Assembly: GCA_033439255.1 (NCBI GenBank)
Contig: CM065880.1
Span: forward strand, 3,410,001-3,474,000
Direction of reading: 5' to 3'
Source: Hericium rajendrae
Taxonomy: Eukaryota; Basidiomycota; Agaricomycetes; Russulales; Hericiaceae
Length of the DNA stretch: 64,000 nucleotides
The notes beneath the pieces are model-generated. The model was not told the origin of the DNA and did no database searches. It was given only the letters and a program-made list of their open reading frames with translations. Shown here piece by piece: positions 1-64,000 of the stretch (position 1 is its first letter; each line of letters starts with the position of its first letter). The translations under genes were made by a program, and so were the position numbers.

Positions 1-1
1 C

Positions 2-796
2 GGCGAGCAGTTCGCCTGCTCAGTCGGATTCGTTGCGTTCTACAGTGACGTTGAACACGAAGTTTCCCGCGTCCGCTCTGGCCATCTCGTAACCCTCACA
101 TATAGCCTGTATCTCGAGAACATCGCCATGGAGGACAACCGCTTCGATGTCGGCGCCCAGCTGATGCTCACTGTAGCCCCGAATGGGTTGAAGTTCGACC
201 AGATGCTGAGCGAATTGCTCCGTGATCCGTCATTCTTACCCGACGGTGGTCTCCTCGGATTCGGTCTCCAACACAAGTACCCGGTCGAATGGAATCTGGA
301 ACATGTTCACAAGCTACTGAAGGGCAGCGATGCTATCATCTGGCGCACGTCTGAGAGGCTGTCCCTGAAGCCCACGCTCTACTTTTTCCACGAAGGAAAA
401 TACTGGTGCGAGGCTAATCCTTATGAGCCGTCGCTAGTGAGGGTGTTGTTTCGCAAAGCTCCTCCATTCATCGAAGGGGAGGTGGATACAGACGGGCCAA
501 ACATCATTTCAGATCTCAAGGAAATGAAAGGCACCATCGTCATCGAGAGGGTCCACACGGCCAGTTCGCGAAGCTCGCGGTCCCGAAAGTGTGTAGATGA
601 AGTCGATGAGCCGGTTGTACCGGTGAGTTGGGTGACAGACCGCACGTCGTTCACTGCCCTCAAGACCACGTATACCGAGCATAACTACAAATGGTCAACG
701 CACAATGCCTTTAAAGCTGAGGTCTGTTTGCGTGTACGCGTCACAAGCTTTGAGGAGAGGCGAGGTATCAGGAGAGACGAGGAACTTAAAGGGTAA
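2..796 (+). CDS. 2OG-Fe(II) oxygenase-like protein, copy 1 (5' part outside window)
   Basis: The reading frame is open from base 2 to the TAA at 794-796, and the gene clearly starts upstream of the window. The first residues give SVGFVAFYSDVEHEV and then SGHLVTLTYSLYLE, the stretch that carries the distal metal-binding His and the 2OG-contacting basic residue in five paralogs of this window. The usual Arg of GHRVTLT is Leu here (GHLVTLT), so the co-substrate site may be altered. FLPDGGLLGFGLQHKYP and LLKGSDAIIWR are also shared with the paralogs. The N-terminal HxD half lies outside. Family membership comes from within-window similarity and the HxD..H..R pattern of P4H-like dioxygenases; the substrate is unknown. 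Confidence 0.8.
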   Translation, partial: GEQFACSVGFVAFYSDVEHEVSRVRSGHLVTLTYSLYLENIAMEDNRFDVGAQLMLTVAPNGLKFDQMLSELLRDPSFLPDGGLLGFGLQHKYPVEWNLEHVHKLLKGSDAIIWRTSERLSLKPTLYFFHEGKYWCEANPYEPSLVRVLFRKAPPFIEGEVDTDGPNIISDLKEMKGTIVIERVHTASSRSSRSRKCVDEVDEPVVPVSWVTDRTSFTALKTTYTEHNYKWSTHNAFKAEVCLRVRVTSFEERRGIRRDEELKG

Positions 797-1290
797 TGGG
801 TGAAGACGGCGGGGATGACGGAGGAGATGAGTGGATGTAGTTGACGTGTTCCGTTCAAGGACATGACCATGTAGCAGTGCTTGACTTGATACTCTGGAAG
901 GCCGGTCGATTTTCCACTGCAAGGGGAGTAGCTCGCAGCATGCTTTCAATGATTGGTCAACACCGGCACTTGTGTACTGCACGTTCAAGAGTGTTCCGAA
1001 GTGTCCATTAGAATGATGTATGCATGACTCTCGTCGATTGGAAAGGACATGCCGAACATTGCCATAGAATACATAGTGTTGACCCCTCAAAGAATGAAGT
1101 AGATGAAATTATTTGTCCTAGTTACTCTCAGAAAAAATATGTGTACATATACACAAGACACGGCGGAGCTGGCGCTCCGCCGGTCTTGGTAGCAGGTCTA
1201 TGCATGAGCTGGGGGTGCCAACTTATTTATTCCAGTACATAGTAGGTCTACTTTGAGTATGTACATGCACGTGCTAGTGAGCTTTCGAGG
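797..1290. other. intergenic, no gene seen
   Basis: This is the 3' flank of the first oxygenase gene. It has no convincing coding frame and no obvious repeat. A short GC-rich inverted motif (GGCGGAGCTGGCGCTCCGCC) lies near 1162-1181 and could fold into a stable hairpin. Confidence 0.4.
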
Positions 1291-1542
1291 GTGCAGCGAT
1301 CAGACACCGTTAGCAATGGCATTAATGTATGCGGCAATCCGAATGTACTCGAATCATGTTGGGAAGAAATTCATGGGCGGCTGCTCCTCGCGCGCCTCGA
1401 CGAGTGGGGCCACGAGCAGAATTACGTCAATCTCCACATCACCGACTGGGAGGAGCGCAAAACGTGCGTGGAACACATGTACTACGACGTGTGCGCAATC
1501 GTGCTGGGAGTCGCACATTGGATATGCCCCGAGGACTGGTGA
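1291..1542 (+). CDS. possible coding fragment of unknown function
   Basis: An open frame ends with residues reading DEWGHEQNYVNLHITDWEER and MYYDVCAIVLGVAHWICPEDW-stop. The composition (many W, Y, D, E and few low-complexity runs) looks like real protein rather than a shadow frame. I recognise no family and see no clear ATG. It may be the last exon of an unannotated gene or a decayed fragment. About 700 bp after it (1543-2260) I see nothing certain. Confidence 0.22.
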   Translation: MQRSDTVSNGINVCGNPNVLESCWEEIHGRLLLARLDEWGHEQNYVNLHITDWEERKTCVEHMYYDVCAIVLGVAHWICPEDW

Positions 1543-2264
1543 CGTTACGTGGGCGAGCGCTTCGAGAGATTTCTGGTCAGGCGCTGATTGAGGAGAGACC
1601 AGTGGACAGAGGTCACAACGAAGGAGTGGACAGCAAGGAAGGTAATTTCTACAGAAAGCGCCGGTCGCGACGACGCTGATTTGGTGTAGGAGAACAAACT
1701 TTTAGCGAGTTGGGTAGAGTTGTGGATTATCAGGGTCATTGGAAGAGCTCACCTACACCCAAAAAGCACTGTAGTGCACTGTGCATCGAGGAATCGCAGT
1801 CGGCATGAGTAATCCCGAGACGCAGCCTGACGCAGCATAACACGGGGCGAAGGCACAGCATACCTGACAACGATCATCCTCTTTCCTACCTCTACCACTG
1901 CTTTCCTTTCCCTTCGTTGACGTTTAGGACGATGCGTGACATGCCCGATATGTGTTCTGCCGACAACTAATGCCACTTAATCCAGAATTCGTCAGTTTCA
2001 ACGTATCGGCGCAAAATCACCACAATATCTCTGCGTCTGGGCAAGTACTGTGGCACTCACCATTGAAGGCAGAAGTAAGCATGCTGATGCAAACTCTGCA
2101 TTGTCACCATGCTGAATTGTGCGCAGCTTCATGACGATAGCGAGGAAGAGCAGTCTACAGACTGCGCATGGTAAAGACTACAACCAAACATGAATAGACA
2201 CGGCAGATTTGCGGGAAGAGGGTTAAAGCCAAACATGTACAATTGCTGCGCGGTGTCCTGGGTA

Positions 2265-2460
2265 AGAGTAGAGTAATAGATCAGCATCCTTGTAAGGTCA
2301 TCCAGACCATGAGCATCTCCAGTCTAACCATTTACATCTGATGACTCACCTGAGGCTGCTGCTGTAATTTCTCCACAATGATCGCAATATCCTAGCTCTG
2401 TATCACAGTAATTGATGTCTGTGAAGTCATCAGCCTCATGCCAACCAACAAGCAACAGCA
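2265..2460 (-). pseudogene. decayed copy of the 3' part of the MLKL-like gene at 6.6-7.6 kb
   Basis: Read on the minus strand this stretch aligns with the last large exon, following intron and final exon of the gene at 6553-7607. Shared landmarks are DIAIIVEKLQQ followed by a GTGAGTCATC donor, and the same order of motifs into the downstream exon (CAGCATCC on the plus strand). It carries an in-frame stop just before the conserved end and no upstream exons, so it is a remnant. It shows that this small gene has been duplicated locally. Confidence 0.4.
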
Positions 2461-2819
2461 GTAACTATAAAGACTGTGAGAGGACATAAATCAGTGATCA
2501 CCCATATTAAATATGAGCACAATAAGAGGCCAGGAGCAATGACTATGCAATGTTGCTGTTCTCAAGTATTGCACGATGCAAATCAAGGGGGGTGCGGGAT
2601 GTTAATCCGGGACAGGGGGTTAGGTAGTTAGTTAGGGTGTAGGTTGGCTTACCAGAAATATTGACCGTACAAATGTAAACCCACCTTAGGGTTAAAGTTG
2701 CCTTATTGGGATACCACCACATATCCTGTCTCGCATCGAAAAGTTCCAAAATTCTGCAAAGATAGCATCCAAGCAGCAAGGTTTCATCTATTTATCATAC
2801 AGGATGGTGCAGCAACACT

Positions 2820-3425
2820 TGCTATCCCACTTCATACACAGATGGACCCACCGATCGACCGCAACTATCCGATCAGAGCGAAACTAACAGCGATAGCGAC
2901 CAAGGGTATGGTAGTATCCAAGGTGGGGCGGTTGACGACACAGTGAGTGATGGACTGTACGATGAAGATGCTGCAGAACGGGGATATGATGGGATAGTTG
3001 GAGAGTTCGTGAATGCCGTAGAGGTGTCAGACAAATGTCAGACAAAGGAACAGGGGTGGGCGCAACAGATCACGGTGCTGCGAAAGGCGAGCTATCGGTG
3101 AATGGTGCGACAGATACAGGTGAGATCGTTCAGCTGGTTAGTGACGACTTTTCAGACGCACCTGACCCTCTGATTTCCGCCGCCTCCAATTCTGTCGCCA
3201 TCGCCGTTGCAACTGAAGCTCAGCCGATCGAAGCCGCGGGTCCCGAGCAATCGAGTGCCACGGCACCGGCCCTGCAGTCGACTTCGTTAACCAGTCGGCC
3301 CCAATGAAAGCGAAAGGAGAGAGATCTCATTGAGATAAAGAACTATATTTGTGGGGAGCAGGCACGAGCTGGAGGAAACGACGTTGTTGAATGCAGAAAG
3401 CCCGGCTGCGAGACTCAATGGGTGA
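2820..3425 (+). pseudogene. decayed coding fragment with a Cys-rich end
   Basis: Pieces of plausible protein occur in more than one frame. The first is acidic and Ser/Asp-rich (SDQSETNSDSDQGYGS). The second, from about 3035, is Ala/Ser-rich and low in complexity. The third ends in NYICGEQ..VECRKPGCETQW before a GTGAGT donor at 3422. The C-x(n)-C-x4-C end resembles the Cys-rich (PHD-like) pieces common in repeat-associated agaricomycete proteins. The frames are not joined by clear introns, so I call it a remnant. Confidence 0.3.
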
Positions 3426-3429
3426 GTGT

Positions 3430-5238
3430 TGATAAAGGGGATTAGCTCTGCAACTATACTCACCAGTGTTTTAGTACCATCTAGACTGCTTATACCTCAA
3501 TATGACACCAAGGCGATGGACATGCAAGACGTGCACCGAAGGACAAAGAGGAAAACAGTGTAGAGAGTGATATCAACGTGCGGGGTACTAGTGCGGGGTA
3601 CAGGAGATAAGAGTTCAACAAATCTTATCTTATCAATTTCCATATTGGGACATGTGCCTGATTACATACGTACTTAGTCTGACCGTATGACCCACTACCA
3701 GAAATTTCGACCATATGTTTTCTTTTAACATCCCACACCCCCCTTGATGCAAATATGCATATAAACCATGTTTATGTTTTGTGTGTAGCTTGCTAATAGT
3801 GGACAAGTCAATGATGTGCTAGGCACCAGACAGGCAATTTGAAAAATGTACCTTCTTGAAGGAGGTGAAGATTTTTTCACTACAAAACTCAATTACTTAC
3901 TGTGCAGTAACACATCAATGTAGATGTTACACTGCGTGTCTTACTTTGCCTCAAACAATAATCATACATTGTGATAAGCATTTGAACTATGACCACAGTA
4001 AACACTTCAGCTCTAGTGCTATTATGCTAGATTTGGCTGAATAGTTGATCATAAAAGTAAGATAGATAATGCACAAATTTATCACTTCTTATATAAGCAA
4101 CTTGAACCCTTGAGTGTGATAATAACTCCTCTGTAGCAACTCATACAACTATAAAACTACTTCCTAAAATGCATACCTAAGATGTATAAGCATAGACACC
4201 TGAAAGATTTTGTAAAAATATGAAAATTTGAGAGTTGTATAAAGTTCACAACCTTAACTAACTCAACCCTCCTGAAAAGTGCTTTTTTGTGATTTTTAAT
4301 GCTCCTGATGCATTTTCTAAAATTTGGCCTGATATAATTTGATAGATCATGTGATTTATATAATCCATCACATTGTAAGGACTGACTCAGATTGGTGTGC
4401 CACAATGTAACGCCTACGCCAAAAGGGTGCAATGTCAAGCTTGGCTTGACATCTGGCACACGGTATATATACACTTCTAAGTCATGAAGGACCAATTCAT
4501 GACACACATAATGTTATCCTAACCAATTTGAGAAAAACATTTCAGACATGAAAGTCCATATTTTTTCCTTAGATATAAATGTAAACATGGATTGAAAATA
4601 CAGATATAGATGTCCACATTTTTGTCTAGATGGCAGGTAATATTGTCTGAAGAGTCACATTTTACCAATAAATGTGACTTTAGAGTTCATATTTTCTGTC
4701 AGATGCTGCACGACCTGTTTGAGACAGGAACTTGTGATATATTGATTACATCATCAAACAGAGTTGTAATTTGTAGATCACAGCAGATCATGTCTAAATG
4801 AGGAAGAAGGGTAAAGCTCCTCACAAAAATTTCACATAAAAATACCTAAACTACTCATAATAATGCAAGCTCCTGTCCTAACCCAACCTCCTTACCCCTC
4901 TCTCAGCAAACATATACCAGCCAACCCAACCCCAAACCTAAACCTAACCCAACCATCAACTCAACCCTCAACTCAACTTATCCCAACCTCAACCAGTGTG
5001 ACTGCAAAAGCTACTTTGTAATATGCAGTCTGGAGTCTAATTATGTGGCTCATTACTCATCTAAATATGTCAGTTTTACTGTCAGTCCGGATTGACAATA
5101 GCTAAAGCTAGCCTCAACATGATGGCTGAGAGCATGATGGGCTGCAAGGATAGGGCCCACAGGTCACATCTAGAAAAGGGAGCTGATGTAACTATGTGAC
5201 ATACATATCTCAGATATTACATACACTTTTTTGTCATA
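3430..5238. other. AT-rich, gene-poor repeat tract
   Basis: Base composition drops sharply relative to the housekeeping block. No frame has convincing protein character. A strong hairpin lies at 4432-4452 (ATGTCAAGC / GCTTGACAT, 3-nt loop) and is extended by GTGTGCCA (4394-4401) against TGGCACAC further out. Short motifs like GATGTCCACATTTTT recur here and again at 5655-5755. This looks like decayed transposon sequence. Confidence 0.4.
4875..4990. repeat. C-rich simple repeat (CCCAAC / CCTAAAC-like)
   Basis: Irregular runs of CCCAACC, CCTAAACC and CTCAACC fill this stretch. A G-rich counterpart (GGTTGGGTTGG) lies at about 5408-5482, so the two can pair as arms of a foldback. The repeat is not a TTAGGG telomere array. 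Confidence 0.5.
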
Positions 5239-5655
5239 GAGTTTACAGTTTCTGGAAGTGTCTCAACATCCTCACACCTGAGATGGTCTCAACGGTCTCA
5301 ACTGTCCCATGGTGGGACAGTCAGCTTGGACAGGTTGGACAGTCTGGACAGTTGCCTTATTCAGACACCTCTTCGAATTGTCCACCATGCAGTCCCTTTT
5401 TGTGCTCATGCTGGTTGGGGTTGGGATGAGTTGGGTTGGTGGTTGGGTTGGCAGTTGGGTTGATGGTTGGGTTGGTAGTTATATTGATTTTTTGAGGGAT
5501 GTGAGATATTGAGTTTGAGTTAGGATTGGACAGACCAATCATCCCGACTGTCCCAACTGTCCACAATTGAATGGCTTACTTAAGCATTTCAGGACGGTTG
5601 AGACAGTTGAGATGGTCAAGATGGTTGAAACACTTTTAGAAACTGTAAACCCTCT
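5239..5655. repeat. imperfect inverted repeat (decayed foldback)
   Basis: The left arm begins GTTTACAGTTTCTGGAAGTG and continues with TGAGATGGTCTCAACGGTCTC. The right arm, reversed, begins GTTTACAGTTTCTAAAAGTG and continues with matching CATCTCAACTGTCTCAACCG. Inside the left arm is a perfect hairpin, ACTGTCCCA-TGG-TGGGACAGT (5301-5321). The G-rich GGTTGGGTTGG run lies in the centre. Confidence 0.5.
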
Positions 5656-5755
5656 TTTTGTCAGATGTCCGCATTTTTTGTTGGATGTTCACATTTTTTG
5701 TTGGATGTCTGCATTTTTTTGTCAGATGTCCACATTTCTTGTCCGACATCTGCAC
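5655..5755 (+). repeat. five ~20-bp tandem units, TTTTTTGTYRGATGTYCRCA
   Basis: Five consecutive units each contain a T-run, then TGTYRGATGTYCRCA or a close variant. The last unit has GACATC instead of GATGTC, again a TG/CA swap. Related single units occur around 4550-4700. Confidence 0.55.
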
Positions 5756-5822
5756 TCAAGTCTGACCAAAAATGCAGACAATCCGAAAACTTCCATAACT
5801 GGCACAATCTAAATTTGGGTTA

Positions 5823-6330
5823 CTATGTCTGGCCTAGAAGAGAACAACTTTTAAAATGTTCTGATCACTCATGCACTACGTCGAAAGAATCATACATTTT
5901 GCCCTAATTTTTTGTCAGACCTTTGCAGAAGGTTCTTAACTCCTGTTTGTGAATATCTCAGATTTATGGAGGGAGTTTGAGTAGCACTCGACATCGTCTA
6001 CGATGACGACTTCAAAACAGCCCTCCATGCTGCGTAAGGAACAACAATTGGTCATTATCAGAATCATGGCCTAGATCCATGGGATCTGCATGGTCTTTGA
6101 CCATGTGAATTCCGCGGATCAGCCAAATTGCATACACCTGAGCTAAAAATGCGAGTTTTGTGATTTTTTATACATTCTCCATCACAATGCACCGAAACGA
6201 CGACATGGCTATATTACAGAGATGTGTACGAGCTCATACAAATATTTTCAAGGGCATCGGGCAGCAGTAAACCAATTGCGAACCCGATTGTTCTCTTCCA
6301 GACAATTGTTCTCTTCTAGGCCAGACATAG
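5823..6330. mobile_element. 508-bp MITE with TA target duplication (Tc1/mariner-like)
   Basis: The ends are perfect 25-bp inverted repeats starting CTATGTCTGGCCTAGAAG. TA precedes the left end (5821-5822) and follows the right end (6331-6332), as expected for Tc1/mariner insertion. No transposase is encoded. The right end carries a second partial copy of GGAAGAGAACAA just inside the terminal repeat. The superfamily is inferred from the TA duplication only. Confidence 0.6.
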
Positions 6331-6552
6331 TAGATCAATAGATAAGATAACAGAACATTCATGCATCCGCTCCGAGTCCGACCGGAGTGCGAGCCTGCCT
6401 CCAAGATGGGTTTCGAGACTGTTGCTGACATCCTTGCAAGTCTCTGAGGCCTGATTGATGCATGCATGCATGGCCTTTACAAACCTTCCCCCGACATTCT
6501 GGGAAGGTGGTGGATTTGTCTGTTGACTATCTTACAGTCGACTATCGTACAG

Positions 6553-7607
6553 TTAATCAAAGAAAATGACTGATGCTAGAACTATAACGGGCGGTGCCAC
6601 AAGCCCAGCATCCTCGAAGACATTCAAAGCCATGAGTATTCCAAGTACAATTATATACATTTAAGAACTCACCTGCTGTAGCTTTTCCACGATCACCGCA
6701 ATATCATGATGCTGCATCATAAGGAGTGGTGTCTGCAATGCCATTTCATGACTCTGCATCACAACGACCGATGTCTGAGATATCATTAGTTTTGCGTCGC
6801 TCGCCGCGGCATCACTAGCCATCACACTCACCTGAAAACTCATGACTGCTCTTTGGAAATCCCTGCCCGATCTGTCTATTGCTTGCTTCAGGCTCTTTCG
6901 GTGAACAGCCTGCCCGAATGACTTCCATCCCAGCTTCCTCGGCGAGTGGCAGGCCTCTAGGGCCGCGAGCACCTGGTCCAGGTCACTTTGGAGGGCATCA
7001 GGGAAGGTGCAGCTGAGATAAGATGAGGGGCCACCTTTTCAAGTTTACCAATGCGCTCTGTAGGCCCTCGGATAAGCACTCCCGACCATCATGCAATGCC
7101 CGTGAACGCTCGCAATGCTCTACCGCCGCACAGACGGCGGCCTCGAACTTCTCGATGCCACATCGTACCTCCTGCCACGATGTGCCACAATCGTTGACCT
7201 CCTACCAATCCAGCAATTGTATCAGCATTGATCGCGCACAAAGCCGCCAATGTACGTACGTCACAGATCTTCTTCAGCTGGACGAGTAAGCTGGCCGCGG
7301 CGCCGATGTATGGCAGGCCTTGAGTGACATCTCCCACGACGCCGGCGACGCATATCAGATCATCGACCGCGACGCGCTTGTCCGGTTTCGCTACATCTTG
7401 AGATAAAAACCTACTGTAAATCACATTGACAGCGAAGAAGTACACACCAGCAGCCGTATGGTTCCGCTTTGGCCAGATCCGCGTCATAGAAAATCGGGGG
7501 ATACGTTTCAGAACGCCTTTCTTCGCAGAAGCGTTTGTGGTGACCTCGGCAGAGGATATCGGCGAGGCATTGGTAGAGAGACAAGTTGCTTCAGATGAGG
7601 CCGCCAT
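6553..7607 (-). CDS. small MLKL-like helical-bundle protein (259 aa)
   Basis: Five exons join cleanly on the minus strand: 7607-7448, 7396-7260, 7171-7049, 6972-6673 and 6612-6553. Introns are 51-88 bp with GT..AG ends and the reading phase is kept throughout. Exon 2 encodes GLPYIGAAASLLVQLKKICDE, a helix seen at the start of the four-helix bundle of fungal MLKL-like and STAND/kinase cell-death proteins. The following exons are helical (EKFEAAVCAAVEHCERS; LGWKSFGQAVHRKSLKQAID; VIVEKLQQ). No kinase, NACHT or repeat domain follows, so it would be a stand-alone bundle or a truncated member. The alternative is an orphan helical protein. A decayed copy lies at 2265-2460. The family call is inference from motif style. 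Confidence 0.5.
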
Positions 7608-7950
7608 CGGCACAGACAACGCCGAGGTAGGCGTTGCCCCCAAAGGCGGCCTCGACCGTCTGGGGAAGAAGGACGACGTGAGTAACACGAGGCCAAGCGA
7701 TAGGGGAGGCTGCCTTGGGCGAGATCGGCTGGTGCTCTCTGCATATAAGCACGGCTGTTGTGGCTATGCGGCGCTTCATCCCCCGAGTATCCCACAGCTG
7801 TCAACGTACACAGGAACACAGAGAATAAGCCAGGTGACCGAGCCTGAGCGCAGCATTCCGCAGGAACTGTCAAGCGAAGGCATCGCTTGGCACAAGGCAA
7901 GTCCACGTCCATGAGGTGTGCTCCAAATCCACAGTTATCTGTTCTGAGTA

Positions 7951-8571
7951 TTGCGCAGTGAATTGAAATTGCAAGTGGATGGCGAGCGTGGGCGACCCTC
8001 CGCGAGGCATAGAACGATGAGAGCTAAATCCATTGAAGTCAGTTCCCTATCCTACGGGCGGACGCGATACGGCAGTCTTCTGCGCATACCTTCGCGTTAT
8101 ACGGTGTCGATAGTCGGGGCAACATCCAAATTCGACGATTGCGACAAGTCCATAGAGTATAGCACGGCAGGAGAGAAAGCACCATGGCTATACGATGCTT
8201 CTCTTTCCAAGTATCGCAAGGCGGCGAGTTGTGTAGATGGCGATGCTCTAGAAAACTATCCGTTGGATTCAGTAGACAATGTGGGAGGAACGGCCCTACT
8301 CGGTCAGATCAGGGCATCCGTGGGCACAAGACGGCGAGATGCGATGATCTCCGGTCGAGCTACATGGCTCCCAATCGACACGCCCGCATCGCGATGCAGT
8401 TATCTTCTATGGAGTGTAGGCCTTCACGTTCAACGATCAGCGACAACGAGACTGAGATTTCAGAGACAACTCGACGACGTGCCAGTTACCAAGCCGGTGA
8501 ATGGGGAAGTGCGCTTTCCTGAAAGAGGTAAGAATTTGGGAAATTCAGTTACTGAATCCAGAATCTCATAG
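7951..8571 (+). CDS. open frame of unknown function, doubtful
   Basis: A 206-codon frame runs uninterrupted here in a stretch with no other gene. It lies between two minus-strand genes. It has no recognised domain, no membrane segment and no introns, and a second frame overlaps it for about 110 codons. It could be chance. The flanks 7608-7950 and 8572-8780 show nothing else. Confidence 0.18.
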   Translation: MRSELKLQVDGERGRPSARHRTMRAKSIEVSSLSYGRTRYGSLLRIPSRYTVSIVGATSKFDDCDKSIEYSTAGEKAPWLYDASLSKYRKAASCVDGDALENYPLDSVDNVGGTALLGQIRASVGTRRRDAMISGRATWLPIDTPASRCSYLLWSVGLHVQRSATTRLRFQRQLDDVPVTKPVNGEVRFPERGKNLGNSVTESRIS

Positions 8572-8780
8572 GAATGATTGACCCATGTCAAGATCGGGTA
8601 TTAGCTTGATAGATATACGCCTCAAAACAGAAGACAAGCAGTAAGCACATCGATGGCCAATTGACTCACCAGAAAAATACATTGGAGTTCTTCTATAGAA
8701 CGCAAGGAGGAAAACAAGTCCATTGATACCAATGAACGCCAAAACAATGGGACACAGCGCGATGCATATGTATACAAATG

Positions 8781-9668
8781 TTAATTCTTGAGAAGCTCCT
8801 GTACGACCTGGTCCTCCGAGATCTTGGCGACATTCGCACCCCGATAGTTCATCCTCCTCAACACTTCGATCTGCGGCGACGCTTAATCAAATTGTGGCAA
8901 GACACAGAGAGGCGCGACGTACCACCTTCACCCGCTCGAATCCAAGCGCCTCGAACTGGTCTACGTGCGCCTTCTCCAGACCCGCGATGGCGATCTCGTC
9001 CCTCTCCGCTGCGGCCCTCGCATCCCCGTCCGGCCGCACCTTCGCACCGCCAGCATAGACCTGCACGCCCCAAGCCGCCGACAAATCAATCAGCCTCTTA
9101 TAAAGCCACACGCCCAGCACTTACCTGGGTCCAATACCGCGCCGTCTCCTCAAAACCACTGCGACTCGTCATATAATGCTTCGCGACCTCCGCATCCTGG
9201 GGGTCGTTCGGCTCCGGGCTGCACAGCAGGCTCTGCAGACTGATAAGCGTCGACTTGAGCGTGAGCACGGGCGACCACGCGTCCTTGAGGATGTCGAGGC
9301 AGATCGCGCCGCTCGCGGACGACACGTTCGGATGGTACACCTTGGTGAGGAACTTCAGCTTCGGCGGCTGGAACGGGTACGTCGGCGGGATCACGATGTC
9401 CTGCGGGGGGATGAGGGCGCGGAGGGCAGGGCAGGGGGCGCAGCACGCACGACGTCGAAGTGGCCGCCTTCGTAGGGCGTGCCCTCGGGGCCGTTGAACG
9501 AGCCCTTCAGATGGAACGGCGAGTTGTCAATGAGCTCGATCTCGACGTTGGACGCCTTGTCGGTCTTGCAGTCTGTGGGGCGAGATTTGGGTGAGATGGT
9601 CCATGCCCGCGTGCGGGCGACGCACCAGCGATTTCTTTGTTCACGCGGCGTAGGCGAGCGTCAGACAT
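8781..9668 (-). CDS. UBC1: ubiquitin-conjugating enzyme E2 with UBA domain (Ubc1/UBE2K type), 222 aa
   Basis: Five exons: 9668-9626, 9572-9451, 9400-9125, 9060-8923 and 8870-8781. Introns are 50-64 bp and the sum is exactly 223 codons. The protein starts [17 protein letters not shown] and contains the E2 core with HPN at residues 78-80 and the active cysteine at Cys89 in [11 protein letters not shown], then [16 protein letters not shown] and ARYWTQVYAGG. The C-terminal ~40 residues ([20 protein letters not shown]) form the UBA domain that sets Ubc1/UBE2K apart from other E2s. It accepts ubiquitin from E1 on Cys89 and extends Lys48-type chains with RING E3s in proteasomal degradation. Identity is strongly supported by both domains. 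It diverges from HEM13 across a 623-bp shared upstream region. Confidence 0.95.
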
Positions 9669-10291
9669 GATGAATACTGTACAAAATGCGTCAGAAGAGA
9701 AATGTGGTAGGATACAGTGCTGGAGGGGTCGAAACGACGAGTAGAATGAGTTGTAGTCACTAGCCGAAATTGAAGTCACAGGTCAGTGACGCCCTGACCC
9801 TTTGTAACGCAAGACTACAAAGTTGGTAACAAAGTCAGCGCTCAGCTCTCGCAAAGCTTATACAAACAGCTATTATCCCCGGCGCCCCGCAGCCAGTTTC
9901 TAACCTTTCTCTCGAAGTTAACATAATGAAGGCTTTTCTGCTCAAACGATATAACGATGTCTTGACACCGAACATATACAAGCCAGAACATATACATCTT
10001 ATCTGATTAGATGTCCTGATATTCCATCTTGCTGGAACGAATCTCGACCATCTCGCTGGATTCTCTCCGACATCTAGAGGCGGCATCCAGCACCATCGAG
10101 CCCTGCGCGGCAGTTCAGTCCTCGGAATAACAATTTTACTTGGGTAGGTATGTAAAGCCAACTGGGGAGACAATGACCTCCTAATTTTTCACTCTTACGA
10201 ACCAATCCCCTCGCGCCGTTCTCAACACCTCTCCCACATACTAGATCGCATTTCAACGCGCAGCAAGCTCTGCTTGCACACAACCACCACC
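9669..10291. promoter_or_regulatory. shared upstream region between divergent UBC1 and HEM13
   Basis: The two start codons are 623 bp apart and face away from each other, so both promoters lie here. CT-rich runs precede the HEM13 start, a common promoter feature in fungi. I see no definite binding site or TATA box. Confidence 0.5.
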
Positions 10292-11380
10292 ATGCCCAAC
10301 GAACCAATGCGCGCCAAGTTTGCCTCCTTTGTAACCACCCTCCAAGACACCATCGTCACCACTCTCGAGCAGCTCGACCCCTCCGCGCCTCCTTTCCTGC
10401 GCGACGCCTGGGAGCGCCCCCAGGGCGGCTATGGCACCACCTGCGCCTTCCAGCTCCCGCACGGCAGCACACAGGACACGATCCTCGAGAAGGCCGGCGT
10501 GAACGTCAGTGTCATCCACGGCACGCTCCCGCCCGCCGCGATCCAGCAGATGCGCGTCGAGCACACGTCCGTGCCGTACGACCCCGCGCGCACGGACGCG
10601 CTGCCCTTCTTCGCCGCGGGCATCAGCCTCATCATCCACCCGCGCAACCCGCACGCGCCCACCGTCCACGCGAACTACCGCTACTTCGAGATCACGGCGC
10701 CCGGCACGGGCGCGGGCGCCGTGCTCGCGTGGTGGTTCGGCGGCGGGTGCGACCTCACGCCGTCGTACCTCTACGAGGACGATGCGGTGCACTTCCACAC
10801 GCTGCTGAGGGACGTGTGCGCGCCGCACGGCGCGGCGCTTTACCCTGCGTTCAAGGCGTGGTGCGACGAGTACTTCTTCCTCCCGCACCGCAAGGAGGCG
10901 CGCGGCGTCGGCGGCATCTTCTTCGACGATTTGTGCGCGGAGCCGCATAAGCGGCTGCCGGGCATCGCGGCGGCGGGATCGGGCGAGCGGCCGTGGACGC
11001 AGGAGGAGATCTTTGCGTTCGTGAAGGGCGCGGGCGACGCGTTCTTGCCGTCGTATGTTCCCATTCTCAAGCGGCGCGCGGGGCTGCCGTATACGCCGGA
11101 GCAGCGGCGCTGGCAGCTTGTCAGGCGCGGCAGGTTCGTACTGTCCTGATCTTGGTCGATTTACGCGTGCTGATGCCTTTTCAGATACGTCGAATTCAAC
11201 CTCGTCTACGACCGCGGTACCAAGTTCGGCCTTATGACCCCCGGCGCCCGTATCGAGAGCATCCTCATGAGTCTGCCTGCCGAGGCGCGCTGGGAGTACA
11301 TGTGCGAGGTCGGCACCGAGGCGGATAGCGAAGAGGGGCGATTGCAAGCCGTGCTGAGGACACCAAGGAATTGGGTATAG
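10292..11380 (+). CDS. HEM13: coproporphyrinogen III oxidase (oxygen-dependent), 345 aa
   Basis: Two exons (10292-11133 and 11185-11380) separated by a 51-bp intron that falls within [13 protein letters not shown]. Family hallmarks include [15 protein letters not shown] (here without the usual GGG), the conserved [15 protein letters not shown] block, [15 protein letters not shown], the [19 protein letters not shown] block and the end [17 protein letters not shown]. The enzyme oxidatively decarboxylates coproporphyrinogen III to protoporphyrinogen IX in heme synthesis. No mitochondrial presequence is seen; the protein begins [13 protein letters not shown], as in the cytosolic fungal enzymes. 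The start is the first ATG, in CACCATGCC context. GC content is higher than in the flanks. A long antisense open frame over this gene is a shadow of its GC-rich codons. Confidence 0.96.
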
Positions 11381-11554
11381 TCTATGCGACCGTCTTCTGA
11401 GATGGAGAAGTGTATGATTTATCTTGTAGCGCACTACTCAATCATTTTGAATAAAAAGAGACATTGAAAGTATGATTCGCGTGTTAGTTTCAAGTCGTCA
11501 CTTGCACGATGCGCCAATTCTGGTATTATAATATTAAGGAGGAACATTTGCGTA

Positions 11555-11628
11555 GGTTCGGTGGCGTAGTTGGTTATCGCATCTGTCTAACACACAGAAG
11601 GCCCCCGGTTCGAGCCCGGGCCGAATCA
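11555..11628 (+). tRNA. tRNA-Val (anticodon AAC)
   Basis: The 74-nt sequence folds as a cloverleaf: acceptor GGTTCGG/CCGAATC, D arm TGGCGTAGTTGG, anticodon stem TCTGT/ACAGA with loop CTAACAC (anticodon AAC), T arm CCCGG-TTCGAGC-CCGGG and discriminator A. It has no intron. It closely resembles the yeast tRNA-Val(AAC) pattern. Confidence 0.93.
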
Positions 11629-11647
11629 TATCAATGTGTAACGTTCC

Positions 11648-11654
11648 TTTTTTT
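11648..11654 (+). terminator. RNA polymerase III T-run terminator of tRNA-Val
   Basis: A run of seven T begins 20 bp downstream of the tRNA 3' end, the usual Pol III stop. Confidence 0.75.
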
Positions 11655-11806
11655 ATCTTTATTCTCTTCCAATATCAGGTATAAGTAAGTAGTCCCTTGA
11701 GCAGCCGAACGAAGATGGTGGTCTCGGAACAAATTGGCTGCAGGAGTTGAGCGAGTGACTGGTATATGTCTTTGTGTCTCCCAGGGTGCGCAGCTGTCTG
11801 CATGAC

Positions 11807-12110
11807 GCTCTGGTCCGGGTGTGAGAACCATCCACGTTGCGTGAGGTTGCATGAGATTCTTTTGGGCTTCTGCATCTTTGTTCTCTCTGCATCATGCATC
11901 CACAACCACCATTGTGGCGATTGCGGCTCTCTCAGAAGCAAGAATAACGCGCTCAGACAGCTGCTCTGGTCCGGGTGTGAGAACCATCCACGTTGCGTGA
12001 GGTTGCATGAGATTCTTTTGGGCTTCTGCATCTTTGTTCTCTCTGCATCATGCATCCACAACCACCATTGTGGCGATTGCGGCTCTCTCAGAAGCAAGAA
12101 TAACGCGCTC
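11807..12110. repeat. 148-bp tandem duplication (two copies, 8-bp spacer)
   Basis: Copy 1 is 11807-11954 and copy 2 is 11963-12110. They appear identical, from GCTCTGGTCCGGGTGTGAG to AAGAATAACGCGCTC. The spacer is AGACAGCT. I see no gene in it. Identity between copies means a recent event just downstream of the tRNA gene. Confidence 0.8.
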
Positions 12111-12111
12111 T

Positions 12112-13022
12112 ACAGCTATCGAAGCGAGATAAGTGGTGTGCGCTTTTGACCCTTCGAAGGTATGTTCCGAATCCACTAGCATGTCAGACGAGAAAGAGCT
12201 TGCCTCTTCTCGTCGGCACCTGCTGCTACCCTGGCGTATTTCGGTCAAGACAAGGTCGGATGTCTCGACTCTTGGTACGGTACTTCTCACATATTCCCTT
12301 TGCTCTTTCTCAGGACACAGCTCGGCATCATATCACAGATCTATCAGCGTCAGAAGTTCGTCAGAAGTTGAAACTGCTCAACGCAAGATGCGAACTTCGC
12401 GGCAGCATTGATAGACTGTGGACTTGCAGTATATATGGTCTTGACGGCATCTTAGGGCAGGTTAGGATGATGTTCACAAGGTGAGTACAAGTGCATAGTG
12501 AATCCGTTGTGTCTGTCTCAAATTGACGTATTCCTCTCTTCACATGGTCAGCCATCAGCCTGCAGAAGTATTGGACTCCCAAATCACAACGGAAGTTCCG
12601 GCAACAGTTTGGTGGATGAGTTGCGCACAGCTATCGAAGTGAGATAAGCGGTGCGCGGTCTTTAACCTTCGAAGGTACTGTATGTTCCGAATCAATCCAC
12701 CAACATGTCGGACGAGAAAGAGCTTGCGTCTTCTCATCGGCACCACAGGTATTCAACTGCTGCTACCCCGGCGTATTTCGGTTAAGACAAGGTCGGATGT
12801 CTCGACTCTTGGTACGGTACTTCTCACATATCGCCTTTGCAATTTTTTAGGACACAGCTCGGCATCGCGTGATAGATTCATCAGCGTCAGAAGTCGGTCA
12901 GAAGTTGAATCTGCTCAATGCAAGATGCGAACTTCGTGGCAGTGTTGACGGGCTGTAGACTTGCTGTGAATCTGATGGTACCTTAGAACTTTTAGGACAG
13001 GTTGGAACAGTAGTTGCATGGT
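12112..13022 (+). repeat. diverged ~390-bp tandem duplication with coding-like frames
   Basis: Unit 1 (about 12112-12482) and unit 2 (about 12627-13022) both begin ACAGCTATCGAAG and share TGTTCCGAATC, GACGAGAAAGAGCTTGC and TGTCTCGACTCTTGGTACGG. A conserved frame gives DTARHHITDLSASEV / LLNARCELRGS in unit 1 and DTARHRVIDSSASEV / LLNARCELRGS in unit 2. Unit 1 reads SHIPFALSQDTARH where unit 2 has a TAG before DTARH, which could also be a splice acceptor (TTTTTTAG). This suggests a small duplicated gene of unknown function, perhaps intact only in unit 1. Confidence 0.45.
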
Positions 13023-13383
13023 GAGCATCGGTGGGTAGTGAACGACATTTTCTGTCAAATTGACGCAGCCCTCGTATTCCCGATTCGCCTCTCTTCTGTT
13101 CGTCGCCAGTGCAGCCATCTGGGTTGCCGATTCGCAGCACAGGTTCTAGGTAGAGTTTGATGGAGGAGTGGTGCGGGTATGTATCTGTACTGTTCTGGAC
13201 GTCTGTCGACGCTGCTGCTGCACGGGCGTGTGAGGTCTAGTCCTGCTAAAGGTTCTTTGCAGCACCATCACATCCCGTATCCTGTGCGCCTGTCATAGAC
13301 CATCCCTCGGGATCCGTGATGCTGATATACAAGTTATTCCAGGATGCGTAGCTATTCAAGCAGTCCTCTATAATAACTGCGAC

Positions 13384-15116
13384 ATGAGCTGCGTATCCGA
13401 CTACTTATCTCGCTGTCTCCCCTACTCCCGATGTGCAGTGGAAAAGACTACGTGGTACGTCTTGCTTCATTTTCTCCAATCTAACTTAGCTGATCTTGCG
13501 GTATGATCAGAAGTCTCTAGTAATCCTTTGGGTGAGCATTTATATCTCGTCAGCTCTGTACATGATGCTCCCGCTGATCGTTTGGCTGAACTAGACCGAG
13601 GCGGTCATCTGGGGCGGGTATAATTGTTGCCCTACCGGTCTTCGTTGCTGACCTTCCATGCCTAGGTATCTACGTGGCCTTGTTTGCAGGATGTGTCTAT
13701 GTTCTGGTGTGGCAGCTGCACGATAGACCGCGATTCTTACTCCCAATCAGCATAATCATGTTTCTCATCTGCTCAACGCTCATCATCATCGACTTTGTCA
13801 TGACCCTGCTCACTCCCGATATCACCACCAATTCTTTTGACGTAGGGGCGACCCGCCGTTCGTGTGCTACAGAGACCGCGAGCTACTTGAGCCAGGTCCT
13901 TTTTGACAACCTGATGAGTCCTATTGAGGATTCCCTTTTTGCGACGAATATGTACGTTATATCCGAACCTTCTCGATTGCATGTCTTGACATTCTCGTTA
14001 ATAGACTCCTTGTTGACGGATTACTAGTACGTTGGAGCCCTTTTTCCAGAGAGAACATAGAGTCACGTGGAGGGCAGATCTACCGCTGCTTCGTGCTGTG
14101 GAAGGAAACAAGATGGAGCAGATGCATTGTGGTCCTGCCTATCCTGCTACTGCTTGCGAGTTCCGGTTCGTGTATCCCTCAGTAATTGAAAAGCAACCGC
14201 CGATAATATCTGATAGCCACCGGTTACGCTCAAGTCTACTATGACCTCGAGATATGGCGTATCCGCCGCGATAGTCCGTTGTCCGACGTTAGTCCACCTC
14301 CGAGCTGGTTCGCCGTCAACGAGTTGACTGGTGACCTCAACACGTCGGCATATCTCCTTTCGCTCGCCACGACGGTTCTGACTACCCTCCTAATCGGTGA
14401 GCATATCACATGCGCTTCATTAACACGGCATTCATGTCCCTCATCCAACAGCGTCACGTGTCTGGTGGTTTACGCGCGAATTAGAGAAGGGGCTGGGATG
14501 GAGATCATGCTCAAAATACCAGAGGACGATAGCTATTGTGTCAGTGCATGCTCGCTTTGTCTTGGTACTGACGTGACCTCACTTGATGTCCTTTCGAAAA
14601 CAGGATAGAGTCCGGGGCTATGTATTCTGTCTCGTCGATCATTCAGGTGGTCGTCTCGCACACCTCCCCTCAGTACGACGTGAGCACCATCGCACTTCCA
14701 ACAAGTCTATCCACTGAGAGTGACCAACATCTTTCAGGTGATCACGGCAAACATAGTGAACCAAGTCATGGTCAGTGTTGCTGGACGATCTCAGTGGTCC
14801 CTTCCTCATGATCTTTCAGGGTATCGCTCCGACCCTTATTATCGTCCGCCTCGGGCTGGGCAAGGGCTTTGAAACCACCTTCCGGCAGCCGACCGCAAGC
14901 CACATATCACAAGTCTTATCGCCCACGTCGCGCGGCAACACGTTCACGCGGCACGGGGATGACGTCGAGTCGCAACATGAGCTGTACCTGATTCGAGAGC
15001 AGCCGTCAAGGAACCAGATGATCGACCGGCGACCAAGTATTGAAGAGGCCAGCTCCGATCGCATGCCGGGCTTCCTGCCTGAGGAAGGCGCGAAGTTCGA
15101 CGGCTTCGATATGTAG
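13384..15116 (+). CDS. multi-pass membrane protein of a basidiomycete-expanded family, paralog A
   Basis: Exons that join in phase: 13666-13951, 14005-14165, 14217-14396, 14452-14539, 14604-14679, 14738-14770 and 14820-15116. Short upstream exons end at 13454, 13531 and about 13613. Successive segments are hydrophobic: RPRFLLPISIIMFLICSTLI; IYRCFVLW..VVLPILLLLASS; SAYLLSLATTVLTTLLIA; MYSVSSIIQVVVSH; GIAPTLIIVRLGLG; then a ~90-residue polar tail. About six or seven helices are likely, with receptor-like topology, but the function is unknown. IYRCFVLW and GIAPTLIIVRLGLG are typical of a large agaricomycete family of uncharacterised membrane proteins. The 5' end is uncertain: the donor after TGGGG near 13613 is not a normal GT in the phase needed. 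Confidence 0.65.
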
Positions 15117-16087
15117 AAGCACTCGTATTTCGGATCCGGGCGGTCCTGCAAGTAAGCCCTTTTCGCTGCGCTGGTCGTGGTCAAACTCAGTCTTGTTCCA
15201 GAAATATCGGAGACTGGATCAAAAGGCATCACACTGTCTAGTCGGGAATGTATCTGCCATTGCCATTGCCGTTGCCTTACGTTTCTTCCATGCTTCGGGT
15301 TTTGATCTGCATGACCGCGTCTGATCCTAGCTAGTTCAAATTCCGCTAGATCACGCGCTATCCCCGATCTTATACAATCGTCCTCCCGTTTGTGTCCCCC
15401 GCCTGACACCCAAATGGACTGACCACAGGTCCGCATGTTCAGTCCTGTTTCCCTTGCGCCTCAATGTCGTCCCATCCGATTGACAGTACGCGCTCATCGA
15501 GCCCACCCTTACAACTATTATTTATGCACCGGCTCGCCTTCTCACGACCTTGTTGTCTGCGCTCCATGAAAGTGGGCGCTGAACACGCCGACTACCATGA
15601 CCGACTCCGACTGGGTCGAAGCGCTTTACTTCACGATACCTCCCGCGCCCTCCTCTTCACCTCCGAAAACGGGCGAATAATTCCGCCGACATTCATCAAG
15701 AACCGAGCTGCCGGCTTTCCTGCGTGCGCGGCACGCGATAGCGCGGATTGCGTTTGTCAGAGCACGGAATTGATGGCTATGTAGAACACGTTAGAACGAA
15801 TCTTCAAAGTCAGTACTCATGCATTCATGAGTGGTGAAGTTTTGTCAGCATTGATATAAATCTCTCCCGGTCAGCTTCTCCATTCCAAAGTGTTGCCATC
15901 GGCGTCGGGCAGGTTCCGAGTCCCGACAACAGTTTGATCGAGTTGTATGCTGTTCGTATGCTGTACCATTCCTGGCATTAGTCAACTGTCTGTCAACGCT
16001 GCAGTGCGTATGTGTGAGGTTTATAACTGCTCAATAGGTTCTTTGCAGTACTGATACCGTATTTTGCATACCTGTCACGGACTCATC
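15117..16087. other. spacer between tandem membrane-protein paralogs
   Basis: The first ~200 bp align with the 3' flank of paralog B (GTGGTC..CAGAAATA..GGAGA motifs after the stop), so the duplicated unit includes the 3' flank. From about 15900 the sequence resembles the 5' flank of paralog A (GAGGT..GGTTCTTTGCAG). An open frame at 15464-15784 has no recognisable character. No other gene is seen. Confidence 0.4.
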
Positions 16088-16934
16088 ATGAGGGTACTAC
16101 ACGATGCTGATGCGGAAGCTATTCAAGGATATGGGGCTGTTCAAATGCTCCTCTATATGAACTGCAAAATGAGTGTTTGTTCGACTCTCGCGCCGTCTCC
16201 CCTAATCCCGATGTGCGGTGAACAAAACTACGTTGTAAGTTCTGCTTCATTCGTTGCATCCTAACTCGGCTGACTGCTTGTATTATTATCAGAGTCGTCT
16301 GGCAGCCCTTTGGGTGAGTGTCTGTCTTCAACTTCGTTCACAGCCCTCTCACTAATCACCTAATGGAACTAGTTCGAGACTGTCTTCTGGGGTCGGCACA
16401 ACCATCTCTGAAGCCGTCTTCATCACTAACCTGCCATTGCAAGGTCTCTACGTGACTATATTCCTGAGATGCGTCTATATTTTGGTGCAGCGACACGACA
16501 AGCCGCGATTCCTCCTTCCAATCAGCATAATTATGTTCCTCGTCTGCTCTGCGCTCGTCGTCATTGACTTTGTCGTGGTGCTACTTAACCGAGATGTGGT
16601 GTCAAGCTCCTTCTGGAGCCCATTCAGTACTAATTCCTATATGAGCATGGCGAGTCAGCTTGACACCGTCGCATCCTAGATTGCGGAGCTCACTTGGCCA
16701 ACATTTGAGTGTAACCATAGTAGTATGCATAGAATCAATATATATTTTCCATGTCTCCTTGCGCAGGAATCCCGGCCCAGGGTCCTCATTGCTGCAGTTA
16801 ATTACCATAAAGCATTGATTGGCCAAGTACATGTCAATTCTGCAATGATATATGGCTGGGTCCAATGTACTTTATGCTGGGGAATGTATTCATGTCAGCA
16901 TGTGTAGGTAAGCTGCAGTGTAGTGTGTTGCAGC

Positions 16935-17800
16935 ATGCTGCTATGGGTTGGCCAAAGTATATGCACATATCCCGTGGCATGCCGCTATGGGTTGGCCAAG
17001 GTATATGTGCATATTCCGCGGCATGCCGCTATGGGTTGGCCAAGGTATATGTGCATATTCCAAGGCATGCTGCTATGGGTTGGCCAAGGTATATGCACAT
17101 ATTTTGTAGCATGCCGCTATGGGTTGGCCAAGGTATATGCACATATCCCGTGGCATGCTGCTATGGGTTGGCCCAGGTATATGTGCATATTCCACGACAT
17201 GCCGCTATGGGTTGGCCAAGGTATATGCACATATCCCGCGGCATGCCGCTATGGGTTGGCCAAGGTATATGCACATATCCCGAGGCATGCCGCTATGGGT
17301 TGGCCAAGGTATATGTGCATATTCCGAGGCATGCCGCTATGGGTTGGCCAAGATATATGTGCATATTCCGAGGCATGCCGCTATGGGTTGGCCAAGGTAT
17401 ATGTGCATATTCTACGGCATGCTGCTATGGGTTGGCCAAGGTATATGTGCATATTCCGCGGCATGCTGCTATGGGTTGGCCAAGGTATATGCACATATTT
17501 CGCGGCATGCTGCAATGGGTTGGCCAAGGTATATGTGCATATTCCGCAACATGCCGCTATGGGTTGGCCAAGGTATATGTGCATATTCTGTGACATGCCG
17601 CTATGGGTTGGCCAAGGTATATGTGCATATTCTGTGACATGCCGCTATGGGTTGGCCAAGGTATATGTGCATATTCTGCAACATGCCGCTATGGGTTGGC
17701 CAAGGTATATGTGCATATTTCGTGGCATGCCGCTATGGGTTGGCCAAAGTATATGCACATATTCTGTGGCATGCTACTATGGGTTGGCCAAACCACAATT
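16935..17800 (+). repeat. 44-bp minisatellite, E1 left arm (~19-20 units)
   Basis: The unit contains GGCATGCCGCTATGGGTTGG, then CCAAGGTATATG, a TG or CA pair, and CATAT. Each unit holds three palindromes: GGCATGCC, TTGGCCAA and an ATATGNNCATAT motif that would be self-complementary if NN were CG. Differences between units are almost all C/T or G/A. Confidence 0.9.
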
Positions 17801-18059
17801 CTGCAATCCCCTGCATGTTGCTATGAGTTGGCCAATGTATAGGTGGCATGCTGCTATGGGTTGGCCAAGCTGTAATGCCATAGCTCTGTCATGTGGCTAT
17901 GGGTTGGCCAATCTCAATGTAAGTGACTATCACCATATTTGCATGGTTGGCCAACATCTCATACCATTTGACCATTTGATGATGTTATGGGTTGGCTGAT
18001 CTCAATGTTAGTTCTCTATCATATCCTCCAGCACATGTACCATATCCTGCAGCACATTT

Positions 18060-18780
18060 ACCATATTCCATGGTATTCTATGATATTCTGAGGCATTCTA
18101 TGATATCCTGCAACATGCTATAATATCCTGCAGCACATGTATTATATCCTATGGTATCCAATGATATTTCCAGGTATTCTATAATATTTTAGGACATGTC
18201 ATACTATTCCAAGATATGCTATCATATCTCAAGGCATGCTATGGTATTCCAAGGCATGCTATCATATCCCGAGGCATTCTATAATATCCCGAGGCATGCT
18301 ATCATATCCTGAGGCATGCTATGGTATTCCACGGCATGCTATCATATCCTGAGGCATGCTATGGTATTCCACAGCATGCTATCATATCCCGAGGCATGCT
18401 ATGGTATTCCACGGCATGCTATCATATCCCGAGGCATGCTATGGTATTCCACGGCATGCTATCATATCCCGAGACATTCTATAATATCTTGCAGCAATGT
18501 ATTATATTCCATGGTATTCTATGGTATCCTGAGACATGCTATCATATCCCCAGGCATGCTATGGTATTTCACAGCATGTTATCATATCCTGAGGCATTCT
18601 ATCATATCTCCAGGCACTCTACAATATCCCGAGGTATGCTATCATATCCCGAGGCATTCTATCATATCCTGAGGTATGCTATCATATCTCGAGACATGCT
18701 ATGGTATCCCACAGCATGCTATAATGTCTCATGGTGTGCTATCATATCCTGCAGAATGTGATCATATTTTACGATGTGCT
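18060..18780 (+). repeat. 20-bp satellite, E1 left arm
   Basis: Units of about 20 bp such as AGGCATGCTATCATATCCCG alternate with variants having GGTATTCC and ACGGCATGC. The array is about 720 bp long and ends in degraded copies at both sides. Confidence 0.85.
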
Positions 18781-18928
18781 AATTGAATTCTGACACATAG
18801 TTATTATATCATGTCACGTGCTCATTATATTATTTGACACAATATTGAGATAGTCAAACATTATCAATCATTTAGGCTCAATGTATAGTACATCTGATTA
18901 TGGAAACTTATCGTAGCTCGGGTAGATC

Positions 18929-18983
18929 CAGTGGTGTTACAATTTCAGATTTCGGTGATTGCCGAGCCATGACAGAGACTAAT
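18929..18983 (-). other. E1 central core shared with E2
   Basis: On the minus strand this reads ATTAGTCTCTG..., then GCTCGGCAATCACCGA, AATCTGAA and ATTGTAACACCACTG. The same order of blocks lies in the centre of E2 (39515-39571). It is the only sequence I found common to both elements. The block contains CGG-N6-CCG. Confidence 0.75.
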
Positions 18984-19239
18984 TTGGCAGACTTCACTAA
19001 TTTACATTTGCTTGTTTGTACTCTATGATAGATTAATTACATTTCCATTATAGTTCACAGTGTTATATGAATTGAAAGTATGTGTCATTCTTTTTTCTAA
19101 TTTTATATTATTTGATTCGATTTGTTGAAGCCAAAACATTGAGGATTGGGACATAGGTGTTGTGACTGAATGACGAATGACACATCACTGGTGTTTGATT
19201 GCCACTAGTGATTACCATTCATCATGAGATGTCATGACA

Positions 19240-20830
19240 TGCAGCAAGATATTATAAATATGCTATGGGATACTATAACATGCTTTGGAATATGATAGTA
19301 TGCTGTACAATATCATACATGTGCTGGAAGAGATTACAGTATGCTGCAAGATATTGTAACATGTTGTGTAATATGAGACATGTGCTGCAGAATATTATAG
19401 CATGCCATAGGATATGATACATGTGCTGCAGGATATTATAGCATGCTATGAGATACTATAGCATGCCATGGGATACCATAGCATGCCTCGGGATATGATA
19501 GCATGCCTCGAGATATGATTGCACACCTCGGGATGTTATAGAATGCCTTGAAATATCATAGAATGCCTTGGGATACCATAGAATACTGTGGAATATGATA
19601 CATTGCTGCAAGATATTATAGCATGCCATAGGATACCATAGCATGTCTCAGGATATGATAGCATACCCTCAGGATATGATAGAATGCCTCAGGATATTAT
19701 AAAATGCCTCAGGATATGATAGCATACCTCGAGATATTGTAGAGTGCCTGGAGATATGATAGAATGCCTCAGGATATGATAGCATGCCGTGGAATACCAT
19801 AGCATGCCTCGGGATATGATAGCATGCCGTGAAATACCATAGCATGCCTCAGGATATGAAAGCATGCCTTGGGATATGATAGCATGCTGTGAGATACCAT
19901 AGCATGCCTCGGGATATGATAGCATGCAGTGGGATATGATAGCATGCCTCAGGATATCATAGCATGCCTCGGGATATTATAGAATGCCTCGGGATATGAT
20001 AGCATGCCTTGGGATACCATAGAATACCATGGAATATGATACATTGCTGCAAGATATTATAGAATGTCTCAGGATATGATAGCATACCTCGGGATATTGT
20101 AGAGCACCTGAGGATATGATAGAATGCCTCGGGATATGATAGCATGTTGTGGAATATCATAGCATGCCTTGAGATATGATAGCATGTCTCGGGATATAAT
20201 AGCATGCTGTGAGATACCATAGCATGCCTCAGGATATGATAGCATGCCGCAGGATATGATAGCATGTCGTGGGATACCATAGCATGCCTCAGGATATGAT
20301 AGCATGCCTCGGGATATTATAGAATGCCTCAGAATATGATAGCATGCCTTGGGATACCATAGAATACCATGGAATATGATACATTGCTGCAAGATATTAT
20401 AGAATGTCTCGGGATATGATAGCATGCCGTGGAATACCATAGCATGCCTCGGGATATGATAGCATGCCGTGGAATACCATAGCATGCCTCGGGATATGAT
20501 AGCATGCCGTGGAATACCATAGCATGCCTCAGGATATGATAGCATGCCTCGGGATATTATAGAATGCCTCGGGATATGATAGCATGCCGTGGAATACCAT
20601 AGCATGCCTTGAGATATGATAGCATGTCTTGGAATAGTATGACATGTCCTAAAATATTATAGAATACCTGGAAATATCATTGGATACCATAGGATATAAT
20701 ACATGTGCTGCAGGATATTATAGCATGTTGCAGGATATCATAGAATGCCTCAGAATATCATAGAATACCATGGAATATGGTAAATGTGCTGCAGGATATG
20801 GTACATGTGCTGGAGGATATGATAGAGAAC
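19240..20830 (-). repeat. 20-bp satellite, E1 right arm (expanded)
   Basis: The same 20-bp units as in the left arm occur in inverse orientation, but the array is about 1590 bp, more than twice the left arm. Larger repeated blocks of about 240-260 bp are visible inside it (for example the segments starting near 19960 and 20280), a sign of expansion by unequal exchange or replication slippage. Confidence 0.85.
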
Positions 20831-21056
20831 TAACATTGAGATCAGCCAACCCATAACATCATCAAATGGTCAAATGGTATGAGATGTTGGCCAACCATGC
20901 AAATATGGTGATAGTCACTTACATTGAGATTGGCCAACCCATAGCCACATGACAGAGCTATGGCATTACAGCTTGGCCAACCCATAGCAGCATGCCACCT
21001 ATACATTGGCCAACTCATAGCAACATGCAGGGGATTGCAGAATTGTGGTTTGGCCA

Positions 21057-21820
21057 ACCCATAGTAGCATGCCACAGAATATGTGCATATACTTTGGCCA
21101 ACCCATAGCGGCATGCCACGAAATATGCACATATACCTTGGCCAACCCATAGCAGCATGCCACAGAATATGTGCATATATCTTGGCCAACCCATCGCAGC
21201 ATGCCGCGAAATATGTGCATATACCTTGGCCAACCCATAGCAGCATGCCGCGGAATATGTGCATATACCTTGGCCAACCCATAGCAGCATGCCGCAGAAT
21301 ATGTACATATACCTTGGCCAACCCATAGCAGCATGCCGTGGAATATGTGCATATACCTTGGCCAACCCATAGCAGCATGCCGCAGAATATGCACATATAC
21401 CTTGGCCAACCCATAGCAGCATGCCGTGGAATATGCACATATACCTTGGCCAACCCATAGCGGCATGTCGTGGAATATGCACATATACCTTGGCCAACCC
21501 ATAGCAGCATGCCTTGGAATATGCACATATATCTTGGCCAACCCATAGCGGCATGCCGTGGAATATGCACATATACCTTGGCCAACCCATAGCGGCATGC
21601 CTCGGAATATGCACATATACCTTGGCCAACCCATAGCGGCATGCCGCGGAATATGCACATATACCTTGGCCAACCCATAGCGGCATGCCTCGGAATATGC
21701 ACATATATCTTGGCCAACCCATAGCGGCATGCCGTGGAATATGCACATATACCTTGGCCAACCCATAGCGGCATGCCACGGGATATGTGCATATACTTTG
21801 GCCAACCCATAGCAGCATGC
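21057..21820 (-). repeat. 44-bp minisatellite, E1 right arm (~17 units)
   Basis: The array is the inverse of that at 16935-17800 with two to three fewer units. The TG and CA variants of the central 12-mer are distributed differently along the two arms, so units have been gained and lost since the arms formed. Confidence 0.88.
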
Positions 21821-22888
21821 TGCAACACACTACACTGCAGCTTACCTACACATGCTGACATGAATACATTCCCCAGCATAAAGTACATTGGACCCAGCCA
21901 TATATCATTGCAGAATTGACATGTACTTGGCCAATCAATGCTTTATGGTAATTAACTGCAGCAATGAGGACCCTGGGCCGGGATTCCTGCGCAAGAAGAC
22001 ATGGAAAATATATATTGATTCTATGCATACTACTATGGTTACACTCAATTGTTGGCCAAGTGAGCTCCGCAATCTAGGATGCGACGGTGTCAAGCTGACT
22101 CGCCATGCTCATATGGAATTATGGTACTGAATCATGTGCCTTCTGTGCAGGGCTGGCTTGCATGTCGTGTGTCACGGAGACCCAGAGCTACTTGAACGAG
22201 GTCCTCCTTGAAGACTTAACATGGCCCATCCAGCAGGCCTTGCTTGCAACGAATTTGTATGTCATGTTTTGCCCATCTGATTTGGACGCCCTGATGCCGT
22301 AATTGTTAGATTCCTTACCGATGGCTTGTTGGTATGTTCAAACACCTCTTTACAAAGGAGACATCGAGTCAAACGCAGGCCAGATCTACCGCTGTTTCAG
22401 ACTGTGGAAAGGAATGAGATGGGAGAAATGGGAGCTGAGGTGGGTCGTATTCCTGCCCATCATGCTCCTTCTCGCGAGCTCCGGTTCGTACAGTCCTCAC
22501 CAACCGGCGAAGCAGACACTGATAGTATCCGCCAGCCATCAGTTATGCTGCAGTCCACAGTGGTGTCCAGATGTGGCGTATCCGCCGCAGTGTTCCATTG
22601 TCGGTCGCTACGCCGCCCTCGGATTGGTTCTCCGTCATCGCGATGTATAACAATCTCTCCATCGCAGCATTCGTTCTTTCCCTCGCCACGACAGTTCTAA
22701 CTACTCTCCTCATTGGTAAGCATTTCGCCTGCGCTTCGTCGAGACGGGAGTCATGTTCTCATTCTACAGCATTATCTATCTGGTTTTCTATGCGCGAGCT
22801 AGAGAAGGGGCTTGGGCGGAGAGTAGGATCGATGTACCGGAGGTCGATGACTCTTGTGTTCGTGCACGCTCCTGCGGGTCCTGACTTA

Positions 22889-23244
22889 CAGCCATTTGCA
22901 TAAAGGATGGCAGCAGCGCGCGTTTTTTCGATGAAAGAGGAAATGGGTGGCTGGCCCTGTGGCGGCATGTTTTGGCGCATAGAATTCTCAATTATATCAC
23001 TTTTCCGTAGCAATTCAGCTTGCTGGCATCATTCACTGATGAGAGTACTATAGACAGTATCATAATGTAGAAGTCAGAGGGTATTTATGTATGCAAAAAT
23101 GTAAGGACAAGAGCAATATCGGAGTCGACTGAGGACAGTGACGGCAGTGTGACGGCGCCAAAACACGCGACCACAGGGCCAGCCACACCTTTCCTCTTTC
23201 ATCGAAAAACCGCGAGTTACTGCCATGCTCTATGCAAATGGCTG
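22889..23244. mobile_element. 356-bp MITE in an intron of paralog B
   Basis: The ends are inverted repeats of about 95 bp starting CAGCCATTTGCATA, with arms matching through TTTTTCGATGAAAGAGGAAA and GGCTGGCCCTGTGG. TA lies at both flanks (22887-22888 and 23245-23246), consistent with Tc1/mariner-type insertion. It is absent from the corresponding intron of paralog A. It lies between a GT and the acceptor before ESGAMYS, so it may be tolerated as intron sequence. Confidence 0.7.
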
Positions 23245-23837
23245 TAATCTCACTCGAATTCCCTCCTGAAATAGGATAGAATCCGGAGCAATGTACTCCG
23301 TCTCGTTGATCGTCATGGTGGCAGTCTCGTTCACCGCCACCGCCCCTCTGTACGAGGTGAGTGCAGTGTGCCCCTGCACTTTCAGCTAGTCTCCGAACTG
23401 AAGACGGTCAACGCCCTCCAGGCGATCCCGGAGTACGCTATGCGACAGGTCATGGTACGTACCGGATCACCCCAATTCTCTCTCCTCATTCATGGACCAT
23501 GGCTTCTCAGGGGATTGCTCCTACACTCATTATCGTCCGCCTTGGACTCGGCGAGGGCATCGAATCCACCATACAGGAGTTGTCCGCGAGTCGCATGTCG
23601 GAAGTGCTACCGCCGACGTCGCGCGACATCACATTTGCACGGGTCGAGGACGACGTCGAGTCATACCACGAACCGTGCTCGATCCGAGCCAAGCCATCGA
23701 GCAATAAGATGGCGGACCGGCCAAAGAGCAGTGTTGAGGTCACCATCTCCCGTCGTATGTCCGGATCGCCGCCCGTGGAGGGCGCGAAGTTGGAGGGGTT
23801 TAATATTTGCAAGCACTGGGATTCTGGATCTGAGTGA

Positions 23838-25297
23838 CCTTGCAAGTGAGCCGTTCTCGCTAGCTGCTCAATCGAACTCACTTTCGTCCCAGAAATACTG
23901 GAGATCCAGATCCGGACGTCGCGCTATTTAGATGCCTTCCGTCAAAGTTAGGTCCCTTTCGACCTTCGCATTAATGCCTTTTTCTGTCAGATTACACATA
24001 ACGGTAGTGTCTCCGCCGGGCTTGGTGACATTGCGATAGCTATTTATACTAAATTATGGAGATGTATTGTCACCCGACTCTAGATATCCGTTCTATGCTT
24101 CACACCCTTCTCGTTGCTCTCCTTGGTGCTGCATACCAGGGAGTCTCCTCCCGCAGCCGTCCATTTATCGATCATCAGCGGTCGAAACTCGTAGCATACT
24201 TAGAAGTACAATTGCACGCTTAATCAAGATTGGCCTGACGATAGCTGATGAAATCGTCTTCGAGATCTTCGCAACCCAACGAGAGATGGGTGTTTGACAG
24301 TCCTATAGCTTGCTGTCACTCAATGTTCCGCTGTGTCTTCTCGTCGACGTCATGGGTGCCCCGCCACTTGTCCCGACACAACATAAAGAGGGCAGCATTG
24401 GGCAACTCGATTTTATCACCCCCGAGACCCACCATGTAAGTATGCGTCTGTATGCGTATGCTCTAGTTTCTTGATCGGGTTGTTGCGGCCAAAATGGTTC
24501 CGCCGAAGAGCACGACCATTGTCAACAATGGTCACAATAGGAACTCCAACTAAATTCGTCTGCGACAGTCAATACGTCAGCGCTTCAACGCTCAGAAATT
24601 GTACGCCGACTGGTCATGTTGGTCGCTTACCTGATATAAGGTATGGCCGTTCCACCTTCAGCTCCGTGGTTCTTCCAGGGTCTTGAGATTAGTATATCAA
24701 AGCGCTATGTACCGGTGTGTCCATTGCTCCTACTGAGTCACGATATCGGAAGCGTTGACTCTCGTTGACTTCGGTGCAGTCCATCGAGGATCCGAGGAGT
24801 TCGAGGCGCACAGTGACACGCCTCGTCGTAGAGGCTAGAGCCTTATGGCTGAAGGAACCCGCAAAAGCGCTCGACGCATCGACGCATCAAACGTTCGTCG
24901 CGTTGGAAGTCGGCAGTCTCGCAAAGCCGTAGATGGTTCTAGATTTGTGCAACTTATCAGCGACGGAAGCACTTACAAGAAATCAAGTGGGGTGCAGAAG
25001 ACAACACTGGGACAACACGGAATGAGTCTGCTGCAAATCGAACATGATGACAGAACAAGCAATGGAGTCATTTCGCTTCGCAACCGGCGGCAGAAGGCCT
25101 CGAGCTGACGTGTGGAGAACATACTGATACTCGATATGGACTCTAGCGCTCTGACCGATCGCGGTCTCTGCGGTCCGCGCTGTTCCCCCCACGCAAACAT
25201 GTCTAATGAAAATGGCGAACGGCCGTAGGGCATTGCGGCAGCCCGTCCATCTTCCCTACCTTCCGCGCTTCCCGTATCCCCTCCAGCGAGTGGCCCC
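23838..25297. other. 1.4-kb region without a certain gene
   Basis: Pieces look coding: a possible signal-peptide-like start MLHTLLVALLGAAYQGVSS near 24094, and LDFITPETHH followed by a GTAAGT donor near 24433. I could not join them into a convincing gene and recognise no family. They may be a decayed third member of the local duplications. Confidence 0.3.
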
Positions 25298-27206
25298 ATG
25301 GCCGGCGAAAAAACACTGTCGAGGACGCCGTCGAGCACCAAGACGCTCCCAATGGCAGCGAACGCCGTGGCTGATGCTGCGGGGTCGGAGAAAACTAGGG
25401 CGCCTCAACGGTGGAAAGATTTTGGGTTTCTGCCTATTCCCAAACGGCTGCGCTATGACCCAGACAAGCCAGTTGCATTTGGAACGGTGATGAACGCATC
25501 GTTTGGCTTTGGGAGTACATTCAGTGCGTGCTGTCTTGCTTTCAAAGTATGGGAGGATTGTTGACACATGTCTGTGTGCAGTTGTTGCCAACCTTTATTA
25601 TTGCCAACCGTTGCTCAGTGAGTTTCCCCTCTGTTTCAATATTGGTGTTTGTCCTGACCTGCACCATAGTCCAACTTGCCGAGTCTTTCGGAGTAAGCTA
25701 CAGCGAGGTGTCAAAGTAGGTCTGCTCCCCGTCTGCCGTCGCATCGAAAGTCTGATCTTCGTGCTTTTGTCCAGTATTCCAACGTTAATACAGGGAGGGT
25801 GAGCGTCGAACGTCATCTACTCTCCGTTTTGAGGGCGAATACCAAGCATCTCCCAATTTAGATATGCCGCCGGCCTGCTGCTGATCAGCCCGATGGGAGA
25901 TCTAGTGCCAAGGCGGCCTTTGCTGCTCGTCCTCTCCTTCGTCGCAGCAAGCCTGACCATCGGCCTCGCACTCACAAACTCCCTCGTCGCATTCGAGGTC
26001 CTCTCCTTCCTCGTCGGCACCTTCAGCGTCTCGCCGCAGATCCTCATCCCGCTCGCCGCGGACCTCGCGCCGCCCGAACGCCGCGCAACCGCGATCTCCA
26101 TCGTGCTCTCGGGCCTGCTCCTCGGCGTGCTCATCGCGCGGGTGGTCGCGGGCATCATCGCAGAGTTCGTGACGTGGCGCGTCGTGTATTACATGGCGAT
26201 CGGGACGCAGTATTTCGTGCTGTTCCTGCTGTGGGCGATGCTGCCGGACTACCCCGCGAAAAACACCGGGCTGAACTACTTCGACATTCTGTACACGATG
26301 GCGAAGCTTGCGTTCACGGAGCCCGAGCTGATCCAGGCGTGTCTGATCACGATCGCGTCGAGCGCGTGCTTCACGAATTTTTGGGTGACGCTGACGTTCC
26401 TCCTCGGCGGCCCGCTGTACAACTACTCCACGTGAGTCGCGTCTTGACACCAACCATACTCGAACTCACATGCCGCAGGCTGGCCATCGGGCTGTTTGGG
26501 CTGATCGGCATGGGCGGCGTGTGCATGGCCCCGCTGCTCGGCCGCATCGTCGACCGCCTCGTGCCGTGGTACGCGACGCTCTTCTCGACGGTCATGCTCC
26601 TCGGCACGCAGGCGATCTACACCGGCGCGGCGGGCGTGAACGTCTCCGCGGTCGTCATCACCACGGTCGGCATCGACATCTTCCGGCAGATGCAGCAGAC
26701 GTCGCTCACGACGTCTGTCATGTCGTAAGTCTGCTTTTCTGTGGCTTTCGCGGCGTCTGACGCGAAGTTCCTGGCAGGATCGACGAGTCGGCGCGCTCGC
26801 GGATCAATGCTGTGATTATCCTCTCGGTACGTCTTGTCATTTTCTCCCGTGCCTATGTGCGCCCTCATGATGTCTGCAGTTCTTCATCGGCACGGTGATG
26901 GGCACGCCCGTCGGCACGCGCGTCTTCGTCGAGCACGGCTGGCGCGCGTCCGGCGCGCTCGCGCTCGCGTGGACGGCGTGGCAGCTCGGCATCCTGCTGA
27001 TCCGCGGGCCTCATGTGCGGCGCTACACATGGCTCGGTTGGGAGGGCGGGATGGAGTGGCGCAAGGAGGCCGCGAAGGCGTGCCAGCAGGAGCAGAAGCC
27101 GCTGGAGGACGAGGGTGTTGTTGAGGAGGAACAGGATGAGAAGAAGGGTGGGGAGGTGAGCGATGCGCCGGTGGAGGAAAAAAAGGATGCGGCGAGGATG
27201 GTGTAA
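25298..27206 (+). CDS. MFS transporter, copy 1 (507 aa)
   Basis: Eight exons: 25298-25523, 25582-25617, 25670-25715, 25775-25798, 25862-26431, 26479-26724, 26778-26826 and 26880-27206, with introns of 47-63 bp. The total is 508 codons in phase. Membrane segments are obvious (YAAGLLLISPMGDLVPRR; RPLLLVLSFVAASLTIGLAL; LAIGLFGLIGMGGVCMAPLL; SFFIGTVMG). The G-D-x-x-x-R-R type loop after helix 2 (GDLVPRRP) and DLAPPERRATAIS after helix 4 mark a major facilitator of the DHA1-like drug/metabolite proton antiporter type. The N-terminal and C-terminal tails are cytosolic and charged. The substrate cannot be told. The neighbouring gene is a tandem copy with nearly the same intron positions. Confidence 0.88.
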
Positions 27207-27574
27207 ATCGTTTTCATTTTGTTGCGTTGGAGGTGGAGGTCCTTTGCGTTGTCACGACTTTACGACTCATAGACGGTACTTTAATCCTGGGATACGTTCC
27301 ATTATACCTTAGATCGCTTTACCCGGGTTTTAGGCTTACAAGTGTATTCTGCAGGTTTCTTTCAGGGAGAGTGAGATTTCAGAATCGAGCGCCGTCGCGT
27401 CGCGCCAATTAAGCGCGGTCACGTGTACATGTTTTGCATGATCGGCGCCAACGGCAGACGCCCACCTCGGACTTGTCGCTTGACCGCTCGATAACAAAAA
27501 TAACATGTCGACCGTCAGAAGACCTCCCGCGGGCGTGATGTGGGTACCCGCCGCACACTTTGTTTCTGCCCATC
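27207..27574. other. spacer between the two MFS genes
   Basis: This is the 3' flank of copy 1 and the 5' flank of copy 2, 368 bp. It has no gene and no clear TATA box close to the second start. Confidence 0.4.
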
Positions 27575-29682
27575 ATGGAGCCCACGCAGGAGAAGGACAG
27601 CGACAACGAGCTGCGCGTCTCGTCCGAGAACGCGACCGTGATCAGCGTGGGCGACACATCTGGCAAGGTTGGCGAGGGCGCCGTGGCTTCGCAGCGGAAG
27701 AGGGAATTTGGCTTCGTCCCGATCCCGAAATGGCTGCGGTGGGTCTTGAATTTCGTCAATGAGCTCGAGAAGCTGATTTGGTGCTCTGCTTCGCTGTCGT
27801 AGGTATGATCCCGAGCGGCCTGCGCATTTTGGGCTGCTGCTTAATGCCGTGTTTGGCTTCGCGAGCACGTTCGGTGTGTGTTCAATCGAGTTCGTCGACT
27901 GTGCGGTTTACTGAATATGTGTAGTGGTGGCCAACCTGTACTATTGTCAGCCGCTTTTGAGTGGGTGGCCTCAATTCTGTCATGTTCTGAACGAAGTGCT
28001 GATGGAAAGCAGTCCAATTTTCTGTGTCTTTCAATGTAACGTATGAGGAGGTGTCGAGGTGAGCAAAACCCGGTCTACTCGAAAATGTGGTGACAAAATC
28101 TCTCCATGGGAACTATTTGCACGGGAAATGCTATGTTGCTAGGATGTGCCTAGGACTCCGTATTTCAGCAATCATACATTCTTTTGCATGATTTATACTG
28201 ACTGTATTTCTTATAGGATACCCACATTGGTCCAAGCAGGGTAATCACGTTCACAGCCTTGCTTCATCTCCCTCCTGACCATCGTTTCCGCTTAGGTACG
28301 CAGCAGGGCTCCTTCTCATCACGCCCCTCGGCGACCTCGTGCGCCGCCGCCCGCTCCTGCTCACGGTAACAGCCATCGCCGCGACACTGTCCATCGGCCT
28401 CCCCATCACCCGCTCCCTGCACGTCTTCGAAGCCCTCTCCTTCCTCGTCGGCATGTCCTCCGTCGCCCCGCAGATCCTCATCCCGCTCGCAGCAGACCTC
28501 GCGCCCCCAGAGCGGCGCGCGAGCGCGATCTCGATCGTCCTCGCGGGCCTGCTGCTCGGCGTGCTCATCGCGCGCGTCCTCGCGGGCATCATTGCGCAGT
28601 ACGTCACCTGGCGCATCGTGTACTACATGTCCATTGGCCTGCAGTACGCCGTGCTCGGCGCACTCTACTGGACGCTGCCGGACTATCCCGCGAAGAACCC
28701 CGGCCTGGGCTACGTGCGCATTCTATGGTCGATGGCGAGGCTCGCGGTGACAGAGCCGAAGCTCATCCAGTGCTGCCTCATCAGCATCGCGTCGAGCGCG
28801 TGCTTTACGAACTTCTGGGTGACGCTGACGTTTTTGCTCGGTGGGCCGCCGTACCACTATTCGACGTGCGTGGAGCTGCTGTGTGCTGGTTCGTGAGCTG
28901 ATTGCTTGGATGCAGGCTGGTCATTGGGCTTTTTGGCCTGATTGGGATGTTTGGCGTGGGCATGGCGCCCATTGTCGGACGCACGATTGACCGTCTCGTC
29001 GCGTGGTATGCGACGCTGGTCGCTACGATCTTCCTGCTCGCGATGCAGGCTGTCTATACGGGCGCTGCGGGCGTCAATATTGCTGCAGTCATCATTGTTT
29101 GCCTTGGCCTCGATGTCGGCCGACAGTCGCAGCAAGTATCGATGACGACGGCTGTTTTCGGGTACGCAAGGTCTCCTTGGCCGCCTTAATGTATTAACGT
29201 TTATATATTCAGCATCTCGGAGGCCATGCGTGCCAGGCTCAATGCTGTCCTTATTCTCTCCGTAAGTGCTCCTGTGTCTCTGCTGCTTGCTATTCACCCA
29301 ACAGGTATTGCAGATATTCATCGGCCAAGTGACTGGCACCGCCGTGGGATCCAAACTGTTCACCACTTACGGTTGGCGCGCGTCCGCAGGGCTCTCCCTC
29401 GGCCTAACGGGCTTCATGCTCTGCATACTGCTCCTCCGCGGGCCGCATTGCGAGCGATATACCTGGTTCGGGTACGAAGGCGGCACAGAGTGGCGGAAGG
29501 ACATCGTGATGAAGAACCAACGAGAAAAGGCGGAGGCACAGAAGGCGGCAGAGGCTGAGGCAGAGAAGAGCACTGACCATGAGAAGGATGGGGATAATCC
29601 GGTTATTGTGGGACCGTCTTCGTCTGGTGACGAAGCGGAAAAGCAAAACCTGGATATAAAGGATCCCGCTGAGATGGTATGA
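27575..29682 (+). CDS. MFS transporter, copy 2 (524 aa)
   Basis: Nine exons: 27575-27738, 27803-27873, 27925-27960, 28013-28058, 28217-28240, 28296-28865, 28916-29161, 29213-29261 and 29314-29682, totalling 525 codons. Exon sizes 36, 46, 24, 570, 246 and 49 are identical to those of copy 1, showing tandem duplication with conserved gene structure. One extra intron interrupts the N-terminal PIPKWLR region, and the intron before IPTLVQAG is enlarged to 158 bp. Signature segments are YAAGLLLITPLGDLVRRR, DLAPPERRASAISIVLAG and LVIGLFGLIGMFGVGMAPIV. It is predicted to be a plasma- or vacuolar-membrane proton-coupled exporter of unknown substrate. The long polar C-terminal tail is Glu/Lys-rich. Confidence 0.88.
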
Positions 29683-29985
29683 TACTGCCCTGTGATTGGT
29701 CATAGACTCACGCATATTCTCTTCATGACAATGACTGACGTTTCATGACGAGAATTTTACCTGCTTTAGATTTGTGGATCCAAAGGCCTGTCTCAGGCCG
29801 CGCTCGCGTTCTCTCTGGATGTTCACCAACCGAGAGGCACCATGCCCTTTCACAGTCCAATTTTGCATGACATTCAATGCCGGCTCCCGTGCTCGAGTTC
29901 GTAGGTTATTTCTGAGGCTTGTACTCACTTCGAAGTGGCTTCAAGAACGTCGAATGATCGTGGACAGAATACGTTGCAGTTATAT

Positions 29986-31455
29986 CTACTCGTTTTCCCC
30001 GCCATGGCTGCCATCTTCAGTTCCTTCCTCCTCGTCCTCCTCGTCCTCCTCCTCGTCATCTTTCTTGATACGTTGCCTCTCCTCGAAGCTCGGGACGCGC
30101 GTAATCAAACAGACTTCCGCGTAGAAGATCTGATGCTCTGCCTGATTTCCGTACTCGATGTACGTGCCCCTAAAGGCAGTAAACTGCGTGAGAGGTGTCA
30201 CCCAGCTCACCGGTACGACCGGCTCCTTCTGTTGTTCTGACTCTGAGCTCGAGAACGAGGACGAACTTTCCCGCTTGATAACGATAGTAGGCCCATCTTC
30301 TTTGATTCTTGAAATTATGCTCTGCTCGTCTATATTTGTTTCCTCTTCGATAATGTCTGGGATGTTGAAGAACAAGACTGTCTCCAGCTCATACCAGTCC
30401 TTATAACAAAAGTACAGCTCAGGCTCCATGGACAGCTTTTCAATGACGCGCCAGATAACAGCATCGCTGCCTTTCAGCAGCTTGTGGACGTCCTCCAAGC
30501 TCCATCGGATCGGGTACTTGTGTCGAAGACCGAACCCGAGAAGACCGCCGTCAGGTAAGAACGTCGGATCGCTGAGCATCCCTTTCAGCGTCTCATTGAA
30601 AGTCGGCTCGTTCGGGACGATGGTGGATACCAGCTCAGCGTCAACCTTGGCATCCTCGTCCTTCACGGCGATGTCCTCAAAATAGAGGTTGTACGTGAGG
30701 GTGACACGGTGGCCGGAACGGACGAGCGAGACCTCGTGCTCGACGTCGCTGTAAAACGCTATGAATCCGATAGAGCAGGCAGGCAGCTGGCCGAATTCCT
30801 TTGCTAAGTCGACGGTCCATTCTTTACCTCCGTGGCGAAGAATCAGGCCGCCGCCTTCGTGCTGGGTGGGAAATACGAGGACGAGGGATCCGAACATAGC
30901 CCCACTGCGTGGAGTGTCCACATGGGGCTTGAAGAACGATCCCTCGCCTTAAGGCAGCTTATCAGATCAAGACTCTACAAATTCCCTGAAGAACACTCAC
31001 TGTACACGTTTAACTTGTACAATTCGAGCCGGATCGGACGTGCAGAGTGATTGCCCTCCAAGAGTTCGTTGCGGATAGCTTGCATCAGCGGAGTACGCTC
31101 AGGAACAATAGGGTTGGAGAACTGGTCGATGTCCATCTTTCCAGCTCTGCGATACGACTCGTCGAGGACGTCTTCTTTGTTCCTGCCGAAAGTGGCGGCC
31201 TCGCAAGCGGCAGCCAGCTCGGCGAGCTCCGCTTCCATCGCAGTTGTGAAATTGAGATAGCTGGAACAGAGGCGTCAGAGACAATCACCTCCACATACGA
31301 GAATGAGGCAAGTCTTACTTGGAACCATTGCTGGTCTTGTAAAACAGATTGAAGCAATCGAGCGGAAGAGACAGAGTACCGCTGACATACGGCGGTTTGT
31401 CGATGATAGCGTCGGTGAGTGGCTGCAAAACCTCGCTGCTGACAGTCTGGGACAT
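29986..31455 (-). CDS. 2OG-Fe(II) oxygenase-like protein, copy 2 (452 aa)
   Basis: Three exons: 31455-31319, 31260-31001 and 30947-29986, with introns of 58 and 53 bp, giving 453 codons in phase. The N-terminal motif is DKPPYVSGTLSLP, followed by CEAATFGRNKEDVLDESYRRA. Metal and co-substrate residues are present: His141 and Asp143 in FFKPHVDTPRS, His203 in YSDVEHEV and Arg213 in SGHRVTLTYN. This is the HxD..H..R set of P4H-like Fe(II)/2-oxoglutarate dioxygenases, so it is probably catalytically competent. The substrate is unknown. The C-terminus is a Glu/Asp run. It is divergent from copy 3 across 727 bp. Confidence 0.85.
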
Positions 31456-32182
31456 GTTGTTGAAGAGATGTTTTGTGCAGAGGTTGCCGGTGCGTTATAT
31501 ACCAACTGGTGGTCCCTGGGAGACACTGCATGTGTATTCCCTGTACGATGACTCGCATGAAGTTTGTTGCGCTGGATAGAAGGCTCTCAGCAGGTGTCAA
31601 TACGTCCATCGCATTTTCACTGAACATGCGCTTGATATCTTGACTATAATGAGTGGAGCTTCCGACAAATAAGTGAAGCGGAGGTTCTGCCTTCTGTTTC
31701 TGAAACTGTACGGGGGCAGTAAGTATTCGTCGCCTCACCGGAGTCAAGAGAAGCAGAAAATTCATTAATCTCGCAAGAATACAAGCCCGGAAGAAGGCGC
31801 GCCGCATACATGATCTTTTCATGTCCAAGGTCCGGTACACTACCCTGAGTGAATGACTCGGGTGGGCCTGGGTATCGAGAAAGAAGTCAAGGCGGAATCT
31901 ATGACGTTGCACCATGGCTGGTCGAAGACATGACGTACATACGAGGCATCGTGGACATGTACATGAACATGATGATCGATTACTGCCTCGTTTATGACTG
32001 GAAGCCGTGTTTGAACGTAAGGCGAATGGGAATTTGATGCAGAAGACTGTTCAATTGAATGCACGAGTCACTAGTCACCACATTGATTGACATCGAGTGG
32101 ACGGCGTGTACACCAAGGCCTGTGCAATCAGTATAAAGAAAGACACGGAAATTCGACAGAGAGCATAACGCACTAGATTGCC
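31456..32182. promoter_or_regulatory. divergent promoter region of oxygenase copies 2 and 3
   Basis: The two genes face away from each other. TATATAA lies at 31495-31501 on the minus strand, about 40 bp before the copy 2 ATG. TATAAAG lies at 32132-32138, about 45-50 bp before the copy 3 ATG. No other gene is seen. Confidence 0.5.
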
Positions 32183-33151
32183 ATGTCTGAAACTGTAGCC
32201 CAGGATACTCTCAAGCCCCTTCACGACTCCATCGTCAACAGGCCACCGTATGTGAGCGGCATATTGCCTATGTCCCCCGACCACCTTAGGCTGTACTACG
32301 ATGGCCTCGAATCTGCATGGTAAGCTGATTATCGAGCGTACCTTATGGACCTATACATTTTGCTCATCGAGTTGTTCATCCTAGCGCAATTGACTTCACG
32401 AAGGTCACTGATATGCAGTTAGCCGCGCTCGCCAGAGCATGTCAGCCTGCAACATTTGGCCTTGATCAAAAGGATGTCTTCGACGAATCGTACAGGAAGG
32501 CTGGAAAAATGGACGTTACTCACTTCTCTACGTCCATTGTCCCAGAGAGGACTGATCTGCCCACTATCATCCGCAATGACTTGCTGGACGGAGAGGACTC
32601 GACGCGGCCCATCCGATTCGAACTTTACAAACTGAACGTCTACGGTGAGTACATGAAGACATATACTTACCGGGGGTTCGCTGCTAATATGGAGTTAGGC
32701 AAAGACTCGTTCTTCAGGCCGCACATTGACACACCTCGCAGTGAGACCATGTTCGGCTCCCTGGTCCTCGTCTTCCCCACGGAGCATGAAGGCGGCGCCC
32801 TGGTCCTCCGCCACCGAGGCGAAGAGTGGACATTCGACTCTGCCCAGGCCGTCAAAAACCAAGCCACGCCCTCCATCGGATACGTAGCGTTCTTCAGCGA
32901 CGTCGAGCACGAAGTGGCCGTCGTGCAGGCCGGGTATCGCGTCACATTGACATTCAACCTCTATTACGATGACGTTGGGACTGTTGAGATCCCTCCGACC
33001 ACCATGGCGAATCTCACCTCGATCAAGACGGAGATGGAGACCCTGCTTCGCGACCCTACCTTCCTTCCCTCTGGGGGCCTGCTTGGATTTGGCCTTCAGC
33101 ACGTGTACCCCATAAAAAAGACGCTCGACCACGTCCACAAGGTGCTGAAGG

Positions 33152-34096
33152 TAGTCTGCTTTCTGATGTGGGTTTCTTAACGGGACCCCCCCTTATCAGA
33201 CGGGGTTTGAATTGAATGAGGGGGCGGAGCTCAAATCAGGAGAGAAATTAAGTTATCAATTAAGCTTAACTTACTGGCCCACCGCGCCGCACAACGGGCC
33301 CAGGCGGCCCCATCGTCTTTGCAGCAGCCAAAGGTGAGCACGTCGTACCAGGACATGCAGAGATAAATACTGGAGAGGAGCAATGCCTGGGTGCAAAATA
33401 AAAACGTAAACGATGCCCAATCCACAGCCAGGGCAAGGTGGGCGACGCCGGGATTCGAACCAAAAATGTCGAGAGCTCAATGCATCCCAGATAGCCCGCT
33501 GAGCTATAATGCCGATACTACTAACCCTCATGTATAATTTAAGACGTGTTGGCGCCCTCCGGGAGGCTGCGGAGTGGGTTGGGTCGCTCAAGTGAGTATC
33601 GAAATCCTTATGGTTGCCTCTTCCAGCCGTTTACAAATTGATAGGCCTTCCCGAGCAAAATGGTGTAAATATCGTTTTTGAGTCGGCGAAGGTCGGAAAA
33701 CCGCTTACGACTCTGCGGCATCCGCGCCAGTCCTGTCTGCCATGCTGCCGTGCTGCCGTTGCCACCGGCTGTGAGTAGAATCAAGTTCCACCTTGTATGT
33801 TGAACGTCCGACCGATGCATCCACTTCTGCCACAGAGGCCTATCGATTTGTAAACGGCTGTCATGGCCCTGTGCAAAGCTCTTGTCAAGTATCCAGAGGA
33901 AGATGCATCAATTGTGGAATTATGGCACAATGCACTATATTATGTGATGTGCCGACTCTCGGCGAGAAGCTTAGCGGTGGCTGATGGTGGCTGAGGCGAC
34001 CCCCCATTAAGGCAGGGGATATAGAAAGCAGACGTCAGACAGATGATCCTGAGGCACGAAGCGTTGAGTCCTGTCTACTCTGCCTCTGGGAGACTA
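33152..34096. mobile_element. 945-bp non-autonomous element with 8-bp TSD, inside oxygenase copy 3
   Basis: It is flanked by GCTGAAGG (33144-33151 and 34097-34104), an 8-bp duplication as made by hAT-type transposases. The ends are TAGTCT..AGACTA, a 6-bp inverted repeat. Inside are a tRNA-like segment (33441-33513, minus strand) and a 25-bp inverted repeat (33624-33648 and 33836-33860, CAGCCGTTTACAAAT..). The left junction reads AAG|GTAGTC and the right junction GACTAG|CTGAAG, so the insert begins with GT and ends with AG when the duplicated bases are counted. No protein is encoded. Confidence 0.65.
33441..33513 (-). repeat. tRNA-derived segment (SINE head or decayed tRNA)
   Basis: A perfect B box (GGTTCGAATCC) and a good A box (TAGCTCAGCGGG) are spaced as in a tRNA. 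The acceptor, D and anticodon stems do not pair well, so it is not a working tRNA. It is probably the Pol III promoter head of a SINE carried inside the 945-bp element. Confidence 0.5.
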
Positions 34097-34290
34097 GCTG
34101 AAGGGCAGTGACGCGATGGTCTGGCGTGTCTGTAGCGAGCTGTCGGCAACACCGAAGATATACCTCGTCTATGGTAAGGCTCCAACCATTTACTTTATGT
34201 GTACAGAAATTTTGTAAAAAAATGGTATATGGAAATAAAGGGTAAATACACAGTAAATAAATGGTATAAACGGATCCCAGAATACATGGA

Positions 34291-37200
34291 TTACTTGAGT
34301 TTGAGTAGGCCAGCTTGAATCCATGCCTTGGTGCACATTAGCTCTGTGATTGTCAAGGCCTTGAGCGACGAGCGCGTGTCAGCACATATGTGGCGAGATC
34401 TCGAAAAAGCCCACTCTACGGAAACTGATGTTCCCGGGATAGCGAGAAAATCCCGAGCAATACGAGCAATAACGGGGAATTCACGAGCATGGTCCTTAGC
34501 AGCAGACACGTCAGGAGATCAAATTAATCACAGAACACGAAGAAGTCTTACCTTCCACCACTTCAAGGGAAGATATAAGTCACCAGAGCCCCCTTCATTT
34601 TCCGACCAGCGTTCAAGCTCGCTACGTCGTGGGGTAGGATTGTTGGCGGTGGGCTTGCTCTTCTTGGCGACGAGTGTAAGGAAATCCGATGATTCATCAG
34701 CGGGCGCAGCCTGTGGTACGTCTTCGGGTTCGGGTTCACTTGCTTTATACTCGTTGTAGACGTGCTCGAAGAGTGCCCATGCCTTCGTGCGTCGGTCATC
34801 GCTGAGCTCATCGAATCAGTCGATGCGGAGGCTGGGATGACATACTACAGGGATAAATATGACGGCCGAATGAGTACAGTCTACACCAAAAAAAATGAAT
34901 GAGTACGTACTTGTGGCGATGACCGCATACTGGCATTCCGAAGCCAAATTGTAGTAATGTAACAGCTTTTCCAAGCCCGCAGCTATAGCCTCGCGTAGAG
35001 CAAGCGGGAGGGAATTGTTCTTGATCTGCTTATCGAGGTATTTGCGCATGTACTCATACATCGGCAGGACCCAGGGTAGCGTGGGTGTCCTAGCCTTTGA
35101 CATGGTAGCAGTAACCTTGGTGAAAATCTACCGACTCGCAGGACGAGAAGTGAGGACACAAATTGACAAAACAATGATACACAGCGCACCTCGAGCAGAT
35201 CCCTGAGTTGCTTCAGTGACACCCAGTCACCCAGCGAGAGATAAAGATCTTGCAGTTCGTCCCGGTCGAGAACCCACGCGTTAATTGCCTGAAGCGTTGC
35301 GCATGCATTCGCCGGTCAGCGATCTTTTCGAACCGTGAGTGGATCCATCAACGCACCTTTTTAAGCTGCAATGCTCTGACAATCATAGCGTGTGTATAGT
35401 TCCACCGTGTCTTCACGTCACGGATGGGCATCAGCTTGCTGATGTCAGTGCCCTTCTCGGTTTTCTCATCTGCATAGTACTTGTGAGCGAGAGTACGGAA
35501 CGCTGCGCGGCGCTGAGGAGAGCTGATTATCTTTTTGCAGATAGCGCGGAGCTGCCATTTTTGGTCAGTAAACGGACATTACAGCGGGCACCCACAGGCG
35601 TAAACAAGGTGACAGTCGCACCTTTTGCACCGGACTCATACCACTGGGAACACCCACGTCCTCATCGTCCTCGATGGCCTCATTGTCATCTCCTTCCTCT
35701 GGATCATTGCGAACCCTTTCCGCATCATCTTCAATAGCTCTGTCTGTCTCGTACGACTGAACATCCTCATCACCTTCAACATCATAGTGAAAAGGTAAGT
35801 GCTTGTTGAGCTTGATGTAGTAGTCTTCAACTTCAGGATCGTCTACTTCCTGAAGTGTGCTCATTATCTTTTGCACGACTAGGTTCACCACATGCGCAAG
35901 ACAACGGATCTGACCGTTCTCTGGGCGGAAGTGAACACCGTAACACTTTTCCAGCAGAGTACCCAAGACCCGTGCCATGACATCGTTTGTCGCGGCATTG
36001 TCCATCGTGAGGGCTAGAAAGTAATGAGTGATACGGTAAGTACTCCCTTCAGAGGGTTAAATACAGGAAGACTTATCTTGTCCAGGCTACCCCTTTTCGA
36101 GGCCGATTGAAGGAAGGCTTTCGCCGATCCGACTCCTTCATGCTCATGGTCACCCAAGTGACGGAAGTCGATCAGGCGCTCGATAAGTTGCCATTCATCA
36201 TCGATCCAGTTCGCTATAGTACCGGAGAATGAGAAGATCATACGGGGTGTCATCCATGTATCATTTGAGTATGCAATTCGGGACTTAACGGCCTTGAAAT
36301 ATGGTAAGTGCATGTATTAGAATGATATTATGACTCAGGTCAAGCTTACTGCTAATCCTTTCACAACTTCTGCGTGCAGGTCTGCGCAGATCTGCGCAAC
36401 AACATTTCGGACAGTTGTGTCGCTCGGCAACACATACCGTGCCTCCATGTACTTGAAGAGCAAGGCGAGCGAAGGCGCCTCGCCCGTTGTAAATGGTAAG
36501 TCTTCCTCAATAAGCCATGCTGCGAACAGGTGCAAGAATCCCTTCTGCGTCGGGTTCTGGCATGGATTCAACTTGCCTTCTGCAAGAAAGCCTTCCATCA
36601 AGCGGACACTTGCCGAAGATAGGCCATTGTTCGGGATCGCTGGTGAGCTCATTTTGTTCTCTTCCTTCTCAGCGAGTTCTTTAATCAGCGCGCCGTGAGC
36701 CTTTTTCGTATGTGTTGATAGGTTGCCGACTGCAGGGCGAGGCGATGGTTCATCATCGAAGTTGCTGGTATCAATGGTGCGTTGCACTGTTCGTGTGCTG
36801 CGAGATATGAAGGTGAGCTCGGCTTCATTTTGGAAGAGCAAAATCACGTACTTATCACAGTACTTACACTTGAAGCACCATCTCTTGCCGACCTTTGGCT
36901 CAATAGTCCGTATCGGCTTATGCCAGTGAGCCAAGGTCGTATTTTCAGGCCCTCGCCGACCACTTTTTCGCTGCTGCTCGGCCTCACGAGCTTCAACATC
37001 CCGTAGCGCCGATTGCCCATCAGATTCAGTGTCGTCATCTCCTTCTGAGTCACTAGTACCAGCGCCGTCAGCGGCAGATGACTTGTCAACACTGCGAGAA
37101 GATCGGCGGCACATTGTTTGTGTCCGGCGTGCTCTACAGTATGTTCAGCTTGCTAGTCTCCATCAGAATCAAGAATCTCACCTTTTAGCCCGCTTTCCGA

Positions 37201-38210
37201 CTTTCTTCTTCAGCTGAGGAGCTCGTCTTTTGCGAGCTGTATGAGCAGGAGTCTCCTCCACTTCAGCCTCGAGTGGTTCATCATCACTGAAGTCGACCGC
37301 AGCGCGCCGGTTGCGCTTTGCCTTGACATGCAGGTCAGTTCAAAGATACTTCTGCTTTGTTTATTACTCACCGGCTGAATGGCTCCATCGGTAGAGTTCA
37401 TTTTAATGAACTCAACTTCGTCATCTCCGATTTCGGAAGGTGACAGAGATGTATCGCTATCATGATCAGCCCTCGTCTCCTTCCAGGTCTTGTCTTTGCG
37501 AGAGTCACCGGGTAGTTCTGGTACTGTGATGCGAGGTAAGCAATGGATCTTGGACTTAATAGGATAGCGGGTTGCTTACTGTCCTTGCTGTGGAGGTACT
37601 CATCAAGGCGCCCGCTGCCTATTCCTTTCATGACCTGTCGCTTTAGATCGGCGGGTGTCACTTCCTTGGTGGATGCCCTGCTACGACTCGTTTGCGTAGG
37701 CTTGCCAGACTGTCCCTTAGCGATGTCGTCATCAATCCCGCCAGGCTGCATGACCGCAGGCTCGCTACTAGGGCTTGGCCCCATGGATGGTGCCTTACTA
37801 TCGTACGAAAATGCAGTGAGTTCAGTTGTTCCCTTTGCAAACAAGATTACCCACCAAAGATATTCAACTTCGTCTAGTAGCCGCTTGACTTTAATCATCA
37901 TCGGAGCCTCGAACTCCTCCATTGCAGGCTCGCCAATGATCCTCTCAAGGTAATTGCATACCATTATAATCCCGTAACGGCCGTGTCGAAGGAGAGGTAA
38001 GCGGCCATTTGCATCCCGACAGTCCTCACTAAAGAGAAGATTAAAGCAACGGTCAAATGTCGCCCATAGGCTTTCTCCATCGACCGTTGTCATGACATGG
38101 TGGATCCGATCGGTCTTCGTTGCCTCAGGAACACTGGCAGGAAGCTTCTTGGACAGCTCAGATATTCTCTGGACTGTGAAGCGGAGTTCATCGACAAGTT
38201 GGGAGCTCAT
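34291..38210 (-). CDS. hAT transposase with BED finger, one nonsense codon
   Basis: Exons traced in phase: 38210-37580, 37523-37372, 37321-37182, 37133-36852, 36797-36350, 36292-36073, 36013-35622, 35551-35357, 35288-35190 and 35127-34911, then two more ending at 34291. An N-terminal ~270-residue host-like region precedes a BED-type finger (CKYC..LSTHTKKAH). Catalytic-core landmarks follow: AYSNDTWMTPRMIF (first Asp), TMDNAATND (second Asp) and IRCLAHVVNLVVQK (C/DxxH motif). The end is the hAT dimerisation domain (FPVIARIARDFLAIPGTSV; EWAFSRSRH). A TGA at 34816-34818 replaces the expected Trp in RIDWFDEL, a G-to-A change that would remove the dimerisation domain. One donor (GTCTTC, at 36072) is weak. 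It moves the hAT element by cut-and-paste when whole. Confidence 0.85.
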
Positions 38211-38211
38211 T

Positions 38212-40466
38212 CACACAATACAGTGACTTTGGCCGCAACCTATGGGCCAGACAAAAGTGGCCTAAGGCCATAAGTTACGGGCTGGTCAAACCCAGCTGGA
38301 ATGAGGATTTTTGGTCCGTAAGCTACGGGCCAGCTGGATCTGGGAATAGACCATAAGTTACGGGTCAGCTTATATAGATGTGTACCATAGGTTACAGTGG
38401 AGCTGGCAGGGGGTATCTCTTGGGTGCCGGACTAATGGAATTAAATCAGAACTGGACTACTTTTTCTAGCTTCGGACTGCTTTTTTAGGGCTCGGACTAG
38501 TGGTTGAAAATTGAACTGGATTACATAAGATAACACAGGACTACGGACTATAGAAGATTATGGAATAGGACTATCAGACAGGACTTCGGACTTGTATTGA
38601 ATAAGACTTTGGACTATTCCACAGGACTTTGGACTACTCTATAGGACTTTGGACTACTCTATAGGACTTCGGACTACTCCATAGGACTTCGAACTACTCC
38701 ATAGAACTTCGGACTACTTAATAAAACTTCGGACTACTTAATAGGACTTCGGACTACTTAATAAAACTTCGGACTCTGAACTAGACTAAGGACTCTGGAC
38801 TCTGGACTTCAGATTGAGAACTTCGGATTAAGGATTACAAAATAGGACTATAGACAACAGACTTCGGACTAGGACTTAAAACTCCGGAACATGACTCCGG
38901 ACTCTAGACTACTACAGATCAAAGACTTCGGACTCCAGACTCCGGACTTTGGACCTCGGACCTCAGACTATAGCCTTCGAACTTCAGACTGAACCATAAA
39001 ATAGGCATCAGGACTAATCTAATGATAAAATCAAATTAAGGACTACAAAATAAAACAAAGGACTATAAAATAGAACTAAGAACTACAAAGACAGATTTAG
39101 AATCAGAAAATTAGCCTAAGGACTATAAGATCTATGATCAGACTATGGACTATAAGATAGAACTAAGAACTATAAATATATATTCTAAAATTATTCAACA
39201 GACTAATTTGTATATAAAAAAGGCTACTTGAGTTTTGAATTAAATTATTATAGGACGAAGAAAAAGAGCAGGACAAAACAATAGTAGCTAGTAACAATCA
39301 AACTTTCAAGTTGACGCGTCTTTAGTTGTACAGCCACAAGACCCATATCTAGATTCTCGGTATTTGAGTCAGATCAAATCAAATCAAATACTATAAAATT
39401 AGCAAAAATAACAGCATATACTTTCAACTCATATAATATTATAAAATGCAACAGATTTATATTTAAGATACTATAGTATATGAGATGGCAGATATAAGTT
39501 AGTAAAGTCTAAAAATTAGCCTCTGATGTAGTGCTCGGCAATCACCGACATCTAATATTGTAACTCCGCTGAGTATAGTCACTGTGTTGCAGCTATATCA
39601 CATCAAATGGATTACTGTGCCACTACTTTAAACAAGCTCTCAAGAATGCTAGCTTATAATTCTTAGTTTCATTCTATTATTTAGACTTTAGTCTGAAGTC
39701 TCAAGGCTATAGTCCGAGGTCCGAGGTCCGAAGTCTGGAGTCTGGAGTCCGAAGTCTTTGATCTGTAGTAGTCTAGAGTCCGGAGTCATGTTCCGGAGTT
39801 TTAAGTCCTAGTCCGAAGTCTGTTGTCTATAGTCCTATTTTGTAATCCTTAATCCGAAGTTCTCAATCTGAAGTCCAGAGTCCAGAGTCCTTAGTCTAGT
39901 TCAGAGTCCGAAGTTTTATTAAGTAGTCCGAAGTCCTATTAAGTAGTCCGAAGTTTTATTAAGTAGTCCGAAGTTCTATGGAGTAGTTCGAAGTCCTATG
40001 GAGTAGTCCGAAGTCCTATAGAGTAGTCCAAAGTCCTATAGAGTAGTCCAAAGTCCTGTGATAGTCCAAAGTCTTATTCAATACAAGTCCGAAGTCCTGT
40101 CTGATAGTCCTATTCCATAATCTTCTATAGTCCGTAGTCCTGTGTTATCTTATGTAATCCAGTTCAATTTTCAACCACTAGTCCGAGCCCTAAAAAAGCA
40201 GTCCGAAGCTAGAAAAAGTAGTCCGGTTCTGATTTAATTCCATTAGTCCGGCACCCAAGAGATACCCCCTGCCAGCTCCACTGTAACCTATGGTACACAT
40301 CTATATAAGCTGACCCGTAACTTATGGTCTATTCCCAGATCCAGCTGGCCCGTAGCTTACGGACCAAAAATCCTCATTCCAGCTGGGTTTGACCAGCCCG
40401 TAACTTATGGCCTTAGGCCACTTTTGTCTGGCCCGTAGGTTGCGGCCAAAGTCACACCATTGACTG
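38212..40466. mobile_element. E2: 2.25-kb foldback element nested in the hAT transposon
   Basis: The arms (about 38222-38995 and 39684-40455) are near-identical inverted repeats starting GTGACTTTGGCCGCAACC. The outer ~160 bp has repeats of CATAAGTTACGGGC and CCGTAAGCTACGGGCC. The inner arm is a ~20-bp satellite (GGACTTCGGACTACTCCATA). GCTCATT (38205-38211 and 40467-40473) flanks the element as a likely 7-bp target duplication. The unpaired ~690-bp centre is AT-rich and holds the core shared with E1. One of the few arm differences is a C/T at a CpG. No protein is encoded. It separates the hAT transposase start from its upstream sequence. Confidence 0.78.
39515..39571 (+). other. E2 central core shared with E1
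   Basis: The blocks ATTAGCCTCTG, GCTCGGCAATCACCGA, ATCTAAT and ATTGTAACTCCGCTG occur in the same order and spacing (within 1-3 bp) as in the E1 core, in opposite orientation relative to the window. The surrounding centre sequences of the two elements are otherwise unlike. Confidence 0.75.
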
Positions 40467-40473
40467 GCTCATT

Positions 40474-40944
40474 GTGCTAAGGGATAGTAGCTTCTGGGCT
40501 GTCTGTATGTGCTGGTGGGCTGGTGATGCAGGCAGTGGACCAGGATCAAAATTCATCACAGTGCAGACAGTCTATTATCTCCCAGTCCCGATAGCTTCGT
40601 GCGGGCTTCAACATTAGCAGTGATACTATATGACTATTATACAGAAATCGGCTTCTTTCAGGCCCTTTCATTGATGCGATGAGGCTATCTGAGGCCATAA
40701 ATGGAAATTGTATAAAGCTTAATCAAGGTTTTACACTGTGCTTCGCGGGGCCCGTGTCCGTTGGCCGATAAACTTTGGCCCTGATGCAGCCCGCTCCTGC
40801 TTCCCCACGGTGATGACTAATGAACCATTTACTGTTTATCGTACAGTGTATTTACTAGGTACAGGACGTGGGGTAAATAAATAGTAAATAGATATAGGAA
40901 AAACCGTTTTTACACAGTAAGTAGATGAAATAGTTGGAGCCTTA
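40474..40944. other. right end of the hAT element, non-coding
   Basis: This would be the 5' untranslated and promoter region of the transposase before E2 entered. The last 100 bp carry TTTACT/AGTAAATA subterminal repeats and the terminal inverted repeat. No gene is seen. Confidence 0.5.
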
Positions 40945-41259
40945 GTCTATGGAGACCCCAAGTACGACTTTTTTCGGGTGATCATCGACAAGGTAGTAGT
41001 AGAAGATGGCGGTTGTGTCGAAGAAGGATTCCTCTCTAGGCTTATGTACGACAAGGCGGTGCCAGTTGAGATCTTCAGCGAGAGAGCAGAGGTAGAGGAC
41101 ATCAAGCCAGTGACCTGGGTGATGAAGCCCGAAGAAACTCGCACGAAGGTCGAGACTCCCTATATTGCGTATGGCAACGAGCCGTGGATGGATTGTACGT
41201 ATGGGGAGGCCTGCATCATCGCCAATGTTCAGAGCCTCGAGATCAGGCAACAGATTTGA

Positions 41260-41831
41260 TTTAATTTGACTACGAGTACATACTTCGCCTTGTATTTCCC
41301 GAACGAGAGTTTTGTCATTGTGCCTTCTCGAGTACACACGACGATGAGAGCGTTTCGTGCTTTGAGTTGATATGCGCCTTCCAATCGTAGCTTGATGCGA
41401 GATTTTCAAGTCTAAATATGCAGTTCGTCAGATACATGTGCTCAAGGAGCCCGTCATGCACCCCCGACCAGGAAGCTTTAGGCGGCTCTGGACGAATGTC
41501 GACATAATATTCCTTCACCGCAAAGGGACAGCATGTGAACAGCAGTTCTAACCATGGCTCGGCCTCGCCTAATCGCAGAGATAGGACAATGCAAGAGCGC
41601 CATTAATTAGGATGCATGCAATGTGAACGACTTGCGGTCATTTCGTGCACTATGTTCCTTGCGATGGTTTGAAGATGAGGAATGATAGCTGTTGGCTGTA
41701 GCGAGACACGATTTTCACTTGGAATGAATATAATCTGGTTGCCTTGCATAATTGGACAATTCACGTCCGGACGTTGACAACATGGTACAGGATAATACTG
41801 CGCACTGTCCTTGGATAGTACATACCATGAG
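41260..41831. other. spacer between oxygenase copy 3 and the P450
   Basis: The two genes converge here (plus and minus strand), so this holds both 3' flanks. I see no further gene, tRNA or repeat. Confidence 0.4.
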
Positions 41832-44002
41832 TTAGGCTGAGGACTTCTGCAGGGACCGGATCAAAGCCTCTGCTTCCGCATCTCGGGGCTTGATGGTACA
41901 TTTGAACGGCGCGGGGTGGCTAGACATGAGCATGTCAGATCAACACAAATATCCAGCTTAAATATCAAACCGTGAACGTACCTAACGAAGCCAGGGGAGA
42001 ACGAGATACCAATCGGGATCTCGTTCCCATTCTCGTCTTTCGCCTTCGAAAGCGTATAGAGGGCCAAGGTACTGGCCACGAGAATCCAGACGTTCGCATC
42101 TGCTAGGTGTTGGCCGGCACAGATACTGTCGGTGTTAATTGGATATTTATTAGACATAGATTTGGAGACCGATGGGGATCGTCACACGCACCGCCTGCCA
42201 TAGCCGAAAGTCGTCTTCGACTCATCCTTGTTTAAGGTGCCATTTTCTGTGAGGAACCTTTCTGGCCTGAATTCGTGCGGATTGGGATAAGCTTTCTCGT
42301 TGTGCGCAATGGCCCTGCATGAAGACGAGTTAATAATATTCAAACGTGGCCACGATCGCGGACGCACCAAAGATTAGGAAAGATTTGCGCCCCTAAGCAG
42401 TTATTTGATTCAAGGATTTGATGACTGCGAGACCAACGAGACAACGAACCTTTAGGGATGAACATGCCCTCGTACACGTCGTCTTCTACTACTTCCCGAG
42501 TCACGGACAATGGCACTGCTTGATGCGCACGAAAGACCTCCCTCACGATAGCTCCAACATAGGGTAGAGAAGCTCTATCGTCAAACGCAGGGAGACGACG
42601 GCGTCCGACAACCCTGTCGATTTCCTCTTGTGCACGGCGTTGGATTTGTGGATTCAGGGTCAGATGGAGCAGTGCAGTTAATGTTGATGATGCGGACTAT
42701 CCCATAATATTAATAACGAATCAGCGAACGCGTGCGCAAAGACGAACCGTGTCAGCACCGCCTAATGCCATGTAGAATACTCAGCCAAAATGTCATACTA
42801 GACTGGAAGAAGTATCACTTGCCAGCATAAATTATGGCAGCAGCGTCCTTCGCAGCCTCGTCGGCTTCCTCCCCAGCGTTGGATTCCTCATTCTGCATGA
42901 TCCATTTGGACGCGAGCGATGGCTTTGCACTTCCATCGGCCTGATGAGAACAGAGGAAACGTGAGAGAAAGATCACTGCAGCAGCAGCTGGGACTGACTA
43001 GTCGGCTTTTCACAGATTGCCAGGGTACGTTTTTCATCTCGATCGTCATCTGGAGGCATTGCTTCGCAAATCGTTTGAAGCCGGCAAAGGGTAGCCAGGA
43101 CGGCAGATGACGCACTAGAGTTGGATCAGACAGTGAAAAGCGTTATCAAGTACTTGGCACATACAGAACGGGAACACATTAACCAGCGCAGCGCCTGGAA
43201 AGTATACGGCTGACAACATATCAAAGGATTTATGGGCCAGTTCGACAAAGCGGTCATTCTCTGGAGCAATGTCATGGCCATACGCAACCGCCATGGATAT
43301 CGCGGCCGCCGCGCTGATAGCAAATGTGAGCTCTACAGTGAATACGGTCGGCGTTGTAGCATCAACGGCTTACGTTTGAATGTGGTCGATAAATTTCTCA
43401 GGACTCTGGTACAGCCCTGTTATATAAGCCTCCGCTTTCTGTTCTTGCACTGGGTAATGGGCCCACGCTCTTGCCGAGGAAACAGTGAGATGAAGCAGGC
43501 GACGTCGACTGCGCCATCGATCACCGTACGGCAAGAGTGCGAAATTAAAGTCCCAGCCCATCCTAGAACGTTTATGTCAGCTTTGAGAGAAAAGGCATGT
43601 CGTAGAGCCGCACAAGTCAACCATGGTATTCCGCGGTCGCTGAGAGTAGTTTGCAGAGCGACGTTCAAACAACTCCTTCGCCGCGGCTTGGGAATTAATC
43701 ACGATAGTCAACTGGCCAAAATTCCAGAAAGAGACAACATCGCCTAAGAGAATGCAGTTAATAGATGGTTACTAGAAATTTGAACAAGGGGACGCACTCA
43801 TGTAGTCATGCGACCACTGCGCGTAAGTCGCCCATGGTGCTTCACTGGGAATTGACAGGATGTTGCCGATGAGCGGAAAAGGTGTCGGGCCAGGCGGAAG
43901 AGGGTGACTACGGCGACGTTGGATGTGCGAGCGGATGGCGAGAACAATCGCGAGGATGAATGAGCACAAAAGAATCGAGGAAATGTATTCCGGCTCCATC
44001 AT
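41832..44002 (-). CDS. cytochrome P450 monooxygenase
   Basis: About a dozen exons on the minus strand start with MMEPEYISSILLCSF, an N-terminal membrane anchor, then the Pro hinge PLPPGPTPFPLIGN. Landmarks in order: WDFNFALLPYGDRWRSRRRL (C helix with WR), SFDMLSAVYFPGAALVNVFP, GGADTTSAS (I helix oxygen-binding, normally AGxDTT), EVFR (ExxR), NPHEFRPERFL (PERF region) and FGYGRRICAG, the heme-binding loop with the axial Cys. That loop is formed across an intron (CG|T). Introns are about 50-65 bp. All key motifs are present, so it is probably functional in the ER membrane with a P450 reductase. The style is that of the large agaricomycete P450 clans that resemble O-methylsterigmatocystin oxidoreductase. 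The substrate is unknown. Confidence 0.88.
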
Positions 44003-44569
44003 CGTGATAGAGACGTGTCTGTGGGGATGGAACACTTCAGAAAGCATCGGGTGTCTTATTTAAAGTGCTCATGCGTATGCAAAGTGGCCCATGCACCACC
44101 GTCGGAGCAGAGAAGACTTCCGCAGAACCTGGGACAGTCCCACCCGCCGTGCACTATCCTCCACCCGCCGCACTTCCAAAGCACTTTGGCGATACAGCTT
44201 CCGCACATGACGTTGGTTCGAAACAGCGTGTGAGTGCCCGTCACTGAGAAAGGGAGCCGCGCTCACAACGCTCCCGTCAACGCAGAGCTTCCATCCACAG
44301 ATGTGGTGGTTTGCTGTCTTTTAATGGAAATCTGCTCACTCGTGCGCATGGAATCTGGGATGTTAGACAGCGGCAGAAGGTCTCCGAAGTCTCCAAGGCC
44401 TCGTCATCGCTCCAAAAATTCCGTACAGACATAAGATAAGCATAGCCATCTCCGCTACAGTCCTGAGAGTTGAATGGAGACATTATCAGAGTGTTTTGGA
44501 GTACAGGTAGTTTCGATGGACGCACCTAGTGACCTAGGCACCTTTCGACGTGTGAACCCCGCGTACCGT
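44003..44569. other. upstream region of the P450, no gene seen
   Basis: This is the 5' flank of the P450, about 570 bp long, with short open frames only. From about 44520 onward the sequence matches the flank at about 52170, which marks the edge of the tandem duplication. Confidence 0.4.
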
Positions 44570-44577
44570 AAGCTACG

Positions 44578-47500
44578 AGGACCCCTGAGTATCAGTACTG
44601 AGGTCGTTTCATAATCCGGACAGAAAATGAGGATTTGGCCGGTACGGCCGTTTCAAAATCCGGACAAACGGGGGGTTTCGCGTCCGGAGGCTAGTTCAGG
44701 GATCCGGACACCCCAACTCACGCCTGGTGGAGGTCATTTCGTTGTCCGGACAAGGCATCTATCAGGGCCCGCTTGCATTCCGTCCGCCAGCAATCAGCCT
44801 GCCCACATTCCACCCGTCGAGCATGAGCCTGAGAAGCGGGGTGATGTGGAGATCGGCGTGCAAACCAAACGAGGTAATAATGGAGGGCGGGGCATGGACG
44901 GATGCCGCCGGTGAAGTTCACAACCTGTCACAACGCCACCTACAGTATTCATACGACTATGCATTACTGATGTCCCTGCGGCTTCTTGCTCAGGTCAACC
45001 TCGAGCAGCCTGATGTGCATGCGCATATGCGAGTATGAGGGGCGGCAGCGGACAAAATTACTGGGCTTTGGAGGACAGCTTGGGTTTTGGAAACAGGCTT
45101 AGACTTCGCGGACGGCGTGGGTTTAGCACTAGAACTGCATAACTTTTCGCTTTCGGCGTTGAAAATTCCGCTTTGGGCGGCGGATCAGGCTTTCGGCGAT
45201 GTACTTTGGCTTTCAACTTCGACTTTGAAGCACAGACTAGTCTTTTGGGATATTGACTTGTATTTAAACTAGAATTATAGCAAGGAGACATTCCCTTGTA
45301 GGTAACACGCATCTTTGGAAAACATATCCCGTCTGAGTAACGGCTTCAAACGGCCAGCGCGAACTAAACATAGCTTAGTTGCCTCAAACAGTGCCTCAAA
45401 CAGTGCTTTATGTAAGCGGCGTCTCCGGACGGTTCGGCCACAGTATGTTGCGGGATCTCGTACCTCTGATACAGGAGAGAGGTTTTAAAAATGCCACAAT
45501 ATTCAAGCCTTGTAACTCATTAGATTACTGAATGTATGAACTGCAGCCATCTACCGTGTCTAGCAAGCAAAGTATCAACCGTTGCGTGCTCGGCGCAGAG
45601 CGCCGTGACCTGCCACAACGGGAATCAATCGGGATGTGTCCGGCTATTGCCGAAAGCCAAAGCCAAACGGCGGAAGTCAAGCACACCCACACAAGTCAAA
45701 ATTCCATACGAACTTCCAACGCACCAGGCGATCATACTTTTGTCCACTCCTGCACGCTATATGCGAGCTTGCATCTCACTCATCGTAGGGACCTGCACCT
45801 ATGGAATAGACGCTGCACGGTGGTCACGCCCGAGTCCGACTGATATGAGTCGACGACGAGAGGATCAGCAGCGGGCAGAGTTAGGGCAGAAATCGATAAA
45901 GATGCCATACCCCGGGGCATTCAATTATGCCCATTCCCATTTCGGCCTGTCCTCCCGCTCCTCTTCCGTGCCTCCGCGCCTCGATTTTCAACCGCATATT
46001 GCCCATATAGCACAATGGATCTGGCTGCGAGGGGTTCATAGTCTTATAGAGACTCTCTATAAGGGATTTCGCGATTTTTATGATTTTTCGCGATTTTCTG
46101 AGGCCGTTTCGGGAATCCGGACAAAATTGGCCTCGGGGACCTCGAGGCCGTTGTTTATCCGGACGAATTTTGGCCGAAAAAAAAATTGGAATCCGGACAC
46201 CGAATGCGCCAGGCTGAAACGGCCTCTGAACCGATACTCAGGGGTCCTGGCGCATTCGGTGTCCGGATTCCAATTTTTTTTTCGGCCAAAATTCGTCCGG
46301 ATAAACAACGGCCTCGAGGTCCCCGAGGCCAATTTTGTCCGGATTCCCGAAACGGCCTCAGAAAATCGCGAAAAATCATAAAAATCGCGAAATCCCTTAT
46401 AGAGAGTCTCTATAAGACTATGAACCCCTCGCAGCCAGATCCATTGTGCTATATGGGCAATATGCGGTTGAAAATCGAGGCGCGGAGGCACGGAAGAGGA
46501 GCGGGAGGACAGGCCGAAATGGGAATGGGCATAATTGAATGCCCCGGGGGTATGGCATCTTTATCGATTTCTGCCCTAACTCTGCCCGCTGCTGATCCTC
46601 TCGTCGTCGACTCATATCAGTCGGACTCGGGCGTGACCACCGTGCAGCGTCTATTCCATAGGTGCAGGTCCCTACGATGAGTGAGATGCAAGCTCGCATA
46701 TAGCGTGCAGGAGTGGACAAAAGTATGATCGCCTGGTGCGTTGGAAGTTCGTATGGAATTTTGACTTGTGTGGGTGTGCTTGACTTCCGCCGTTTGGCTT
46801 TGGCTTTCGGCAATAGCCGGACACATCCCGATTGATTCCCGTTGTGGCAGGTCACGGCGCTCTGCGCCGAGCACGCAACGGTTGATACTTTGCTTGCTAG
46901 ACACGGTAGATGGCTGCAGTTCATACATTCAGTAATCTAATGAGTTACAAGGCTTGAATATTGTGGCATTTTTAAAACCTCTCTCCTGTATCAGAGGTAC
47001 GAGATCCCGCAACATACTGTGGCCGAACCGTCCGGAGACGCCGCTTACATAAAGCACTGTTTGAGGCACTGTTTGAGGCAACTAAGCTATGTTTAGTTCG
47101 CGCTGGCCGTTTGAAGCCGTTACTCAGACGGGATATGTTTTCCAAAGATGCGTGTTACCTACAAGGGAATGTCTCCTTGCTATAATTCTAGTTTAAATAC
47201 AAGTCAATATCCCAAAAGACTAGTCTGTGCTTCAAAGTCGAAGTTGAAAGCCAAAGTACATCGCCGAAAGCCTGATCCGCCGCCCAAAGCGGAATTTTCA
47301 ACGCCGAAAGCGAAAAGTTATGCAGTTCTAGTGCTAAACCCACGCCGTCCGCGAAGTCTAAGCCTGTTTCCAAAACCCAAGCTGTCCTCCAAAGCCCAGT
47401 AATTTTGTCCGCTGCCGCCCCTCATACTCGCATATGCGCATGCACATCAGGCTGCTCGAGGTTGACCTGAGCAAGAAGCCGCAGGGACATCAGTAATGCA

Positions 47501-47928
47501 TAGTCGTATGAATACTGTAGGTGGCGTTGTGACAGGTTGTGAACTTCACCGGCGGCATCCGTCCATGCCCCGCCCTCCATTATTACCTCGTTTGGTTTGC
47601 ACGCCGATCTCCACATCACCCCGCTTCTCAGGCTCATGCTCGACGGGTGGAATGTGGGCAGGCTGATTGCTGGCGGACGGAATGCAAGCGGGCCCTGATA
47701 GATGCCTTGTCCGGACAACGAAATGACCTCCACCAGGCGTGAGTTGGGGTGTCCGGATCCCTGAACTAGCCTCCGGACGCGAAACCCCCCGTTTGTCCGG
47801 ATTTTGAAACGGCCGTACCGGCCAAATCCTCATTTTCTGTCCGGATTATGAAACGACCTCAGTACTGATACTCAGGGGTCCTAATGCGCCAGGCTGAAAC
47901 GGCCTCTGAACCGATACTCAGGGGTCCT
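44578..47928. mobile_element. E3: 3.35-kb near-perfect palindromic element with 8-bp TSD
   Basis: The arms are 44578-46212 and 46247-47882 (about 1635 bp each, apparently near-identical) around a 34-bp spacer. The termini are AGGACCCCTGAGTATC and its complement. The target duplication is AAGCTACG (44570-44577 and 47929-47936; 9 bp if a T is included). A 46-bp module (AATGCGCCAGGCTGAAACGG..GGGGTCCT) sits both at the centre (46203-46248) and as an extra right end (47883-47928). The motif GTTTCANAATCCGGACA or a variant recurs at least five times per arm. No transposase is encoded; long frames cross the palindrome. Long terminal repeats plus an 8-9 bp duplication suggest a MULE- or hAT-mobilised foldback. 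Confidence 0.82.
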
Positions 47929-47936
47929 AAGCTACG

Positions 47937-48511
47937 CCGTCACTGTCAGGCAGTTGCTCGGCTGCAAATGGACCGCTATCCATACTAGTGCATCATAGAG
48001 GCAGAGATCGCCCGGCAATAACCGGTTTGACTGGTTGTATCACCGTCCAAGAAAGTAAGATGTACTTAAGTACTGTATATGCAAGCATTTGCAAACCCGC
48101 AGAGTCGTCGGCCTCTGGCGCATGTTGACTCGTGATTCGAATTGGTTGGTATTCAAGCCTGAAACTGCGTGGCTGCTATAAGTGAGAGCATAAATATAAG
48201 CATTCTCTTCAATGACCGAAAGACGAGGCATAGAGCTGGCAGAAATGACGGGCTAGCTCGTACGCGGACAACAGTTACGGTTAGAGGACAAGTCATGAAA
48301 TAAGCGCCTACGAGCGCTCCCTAGTGTGCCTCGGAAATTGCCGCAGACCGTCCTGTAGTAGAGTTACCCCATCCATCCACTGACTCAAGTCACAAGTGCA
48401 GCACTAACGTAAACTCGCGCAGACGTGTCTCTAAACGATATGTGCTCACAACATCATAATTAGGTATCAAAAGATCTTGCTAACATAGCTATGCAGGAAA
48501 ATTGCCCTGCC
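47937..48511. other. 3' flank of oxygenase copy 4
   Basis: It aligns with 52212-52739 (CTGTCAGGCAGTTGCTCGGC, GTAAGATGTACTTA). No gene is seen. Confidence 0.5.
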
Positions 48512-49907
48512 TTACGGTCGTATGGCACCCTTCTCACCATCCTCGGAATCCGCGCCTGCAAGATCTGTAACCCGCTCGCTTGCCTTCGGAATGCAAATAG
48601 TCAGTACCACCTCGCCATATTTCCATTCCGCCTGAGCTTCGTTTCCATAAGCGATGAAGTTCGTCTTGAAACCGGTTGCGGACCGCGATGGCGAGTTGGC
48701 CCAGACGATGGTCTTCTTAATCTTGTCTCTGCCTTCGGTATACACGCATAGGCCTCTGTAGTGTTTCTTCAGCACCCAGATCAGGCTCATGTCATAGACA
48801 CTGCCAATGTCATGGGGAACTCGCGGGCAGATGATATGTTTGATGTTGTCATCGTCATCCATGATATCATAAAAGAGATACACTTGCGTCTCGAGCGATA
48901 GCGACTTGGCGACGCGCAGAATCGTAGCGTCGCTGCCTTTGAGAAGCTTCGGAATATGCTGCAACGTATCGTGGACCGGATACACGTGCCGCAGGCCGAA
49001 GCCTACCAAGCCGCCCTCCGGGAGGAAGGTCCGATCCGCAAGCAGAGTCTTGAGTTCCTTCGTAATGGGTTCATCTGACTGATGAATGGTAGTCGGAGAC
49101 ATGGATGGGGAGCTGTCCGACGTTTCGGTGCCGATATCACCGTAATATAGATTGAAGGTGAGGGTGACGCGGTGGCCGGACTCGACGAGCTTGACTTCGT
49201 GCTCAACGTCGCTGAACAACGAGACGAAGCCGACGGAGGACTGCGACTGCTCTGCGCACAAATTGGCTGAATCGACTATCCATTCTTCGTCTTTCAGCCG
49301 AAGGAGAAGGGAGCCGCCCGTATGCGGTGTCGGGAAGAAGAGAACAAGGGACCCAAACATGCTGTCGCTGCGTGGAGTATCCATGTGCGTCTTGAAGAAT
49401 GAGCCCTTATCTGGGTGATGCCAAGGTCAGGAGGCGTCGAGTCCCGCGGATGACGGACGTACCATAGACATTCAGCTTATACAGTTCGACCTCGATGGGT
49501 CGTTTCGAGTCCTTGCCTTCGAGCAGGTCATCGCGAATGCTTTTCAAGATCTCCGTCCGCTCGGGAACGATTGGCGTTGCGAAGTGCGACGTGTCCATCT
49601 TTCCAGCCTTGCGATACGTCTCGTCCAGTACATCTTCACTATTGACGCCAAACGTCGCACGATCACAGGCCTCAGATAGAGCTATGAGTTGTTCGGAGGT
49701 AGCATGGAGGAGGTCGAGGGAACTGTCGAGCCGAAGTTCATAAGCGTCCTCAGAATCACTGGCAGAAACATACTGAGTGCTATCGGCCGTCCGGTAGTAT
49801 AGCATGAAATGCTCTGCAGGCAGCCGAAGGGTGCCGCTGACATACGGCGGCCTGTGGACGATCGCGTTGTTAAGAGGCTGAAGAATGGGATCAATGGTGA
49901 TGGACAT
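48512..49907 (-). CDS. 2OG-Fe(II) oxygenase-like protein, copy 4 (447 aa)
   Basis: Two exons, 49907-49463 and 49410-48512, with a 52-bp intron; 448 codons in phase. The N-terminal intron found in copies 2, 3 and 6 is absent. Motifs: NNAIVHRPPYVSGTLRLP, CDRATFGVNSEDVLDETYRK, His157/Asp159 in FFKTHMDTPRS, His219 in FSDVEHEVKL and Arg229 in SGHRVTLTFN. All residues expected for Fe(II) and 2-oxoglutarate binding are present. It is a tandem copy of copy 5, made together with the 3' part of URB1. A TATA-like ATAAAAG lies about 50 bp before the ATG. The substrate is unknown. Confidence 0.85.
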
Positions 49908-50473
49908 GTTGGCAAAGACCGAATTAGCTGGGGAAAGGTGCAAAAGGCCTGACGCTTTTATGGCGGCATGCTTGAAGACAGCATGGACTATGCATGGTTG
50001 GAACGCCTCGTTGGTTTGGGGAGCCGTAGGCTCATTTGAGCGACGCCGAAACCAGGGGAGTCATTTTGTGTGAGAACACGGTCCTGGGCCTCGGATAAGG
50101 ACTGCCTGGTACGTATAAAGTGACGAGAACACGGTCTTTGGTCAGGTTGACGAAATGCGGTAATAATAGAATTCAAAACGTCTTAAGATCTTAACTCTGC
50201 CCACTCACCGATCATATTACCGCGTGTAAGTACACATGTTTCGCCAGCACTACTGCAGCATGATAGCTGAGCGCCGAACCACGGCAGTCATGCAACACCC
50301 CCGGAGTCAGAACAGTATCGTGGCTGGGAGTGGCCAATTCCCTGGTCCCATCTGCCTCCCAACGGACTGGACAGCGGGCATTGACTCGGAGGTCCTTAGC
50401 ACCTCGCGACTGGCGCCATAAGGCACCTAAATTCAAATCTCGGCACGAGTCGGCGAGACGAGCACAGGGTATC
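49908..50473. other. 5' flank of oxygenase copy 4 and 3' flank of the URB1 fragment
   Basis: It aligns with 54157-54733 (TCATTTT..GTGAGAACACGG, TCATGCAAC..CCCCGGAGTCAGAAC). It contains the oxygenase promoter. No gene is seen. Confidence 0.5.
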
Positions 50474-52128
50474 CTAAAGATCTATAGAATATGAACTCGT
50501 CACCAGGCTTATTACCTCTTCTCTTGTCCACTCTGCAACCTCGCTGGTGCCACCTGTAAGCGACCGCCACAGCAACATCCGCGAGGTCAACGCATCCCAT
50601 GTTGCATCCTTCTTCTCTAGAGTCATCGCTGTTCGCCAAAGGGCTTCAATGGACTGGCCCCAAGTCGCGACGGAATCGCAATCAGCATCAGACTCCTTGT
50701 CCTGCAGCGTGTACGTGTTATGAGGTGACGGCAAGTTATGCGCCTGCGGTGGATGGACGGGACTTCCCGGTGACAAAATGGTTTTCTCCAGGCGAGCGAA
50801 GGAACCAAGAGATTTGGACAGGAGCGCTGGCATGCTGGGCACAGACGGGCCTGGCAATAAACTGAGCCGGAGAAGGACCTGCGAGATCGATGCCAGAAGG
50901 CTCAACGACGGGCTCGCTGTCAAGAAAGGTTGTTCAAGGTGTGATACATCCCGAGCTGTATTGTTACATACCGGTAGCGTCCATGAGAATAGTCAAACAC
51001 CGGCCGACTGCTGTTCGCCACTGACTGGCTGTAGCGGATTCAATCTTCGAAGGGTCAACCACGAGCAGGATGTTCTCAATGATCTTCAACCAGAGCGCGT
51101 TCTCGCTCCCTTTCGCAGATTGAATGACCATTTCGATCCAGGTCAGCAGCGCCGATTTGAGCAAAAGGTGTGTCGCTATGCGTCTACTGCTCGTCAAGTT
51201 GAGAAGATCTGCCCGACGATAAGCTCTAGAAATTGGATGAAGGCTATTATACGTACTTCGAGCACACCATTTCTGAGCGTTCGATCTGACTCTGTGCTTT
51301 GCCAGATACTCGCCAGCAGATCCCATGTATGCCTTCGCTGAAATATTCTCCATTCTTCCGAGCCAGCACCAAGCATTGCATCCGCCAGGAACTTCAATAT
51401 CCAGCCGCGCTCTTTCTTCCAGTCATCAGTGCTGCTGTAGAGCATGTTGTAGAGCATCGGAATGTCGGTGGTGTTCACCTCCGGTCGCTGGAGTAAGAAT
51501 CGTGCGGTCAACGGATATGTGAAATTGGCGGGGTAGAATACCCCGCGTAGAGCATGGGCGAGGAGCATCGTGAATGACGGCAGACGATGGACCTCGCCAT
51601 AGGAGTCGCTAGGAAGAGCGTTCCTGACGAGATTGAAGATATACGAGACATGAGGCTTTTCTTGCATGTCGGTGTCCTAAACATTCATGATATATGGTTA
51701 GTGGATGCTCCGAAAATCTGGAAGCGCGCTTACCTCGACAGCCCTGCCAATGGCTGCAATCTGAGTTAATGCCATCTCGCGGAGCATGTCATCCTTTGAG
51801 GACAACGAGCAAATAAAAAGGCTGACGACGTTTCTGCGGAAGACCTGCACCTAGTCGAGTGCAGAAGTCGGCTGGATCGTAGAGTTAGCTGTTTGTTGTA
51901 GCCGACGGCGCTGTGGTCGCATCAAGTCCCTGCACCGTCCTCCACCATAAGAATGTCATGCACGAATGGAATACTTGGCTGGGATCCACACTTGACAAGG
52001 CCTCACGTGCATCGTTAGAGGGAAGGCCCCCTGACGATGACCATCTTGCCAACAGAGATGCTACAGACGACTTGCGTGTCTCCTCGAAGAGCTGGGAGAT
52101 ACTAAAGAGGCGGCGATCTGACCTACTC
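50474..52128 (-). pseudogene. partial duplicate of the URB1 3' region
   Basis: The sequence corresponds to the last exons of URB1 (54734-56428), with PHVSYIFNLVRNALPSDSYG, DWKKERGWILKFLADAMLG, RRHTWDLLASIWQSTESD and TASPSLSLLASISQVLLRL. It has no 5' part. Near 51850 the Trp of SALDWVQ is a stop, and a block of about 47 bp present at 56128-56175 is missing. It is a dead copy, clearly made by the same duplication that copied the oxygenase gene. Confidence 0.85.
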
Positions 52129-52739
52129 TAGAAACGCTGTGGAATACAGATTGGTCCGATGGATTACCGAGGCACCTTCAATACGACGTGTGAGCTCCGC
52201 ATATCAGGACAAGCCATGCTGTCAGGCAGTTGCTCGGCTGCAGATGGGCTGCCACCCATTTTGCATCACCGAAACCGAGATCGCTCAGCGATGTCGACGA
52301 CTGACTTGACTTGTTGTGTAACCTGTCCAAGGGGGTAAGATGTACTTATTTACAAGCATTCGTAAACCAGTATCGTCAGTCTCAAGGTGTGTTGACTTGT
52401 GTTTCGGACTAGTTGGCGTTCGAGCTCAAACCAGTACGGCTGCTGTAAGCTGAAGCATAAATATTAGTACGCATTTCAACGACGTGAGCCATTGTAAGAC
52501 TAGACATAGAGCTGGCAGGGAAGATCATCCAGCGACAACATCGAGGTTGAGAGAAAGTAGGGAAGCGCAGTAAGCGCCCATGAGCGTTCCCCTCTTCCTG
52601 CCTCGGAGATTGCCGCACACCCTCTTGCAGTGAAAAGTTGCCCGTTCATCTACTGAAGTACTGGAGACTCGGACAGTCATGCGTTTGGATGGTATATTTA
52701 CGCTACCAACAGAGATAACAAAAGATTTCATCAATGCTA

Positions 52740-54156
52740 TTATGCTGAAAAATCCTCCTGCCTCACGGTCGCATCACCTTCCTCGCATTGCTCGTCTGCA
52801 AGATCTGGAATCCGTTCGCTCGCCTTTGGGATACAGATGGTGAGAATCATCTCGCCGTAAACCCAATCCGCCTGGGCTTCATTTCCGTAAGCGATGAAGT
52901 CCGTCACGTAGTTTGTTGCGGTGCGCGATGGCGAATTGGCCCATACGATGGTCTTCTCAATCTTGACATCGTCGTCGTCGTCGTCGTTATACACGAACAT
53001 GCCTCTATAGTATTCTTTCAGTACCCAGACGAAACTCATCTCGTGCACATTGCCAACATCGTGCGGGACTCTTGGGCAGATGAGATGTGTCGTATTGCCA
53101 TCGTCGTCCGTGATATTGTAAAAGAGATACACTTGCGTCTCAAGGGATAAGGCCTTAGTGACACGCAGAATCGTAGCATCGCTGCCTTTGAGGAGCTTTG
53201 GAATGTGTTGCAACGTGTTGTGGACCGGATACACGTGCCGTAGGCCGAAGCCCACCAAGCCGCCCTCCGGGAGGAAGGTCCGATCCGCAAGCAGAGTCTC
53301 GAGTTCCTTCGTAACGGGTTCGTCTGACTGCTGGATAGTAGTCGGAGACATGGACGGGGAGTCATCCGACGTTTCGGTGTCAATATCACCGTAATATAGA
53401 TTGAAGGTGAGGGTGACGCGGTGGCCGGACTCGATGAGCTTGACCTCGTGCTCAACGTCGCTGAAGAATGAGACGAAGCCGACGGAGGACCGTGACTGCT
53501 CTGCGCACAATTTGGCTGAATCGACTGTCCATTCTTCGTCTTTCAACCGAAGGACAAGGGAACCGCCCGCATGCGCTGTCGGGAAGAAGAGAACGAGGGA
53601 CCCAAACATGCTGTCGCTGCGTGGAGTATCCATGTGCGCCTTGAAGAATGAGCCCTTATCTAGATGATGCCATGGTCAGGAGGCATCGATTCCCGCGGGT
53701 GATGGACGTACCATAGACGTTGAGCTTATACAGTTCGACCTCGATGGGTCGTTTCGAGTCCTTGCCTTCGAGCAGGTCATCGCGAATGCTTTTCAGGATC
53801 TCCGTCCTCTCGGGAACGATTGGCGTCGAGAAGTGTGACGTGTTTATCTTTCCAGCCTTACGGTACGTTTCGTCGAGCACGTCCTCGCTATTAACGCCAA
53901 ACGTCGCACGGTCACAGGCCTCCGATAGAGCTATGAGCTGTTCGGGGGTAGCATGAAGGAGGTCAATGACACTGTCGAATTGGAGTTCATAAGCATCCCC
54001 AGAATCATCGGTGGAAACATACTGAGCGCTACTGGCCGTCCGATAGTAGAGCATAAAGTGCTCTGCAGGTAGCGGAAAGGTGCCGCTGACATATGGCGGC
54101 CTGTGGACGATCGCGTTGTTCAGAGGCTGAAGAATGGGATCAATGGTGATGGTCAT
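52740..54156 (-). CDS. 2OG-Fe(II) oxygenase-like protein, copy 5 (454 aa)
   Basis: Two exons, 54156-53712 and 53659-52740, with a 52-bp intron; 455 codons in phase. It is very close to copy 4 but has a longer Asp run (NDDDDDDVKIEK) and a different C-terminus. Catalytic residues are His157/Asp159 (FFKAHMDTPRS), His219 (FSDVEHEVKL) and Arg229 (SGHRVTLTFN). It probably hydroxylates an unknown small molecule or protein side chain using Fe(II), oxygen and 2-oxoglutarate. TATAAA lies at 54203-54208 on the minus strand, 47 bp before the ATG. It lies tail-to-head with URB1 on the same strand. Confidence 0.87.
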
Positions 54157-54202
54157 GTTGGCAAAGGCCAGTTAGCTGGAGAATGGCGCCCAAGACTTGA
54201 TG

Positions 54203-54208
54203 TTTATA
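54203..54208 (-). promoter_or_regulatory. TATA box of oxygenase copy 5
   Basis: TATAAA lies 47 bp upstream of the start codon. Copies 2, 3, 4 and 6 have a TATA-like motif at a similar distance, which supports a real core promoter element. Confidence 0.5.
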
Positions 54209-54733
54209 TGGCGACACGCCAGGAGACAGCATGGATTGTGCATGCTGAGAACATGCGGTGACTCTGAGGAACCGTACGTTCACTTGAGCGAGGCCGAACC
54301 CAAGGGAGTCATTTTCTGTGAGAACACGGCCCTGGGCTTCGGATGACGACTGTCTGCCTCGTGTAAGATGACGGATATGTGGTCTTCGGTGTTCTGGCTA
54401 GATGTGGACGAAATGTTGTAATGGTAAAACTCAAAGCGTCTTGGATCTTACCTCTGCTCACTCACCGATCGTATTACCGTGTGTTAGTTTACGTACTATC
54501 GTAGCATGATCGCTGAGCACTGGTACTGAGCGCCGAACCACGGCAGTCATGCAACATCCCCGGAGTCAGAACAACACTATGGCTGGGGATGGCCAACGGC
54601 TGGTTCCATCTGTCTCGCTTGTTTTCCGGTGAGTTTAAGAACGGGCGTTGACTCGAAGCACCTCGCGACTGACGCGATAAAGCATCTAAATTCAAATTTC
54701 GATACGAGTCGGTGAGACGAGCACTGGGATATC

Positions 54734-57700
54734 CTAAAGATCCATAGAATGTGGACTCATCACCAGGCTTCGAATTACCTCTTCTGTCGTCCACTCTGCA
54801 ACCTCGCCGGTGCCACCTGTAAAAGACCGCCACAGCAACATCCGCGAAGTCAACGCATCCCATGTTGCATCCTTCTCCTCTAGAGTCATCGCTGTTCGCC
54901 AAAGGGCTTCAATGGACTGGCCCCAAGTCGCGACGGAATCAGCATCAGACTCCTTTTCCTGCAGCGTGTACGTGTTATGAGGTGACGGCAAGTTATGCGC
55001 CGATGGATGGACGGGTCTTCCTGGTGACAAAATGGTTTTCTCCAGGCGAGCGAAAGAACCAAGAGATTTTGACAGAAGCGCTGGCATGCTGGGCACAGAT
55101 GAGCCTGGCAATAAACTGAGCCGGAGAAGGACCTGCGAGATCGATGCTAGAAAGCTCAACGACGGACTCGCTGTCAAGAAAGGTTGTTCAGCGTGTGGTA
55201 CATCCCAAACTGCATTGTTACATACCGGTAGCGTCTGTGAGAATATTCAAACACCTGCCGATGGCTGTTCGCCATTGACCGGCCGTAGCGGATTCAATTT
55301 TCGAAGAATCGACCACGAGCAGTATGTTTTCAATGATCTTCAACCAGAGCGCGTTCTCGCTCCCTTTCGCAGATTGAATGACCATTTCGATCCAGGTCAG
55401 CAGTGCCGATTTGAGTAAAAGGTGCGTCGCCATGCGCCTGCTGCTTGTCAAGTTGAGAAGGATCTGCCGAACAATAAGCTCTAGAAATTGGGTGAAGGTT
55501 ATTATACGTACCTCGAGCACACCATTTCTGAGCGTGCGATCTGACTCTGTGCTCTGCCAGATACTCGCCAGCAGATCCCACGTATGTCTTCGCTGGAATA
55601 TTCTCCATTCTTCTGAGCCGGCACCAAGCATTGCATCCGCTAGGAACTTCAGTATCCAGCCGCGCTCTTTCTTCCAGTCATCAGTGCTGCTATAGAGCAT
55701 GTTGTAGAGCATCGGAATGTCGGTGGTGTCCACCTCAGGTCGCTGGAGCAAGAATCGTGCTGTCAACGGATATGTGAAATTGGCGGGGTAGAATACACCG
55801 CGTAGTGCATGGGCAAGGAGGAGGGTTGTGAATGACGGCAAGCGATGGACCTCGCCGTAGGAGTCACTGGGAAGAGCGTTCCTGACGAGATTGAAAATAT
55901 ACGAGACATGAGGCTTTTCTTGCAAGTCAGCAACCTGAACGTTCATCATGTATGATCAGTGAATATTCCGAAAGTATGAAGGCGAGATTACCTCGAGCGC
56001 TCTGCCAATGGCTACAATCTGAGTCAATGCCATTTCGCGAAGCATGTCATCCTTTGAGGACAACGAGCGAATCAAGAGGCTGACAACATTTGTGCGGAAG
56101 AACTGCACCCAGTCGAGTGCAGAAGTCGGCAGGCTGTCCGCCAACATCTGCGCACAGAGTAAAGCAACGAAGACAGGATCGTAGAGTTGGCTGTCTGTTA
56201 TAGCCGACGGCGCTGTGATCGCATCAAGTCCCCCCACCGCTCTCCACCATGGGAATGTCATGCACGAACGGAAAACTTGAGTGGGATCCATGGTTGACAA
56301 GGCCTCACGCGCATCGTTAGAGGGAAGGCCCCCTGATGATGACCATCTTGCCAACAGAGAAGCCACAGAGGACTTGCGTGTCTCCTCGAACAGCTGGAAG
56401 ATACTCAAAAGGCGGCGATCTGACCTAGAAAGGGTCCCGCCATAGACCTGCATGAGCGGCTGAATGTGACTCGGCTGACAGGTGTTCGTCGGATGCTGGT
56501 GGAAGAGCGTATGCAGAACGCTGATGATGGCCTCACGACAAGATGAAGTCACTGAGACGAATCTGTAGAAGTGCGAATGCTGGACTATGCCTTGTAGATG
56601 TCGGTTGACAACAAGGGGCTGGGCGATTCCTTATGTCAATGCGATATCTCACAAGTATTGCTATCAGGGCATACCTTCAAAGGTGAAACGCCGATCAGCT
56701 CCTCTGCAAATGACAAGGCCTGCGGATCTGCCAATCTATTTTGAACAATGGCCGCCAGAACAGGTTCGACAAGATGAGGCTTTGGCTTCGCGACAGATTT
56801 AGATAGATGCCCTGCCCAGCACGTCAATTGGCCAACGCATGATAGCAAATCAATGATCACTTACTCAATGCATCTACAACTTCGCGGTCCTCTGCGCCTT
56901 CGGTGGTAAAATGCCGGGCTGCCCATTTAAGGCCATGGTCAAGGATAGCCTCAGCGCACTTCCTACCGTCTTCGTCCAGGTTGACGATCCGACGGCCCAG
57001 GACCAGAAAATCTTCTGTTATGCTTTCGAGCGACAAGCTTTGCAGTGCATGTCCAACAGCCGTCAGGAAGACTGTTCTCTTGGATAAAGACAGATGGATG
57101 AGGGCAAAGAGGGAGGAACCGCAGGTTGCTCGGTGACGAGACGAGCTCTCCTCATCCAAGACATCCTTAAGCAAAGACGCCAGATGATTGTCCCAAGCAC
57201 CGGCCTCGAGGTCAGCATGAGCAGCGTCGATGGCCTGGACTACATCGAGATACGCGTACATTACGGGCGCCAGCTCGGATGTAGCGTGTGTAACTGCCGC
57301 CGGTGACGCAAGGTATCGACCACAAGCCTCCCGCGCTTCGAAACTGAGATAAAGAAGGCTCTTGATAATGTCTAGGGTTTGCCGCGACCAGGGAGACTGA
57401 GACAGAAGTGCACGGACATCTAAAGCATCATGCTTTACCAGCCGTCGTGACCATCGCACCTCCCCTTGCTCGGTGAAGTACGACAACGGAGGCATATCAG
57501 CAAGATCAACAACTGGCAGGTGACCGTCGAGTGACAAAGGCAGACATGCTTCCAGCGTGATCCTGGTGATGTTATGCAGCGTTGGCAGGTCCTTCAGAAC
57601 GGAACAGAGCGCGAGGAAACTCGGCAGACGCGGGCTTAGCGCAGGCCCAATGTCTGAGGCGGCTGAGTACTGTTCGATTGCGACCAGAATGGCCAAGACG

Positions 57701-60700
57701 ACATCATGGAGGCTTCGCCCGATATCGTGTGAGATGGCCCCAGAGACGCAGTCGAATAGATCCAAGAGCTCCTCAAGATCCATGTACCGAATCCACGAGA
57801 CAACGTGATTGGCCTACACAAGTAGGTTAACGCCGAGTTGAAAGAACTGGAAGTTTTGTTAACCTTGGAAAGATCGCCTGACTGGAGAAGGGATCTAGTC
57901 AAGGCAGTCCAGTGCGACGCAAATGTTGCTATGATGTTTCGCTGTTCCGCTTTGGTCGGGTCAATCGATGCTCGCAACAGTATCTCAACTCCTACATTAC
58001 CGTCAGCATAGTTATCATCGAACGCAGGGTCGCACGCACCTTCGCGATCGTCCTCGTGAAGAGAAGATGCCGTACACAGATCCTTGACCACAGGAAGACC
58101 AAACAAGTGGTCCTTCAACTTCATAGCTTCAGAAGCCGGCAAATCCACGTCTGCGCGGCGGACAATGTCGGCAATGGTGATGAGAACATCTCGCCGCGAC
58201 CTTGCATGCGTCCGTGCCTGGCGCATTCTGTGGCTTAGGAGAGTAATGGCGGATTTGGCTTCTAGGAGCGCAGGTCGCTCTTTGAAGACTGTACCAACGA
58301 GCACCTCCCTCAAGAAAGGATCGGATAGATGCTCCGTGCTACAATGCGCAGACAGGGAATCGAAAGTCGTCCTATATAAATAAGTCAGTCACAGCCAGTG
58401 CAACAGTACGGATACTTACTCGGCGTGGAACGTGGGACGTGATACCGTGAAGGCAGAATCGCAAAGCAATGATTGACGAGGGTCAAGGAACGTAGTAAGC
58501 TGCTTGATAGCTGGCGCGTGCAGGCGCTCCATGACCTTGACGAGACGCTCGACATGTGCAATTGACACGCCGCAGCCCACAAGGCGGATCCAATCGACAA
58601 GCTCCAATGCAGAGGCACGACGTGCAGCAGAGTCAGAAGCTACGAAACGTTGAGAGTCGCTTCAATTAAAATGAGAGACGGCACTTACGTAGTGACAACT
58701 GTTCGACCTGGCTGATGAACGTCTCCACAGCCACTGTCTCCTCCTCTTGCACTGGCGTAACGACAGCGTCTCCGTCTAATCTCTTCAACGACGCATCCAT
58801 CACAGCAATCTCCCGTAGAATCGCCTCAGTCATAGTCAAGTACTCCTCAAACAACTTGTCCTTCGGTACGGCAGACACGATCTTGTCCGCATACGCAACC
58901 AAGAAACTCCAATCCAACACCTTGCCCGCCATCTTCCCAAGCAGGCGCCTCACAAAAGTCACGATCGCCAACAAGTCCGACGGCATCAACAGCCGGCCCG
59001 CAACCTTCGCCGCCAGTTGTTCCGCCACCGTCATGATCAGCGGGCTGGGGTACAGCTGCGCCGCGTCGTCCGCAGGCGCGACTAATGCGTGGAGATCCTC
59101 CAGATATCGGTACGGCGTCTTCACGCAGCGCTGGATGCAATCGTCCAGGAAGGCGAGCACCGCTGCGCGCTCGTCCGTGAGAGGCGCGCCGTCGGGTGCT
59201 TCGGTGCCTGAGCTGCGCGCCATGGTGGGGAGGGCGGAGAGCCAGATATAGATCTCGTCTGCGTCGTGCTGGAAGAGGACGCTCTCGGACAGCACGCGGC
59301 GCACGAGAGCTTCGATTTCATTCCTGATCGCGGGGATTTCAGTCGAGGTGTAACTTTGCAGGAGGATGTATAGATGCGAATGCGGTCCTAGGAATGGACA
59401 TCAATCACGGCGGGCATGGGTGTCATTCGAATGGTCATACCTGTTTTGCTCGACCAGGAGAACTGGTCGCTTTCGCGCAGCAGCCGCAAAATATGCAATT
59501 GTCTCAAAGTCTGCAGGCCGGCGATCGAATCCGTCGCATCTCCGATGTTGCCCGCAGAGCCATCAAAATTTGAAAGAAGCTTGCCCACATCAAATCGGGC
59601 CTCCGCCACAAGCTGGGGCAGGCACCGGTGATAAAGCCACAGCACGCGCGTCACGCTCTCTGCTAACAACGCCGTCTGCGTGGCGTTTTTCGGCGGGCTC
59701 GACGGCGCGGGTTCGACCAGCTTGTGCTGCGACAGCGCGACGACGACCTGGAACTCCGGCACGCGACGGCGGGCCTCGCGCTCGAGGTCCTGCCTGCGGC
59801 GGCTCCACTGTCCGCTCTCACCCTCTTCTAGCGCCTTCTCGACCTTGTCGAAGAATTCGAGCACGTCTGCATACTTCATGAGGCACTTTGCGAGCGCGAG
59901 CGCGGTGCAGTGTTGCACGAGTGGAGAGGGCGACTGTAGGCCTCGTGAGAAGTGGGCTTTTGTGTTGACGGACGGAAGCACGTTCTCGAGGATGGTGGCG
60001 AGGGGAGGTGGTGAGGGTTGGTAGAGCGTGCTGTTTGGGAGGAGGAAGGACTGCGTTGAAAAGGGAAGGGAGATGACGGTGCCGAAGAACGAGACGTTCG
60101 CGATCCATTTTGAGGAGAGGCGAGGCTCGAGGGTCAGCGCTGCTGCAGACCAGTACCTGATGATAATATGTCACTCAGGACCTCCGCATCATCAAAGGAT
60201 CGAAAACGACTCACCCGGCGACGAGCTCAGGGCACGAGGACAGAATCTTGAGGGCAAGCTCTTGCTGCCGAGGGTCTTCGTTGACCTTCAGCCCCTTCAA
60301 GATATTGGCAAGAATTTTGTTGTAGATGCGGCTTCCTTTTGTTGTTGTTGTTTCGTCTTCATCCGCCACACGCCCAGCGTCTTCATCAACCTCGCGAGGG
60401 TACCAACCACGATCCTTGAAGCATACACCAGTCCCTGGGCGTGTACAGATGGCAAGCAAAAAGTGGTGTACAAGGTCGGCGGGGACCTCATCACCGTCGC
60501 TGCCCTCGGAGGTTGAACGTTCATAGAGTTTAATCAACTGTCTCCGTATGAGCGTGGTGCGATGCACAAGTTTAAGGCTTTATAGATACCTGGTTCAACG
60601 TTGTTTCATTAAAGATGTTCACTTTGAATGTTCTTTTGACCTTCGGATCCGACCAGATCCCAGCCCAGCAGGTCTCGAGGATCTTACGGGCGACAGGATA

Positions 60701-61670
60701 AGGATCTTGGACCAGACCTTTGAAGATTGACGACAAGTTATCTCTACGTTGCTCTAGGAAAGTCGATTTGAGCGAGCTGGGAGTTGTCTCGTCCACAAAT
60801 GAGAGAATGAATAGGACATAAAGAGTGCGAATGTCTAAAGAGGGCCGCTTAGCATATGGAGCTGAGCGAGACTTATGAACTTACCTGGAACAGAGAGCAT
60901 GTCGAAAGTACTCTTGCCTTTCCGTCTCATGGTCATGAGCTTCGGCAGCGACTGCGAAATGAGGTCAGGCTACGCCGCACTGCACGAGCTGAAAACTCGA
61001 ACCTTCGTCTCCCATGCAAACCCTTCAAACACGGCTTTACGTTCTCGGCCTCCAGCAAAAGAGGACATCGCGTTGAAAAGCTTCATTGTTGCCATGATGA
61101 CCTCATTGTGCGAGCCCCCAAGGGAGGAATTCAACTGCTGCATCCATTTTGAAGACAGCAAAGTGCGGAGGATAGCATGCCCGTATACGTGGTAGGTATA
61201 TTGCGTCGAAAGAAGATTCAACAGCGAGGCCAAAACGGATATGACTAGAGCAAGCAGACTGGACTGCCGCTGTGTGCAGACGTGAGCGAAAGTGCGTACG
61301 ACATCTCAAGCACACGTACCTGGTTGATACCGTCCCAAATCTCAAAAATTTCTGCTGCGCCAGATGATACGTCCATCCAACTCTTGGCCAGTAGCAGCCG
61401 TTCATCTTGAGGTGATATTAGCCCTTCGCTCGCCCTGACAGTGAATTGGTTTCGCAACGAAGTCAAAACTGAAGCAAAATCAGCTCCGAGCAAGTTACGA
61501 CACCATGCGATGCACGCACCTTCCATCAGGCTGTCTGGGTTCTGATTTCGGAGGCTTGTCCGGATTTCATCCGTGCTAGTAAACTTGTGCGCACTCCGGG
61601 AGTTGTTGTCTAGCTTTGCGCGTTTCCTCGGGGGCTCCGTGTCATGGTGAGCAGTTTTCCGCGTCGGCAT
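54734..61670 (-). CDS. URB1: URB1/Npa1-type 60S ribosome biogenesis protein
   Basis: A very long multi-exon gene (roughly 15-18 exons) starts MPTRKTAHHDTEPPRKRAKL at 61670 and stops at 54734. Near the N-terminus the Npa1 domain appears with GVCFKDRGWYPRE, ILANILKGLKVNED and CWAGIWSDPKVKRTF. Middle exons are long alpha-helical repeats (LLDFLD-, LEACLPLSLDGHLPVVDL). The C-terminal NopRA1-type domain has DIPMLYNMLYSSTDDWKKER, GWILKFLADAMLG and RRHTWDLLASIW. Yeast Urb1 sits in the nucleolus and acts in an early pre-60S particle with Npa2, Rsa3 and Dbp6. Protein length would be near 2000 residues, as expected. The downstream part was duplicated to 50474-52128. Exact splice sites were not all traced. 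Confidence 0.87.
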
Positions 61671-62292
61671 GCTTGCACGAAAGGTCAGAAAGCACGTCCC
61701 TGGAGCAATTCCTCCGTCTTCACGCCTGTGCGTTCACCAAGCCTGGCGATGAAAGCAAGTCTAAAGCCTTGAAAGTGGACAAGAAACCTGAAAGTTGCTT
61801 GAAAGTTAATAACAAGAAATCCGAATGACAGGCTGCTGCATTGGCAGGCGCCTCATAGCAAGATCTTATCTTATCTATTTCCAGAATAGGTAGTTCACTT
61901 CAACTGCAGTTCGTCCTGCGGAGCGCTTGACCCAGCCTCTTGAACTTTTTCTTTGCCACAGTCACTGCTTATCCCGAAGCTCGTAATAAGTATCGTACCC
62001 AGACGATTCGTAATTATGAGGTCAAGATAATGGCCTGTCGAGAACTGTACTGGCTAACACGTCATGTTGTTCTGACTCCCGTGTTTCAGTACTTCAGTGC
62101 GCATGCGGCGGCGGTGCGGTTGGCAAGATTGAAGACACATGGGTCTAGGCCGTTGCTTCGTTTACCTGCCAATCGCATGCGTGGATTGTGACTGTCATTG
62201 TTCATACTAATCGTAGTTAAAGTGGCCACCTTGCAACTGCGATCGATATAAAGGACGAGGGAAGCTGCTCGGATTCTTCACCATCTATCGCC
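61671..62292. promoter_or_regulatory. divergent promoter region of URB1 and oxygenase copy 6
   Basis: The two starts face away across 622 bp. Repeated CTTGAAAGT motifs occur at about 61766-61807. TATAAAG at 62247-62253 precedes the oxygenase ATG by about 40 bp. No gene is seen. Confidence 0.5.
62247..62253 (+). promoter_or_regulatory. TATA box of oxygenase copy 6
   Basis: TATAAAG lies 39 bp upstream of the ATG at 62293, at a similar position to those of the paralogs. Confidence 0.5.
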
Positions 62293-63813
62293 ATGACCAA
62301 GTCGAAGATCACGGTTTCCCCTATTCTGCAACCTTTGAGCAAGTCCATCGTGAACAAGCCACCATATGTCAGTGGCACTTTGTCTCTACAACCGAAGGAT
62401 TTTCTGCTGCACTATGGCACTGCAGCAGACCATCAGTACGTTTTCGGACAGTCTAGTATTTTGTGAGAGTAACAATGTTTCTTTTCCTGCAGCTGCATTG
62501 ATCTCGCAAACGCTAGTCCAGAGCAGCTCTCTGCGCTTTCTGAGGCCTGCCAGCCAGCGACGTTTGGCGCGAACAATGAAGACGTTCTCGACGAGACATA
62601 CCGTAAGGCGAGAAAGATGGACGTTGATCGCTTTGCGACGTCCATTGTTCCCGAGCGGACTGACCTCATGAAGATCATTCGCGCGGAGCTTCTTGAGGGT
62701 GCAGACTCTCAGCGCCCCATCAAAGTCGAGCTGTACAAGTTGAACGTATATGGTGCGTGCCCCAGCAACGTCTGCTGCGTTTGCTCATCAACGTCCTCCG
62801 CAGACCAGGGCTCTTTCTTCAAGGCTCATCTTGATACACCTCGCTCTGAAAGCATGTTCGGATCTCTCGTTCTCGTGTTCCCGACTCCTCACGAAGGAGG
62901 CTCTCTTATCCTCCGCCACCAAGGCGAGCAATGGACAGTCGACACCGCCAAACTGACCTCCGAGCAATCTCAGCCCTCCATTGGCTTCGTCTCATTCTTC
63001 AGCGACGTCGAGCACGAGGTTTCCCTTGTCGAATCTGGCCACCGCGTTACGCTCACATTCAACTTGTACTACGACGACATACTCCCAACACAAGCGGGCA
63101 CCGAGCCTTCGTCTTCAACCGCCATATCTCCAGTCGACGCTCAGTTTCGATGGGATCTTCTCGTTGTGCTCGCCGATCCTGATCTTCTGCCTTCTGGCGG
63201 CATGCTCGGCTTCGGCCTGCGACACGTCTATCCGATCAAGAAGACTCTCAAGCATGTCCGCAAGCTCCTCAAAGGCAGCGACGCCGCCATCGAGCGCGTC
63301 TGCCGCTCGCTCGCTCTCAAGACGCAGGTCTACCTGTGTTACCACGACTGCACCAGCTTCGAGCGCTATGAAGTAGTGGAGCACGTCATCTCGCCCAAGG
63401 TCCCGACGAACATAGAGACCCTAGACTGGAGCATTGTGGAAGAGCTGAAGGAGAAGTATCGCGCGAAGGTCGTTCATCGAAAGATTATCGAGGGATGCGG
63501 GAGGTCGAAGAGGGACGAGGCGGCTGTGGAGGCACAAGTTGACGAGGTCGTCGAGTGGGCCACTTTGCCGGAGTCTCAGACGGTCGTCAAGAGTGGATAT
63601 ATTGCCTACGGCAACGATGCACAGCAGGAATATGCGTATGGCCATGTCTGTCTGATGGTGCGTGTTCCCAAGGCCGAAGACCGGGCAGAGATTATGCAAG
63701 GGGGTCAAAATATTTCTTTTGGTGATGGACAGGACAGCAGCGATGACGATGACGAGGAAGACAGCGACATGAGGGACAGAAGCGAGAATAGCGACGAGGA
63801 TATGGACGAGTAG
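62293..63813 (+). CDS. 2OG-Fe(II) oxygenase-like protein, copy 6 (470 aa)
   Basis: Three exons, 62293-62435, 62493-62752 and 62804-63813, with introns of 57 and 51 bp; 471 codons in phase. The second intron has no stop in frame, so an unspliced product would carry 17 extra residues (ACPSNVCCVCSSTSSAD region). Motifs: LSKSIVNKPPYVSGTLSL, CQPATFGANNEDVLDETYRK, His143/Asp145 in FFKAHLDTPRS, His205 in FSDVEHEVSL and Arg215 in SGHRVTLTFN. The C-terminus is a strongly acidic Asp/Glu/Ser tail. It has the same exon layout as copies 2 and 3, so this is the ancestral structure of the group here. Substrate unknown. Confidence 0.87.
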
Positions 63814-64000
63814 TTCGAGGGTAACGAGCTCCAAGGCAATTGAGGTAACGCAAGGTTCTTCGCGACGAGCTTGTGTCGTGTGACCGCTTCGACCGCAACG
63901 TATTGTCTTTCTACATTGAAAAATATGTAGAGAAACGTCAGTCATCAATTTGAGAAGAAATCTCCGGGAAAGCATCGATGCATGATCTTTGGATGAAGGC
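63814..64000. other. 3' flank of oxygenase copy 6
   Basis: The last 187 bp have no feature that I can support. Confidence 0.4.

Follow-up and report, generated by a model that had tools for sequence, protein, structure and literature searches.

Two fungal foldback elements with dissimilar arms around a shared centre: candidate members of one lineage of non-autonomous DNA transposons in Hericium rajendrae

Two foldback elements, here called E1 and E2, were analysed in a window of 64 kb (the whole stretch of DNA under study, from contig CM065880.1 of Hericium rajendrae). They probably represent one lineage of non-autonomous foldback DNA transposons, in which the arms are rebuilt while the centre and the tips persist; on n=2 copies we assign this reading a probability of roughly 0.57. 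An earlier note on this DNA had proposed a candidate foldback family with a short core in the unpaired centre as its functional part. The 7-bp target duplications and the minisatellite arms stand and the two copies plausibly form one family, whereas a functional role of the core is not supported.

Structure and insertion of the elements

In both elements the inverted repeats are very long and contain tandem arrays, as in foldback transposons as a structural class. The features are as follows.

13638-14092, plus strand: paralogous empty site for E1; its alignment with the joined E1 flanks is gap-free across the junction
16609-16615, plus strand: E1 left target-site duplication, 7 bp, exact second copy at 22139-22145
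16616-22138, no strand: E1, foldback element, 5523 bp; inverted arms, target duplication, empty paralogous site
16616-16932, plus strand: E1 left outer arm, free of tandem repeats; 308/313 columns match the right arm
16933-17791, plus strand: E1 left 44-bp minisatellite, 19.5 copies; autocorrelation 0.907 at 44
17792-18062, plus strand: E1 left intermediate segment, free of tandem repeats; same as the right arm in 270/270 aligned columns
18063-18722, plus strand: E1 left 20/40-bp minisatellite, 33 copies; unit related to the 44-mer
18768-19225, no strand: E1 loop (array-free centre), from inverted-arm and loop comparison
18929-19208, minus strand: E1 copy of the homologous loop block; contains the previously proposed core, 18929-18983
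19226-20636, plus strand: E1 right 20-bp minisatellite, about 60 copies (TRF row 19431-20636); unpaired inward extension below about 20074
21050-21820, plus strand: E1 right 44-bp minisatellite, 17.5 copies
21821-22138, minus strand: E1 right outer arm, aligned with the left arm
22139-22145, plus strand: E1 right target-site duplication, 7 bp
38205-38211, plus strand: E2 left target-site duplication, 7 bp
38212-40466, no strand: E2, foldback element, 2255 bp; inverted arms, target duplication
38212-39002, plus strand: E2 left arm, outer part and 20-bp minisatellite 38601-38775 (TRF); 768/785 columns match the right arm
39003-39287, plus strand: E2 one-sided stretch with weak 20-bp periodicity, from left arm to block; autocorrelation 0.464 at 20; TRF 39027-39089
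39288-39571, plus strand: E2 copy of the homologous loop block; contains the previously proposed core, 39515-39571
39680-40466, minus strand: E2 right arm; minisatellite 39905-40078
40467-40473, plus strand: E2 right target-site duplication, 7 bp

The earlier note placed the borders and the flanking 7-bp repeats correctly. The target duplications, CCTTCTG for E1 and GCTCATT for E2, are exact and 7 bp long in both elements; by chance, a repeat of at least 7 bp at any equal offset of 0-25 from an inverted match occurred in 45/20000 and 70/20000 random position pairs. An empty paralogous site was found for E1 only. The 7-bp duplications of both elements together with this empty site show that E1 and E2 arrived by insertion.

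Within E1, the copy numbers of the arrays are unequal between the left and the right side (19.5 versus 17.5 for the 44-bp unit, 33 versus 60 for the 20-bp unit), and the whole arms, arrays included, agree to only about 90%. Since the right array reaches further inward, the longest ungapped pairing leaves 18768-20073 unpaired.

The shared centre

Coordinates of the 55-bp core and the identity of its 16-base run (16/16) were borne out. Shared loop sequence is indeed present in both elements, but its extent is about 280-290 bp and not 55 bp: the loops have a block of about 280 bp in common with 202/277 ungapped positions identical (18929-19208, minus strand, versus 39288-39571, plus strand), and a longer alignment gives 208/298 identical columns (E1 18929-19219, E2 39280-39571). 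The block alignment scores 225 against a shuffle mean of 39.9 (sd 6.1, 500 shuffles), and the divergence between the two copies is K2P 0.35. Beyond the block edges similarity was not above that of shuffles (25 versus a mean of 26.2; 32 versus 35.9); a looser alignment continues past the core, but through comparably weak matches only. A profile built from both blocks recovers only these two copies in the 64-kb window, the next match having an E of 1.4, and GCTCGGCAATCACCGANATCT, allowed up to 3 mismatches, occurs 2 times in the window, each time without a mismatch, against a mean of 0.00 over 100 shuffles.

In conservation, the core itself does not significantly exceed the other columns of the block. 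Its 47/59 identical columns compare with 161/239 in the remainder (Fisher P 0.08, for a core picked after the fact), while P is 0.22 for the identical run and 0.087 for a 55-column window. It is distinctly improbable that the core or the block represents a selected cis-acting site, for example a nicking site, a replication start or a zinc-cluster factor site, although the 16-base identical run, the column counts and the fact that the two cores are the sole TCGG-N6-CCGA sites of the window would fit such a role. These 2 sites compare with 0.96 expected from mononucleotide shuffles and the general CGG-N6-CCG motif occurs 15 times versus 16.9 expected, so a zinc-cluster site was rejected, as was a hairpin, the core folding in an ordinary manner in 4/4 strands (z -0.45 to -1.02). 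Furthermore, a single-copy loop that outlasts homogenised and re-amplified arms requires no function.

Arms and tips

The arms inside each element are 98-100% alike, the E1 arrays excepted (308/313 and 270/270 in E1, 768/785 in E2), in comparison to the 202/277 match of the loops between the elements. Arm homology between E1 and E2 was not found in 16 comparisons; the lowest value, 3/200 shuffles, was discounted, since periodicity is lost in the shuffles. The E1 20-mer against the E2 20-mer reached 100/2000 shuffles at best. The previous statement that the elements have no arm sequence in common therefore applies to the arms, which lack detectable homology, but not to their outermost 13 bases, of which 10/13 are identical between the right end of E1 and the left end of E2. 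Here, P is 0.0005 for the maximum of four cross pairs and 0.00005 for the sum, for comparison lengths picked after inspection; with 20 bases compared, P(max) is higher, 0.00345. The tips, next to the 7-bp repeats, can be written as the search pattern CACAnnATnCAGT. Three of the four ends start with CA, the left end of E1 starting with G instead of C, and the two ends of one element differ: 1/6 outermost base pairs agree in E1 and 6/11 in E2.

The E1 44-mer resembles the outer arm of E1 at 16814-16877, the E1 20-mer resembles the 44-mer, and the E2 20-mer resembles the outer arm of E2 at 38564-38590 (0/2000 shuffles in each case). The latter segment directly adjoins the array and may be its decayed edge. 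Both elements also carry a one-sided stretch of 20-bp periodicity, which lies on the upstream side when the block is read in its own orientation.

Coding capacity and further copies

A coding origin of the loop was rejected: the longest stop-to-stop frame has 53 codons, and 10/12 read-through loop frames scanned against Pfam gave no match at E up to 1. Loop mismatches by phase (30, 21, 24) are without clear bias. A transposase was found neither in these 10/12 loop frames nor in the 39 scanned of the 104 window ORFs of at least 120 aa, and this includes P-type THAP and hAT transposases; mobilisation would thus take place in trans. In Rfam, E2 had no match at E up to 1 and E1 none at gathering thresholds. 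One tRNA lies elsewhere in the 64-kb window, outside E1 and E2 (gathering thresholds).

Four patterns gave 0 further copies in viral_contigs. The 1 match in genome_contigs, from a bog Bryobacterales MAG, was rejected: its similarity ends with the pattern, and it is taken as chance since about 0.5 matches are expected by our own estimate.

Origin of the pattern

For a single lineage, the following course can be proposed. A cut-and-paste transposase acting in trans would move both elements, generate the 7-bp duplications and recognise the related tips. Gene conversion or repair of hairpins, probably at about the time of transposition, would homogenise the arms, which would also be amplified anew as minisatellites of about 20 bp and 44 bp, in E1 visibly from its own outer arm. 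With the loops now at a K2P of 0.35, divergence would have been long enough to leave nothing recognisable apart from the tips and a centre present in single copy. The transposase would need the tips, and the centre would mainly be a passenger. A stricter form of this idea, in which the centre of about 280 bp defines the element and is, besides few terminal bases, the sole inherited part, appears improbable. Here, the palindromic arms would be regenerated de novo, for example by hairpin-primed repair copying one arm into the other followed by short-unit amplification, and one lineage would yield foldback elements with wholly different arms.

The block has sharp edges, with no above-shuffle similarity outside them, and exchange or capture of a module would explain this no worse than slow decay would. 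It is possible, although on balance unlikely, that two arm subfamilies obtained the same centre by ancient recombination or conversion, as in chimeric Galileo elements of the P superfamily in Drosophila, for which the parts of the source consulted describe one centre with TIRs of the three subfamilies D, E and X in a foldback-like transposon (PMC3573991). With a K2P of 0.35 in the centre, any exchange between E1 and E2 would be old; moreover, the two arms within either element became alike afterwards, arm turnover alone accounts for the pattern, and the related tips favour a single lineage. The same edges would suit independent insertions of part of an unrelated repeat into two different foldback elements. 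This is rather improbable, as E1 and E2 agree in the length of the target duplication, in the tips, in the 20-bp periodic arms and in the placement of the block beside the one-sided stretch, and a third copy of the block is absent from the 64 kb. Finally, the arms, highly complementary over about 0.8-2 kb, could point to long hairpin RNA loci serving as small-RNA sources and not to mobile DNA, and a paper on fungal hairpin small RNAs exists (PMC9757828). The insertion evidence, that is the 7-bp duplications in both elements and the empty site of E1, and the Rfam results make this highly improbable; the arms may have a secondary role of this kind.

Relation to known elements

Among the open-access papers listed, as far as titles and the opening lines of abstracts show, a described foldback family in fungi was not found. 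Close parallels to E1 and E2 are seen in Galileo, which has mostly 7-bp duplications, long and internally repetitive TIRs expandable by tandem repeats, some copies consisting of two TIRs without transposase, and a common centre under differing TIRs. In contrast, Galileo prefers, as a preference, the target GTATTAC (GTANTAC), to which CCTTCTG and GCTCATT are dissimilar, and according to the parts of the source consulted the Galileo copies with that common centre are 77% identical at their TIR ends, whereas the arms of E1 and E2 are unalignable. Furthermore, Galileo resides in Drosophila, while E1 and E2 are fungal and without transposase in the sequence scanned.

Tetris, a foldback element of Drosophila virilis that its authors suggest to belong to the Mutator superfamily, has TIRs composed of flanking, tandem-repeat and inner domains and a middle without apparent coding capacity. 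The flanking domain may be the source of the Tetris tandem unit, the same relation as between the outer arm and the 44-mer of E1. Tm1, a Mutator/Foldback element of Meloidogyne, likewise has TIRs of composite build, with short tandem repeats of 13-15 bp, and its outermost ends carry asymmetric 7-bp motifs; the outermost bases of E1, and less so those of E2, also differ. However, the duplications of these Mutator-type foldbacks span 8-10 bp (8-10 bp with units of about 220 bp in Tetris, mostly 9 bp with end motifs conserved over many copies in Tm1), in contrast to 7 bp, units of 20/44 bp and two copies for E1 and E2. MULE duplications in general vary more in length, and therefore 7 bp is compatible with a MULE.

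CA..TG ends are typical of hAT elements. The fungal hAT7 of Puccinia and Melampsora resembles E1 and E2 in its 7-bp target duplications, but is defined by a transposase that clusters with fungal and plant hAT, none of which was found in the scanned loop frames or in the 39 window ORFs scanned; foldback arms, present in E1 and E2, are not mentioned in the parts of the hAT7 source consulted.

If genome-wide copies confirm the lineage, the pair of E1 and E2 would allow a clean measurement of the speed of palindromic arm turnover against a single-copy centre. Such families would then have to be looked for by centre and tips, since repeat libraries based on arms would split one family into many.

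Structure and borders of the elements

By structure, E1 and E2 are foldback transposons, each consisting of two inverted arms around an unpaired loop. The earlier note had described both as foldback elements with the borders listed below, which is borne out by the inverted matches and the 7-bp repeats. The longest ungapped inverted matches measure 1750 nt (90%) and 1065 nt (94%) in E1, and 402 nt (99%) and 381 nt (97%) in E2. A scan for direct repeats equidistant from both ends of the inverted match (26 offsets) returned a single 7-bp repeat per element, CCTTCTG for E1 and GCTCATT for E2. Among random position pairs of equal separation, 45/20000 and 70/20000 had a repeat this long or longer at one or more of the 26 offsets. 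The borders taken from these repeats are as follows.

Elements with borders from the 7-bp repeats
E1: 16616-22138, 5523 bp
E2: 38212-40466, 2255 bp

Self-comparison of the window revealed that E1 interrupts a segment with a nearby paralog.

Paralog matches beside E1 (self-comparison)
13201-13802 vs 15988-16577, left of E1
13860-14553 vs 22165-22871, right of E1
14578-15213 vs 23249-23904, right of E1, second match

Here, the flanks joined after dropping one copy of the 7-bp repeat align to 13638-14092 with zero gaps at the junction, and the alignment row holding the junction has 34 of 60 columns identical. The paralog thus serves as an empty site for E1; since it is diverged, it demonstrates that the insertion is lacking there and not the precise 7 bases. 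The segment split by E1 also holds a MITE-like inverted repeat (22886-23247; 82/93 columns complementary, 176 nt between the arms).

For the E2 flanks, self-comparison detected no paralog in the window. When they are joined, the frame of the minus-strand ORF 37398-38210 runs on without a stop for 33 codons ahead of its ATG, which weakly supports an insertion at this site. This ATG, which starts the ORF, lies within the duplication at 38205-38211, and the joined frame is open upstream to another ATG 28 codons off; E2 may lie within a gene's first exon or 5' leader.

Other features of the window

A third foldback-like element, unrelated to E1 and E2, is present at 44578-47928. Its arms (44578-45917/46543-47882 and 45910-46213/46246-46549) are reported as 100% complementary with just 32 nt between them, the 8-bp repeat AAGCTACG directly abuts it on both sides, and its 49-bp end sequence (47880-47928) occurs again in the middle (46200-46248). 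That the arms are perfect may mean that the element arose very recently, or may be caused by the assembly.

The recognisable genes are coproporphyrinogen III oxidase, NopRA1 and 2OG-Fe(II) oxygenases. Several diverged paralogs are found (30000-33200, 48500-54200, 62300-63800), and 2OG-FeII_Oxy_3 matches occur in four ORFs (29986-30948, 32329-33180, 62473-63813 and, slightly under the cut-off, 48512-49426). A direct tandem duplication of 4.2 kb, 82% identical, spans 47943-56427 (47943-52125/52219-56427), with NopRA1 matches in both copies. Downstream of the coproporphyrinogen III oxidase ORF and a tRNA, a 156-bp unit is repeated twice in tandem (11807-12117, 98% matches). Terminal-inverted-repeat candidates lie at 2582-3748 (24 bp, 96%) and 5821-6332 (27 bp, 100%).

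Arms and shared centre

Between the arms of E1 and E2, no homology was present among the BLAST matches listed (the 56 of 58 minus-strand matches that reach 100 bp, together with 24 plus-strand matches more than 600 bp apart), and local alignment against shuffles gave nothing convincing. A 20-bp periodicity in the arms is common to both elements, as is a one-sided 20-bp periodic stretch upstream of the shared loop block, in block orientation.

The loops are homologous. The earlier note had recognised shared blocks forming a ~55-bp core (E1 18929-18983, minus; E2 39515-39571, plus); the homology of these blocks holds, and they form part of one longer homology rather than a separate core. BLAST aligns E1 18929-19208 (minus) with E2 39288-39571 (plus) at 70.4% over 287 columns, and local alignment extends this to E1 18929-19219 and E2 39280-39571 (208/298 columns identical). 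The alignment scores 225, whereas 500 dinucleotide shuffles averaged 39.9 (sd 6.1) and never exceeded 73; the opposite strand scored 39, and none of 21 further AT-rich slices taken from the window scored above 42. Outside both block edges, similarity between E1 and E2 is no higher than in shuffles. Within the BLAST borders, gap columns left out, 202 of 277 positions are identical (K2P 0.35).

That the core is the special part of the loop is not upheld, with 47/59 identical columns in the core against 161/239 in the rest (Fisher P 0.08). In column permutations (n=5000), an identical run of at least 16 arose in 22% and an equally good 55-column window in 8.7%, even though the core had been picked for its identity.

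Within each element, left and right arms are nearly the same outside the minisatellite arrays: 308/313 positions are identical in the outer and 270/270 in the middle segments of E1, and 768/785 in E2, where 13 of the 17 differing columns lie at the outermost or innermost end. The whole E1 arms, arrays included, reach ~90% over 1751 columns. The arms of one element are far more alike than the two loops, which means that they were homogenised after the lineages split. The 44-bp array unit of E1 is similar to part of its outer arm and the 20-bp unit to the 44-bp unit (0/2000 shuffles each), suggesting that both kinds of array in E1 expanded out of its own arm. In E2, the array unit's match to the outer arm directly adjoins the array and proves nothing on its origin.

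Tips and classification

Aligned inward from the target duplication, the right tip of E1 and the left tip of E2 match at 10/13 positions (CACAnnATnCAGT). In 20000 random trials, the closest of the four cross pairs was this good in 0.05%; over 16 bases (11/16) and 20 bases (12/20) the values are 0.125% and 0.345%. These tips are moderate evidence that one transposase would serve both elements. In E1 the two ends share a single base among the outermost 6 bp, and in E2 they match at 6/11 positions; this resembles Tm1 of root-knot nematodes, whose outermost motifs are asymmetric in the account in PMC3169594.

The 7-bp duplications agree in length, not in sequence, with Galileo of the P superfamily, and in length with hAT7, a set of hAT families from Puccinia and Melampsora that have 7-bp duplications (PMC12730594), whereas Tetris and Tm1, at 8-10 bp, do not fit. 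No transposase was detected by Pfam in the ORFs scanned (39 of the 104 window ORFs of at least 120 aa).

Origin of the shared centre

As a rival explanation, an exchange of the centre between arm types may have produced a common loop under unrelated arms, and the Galileo literature offers a precedent, with one central region under the TIRs of three subfamilies (PMC3573991). In the favoured explanation, by expanding and self-corrected arms, which concerns a family of two copies within one 64-kb window, E1 and E2 would be non-autonomous cut-and-paste elements moved by an unseen transposase. Their arm length would result from the expansion of tandem units inside the arms, as described in parts of the Galileo and Tetris literature (PMC4168063, PMC3573991, PMC4079207). 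The arms would be alike because the palindromes were corrected against themselves, and the centre would have stayed old because it is single-copy. A function of the core is not needed by this explanation.
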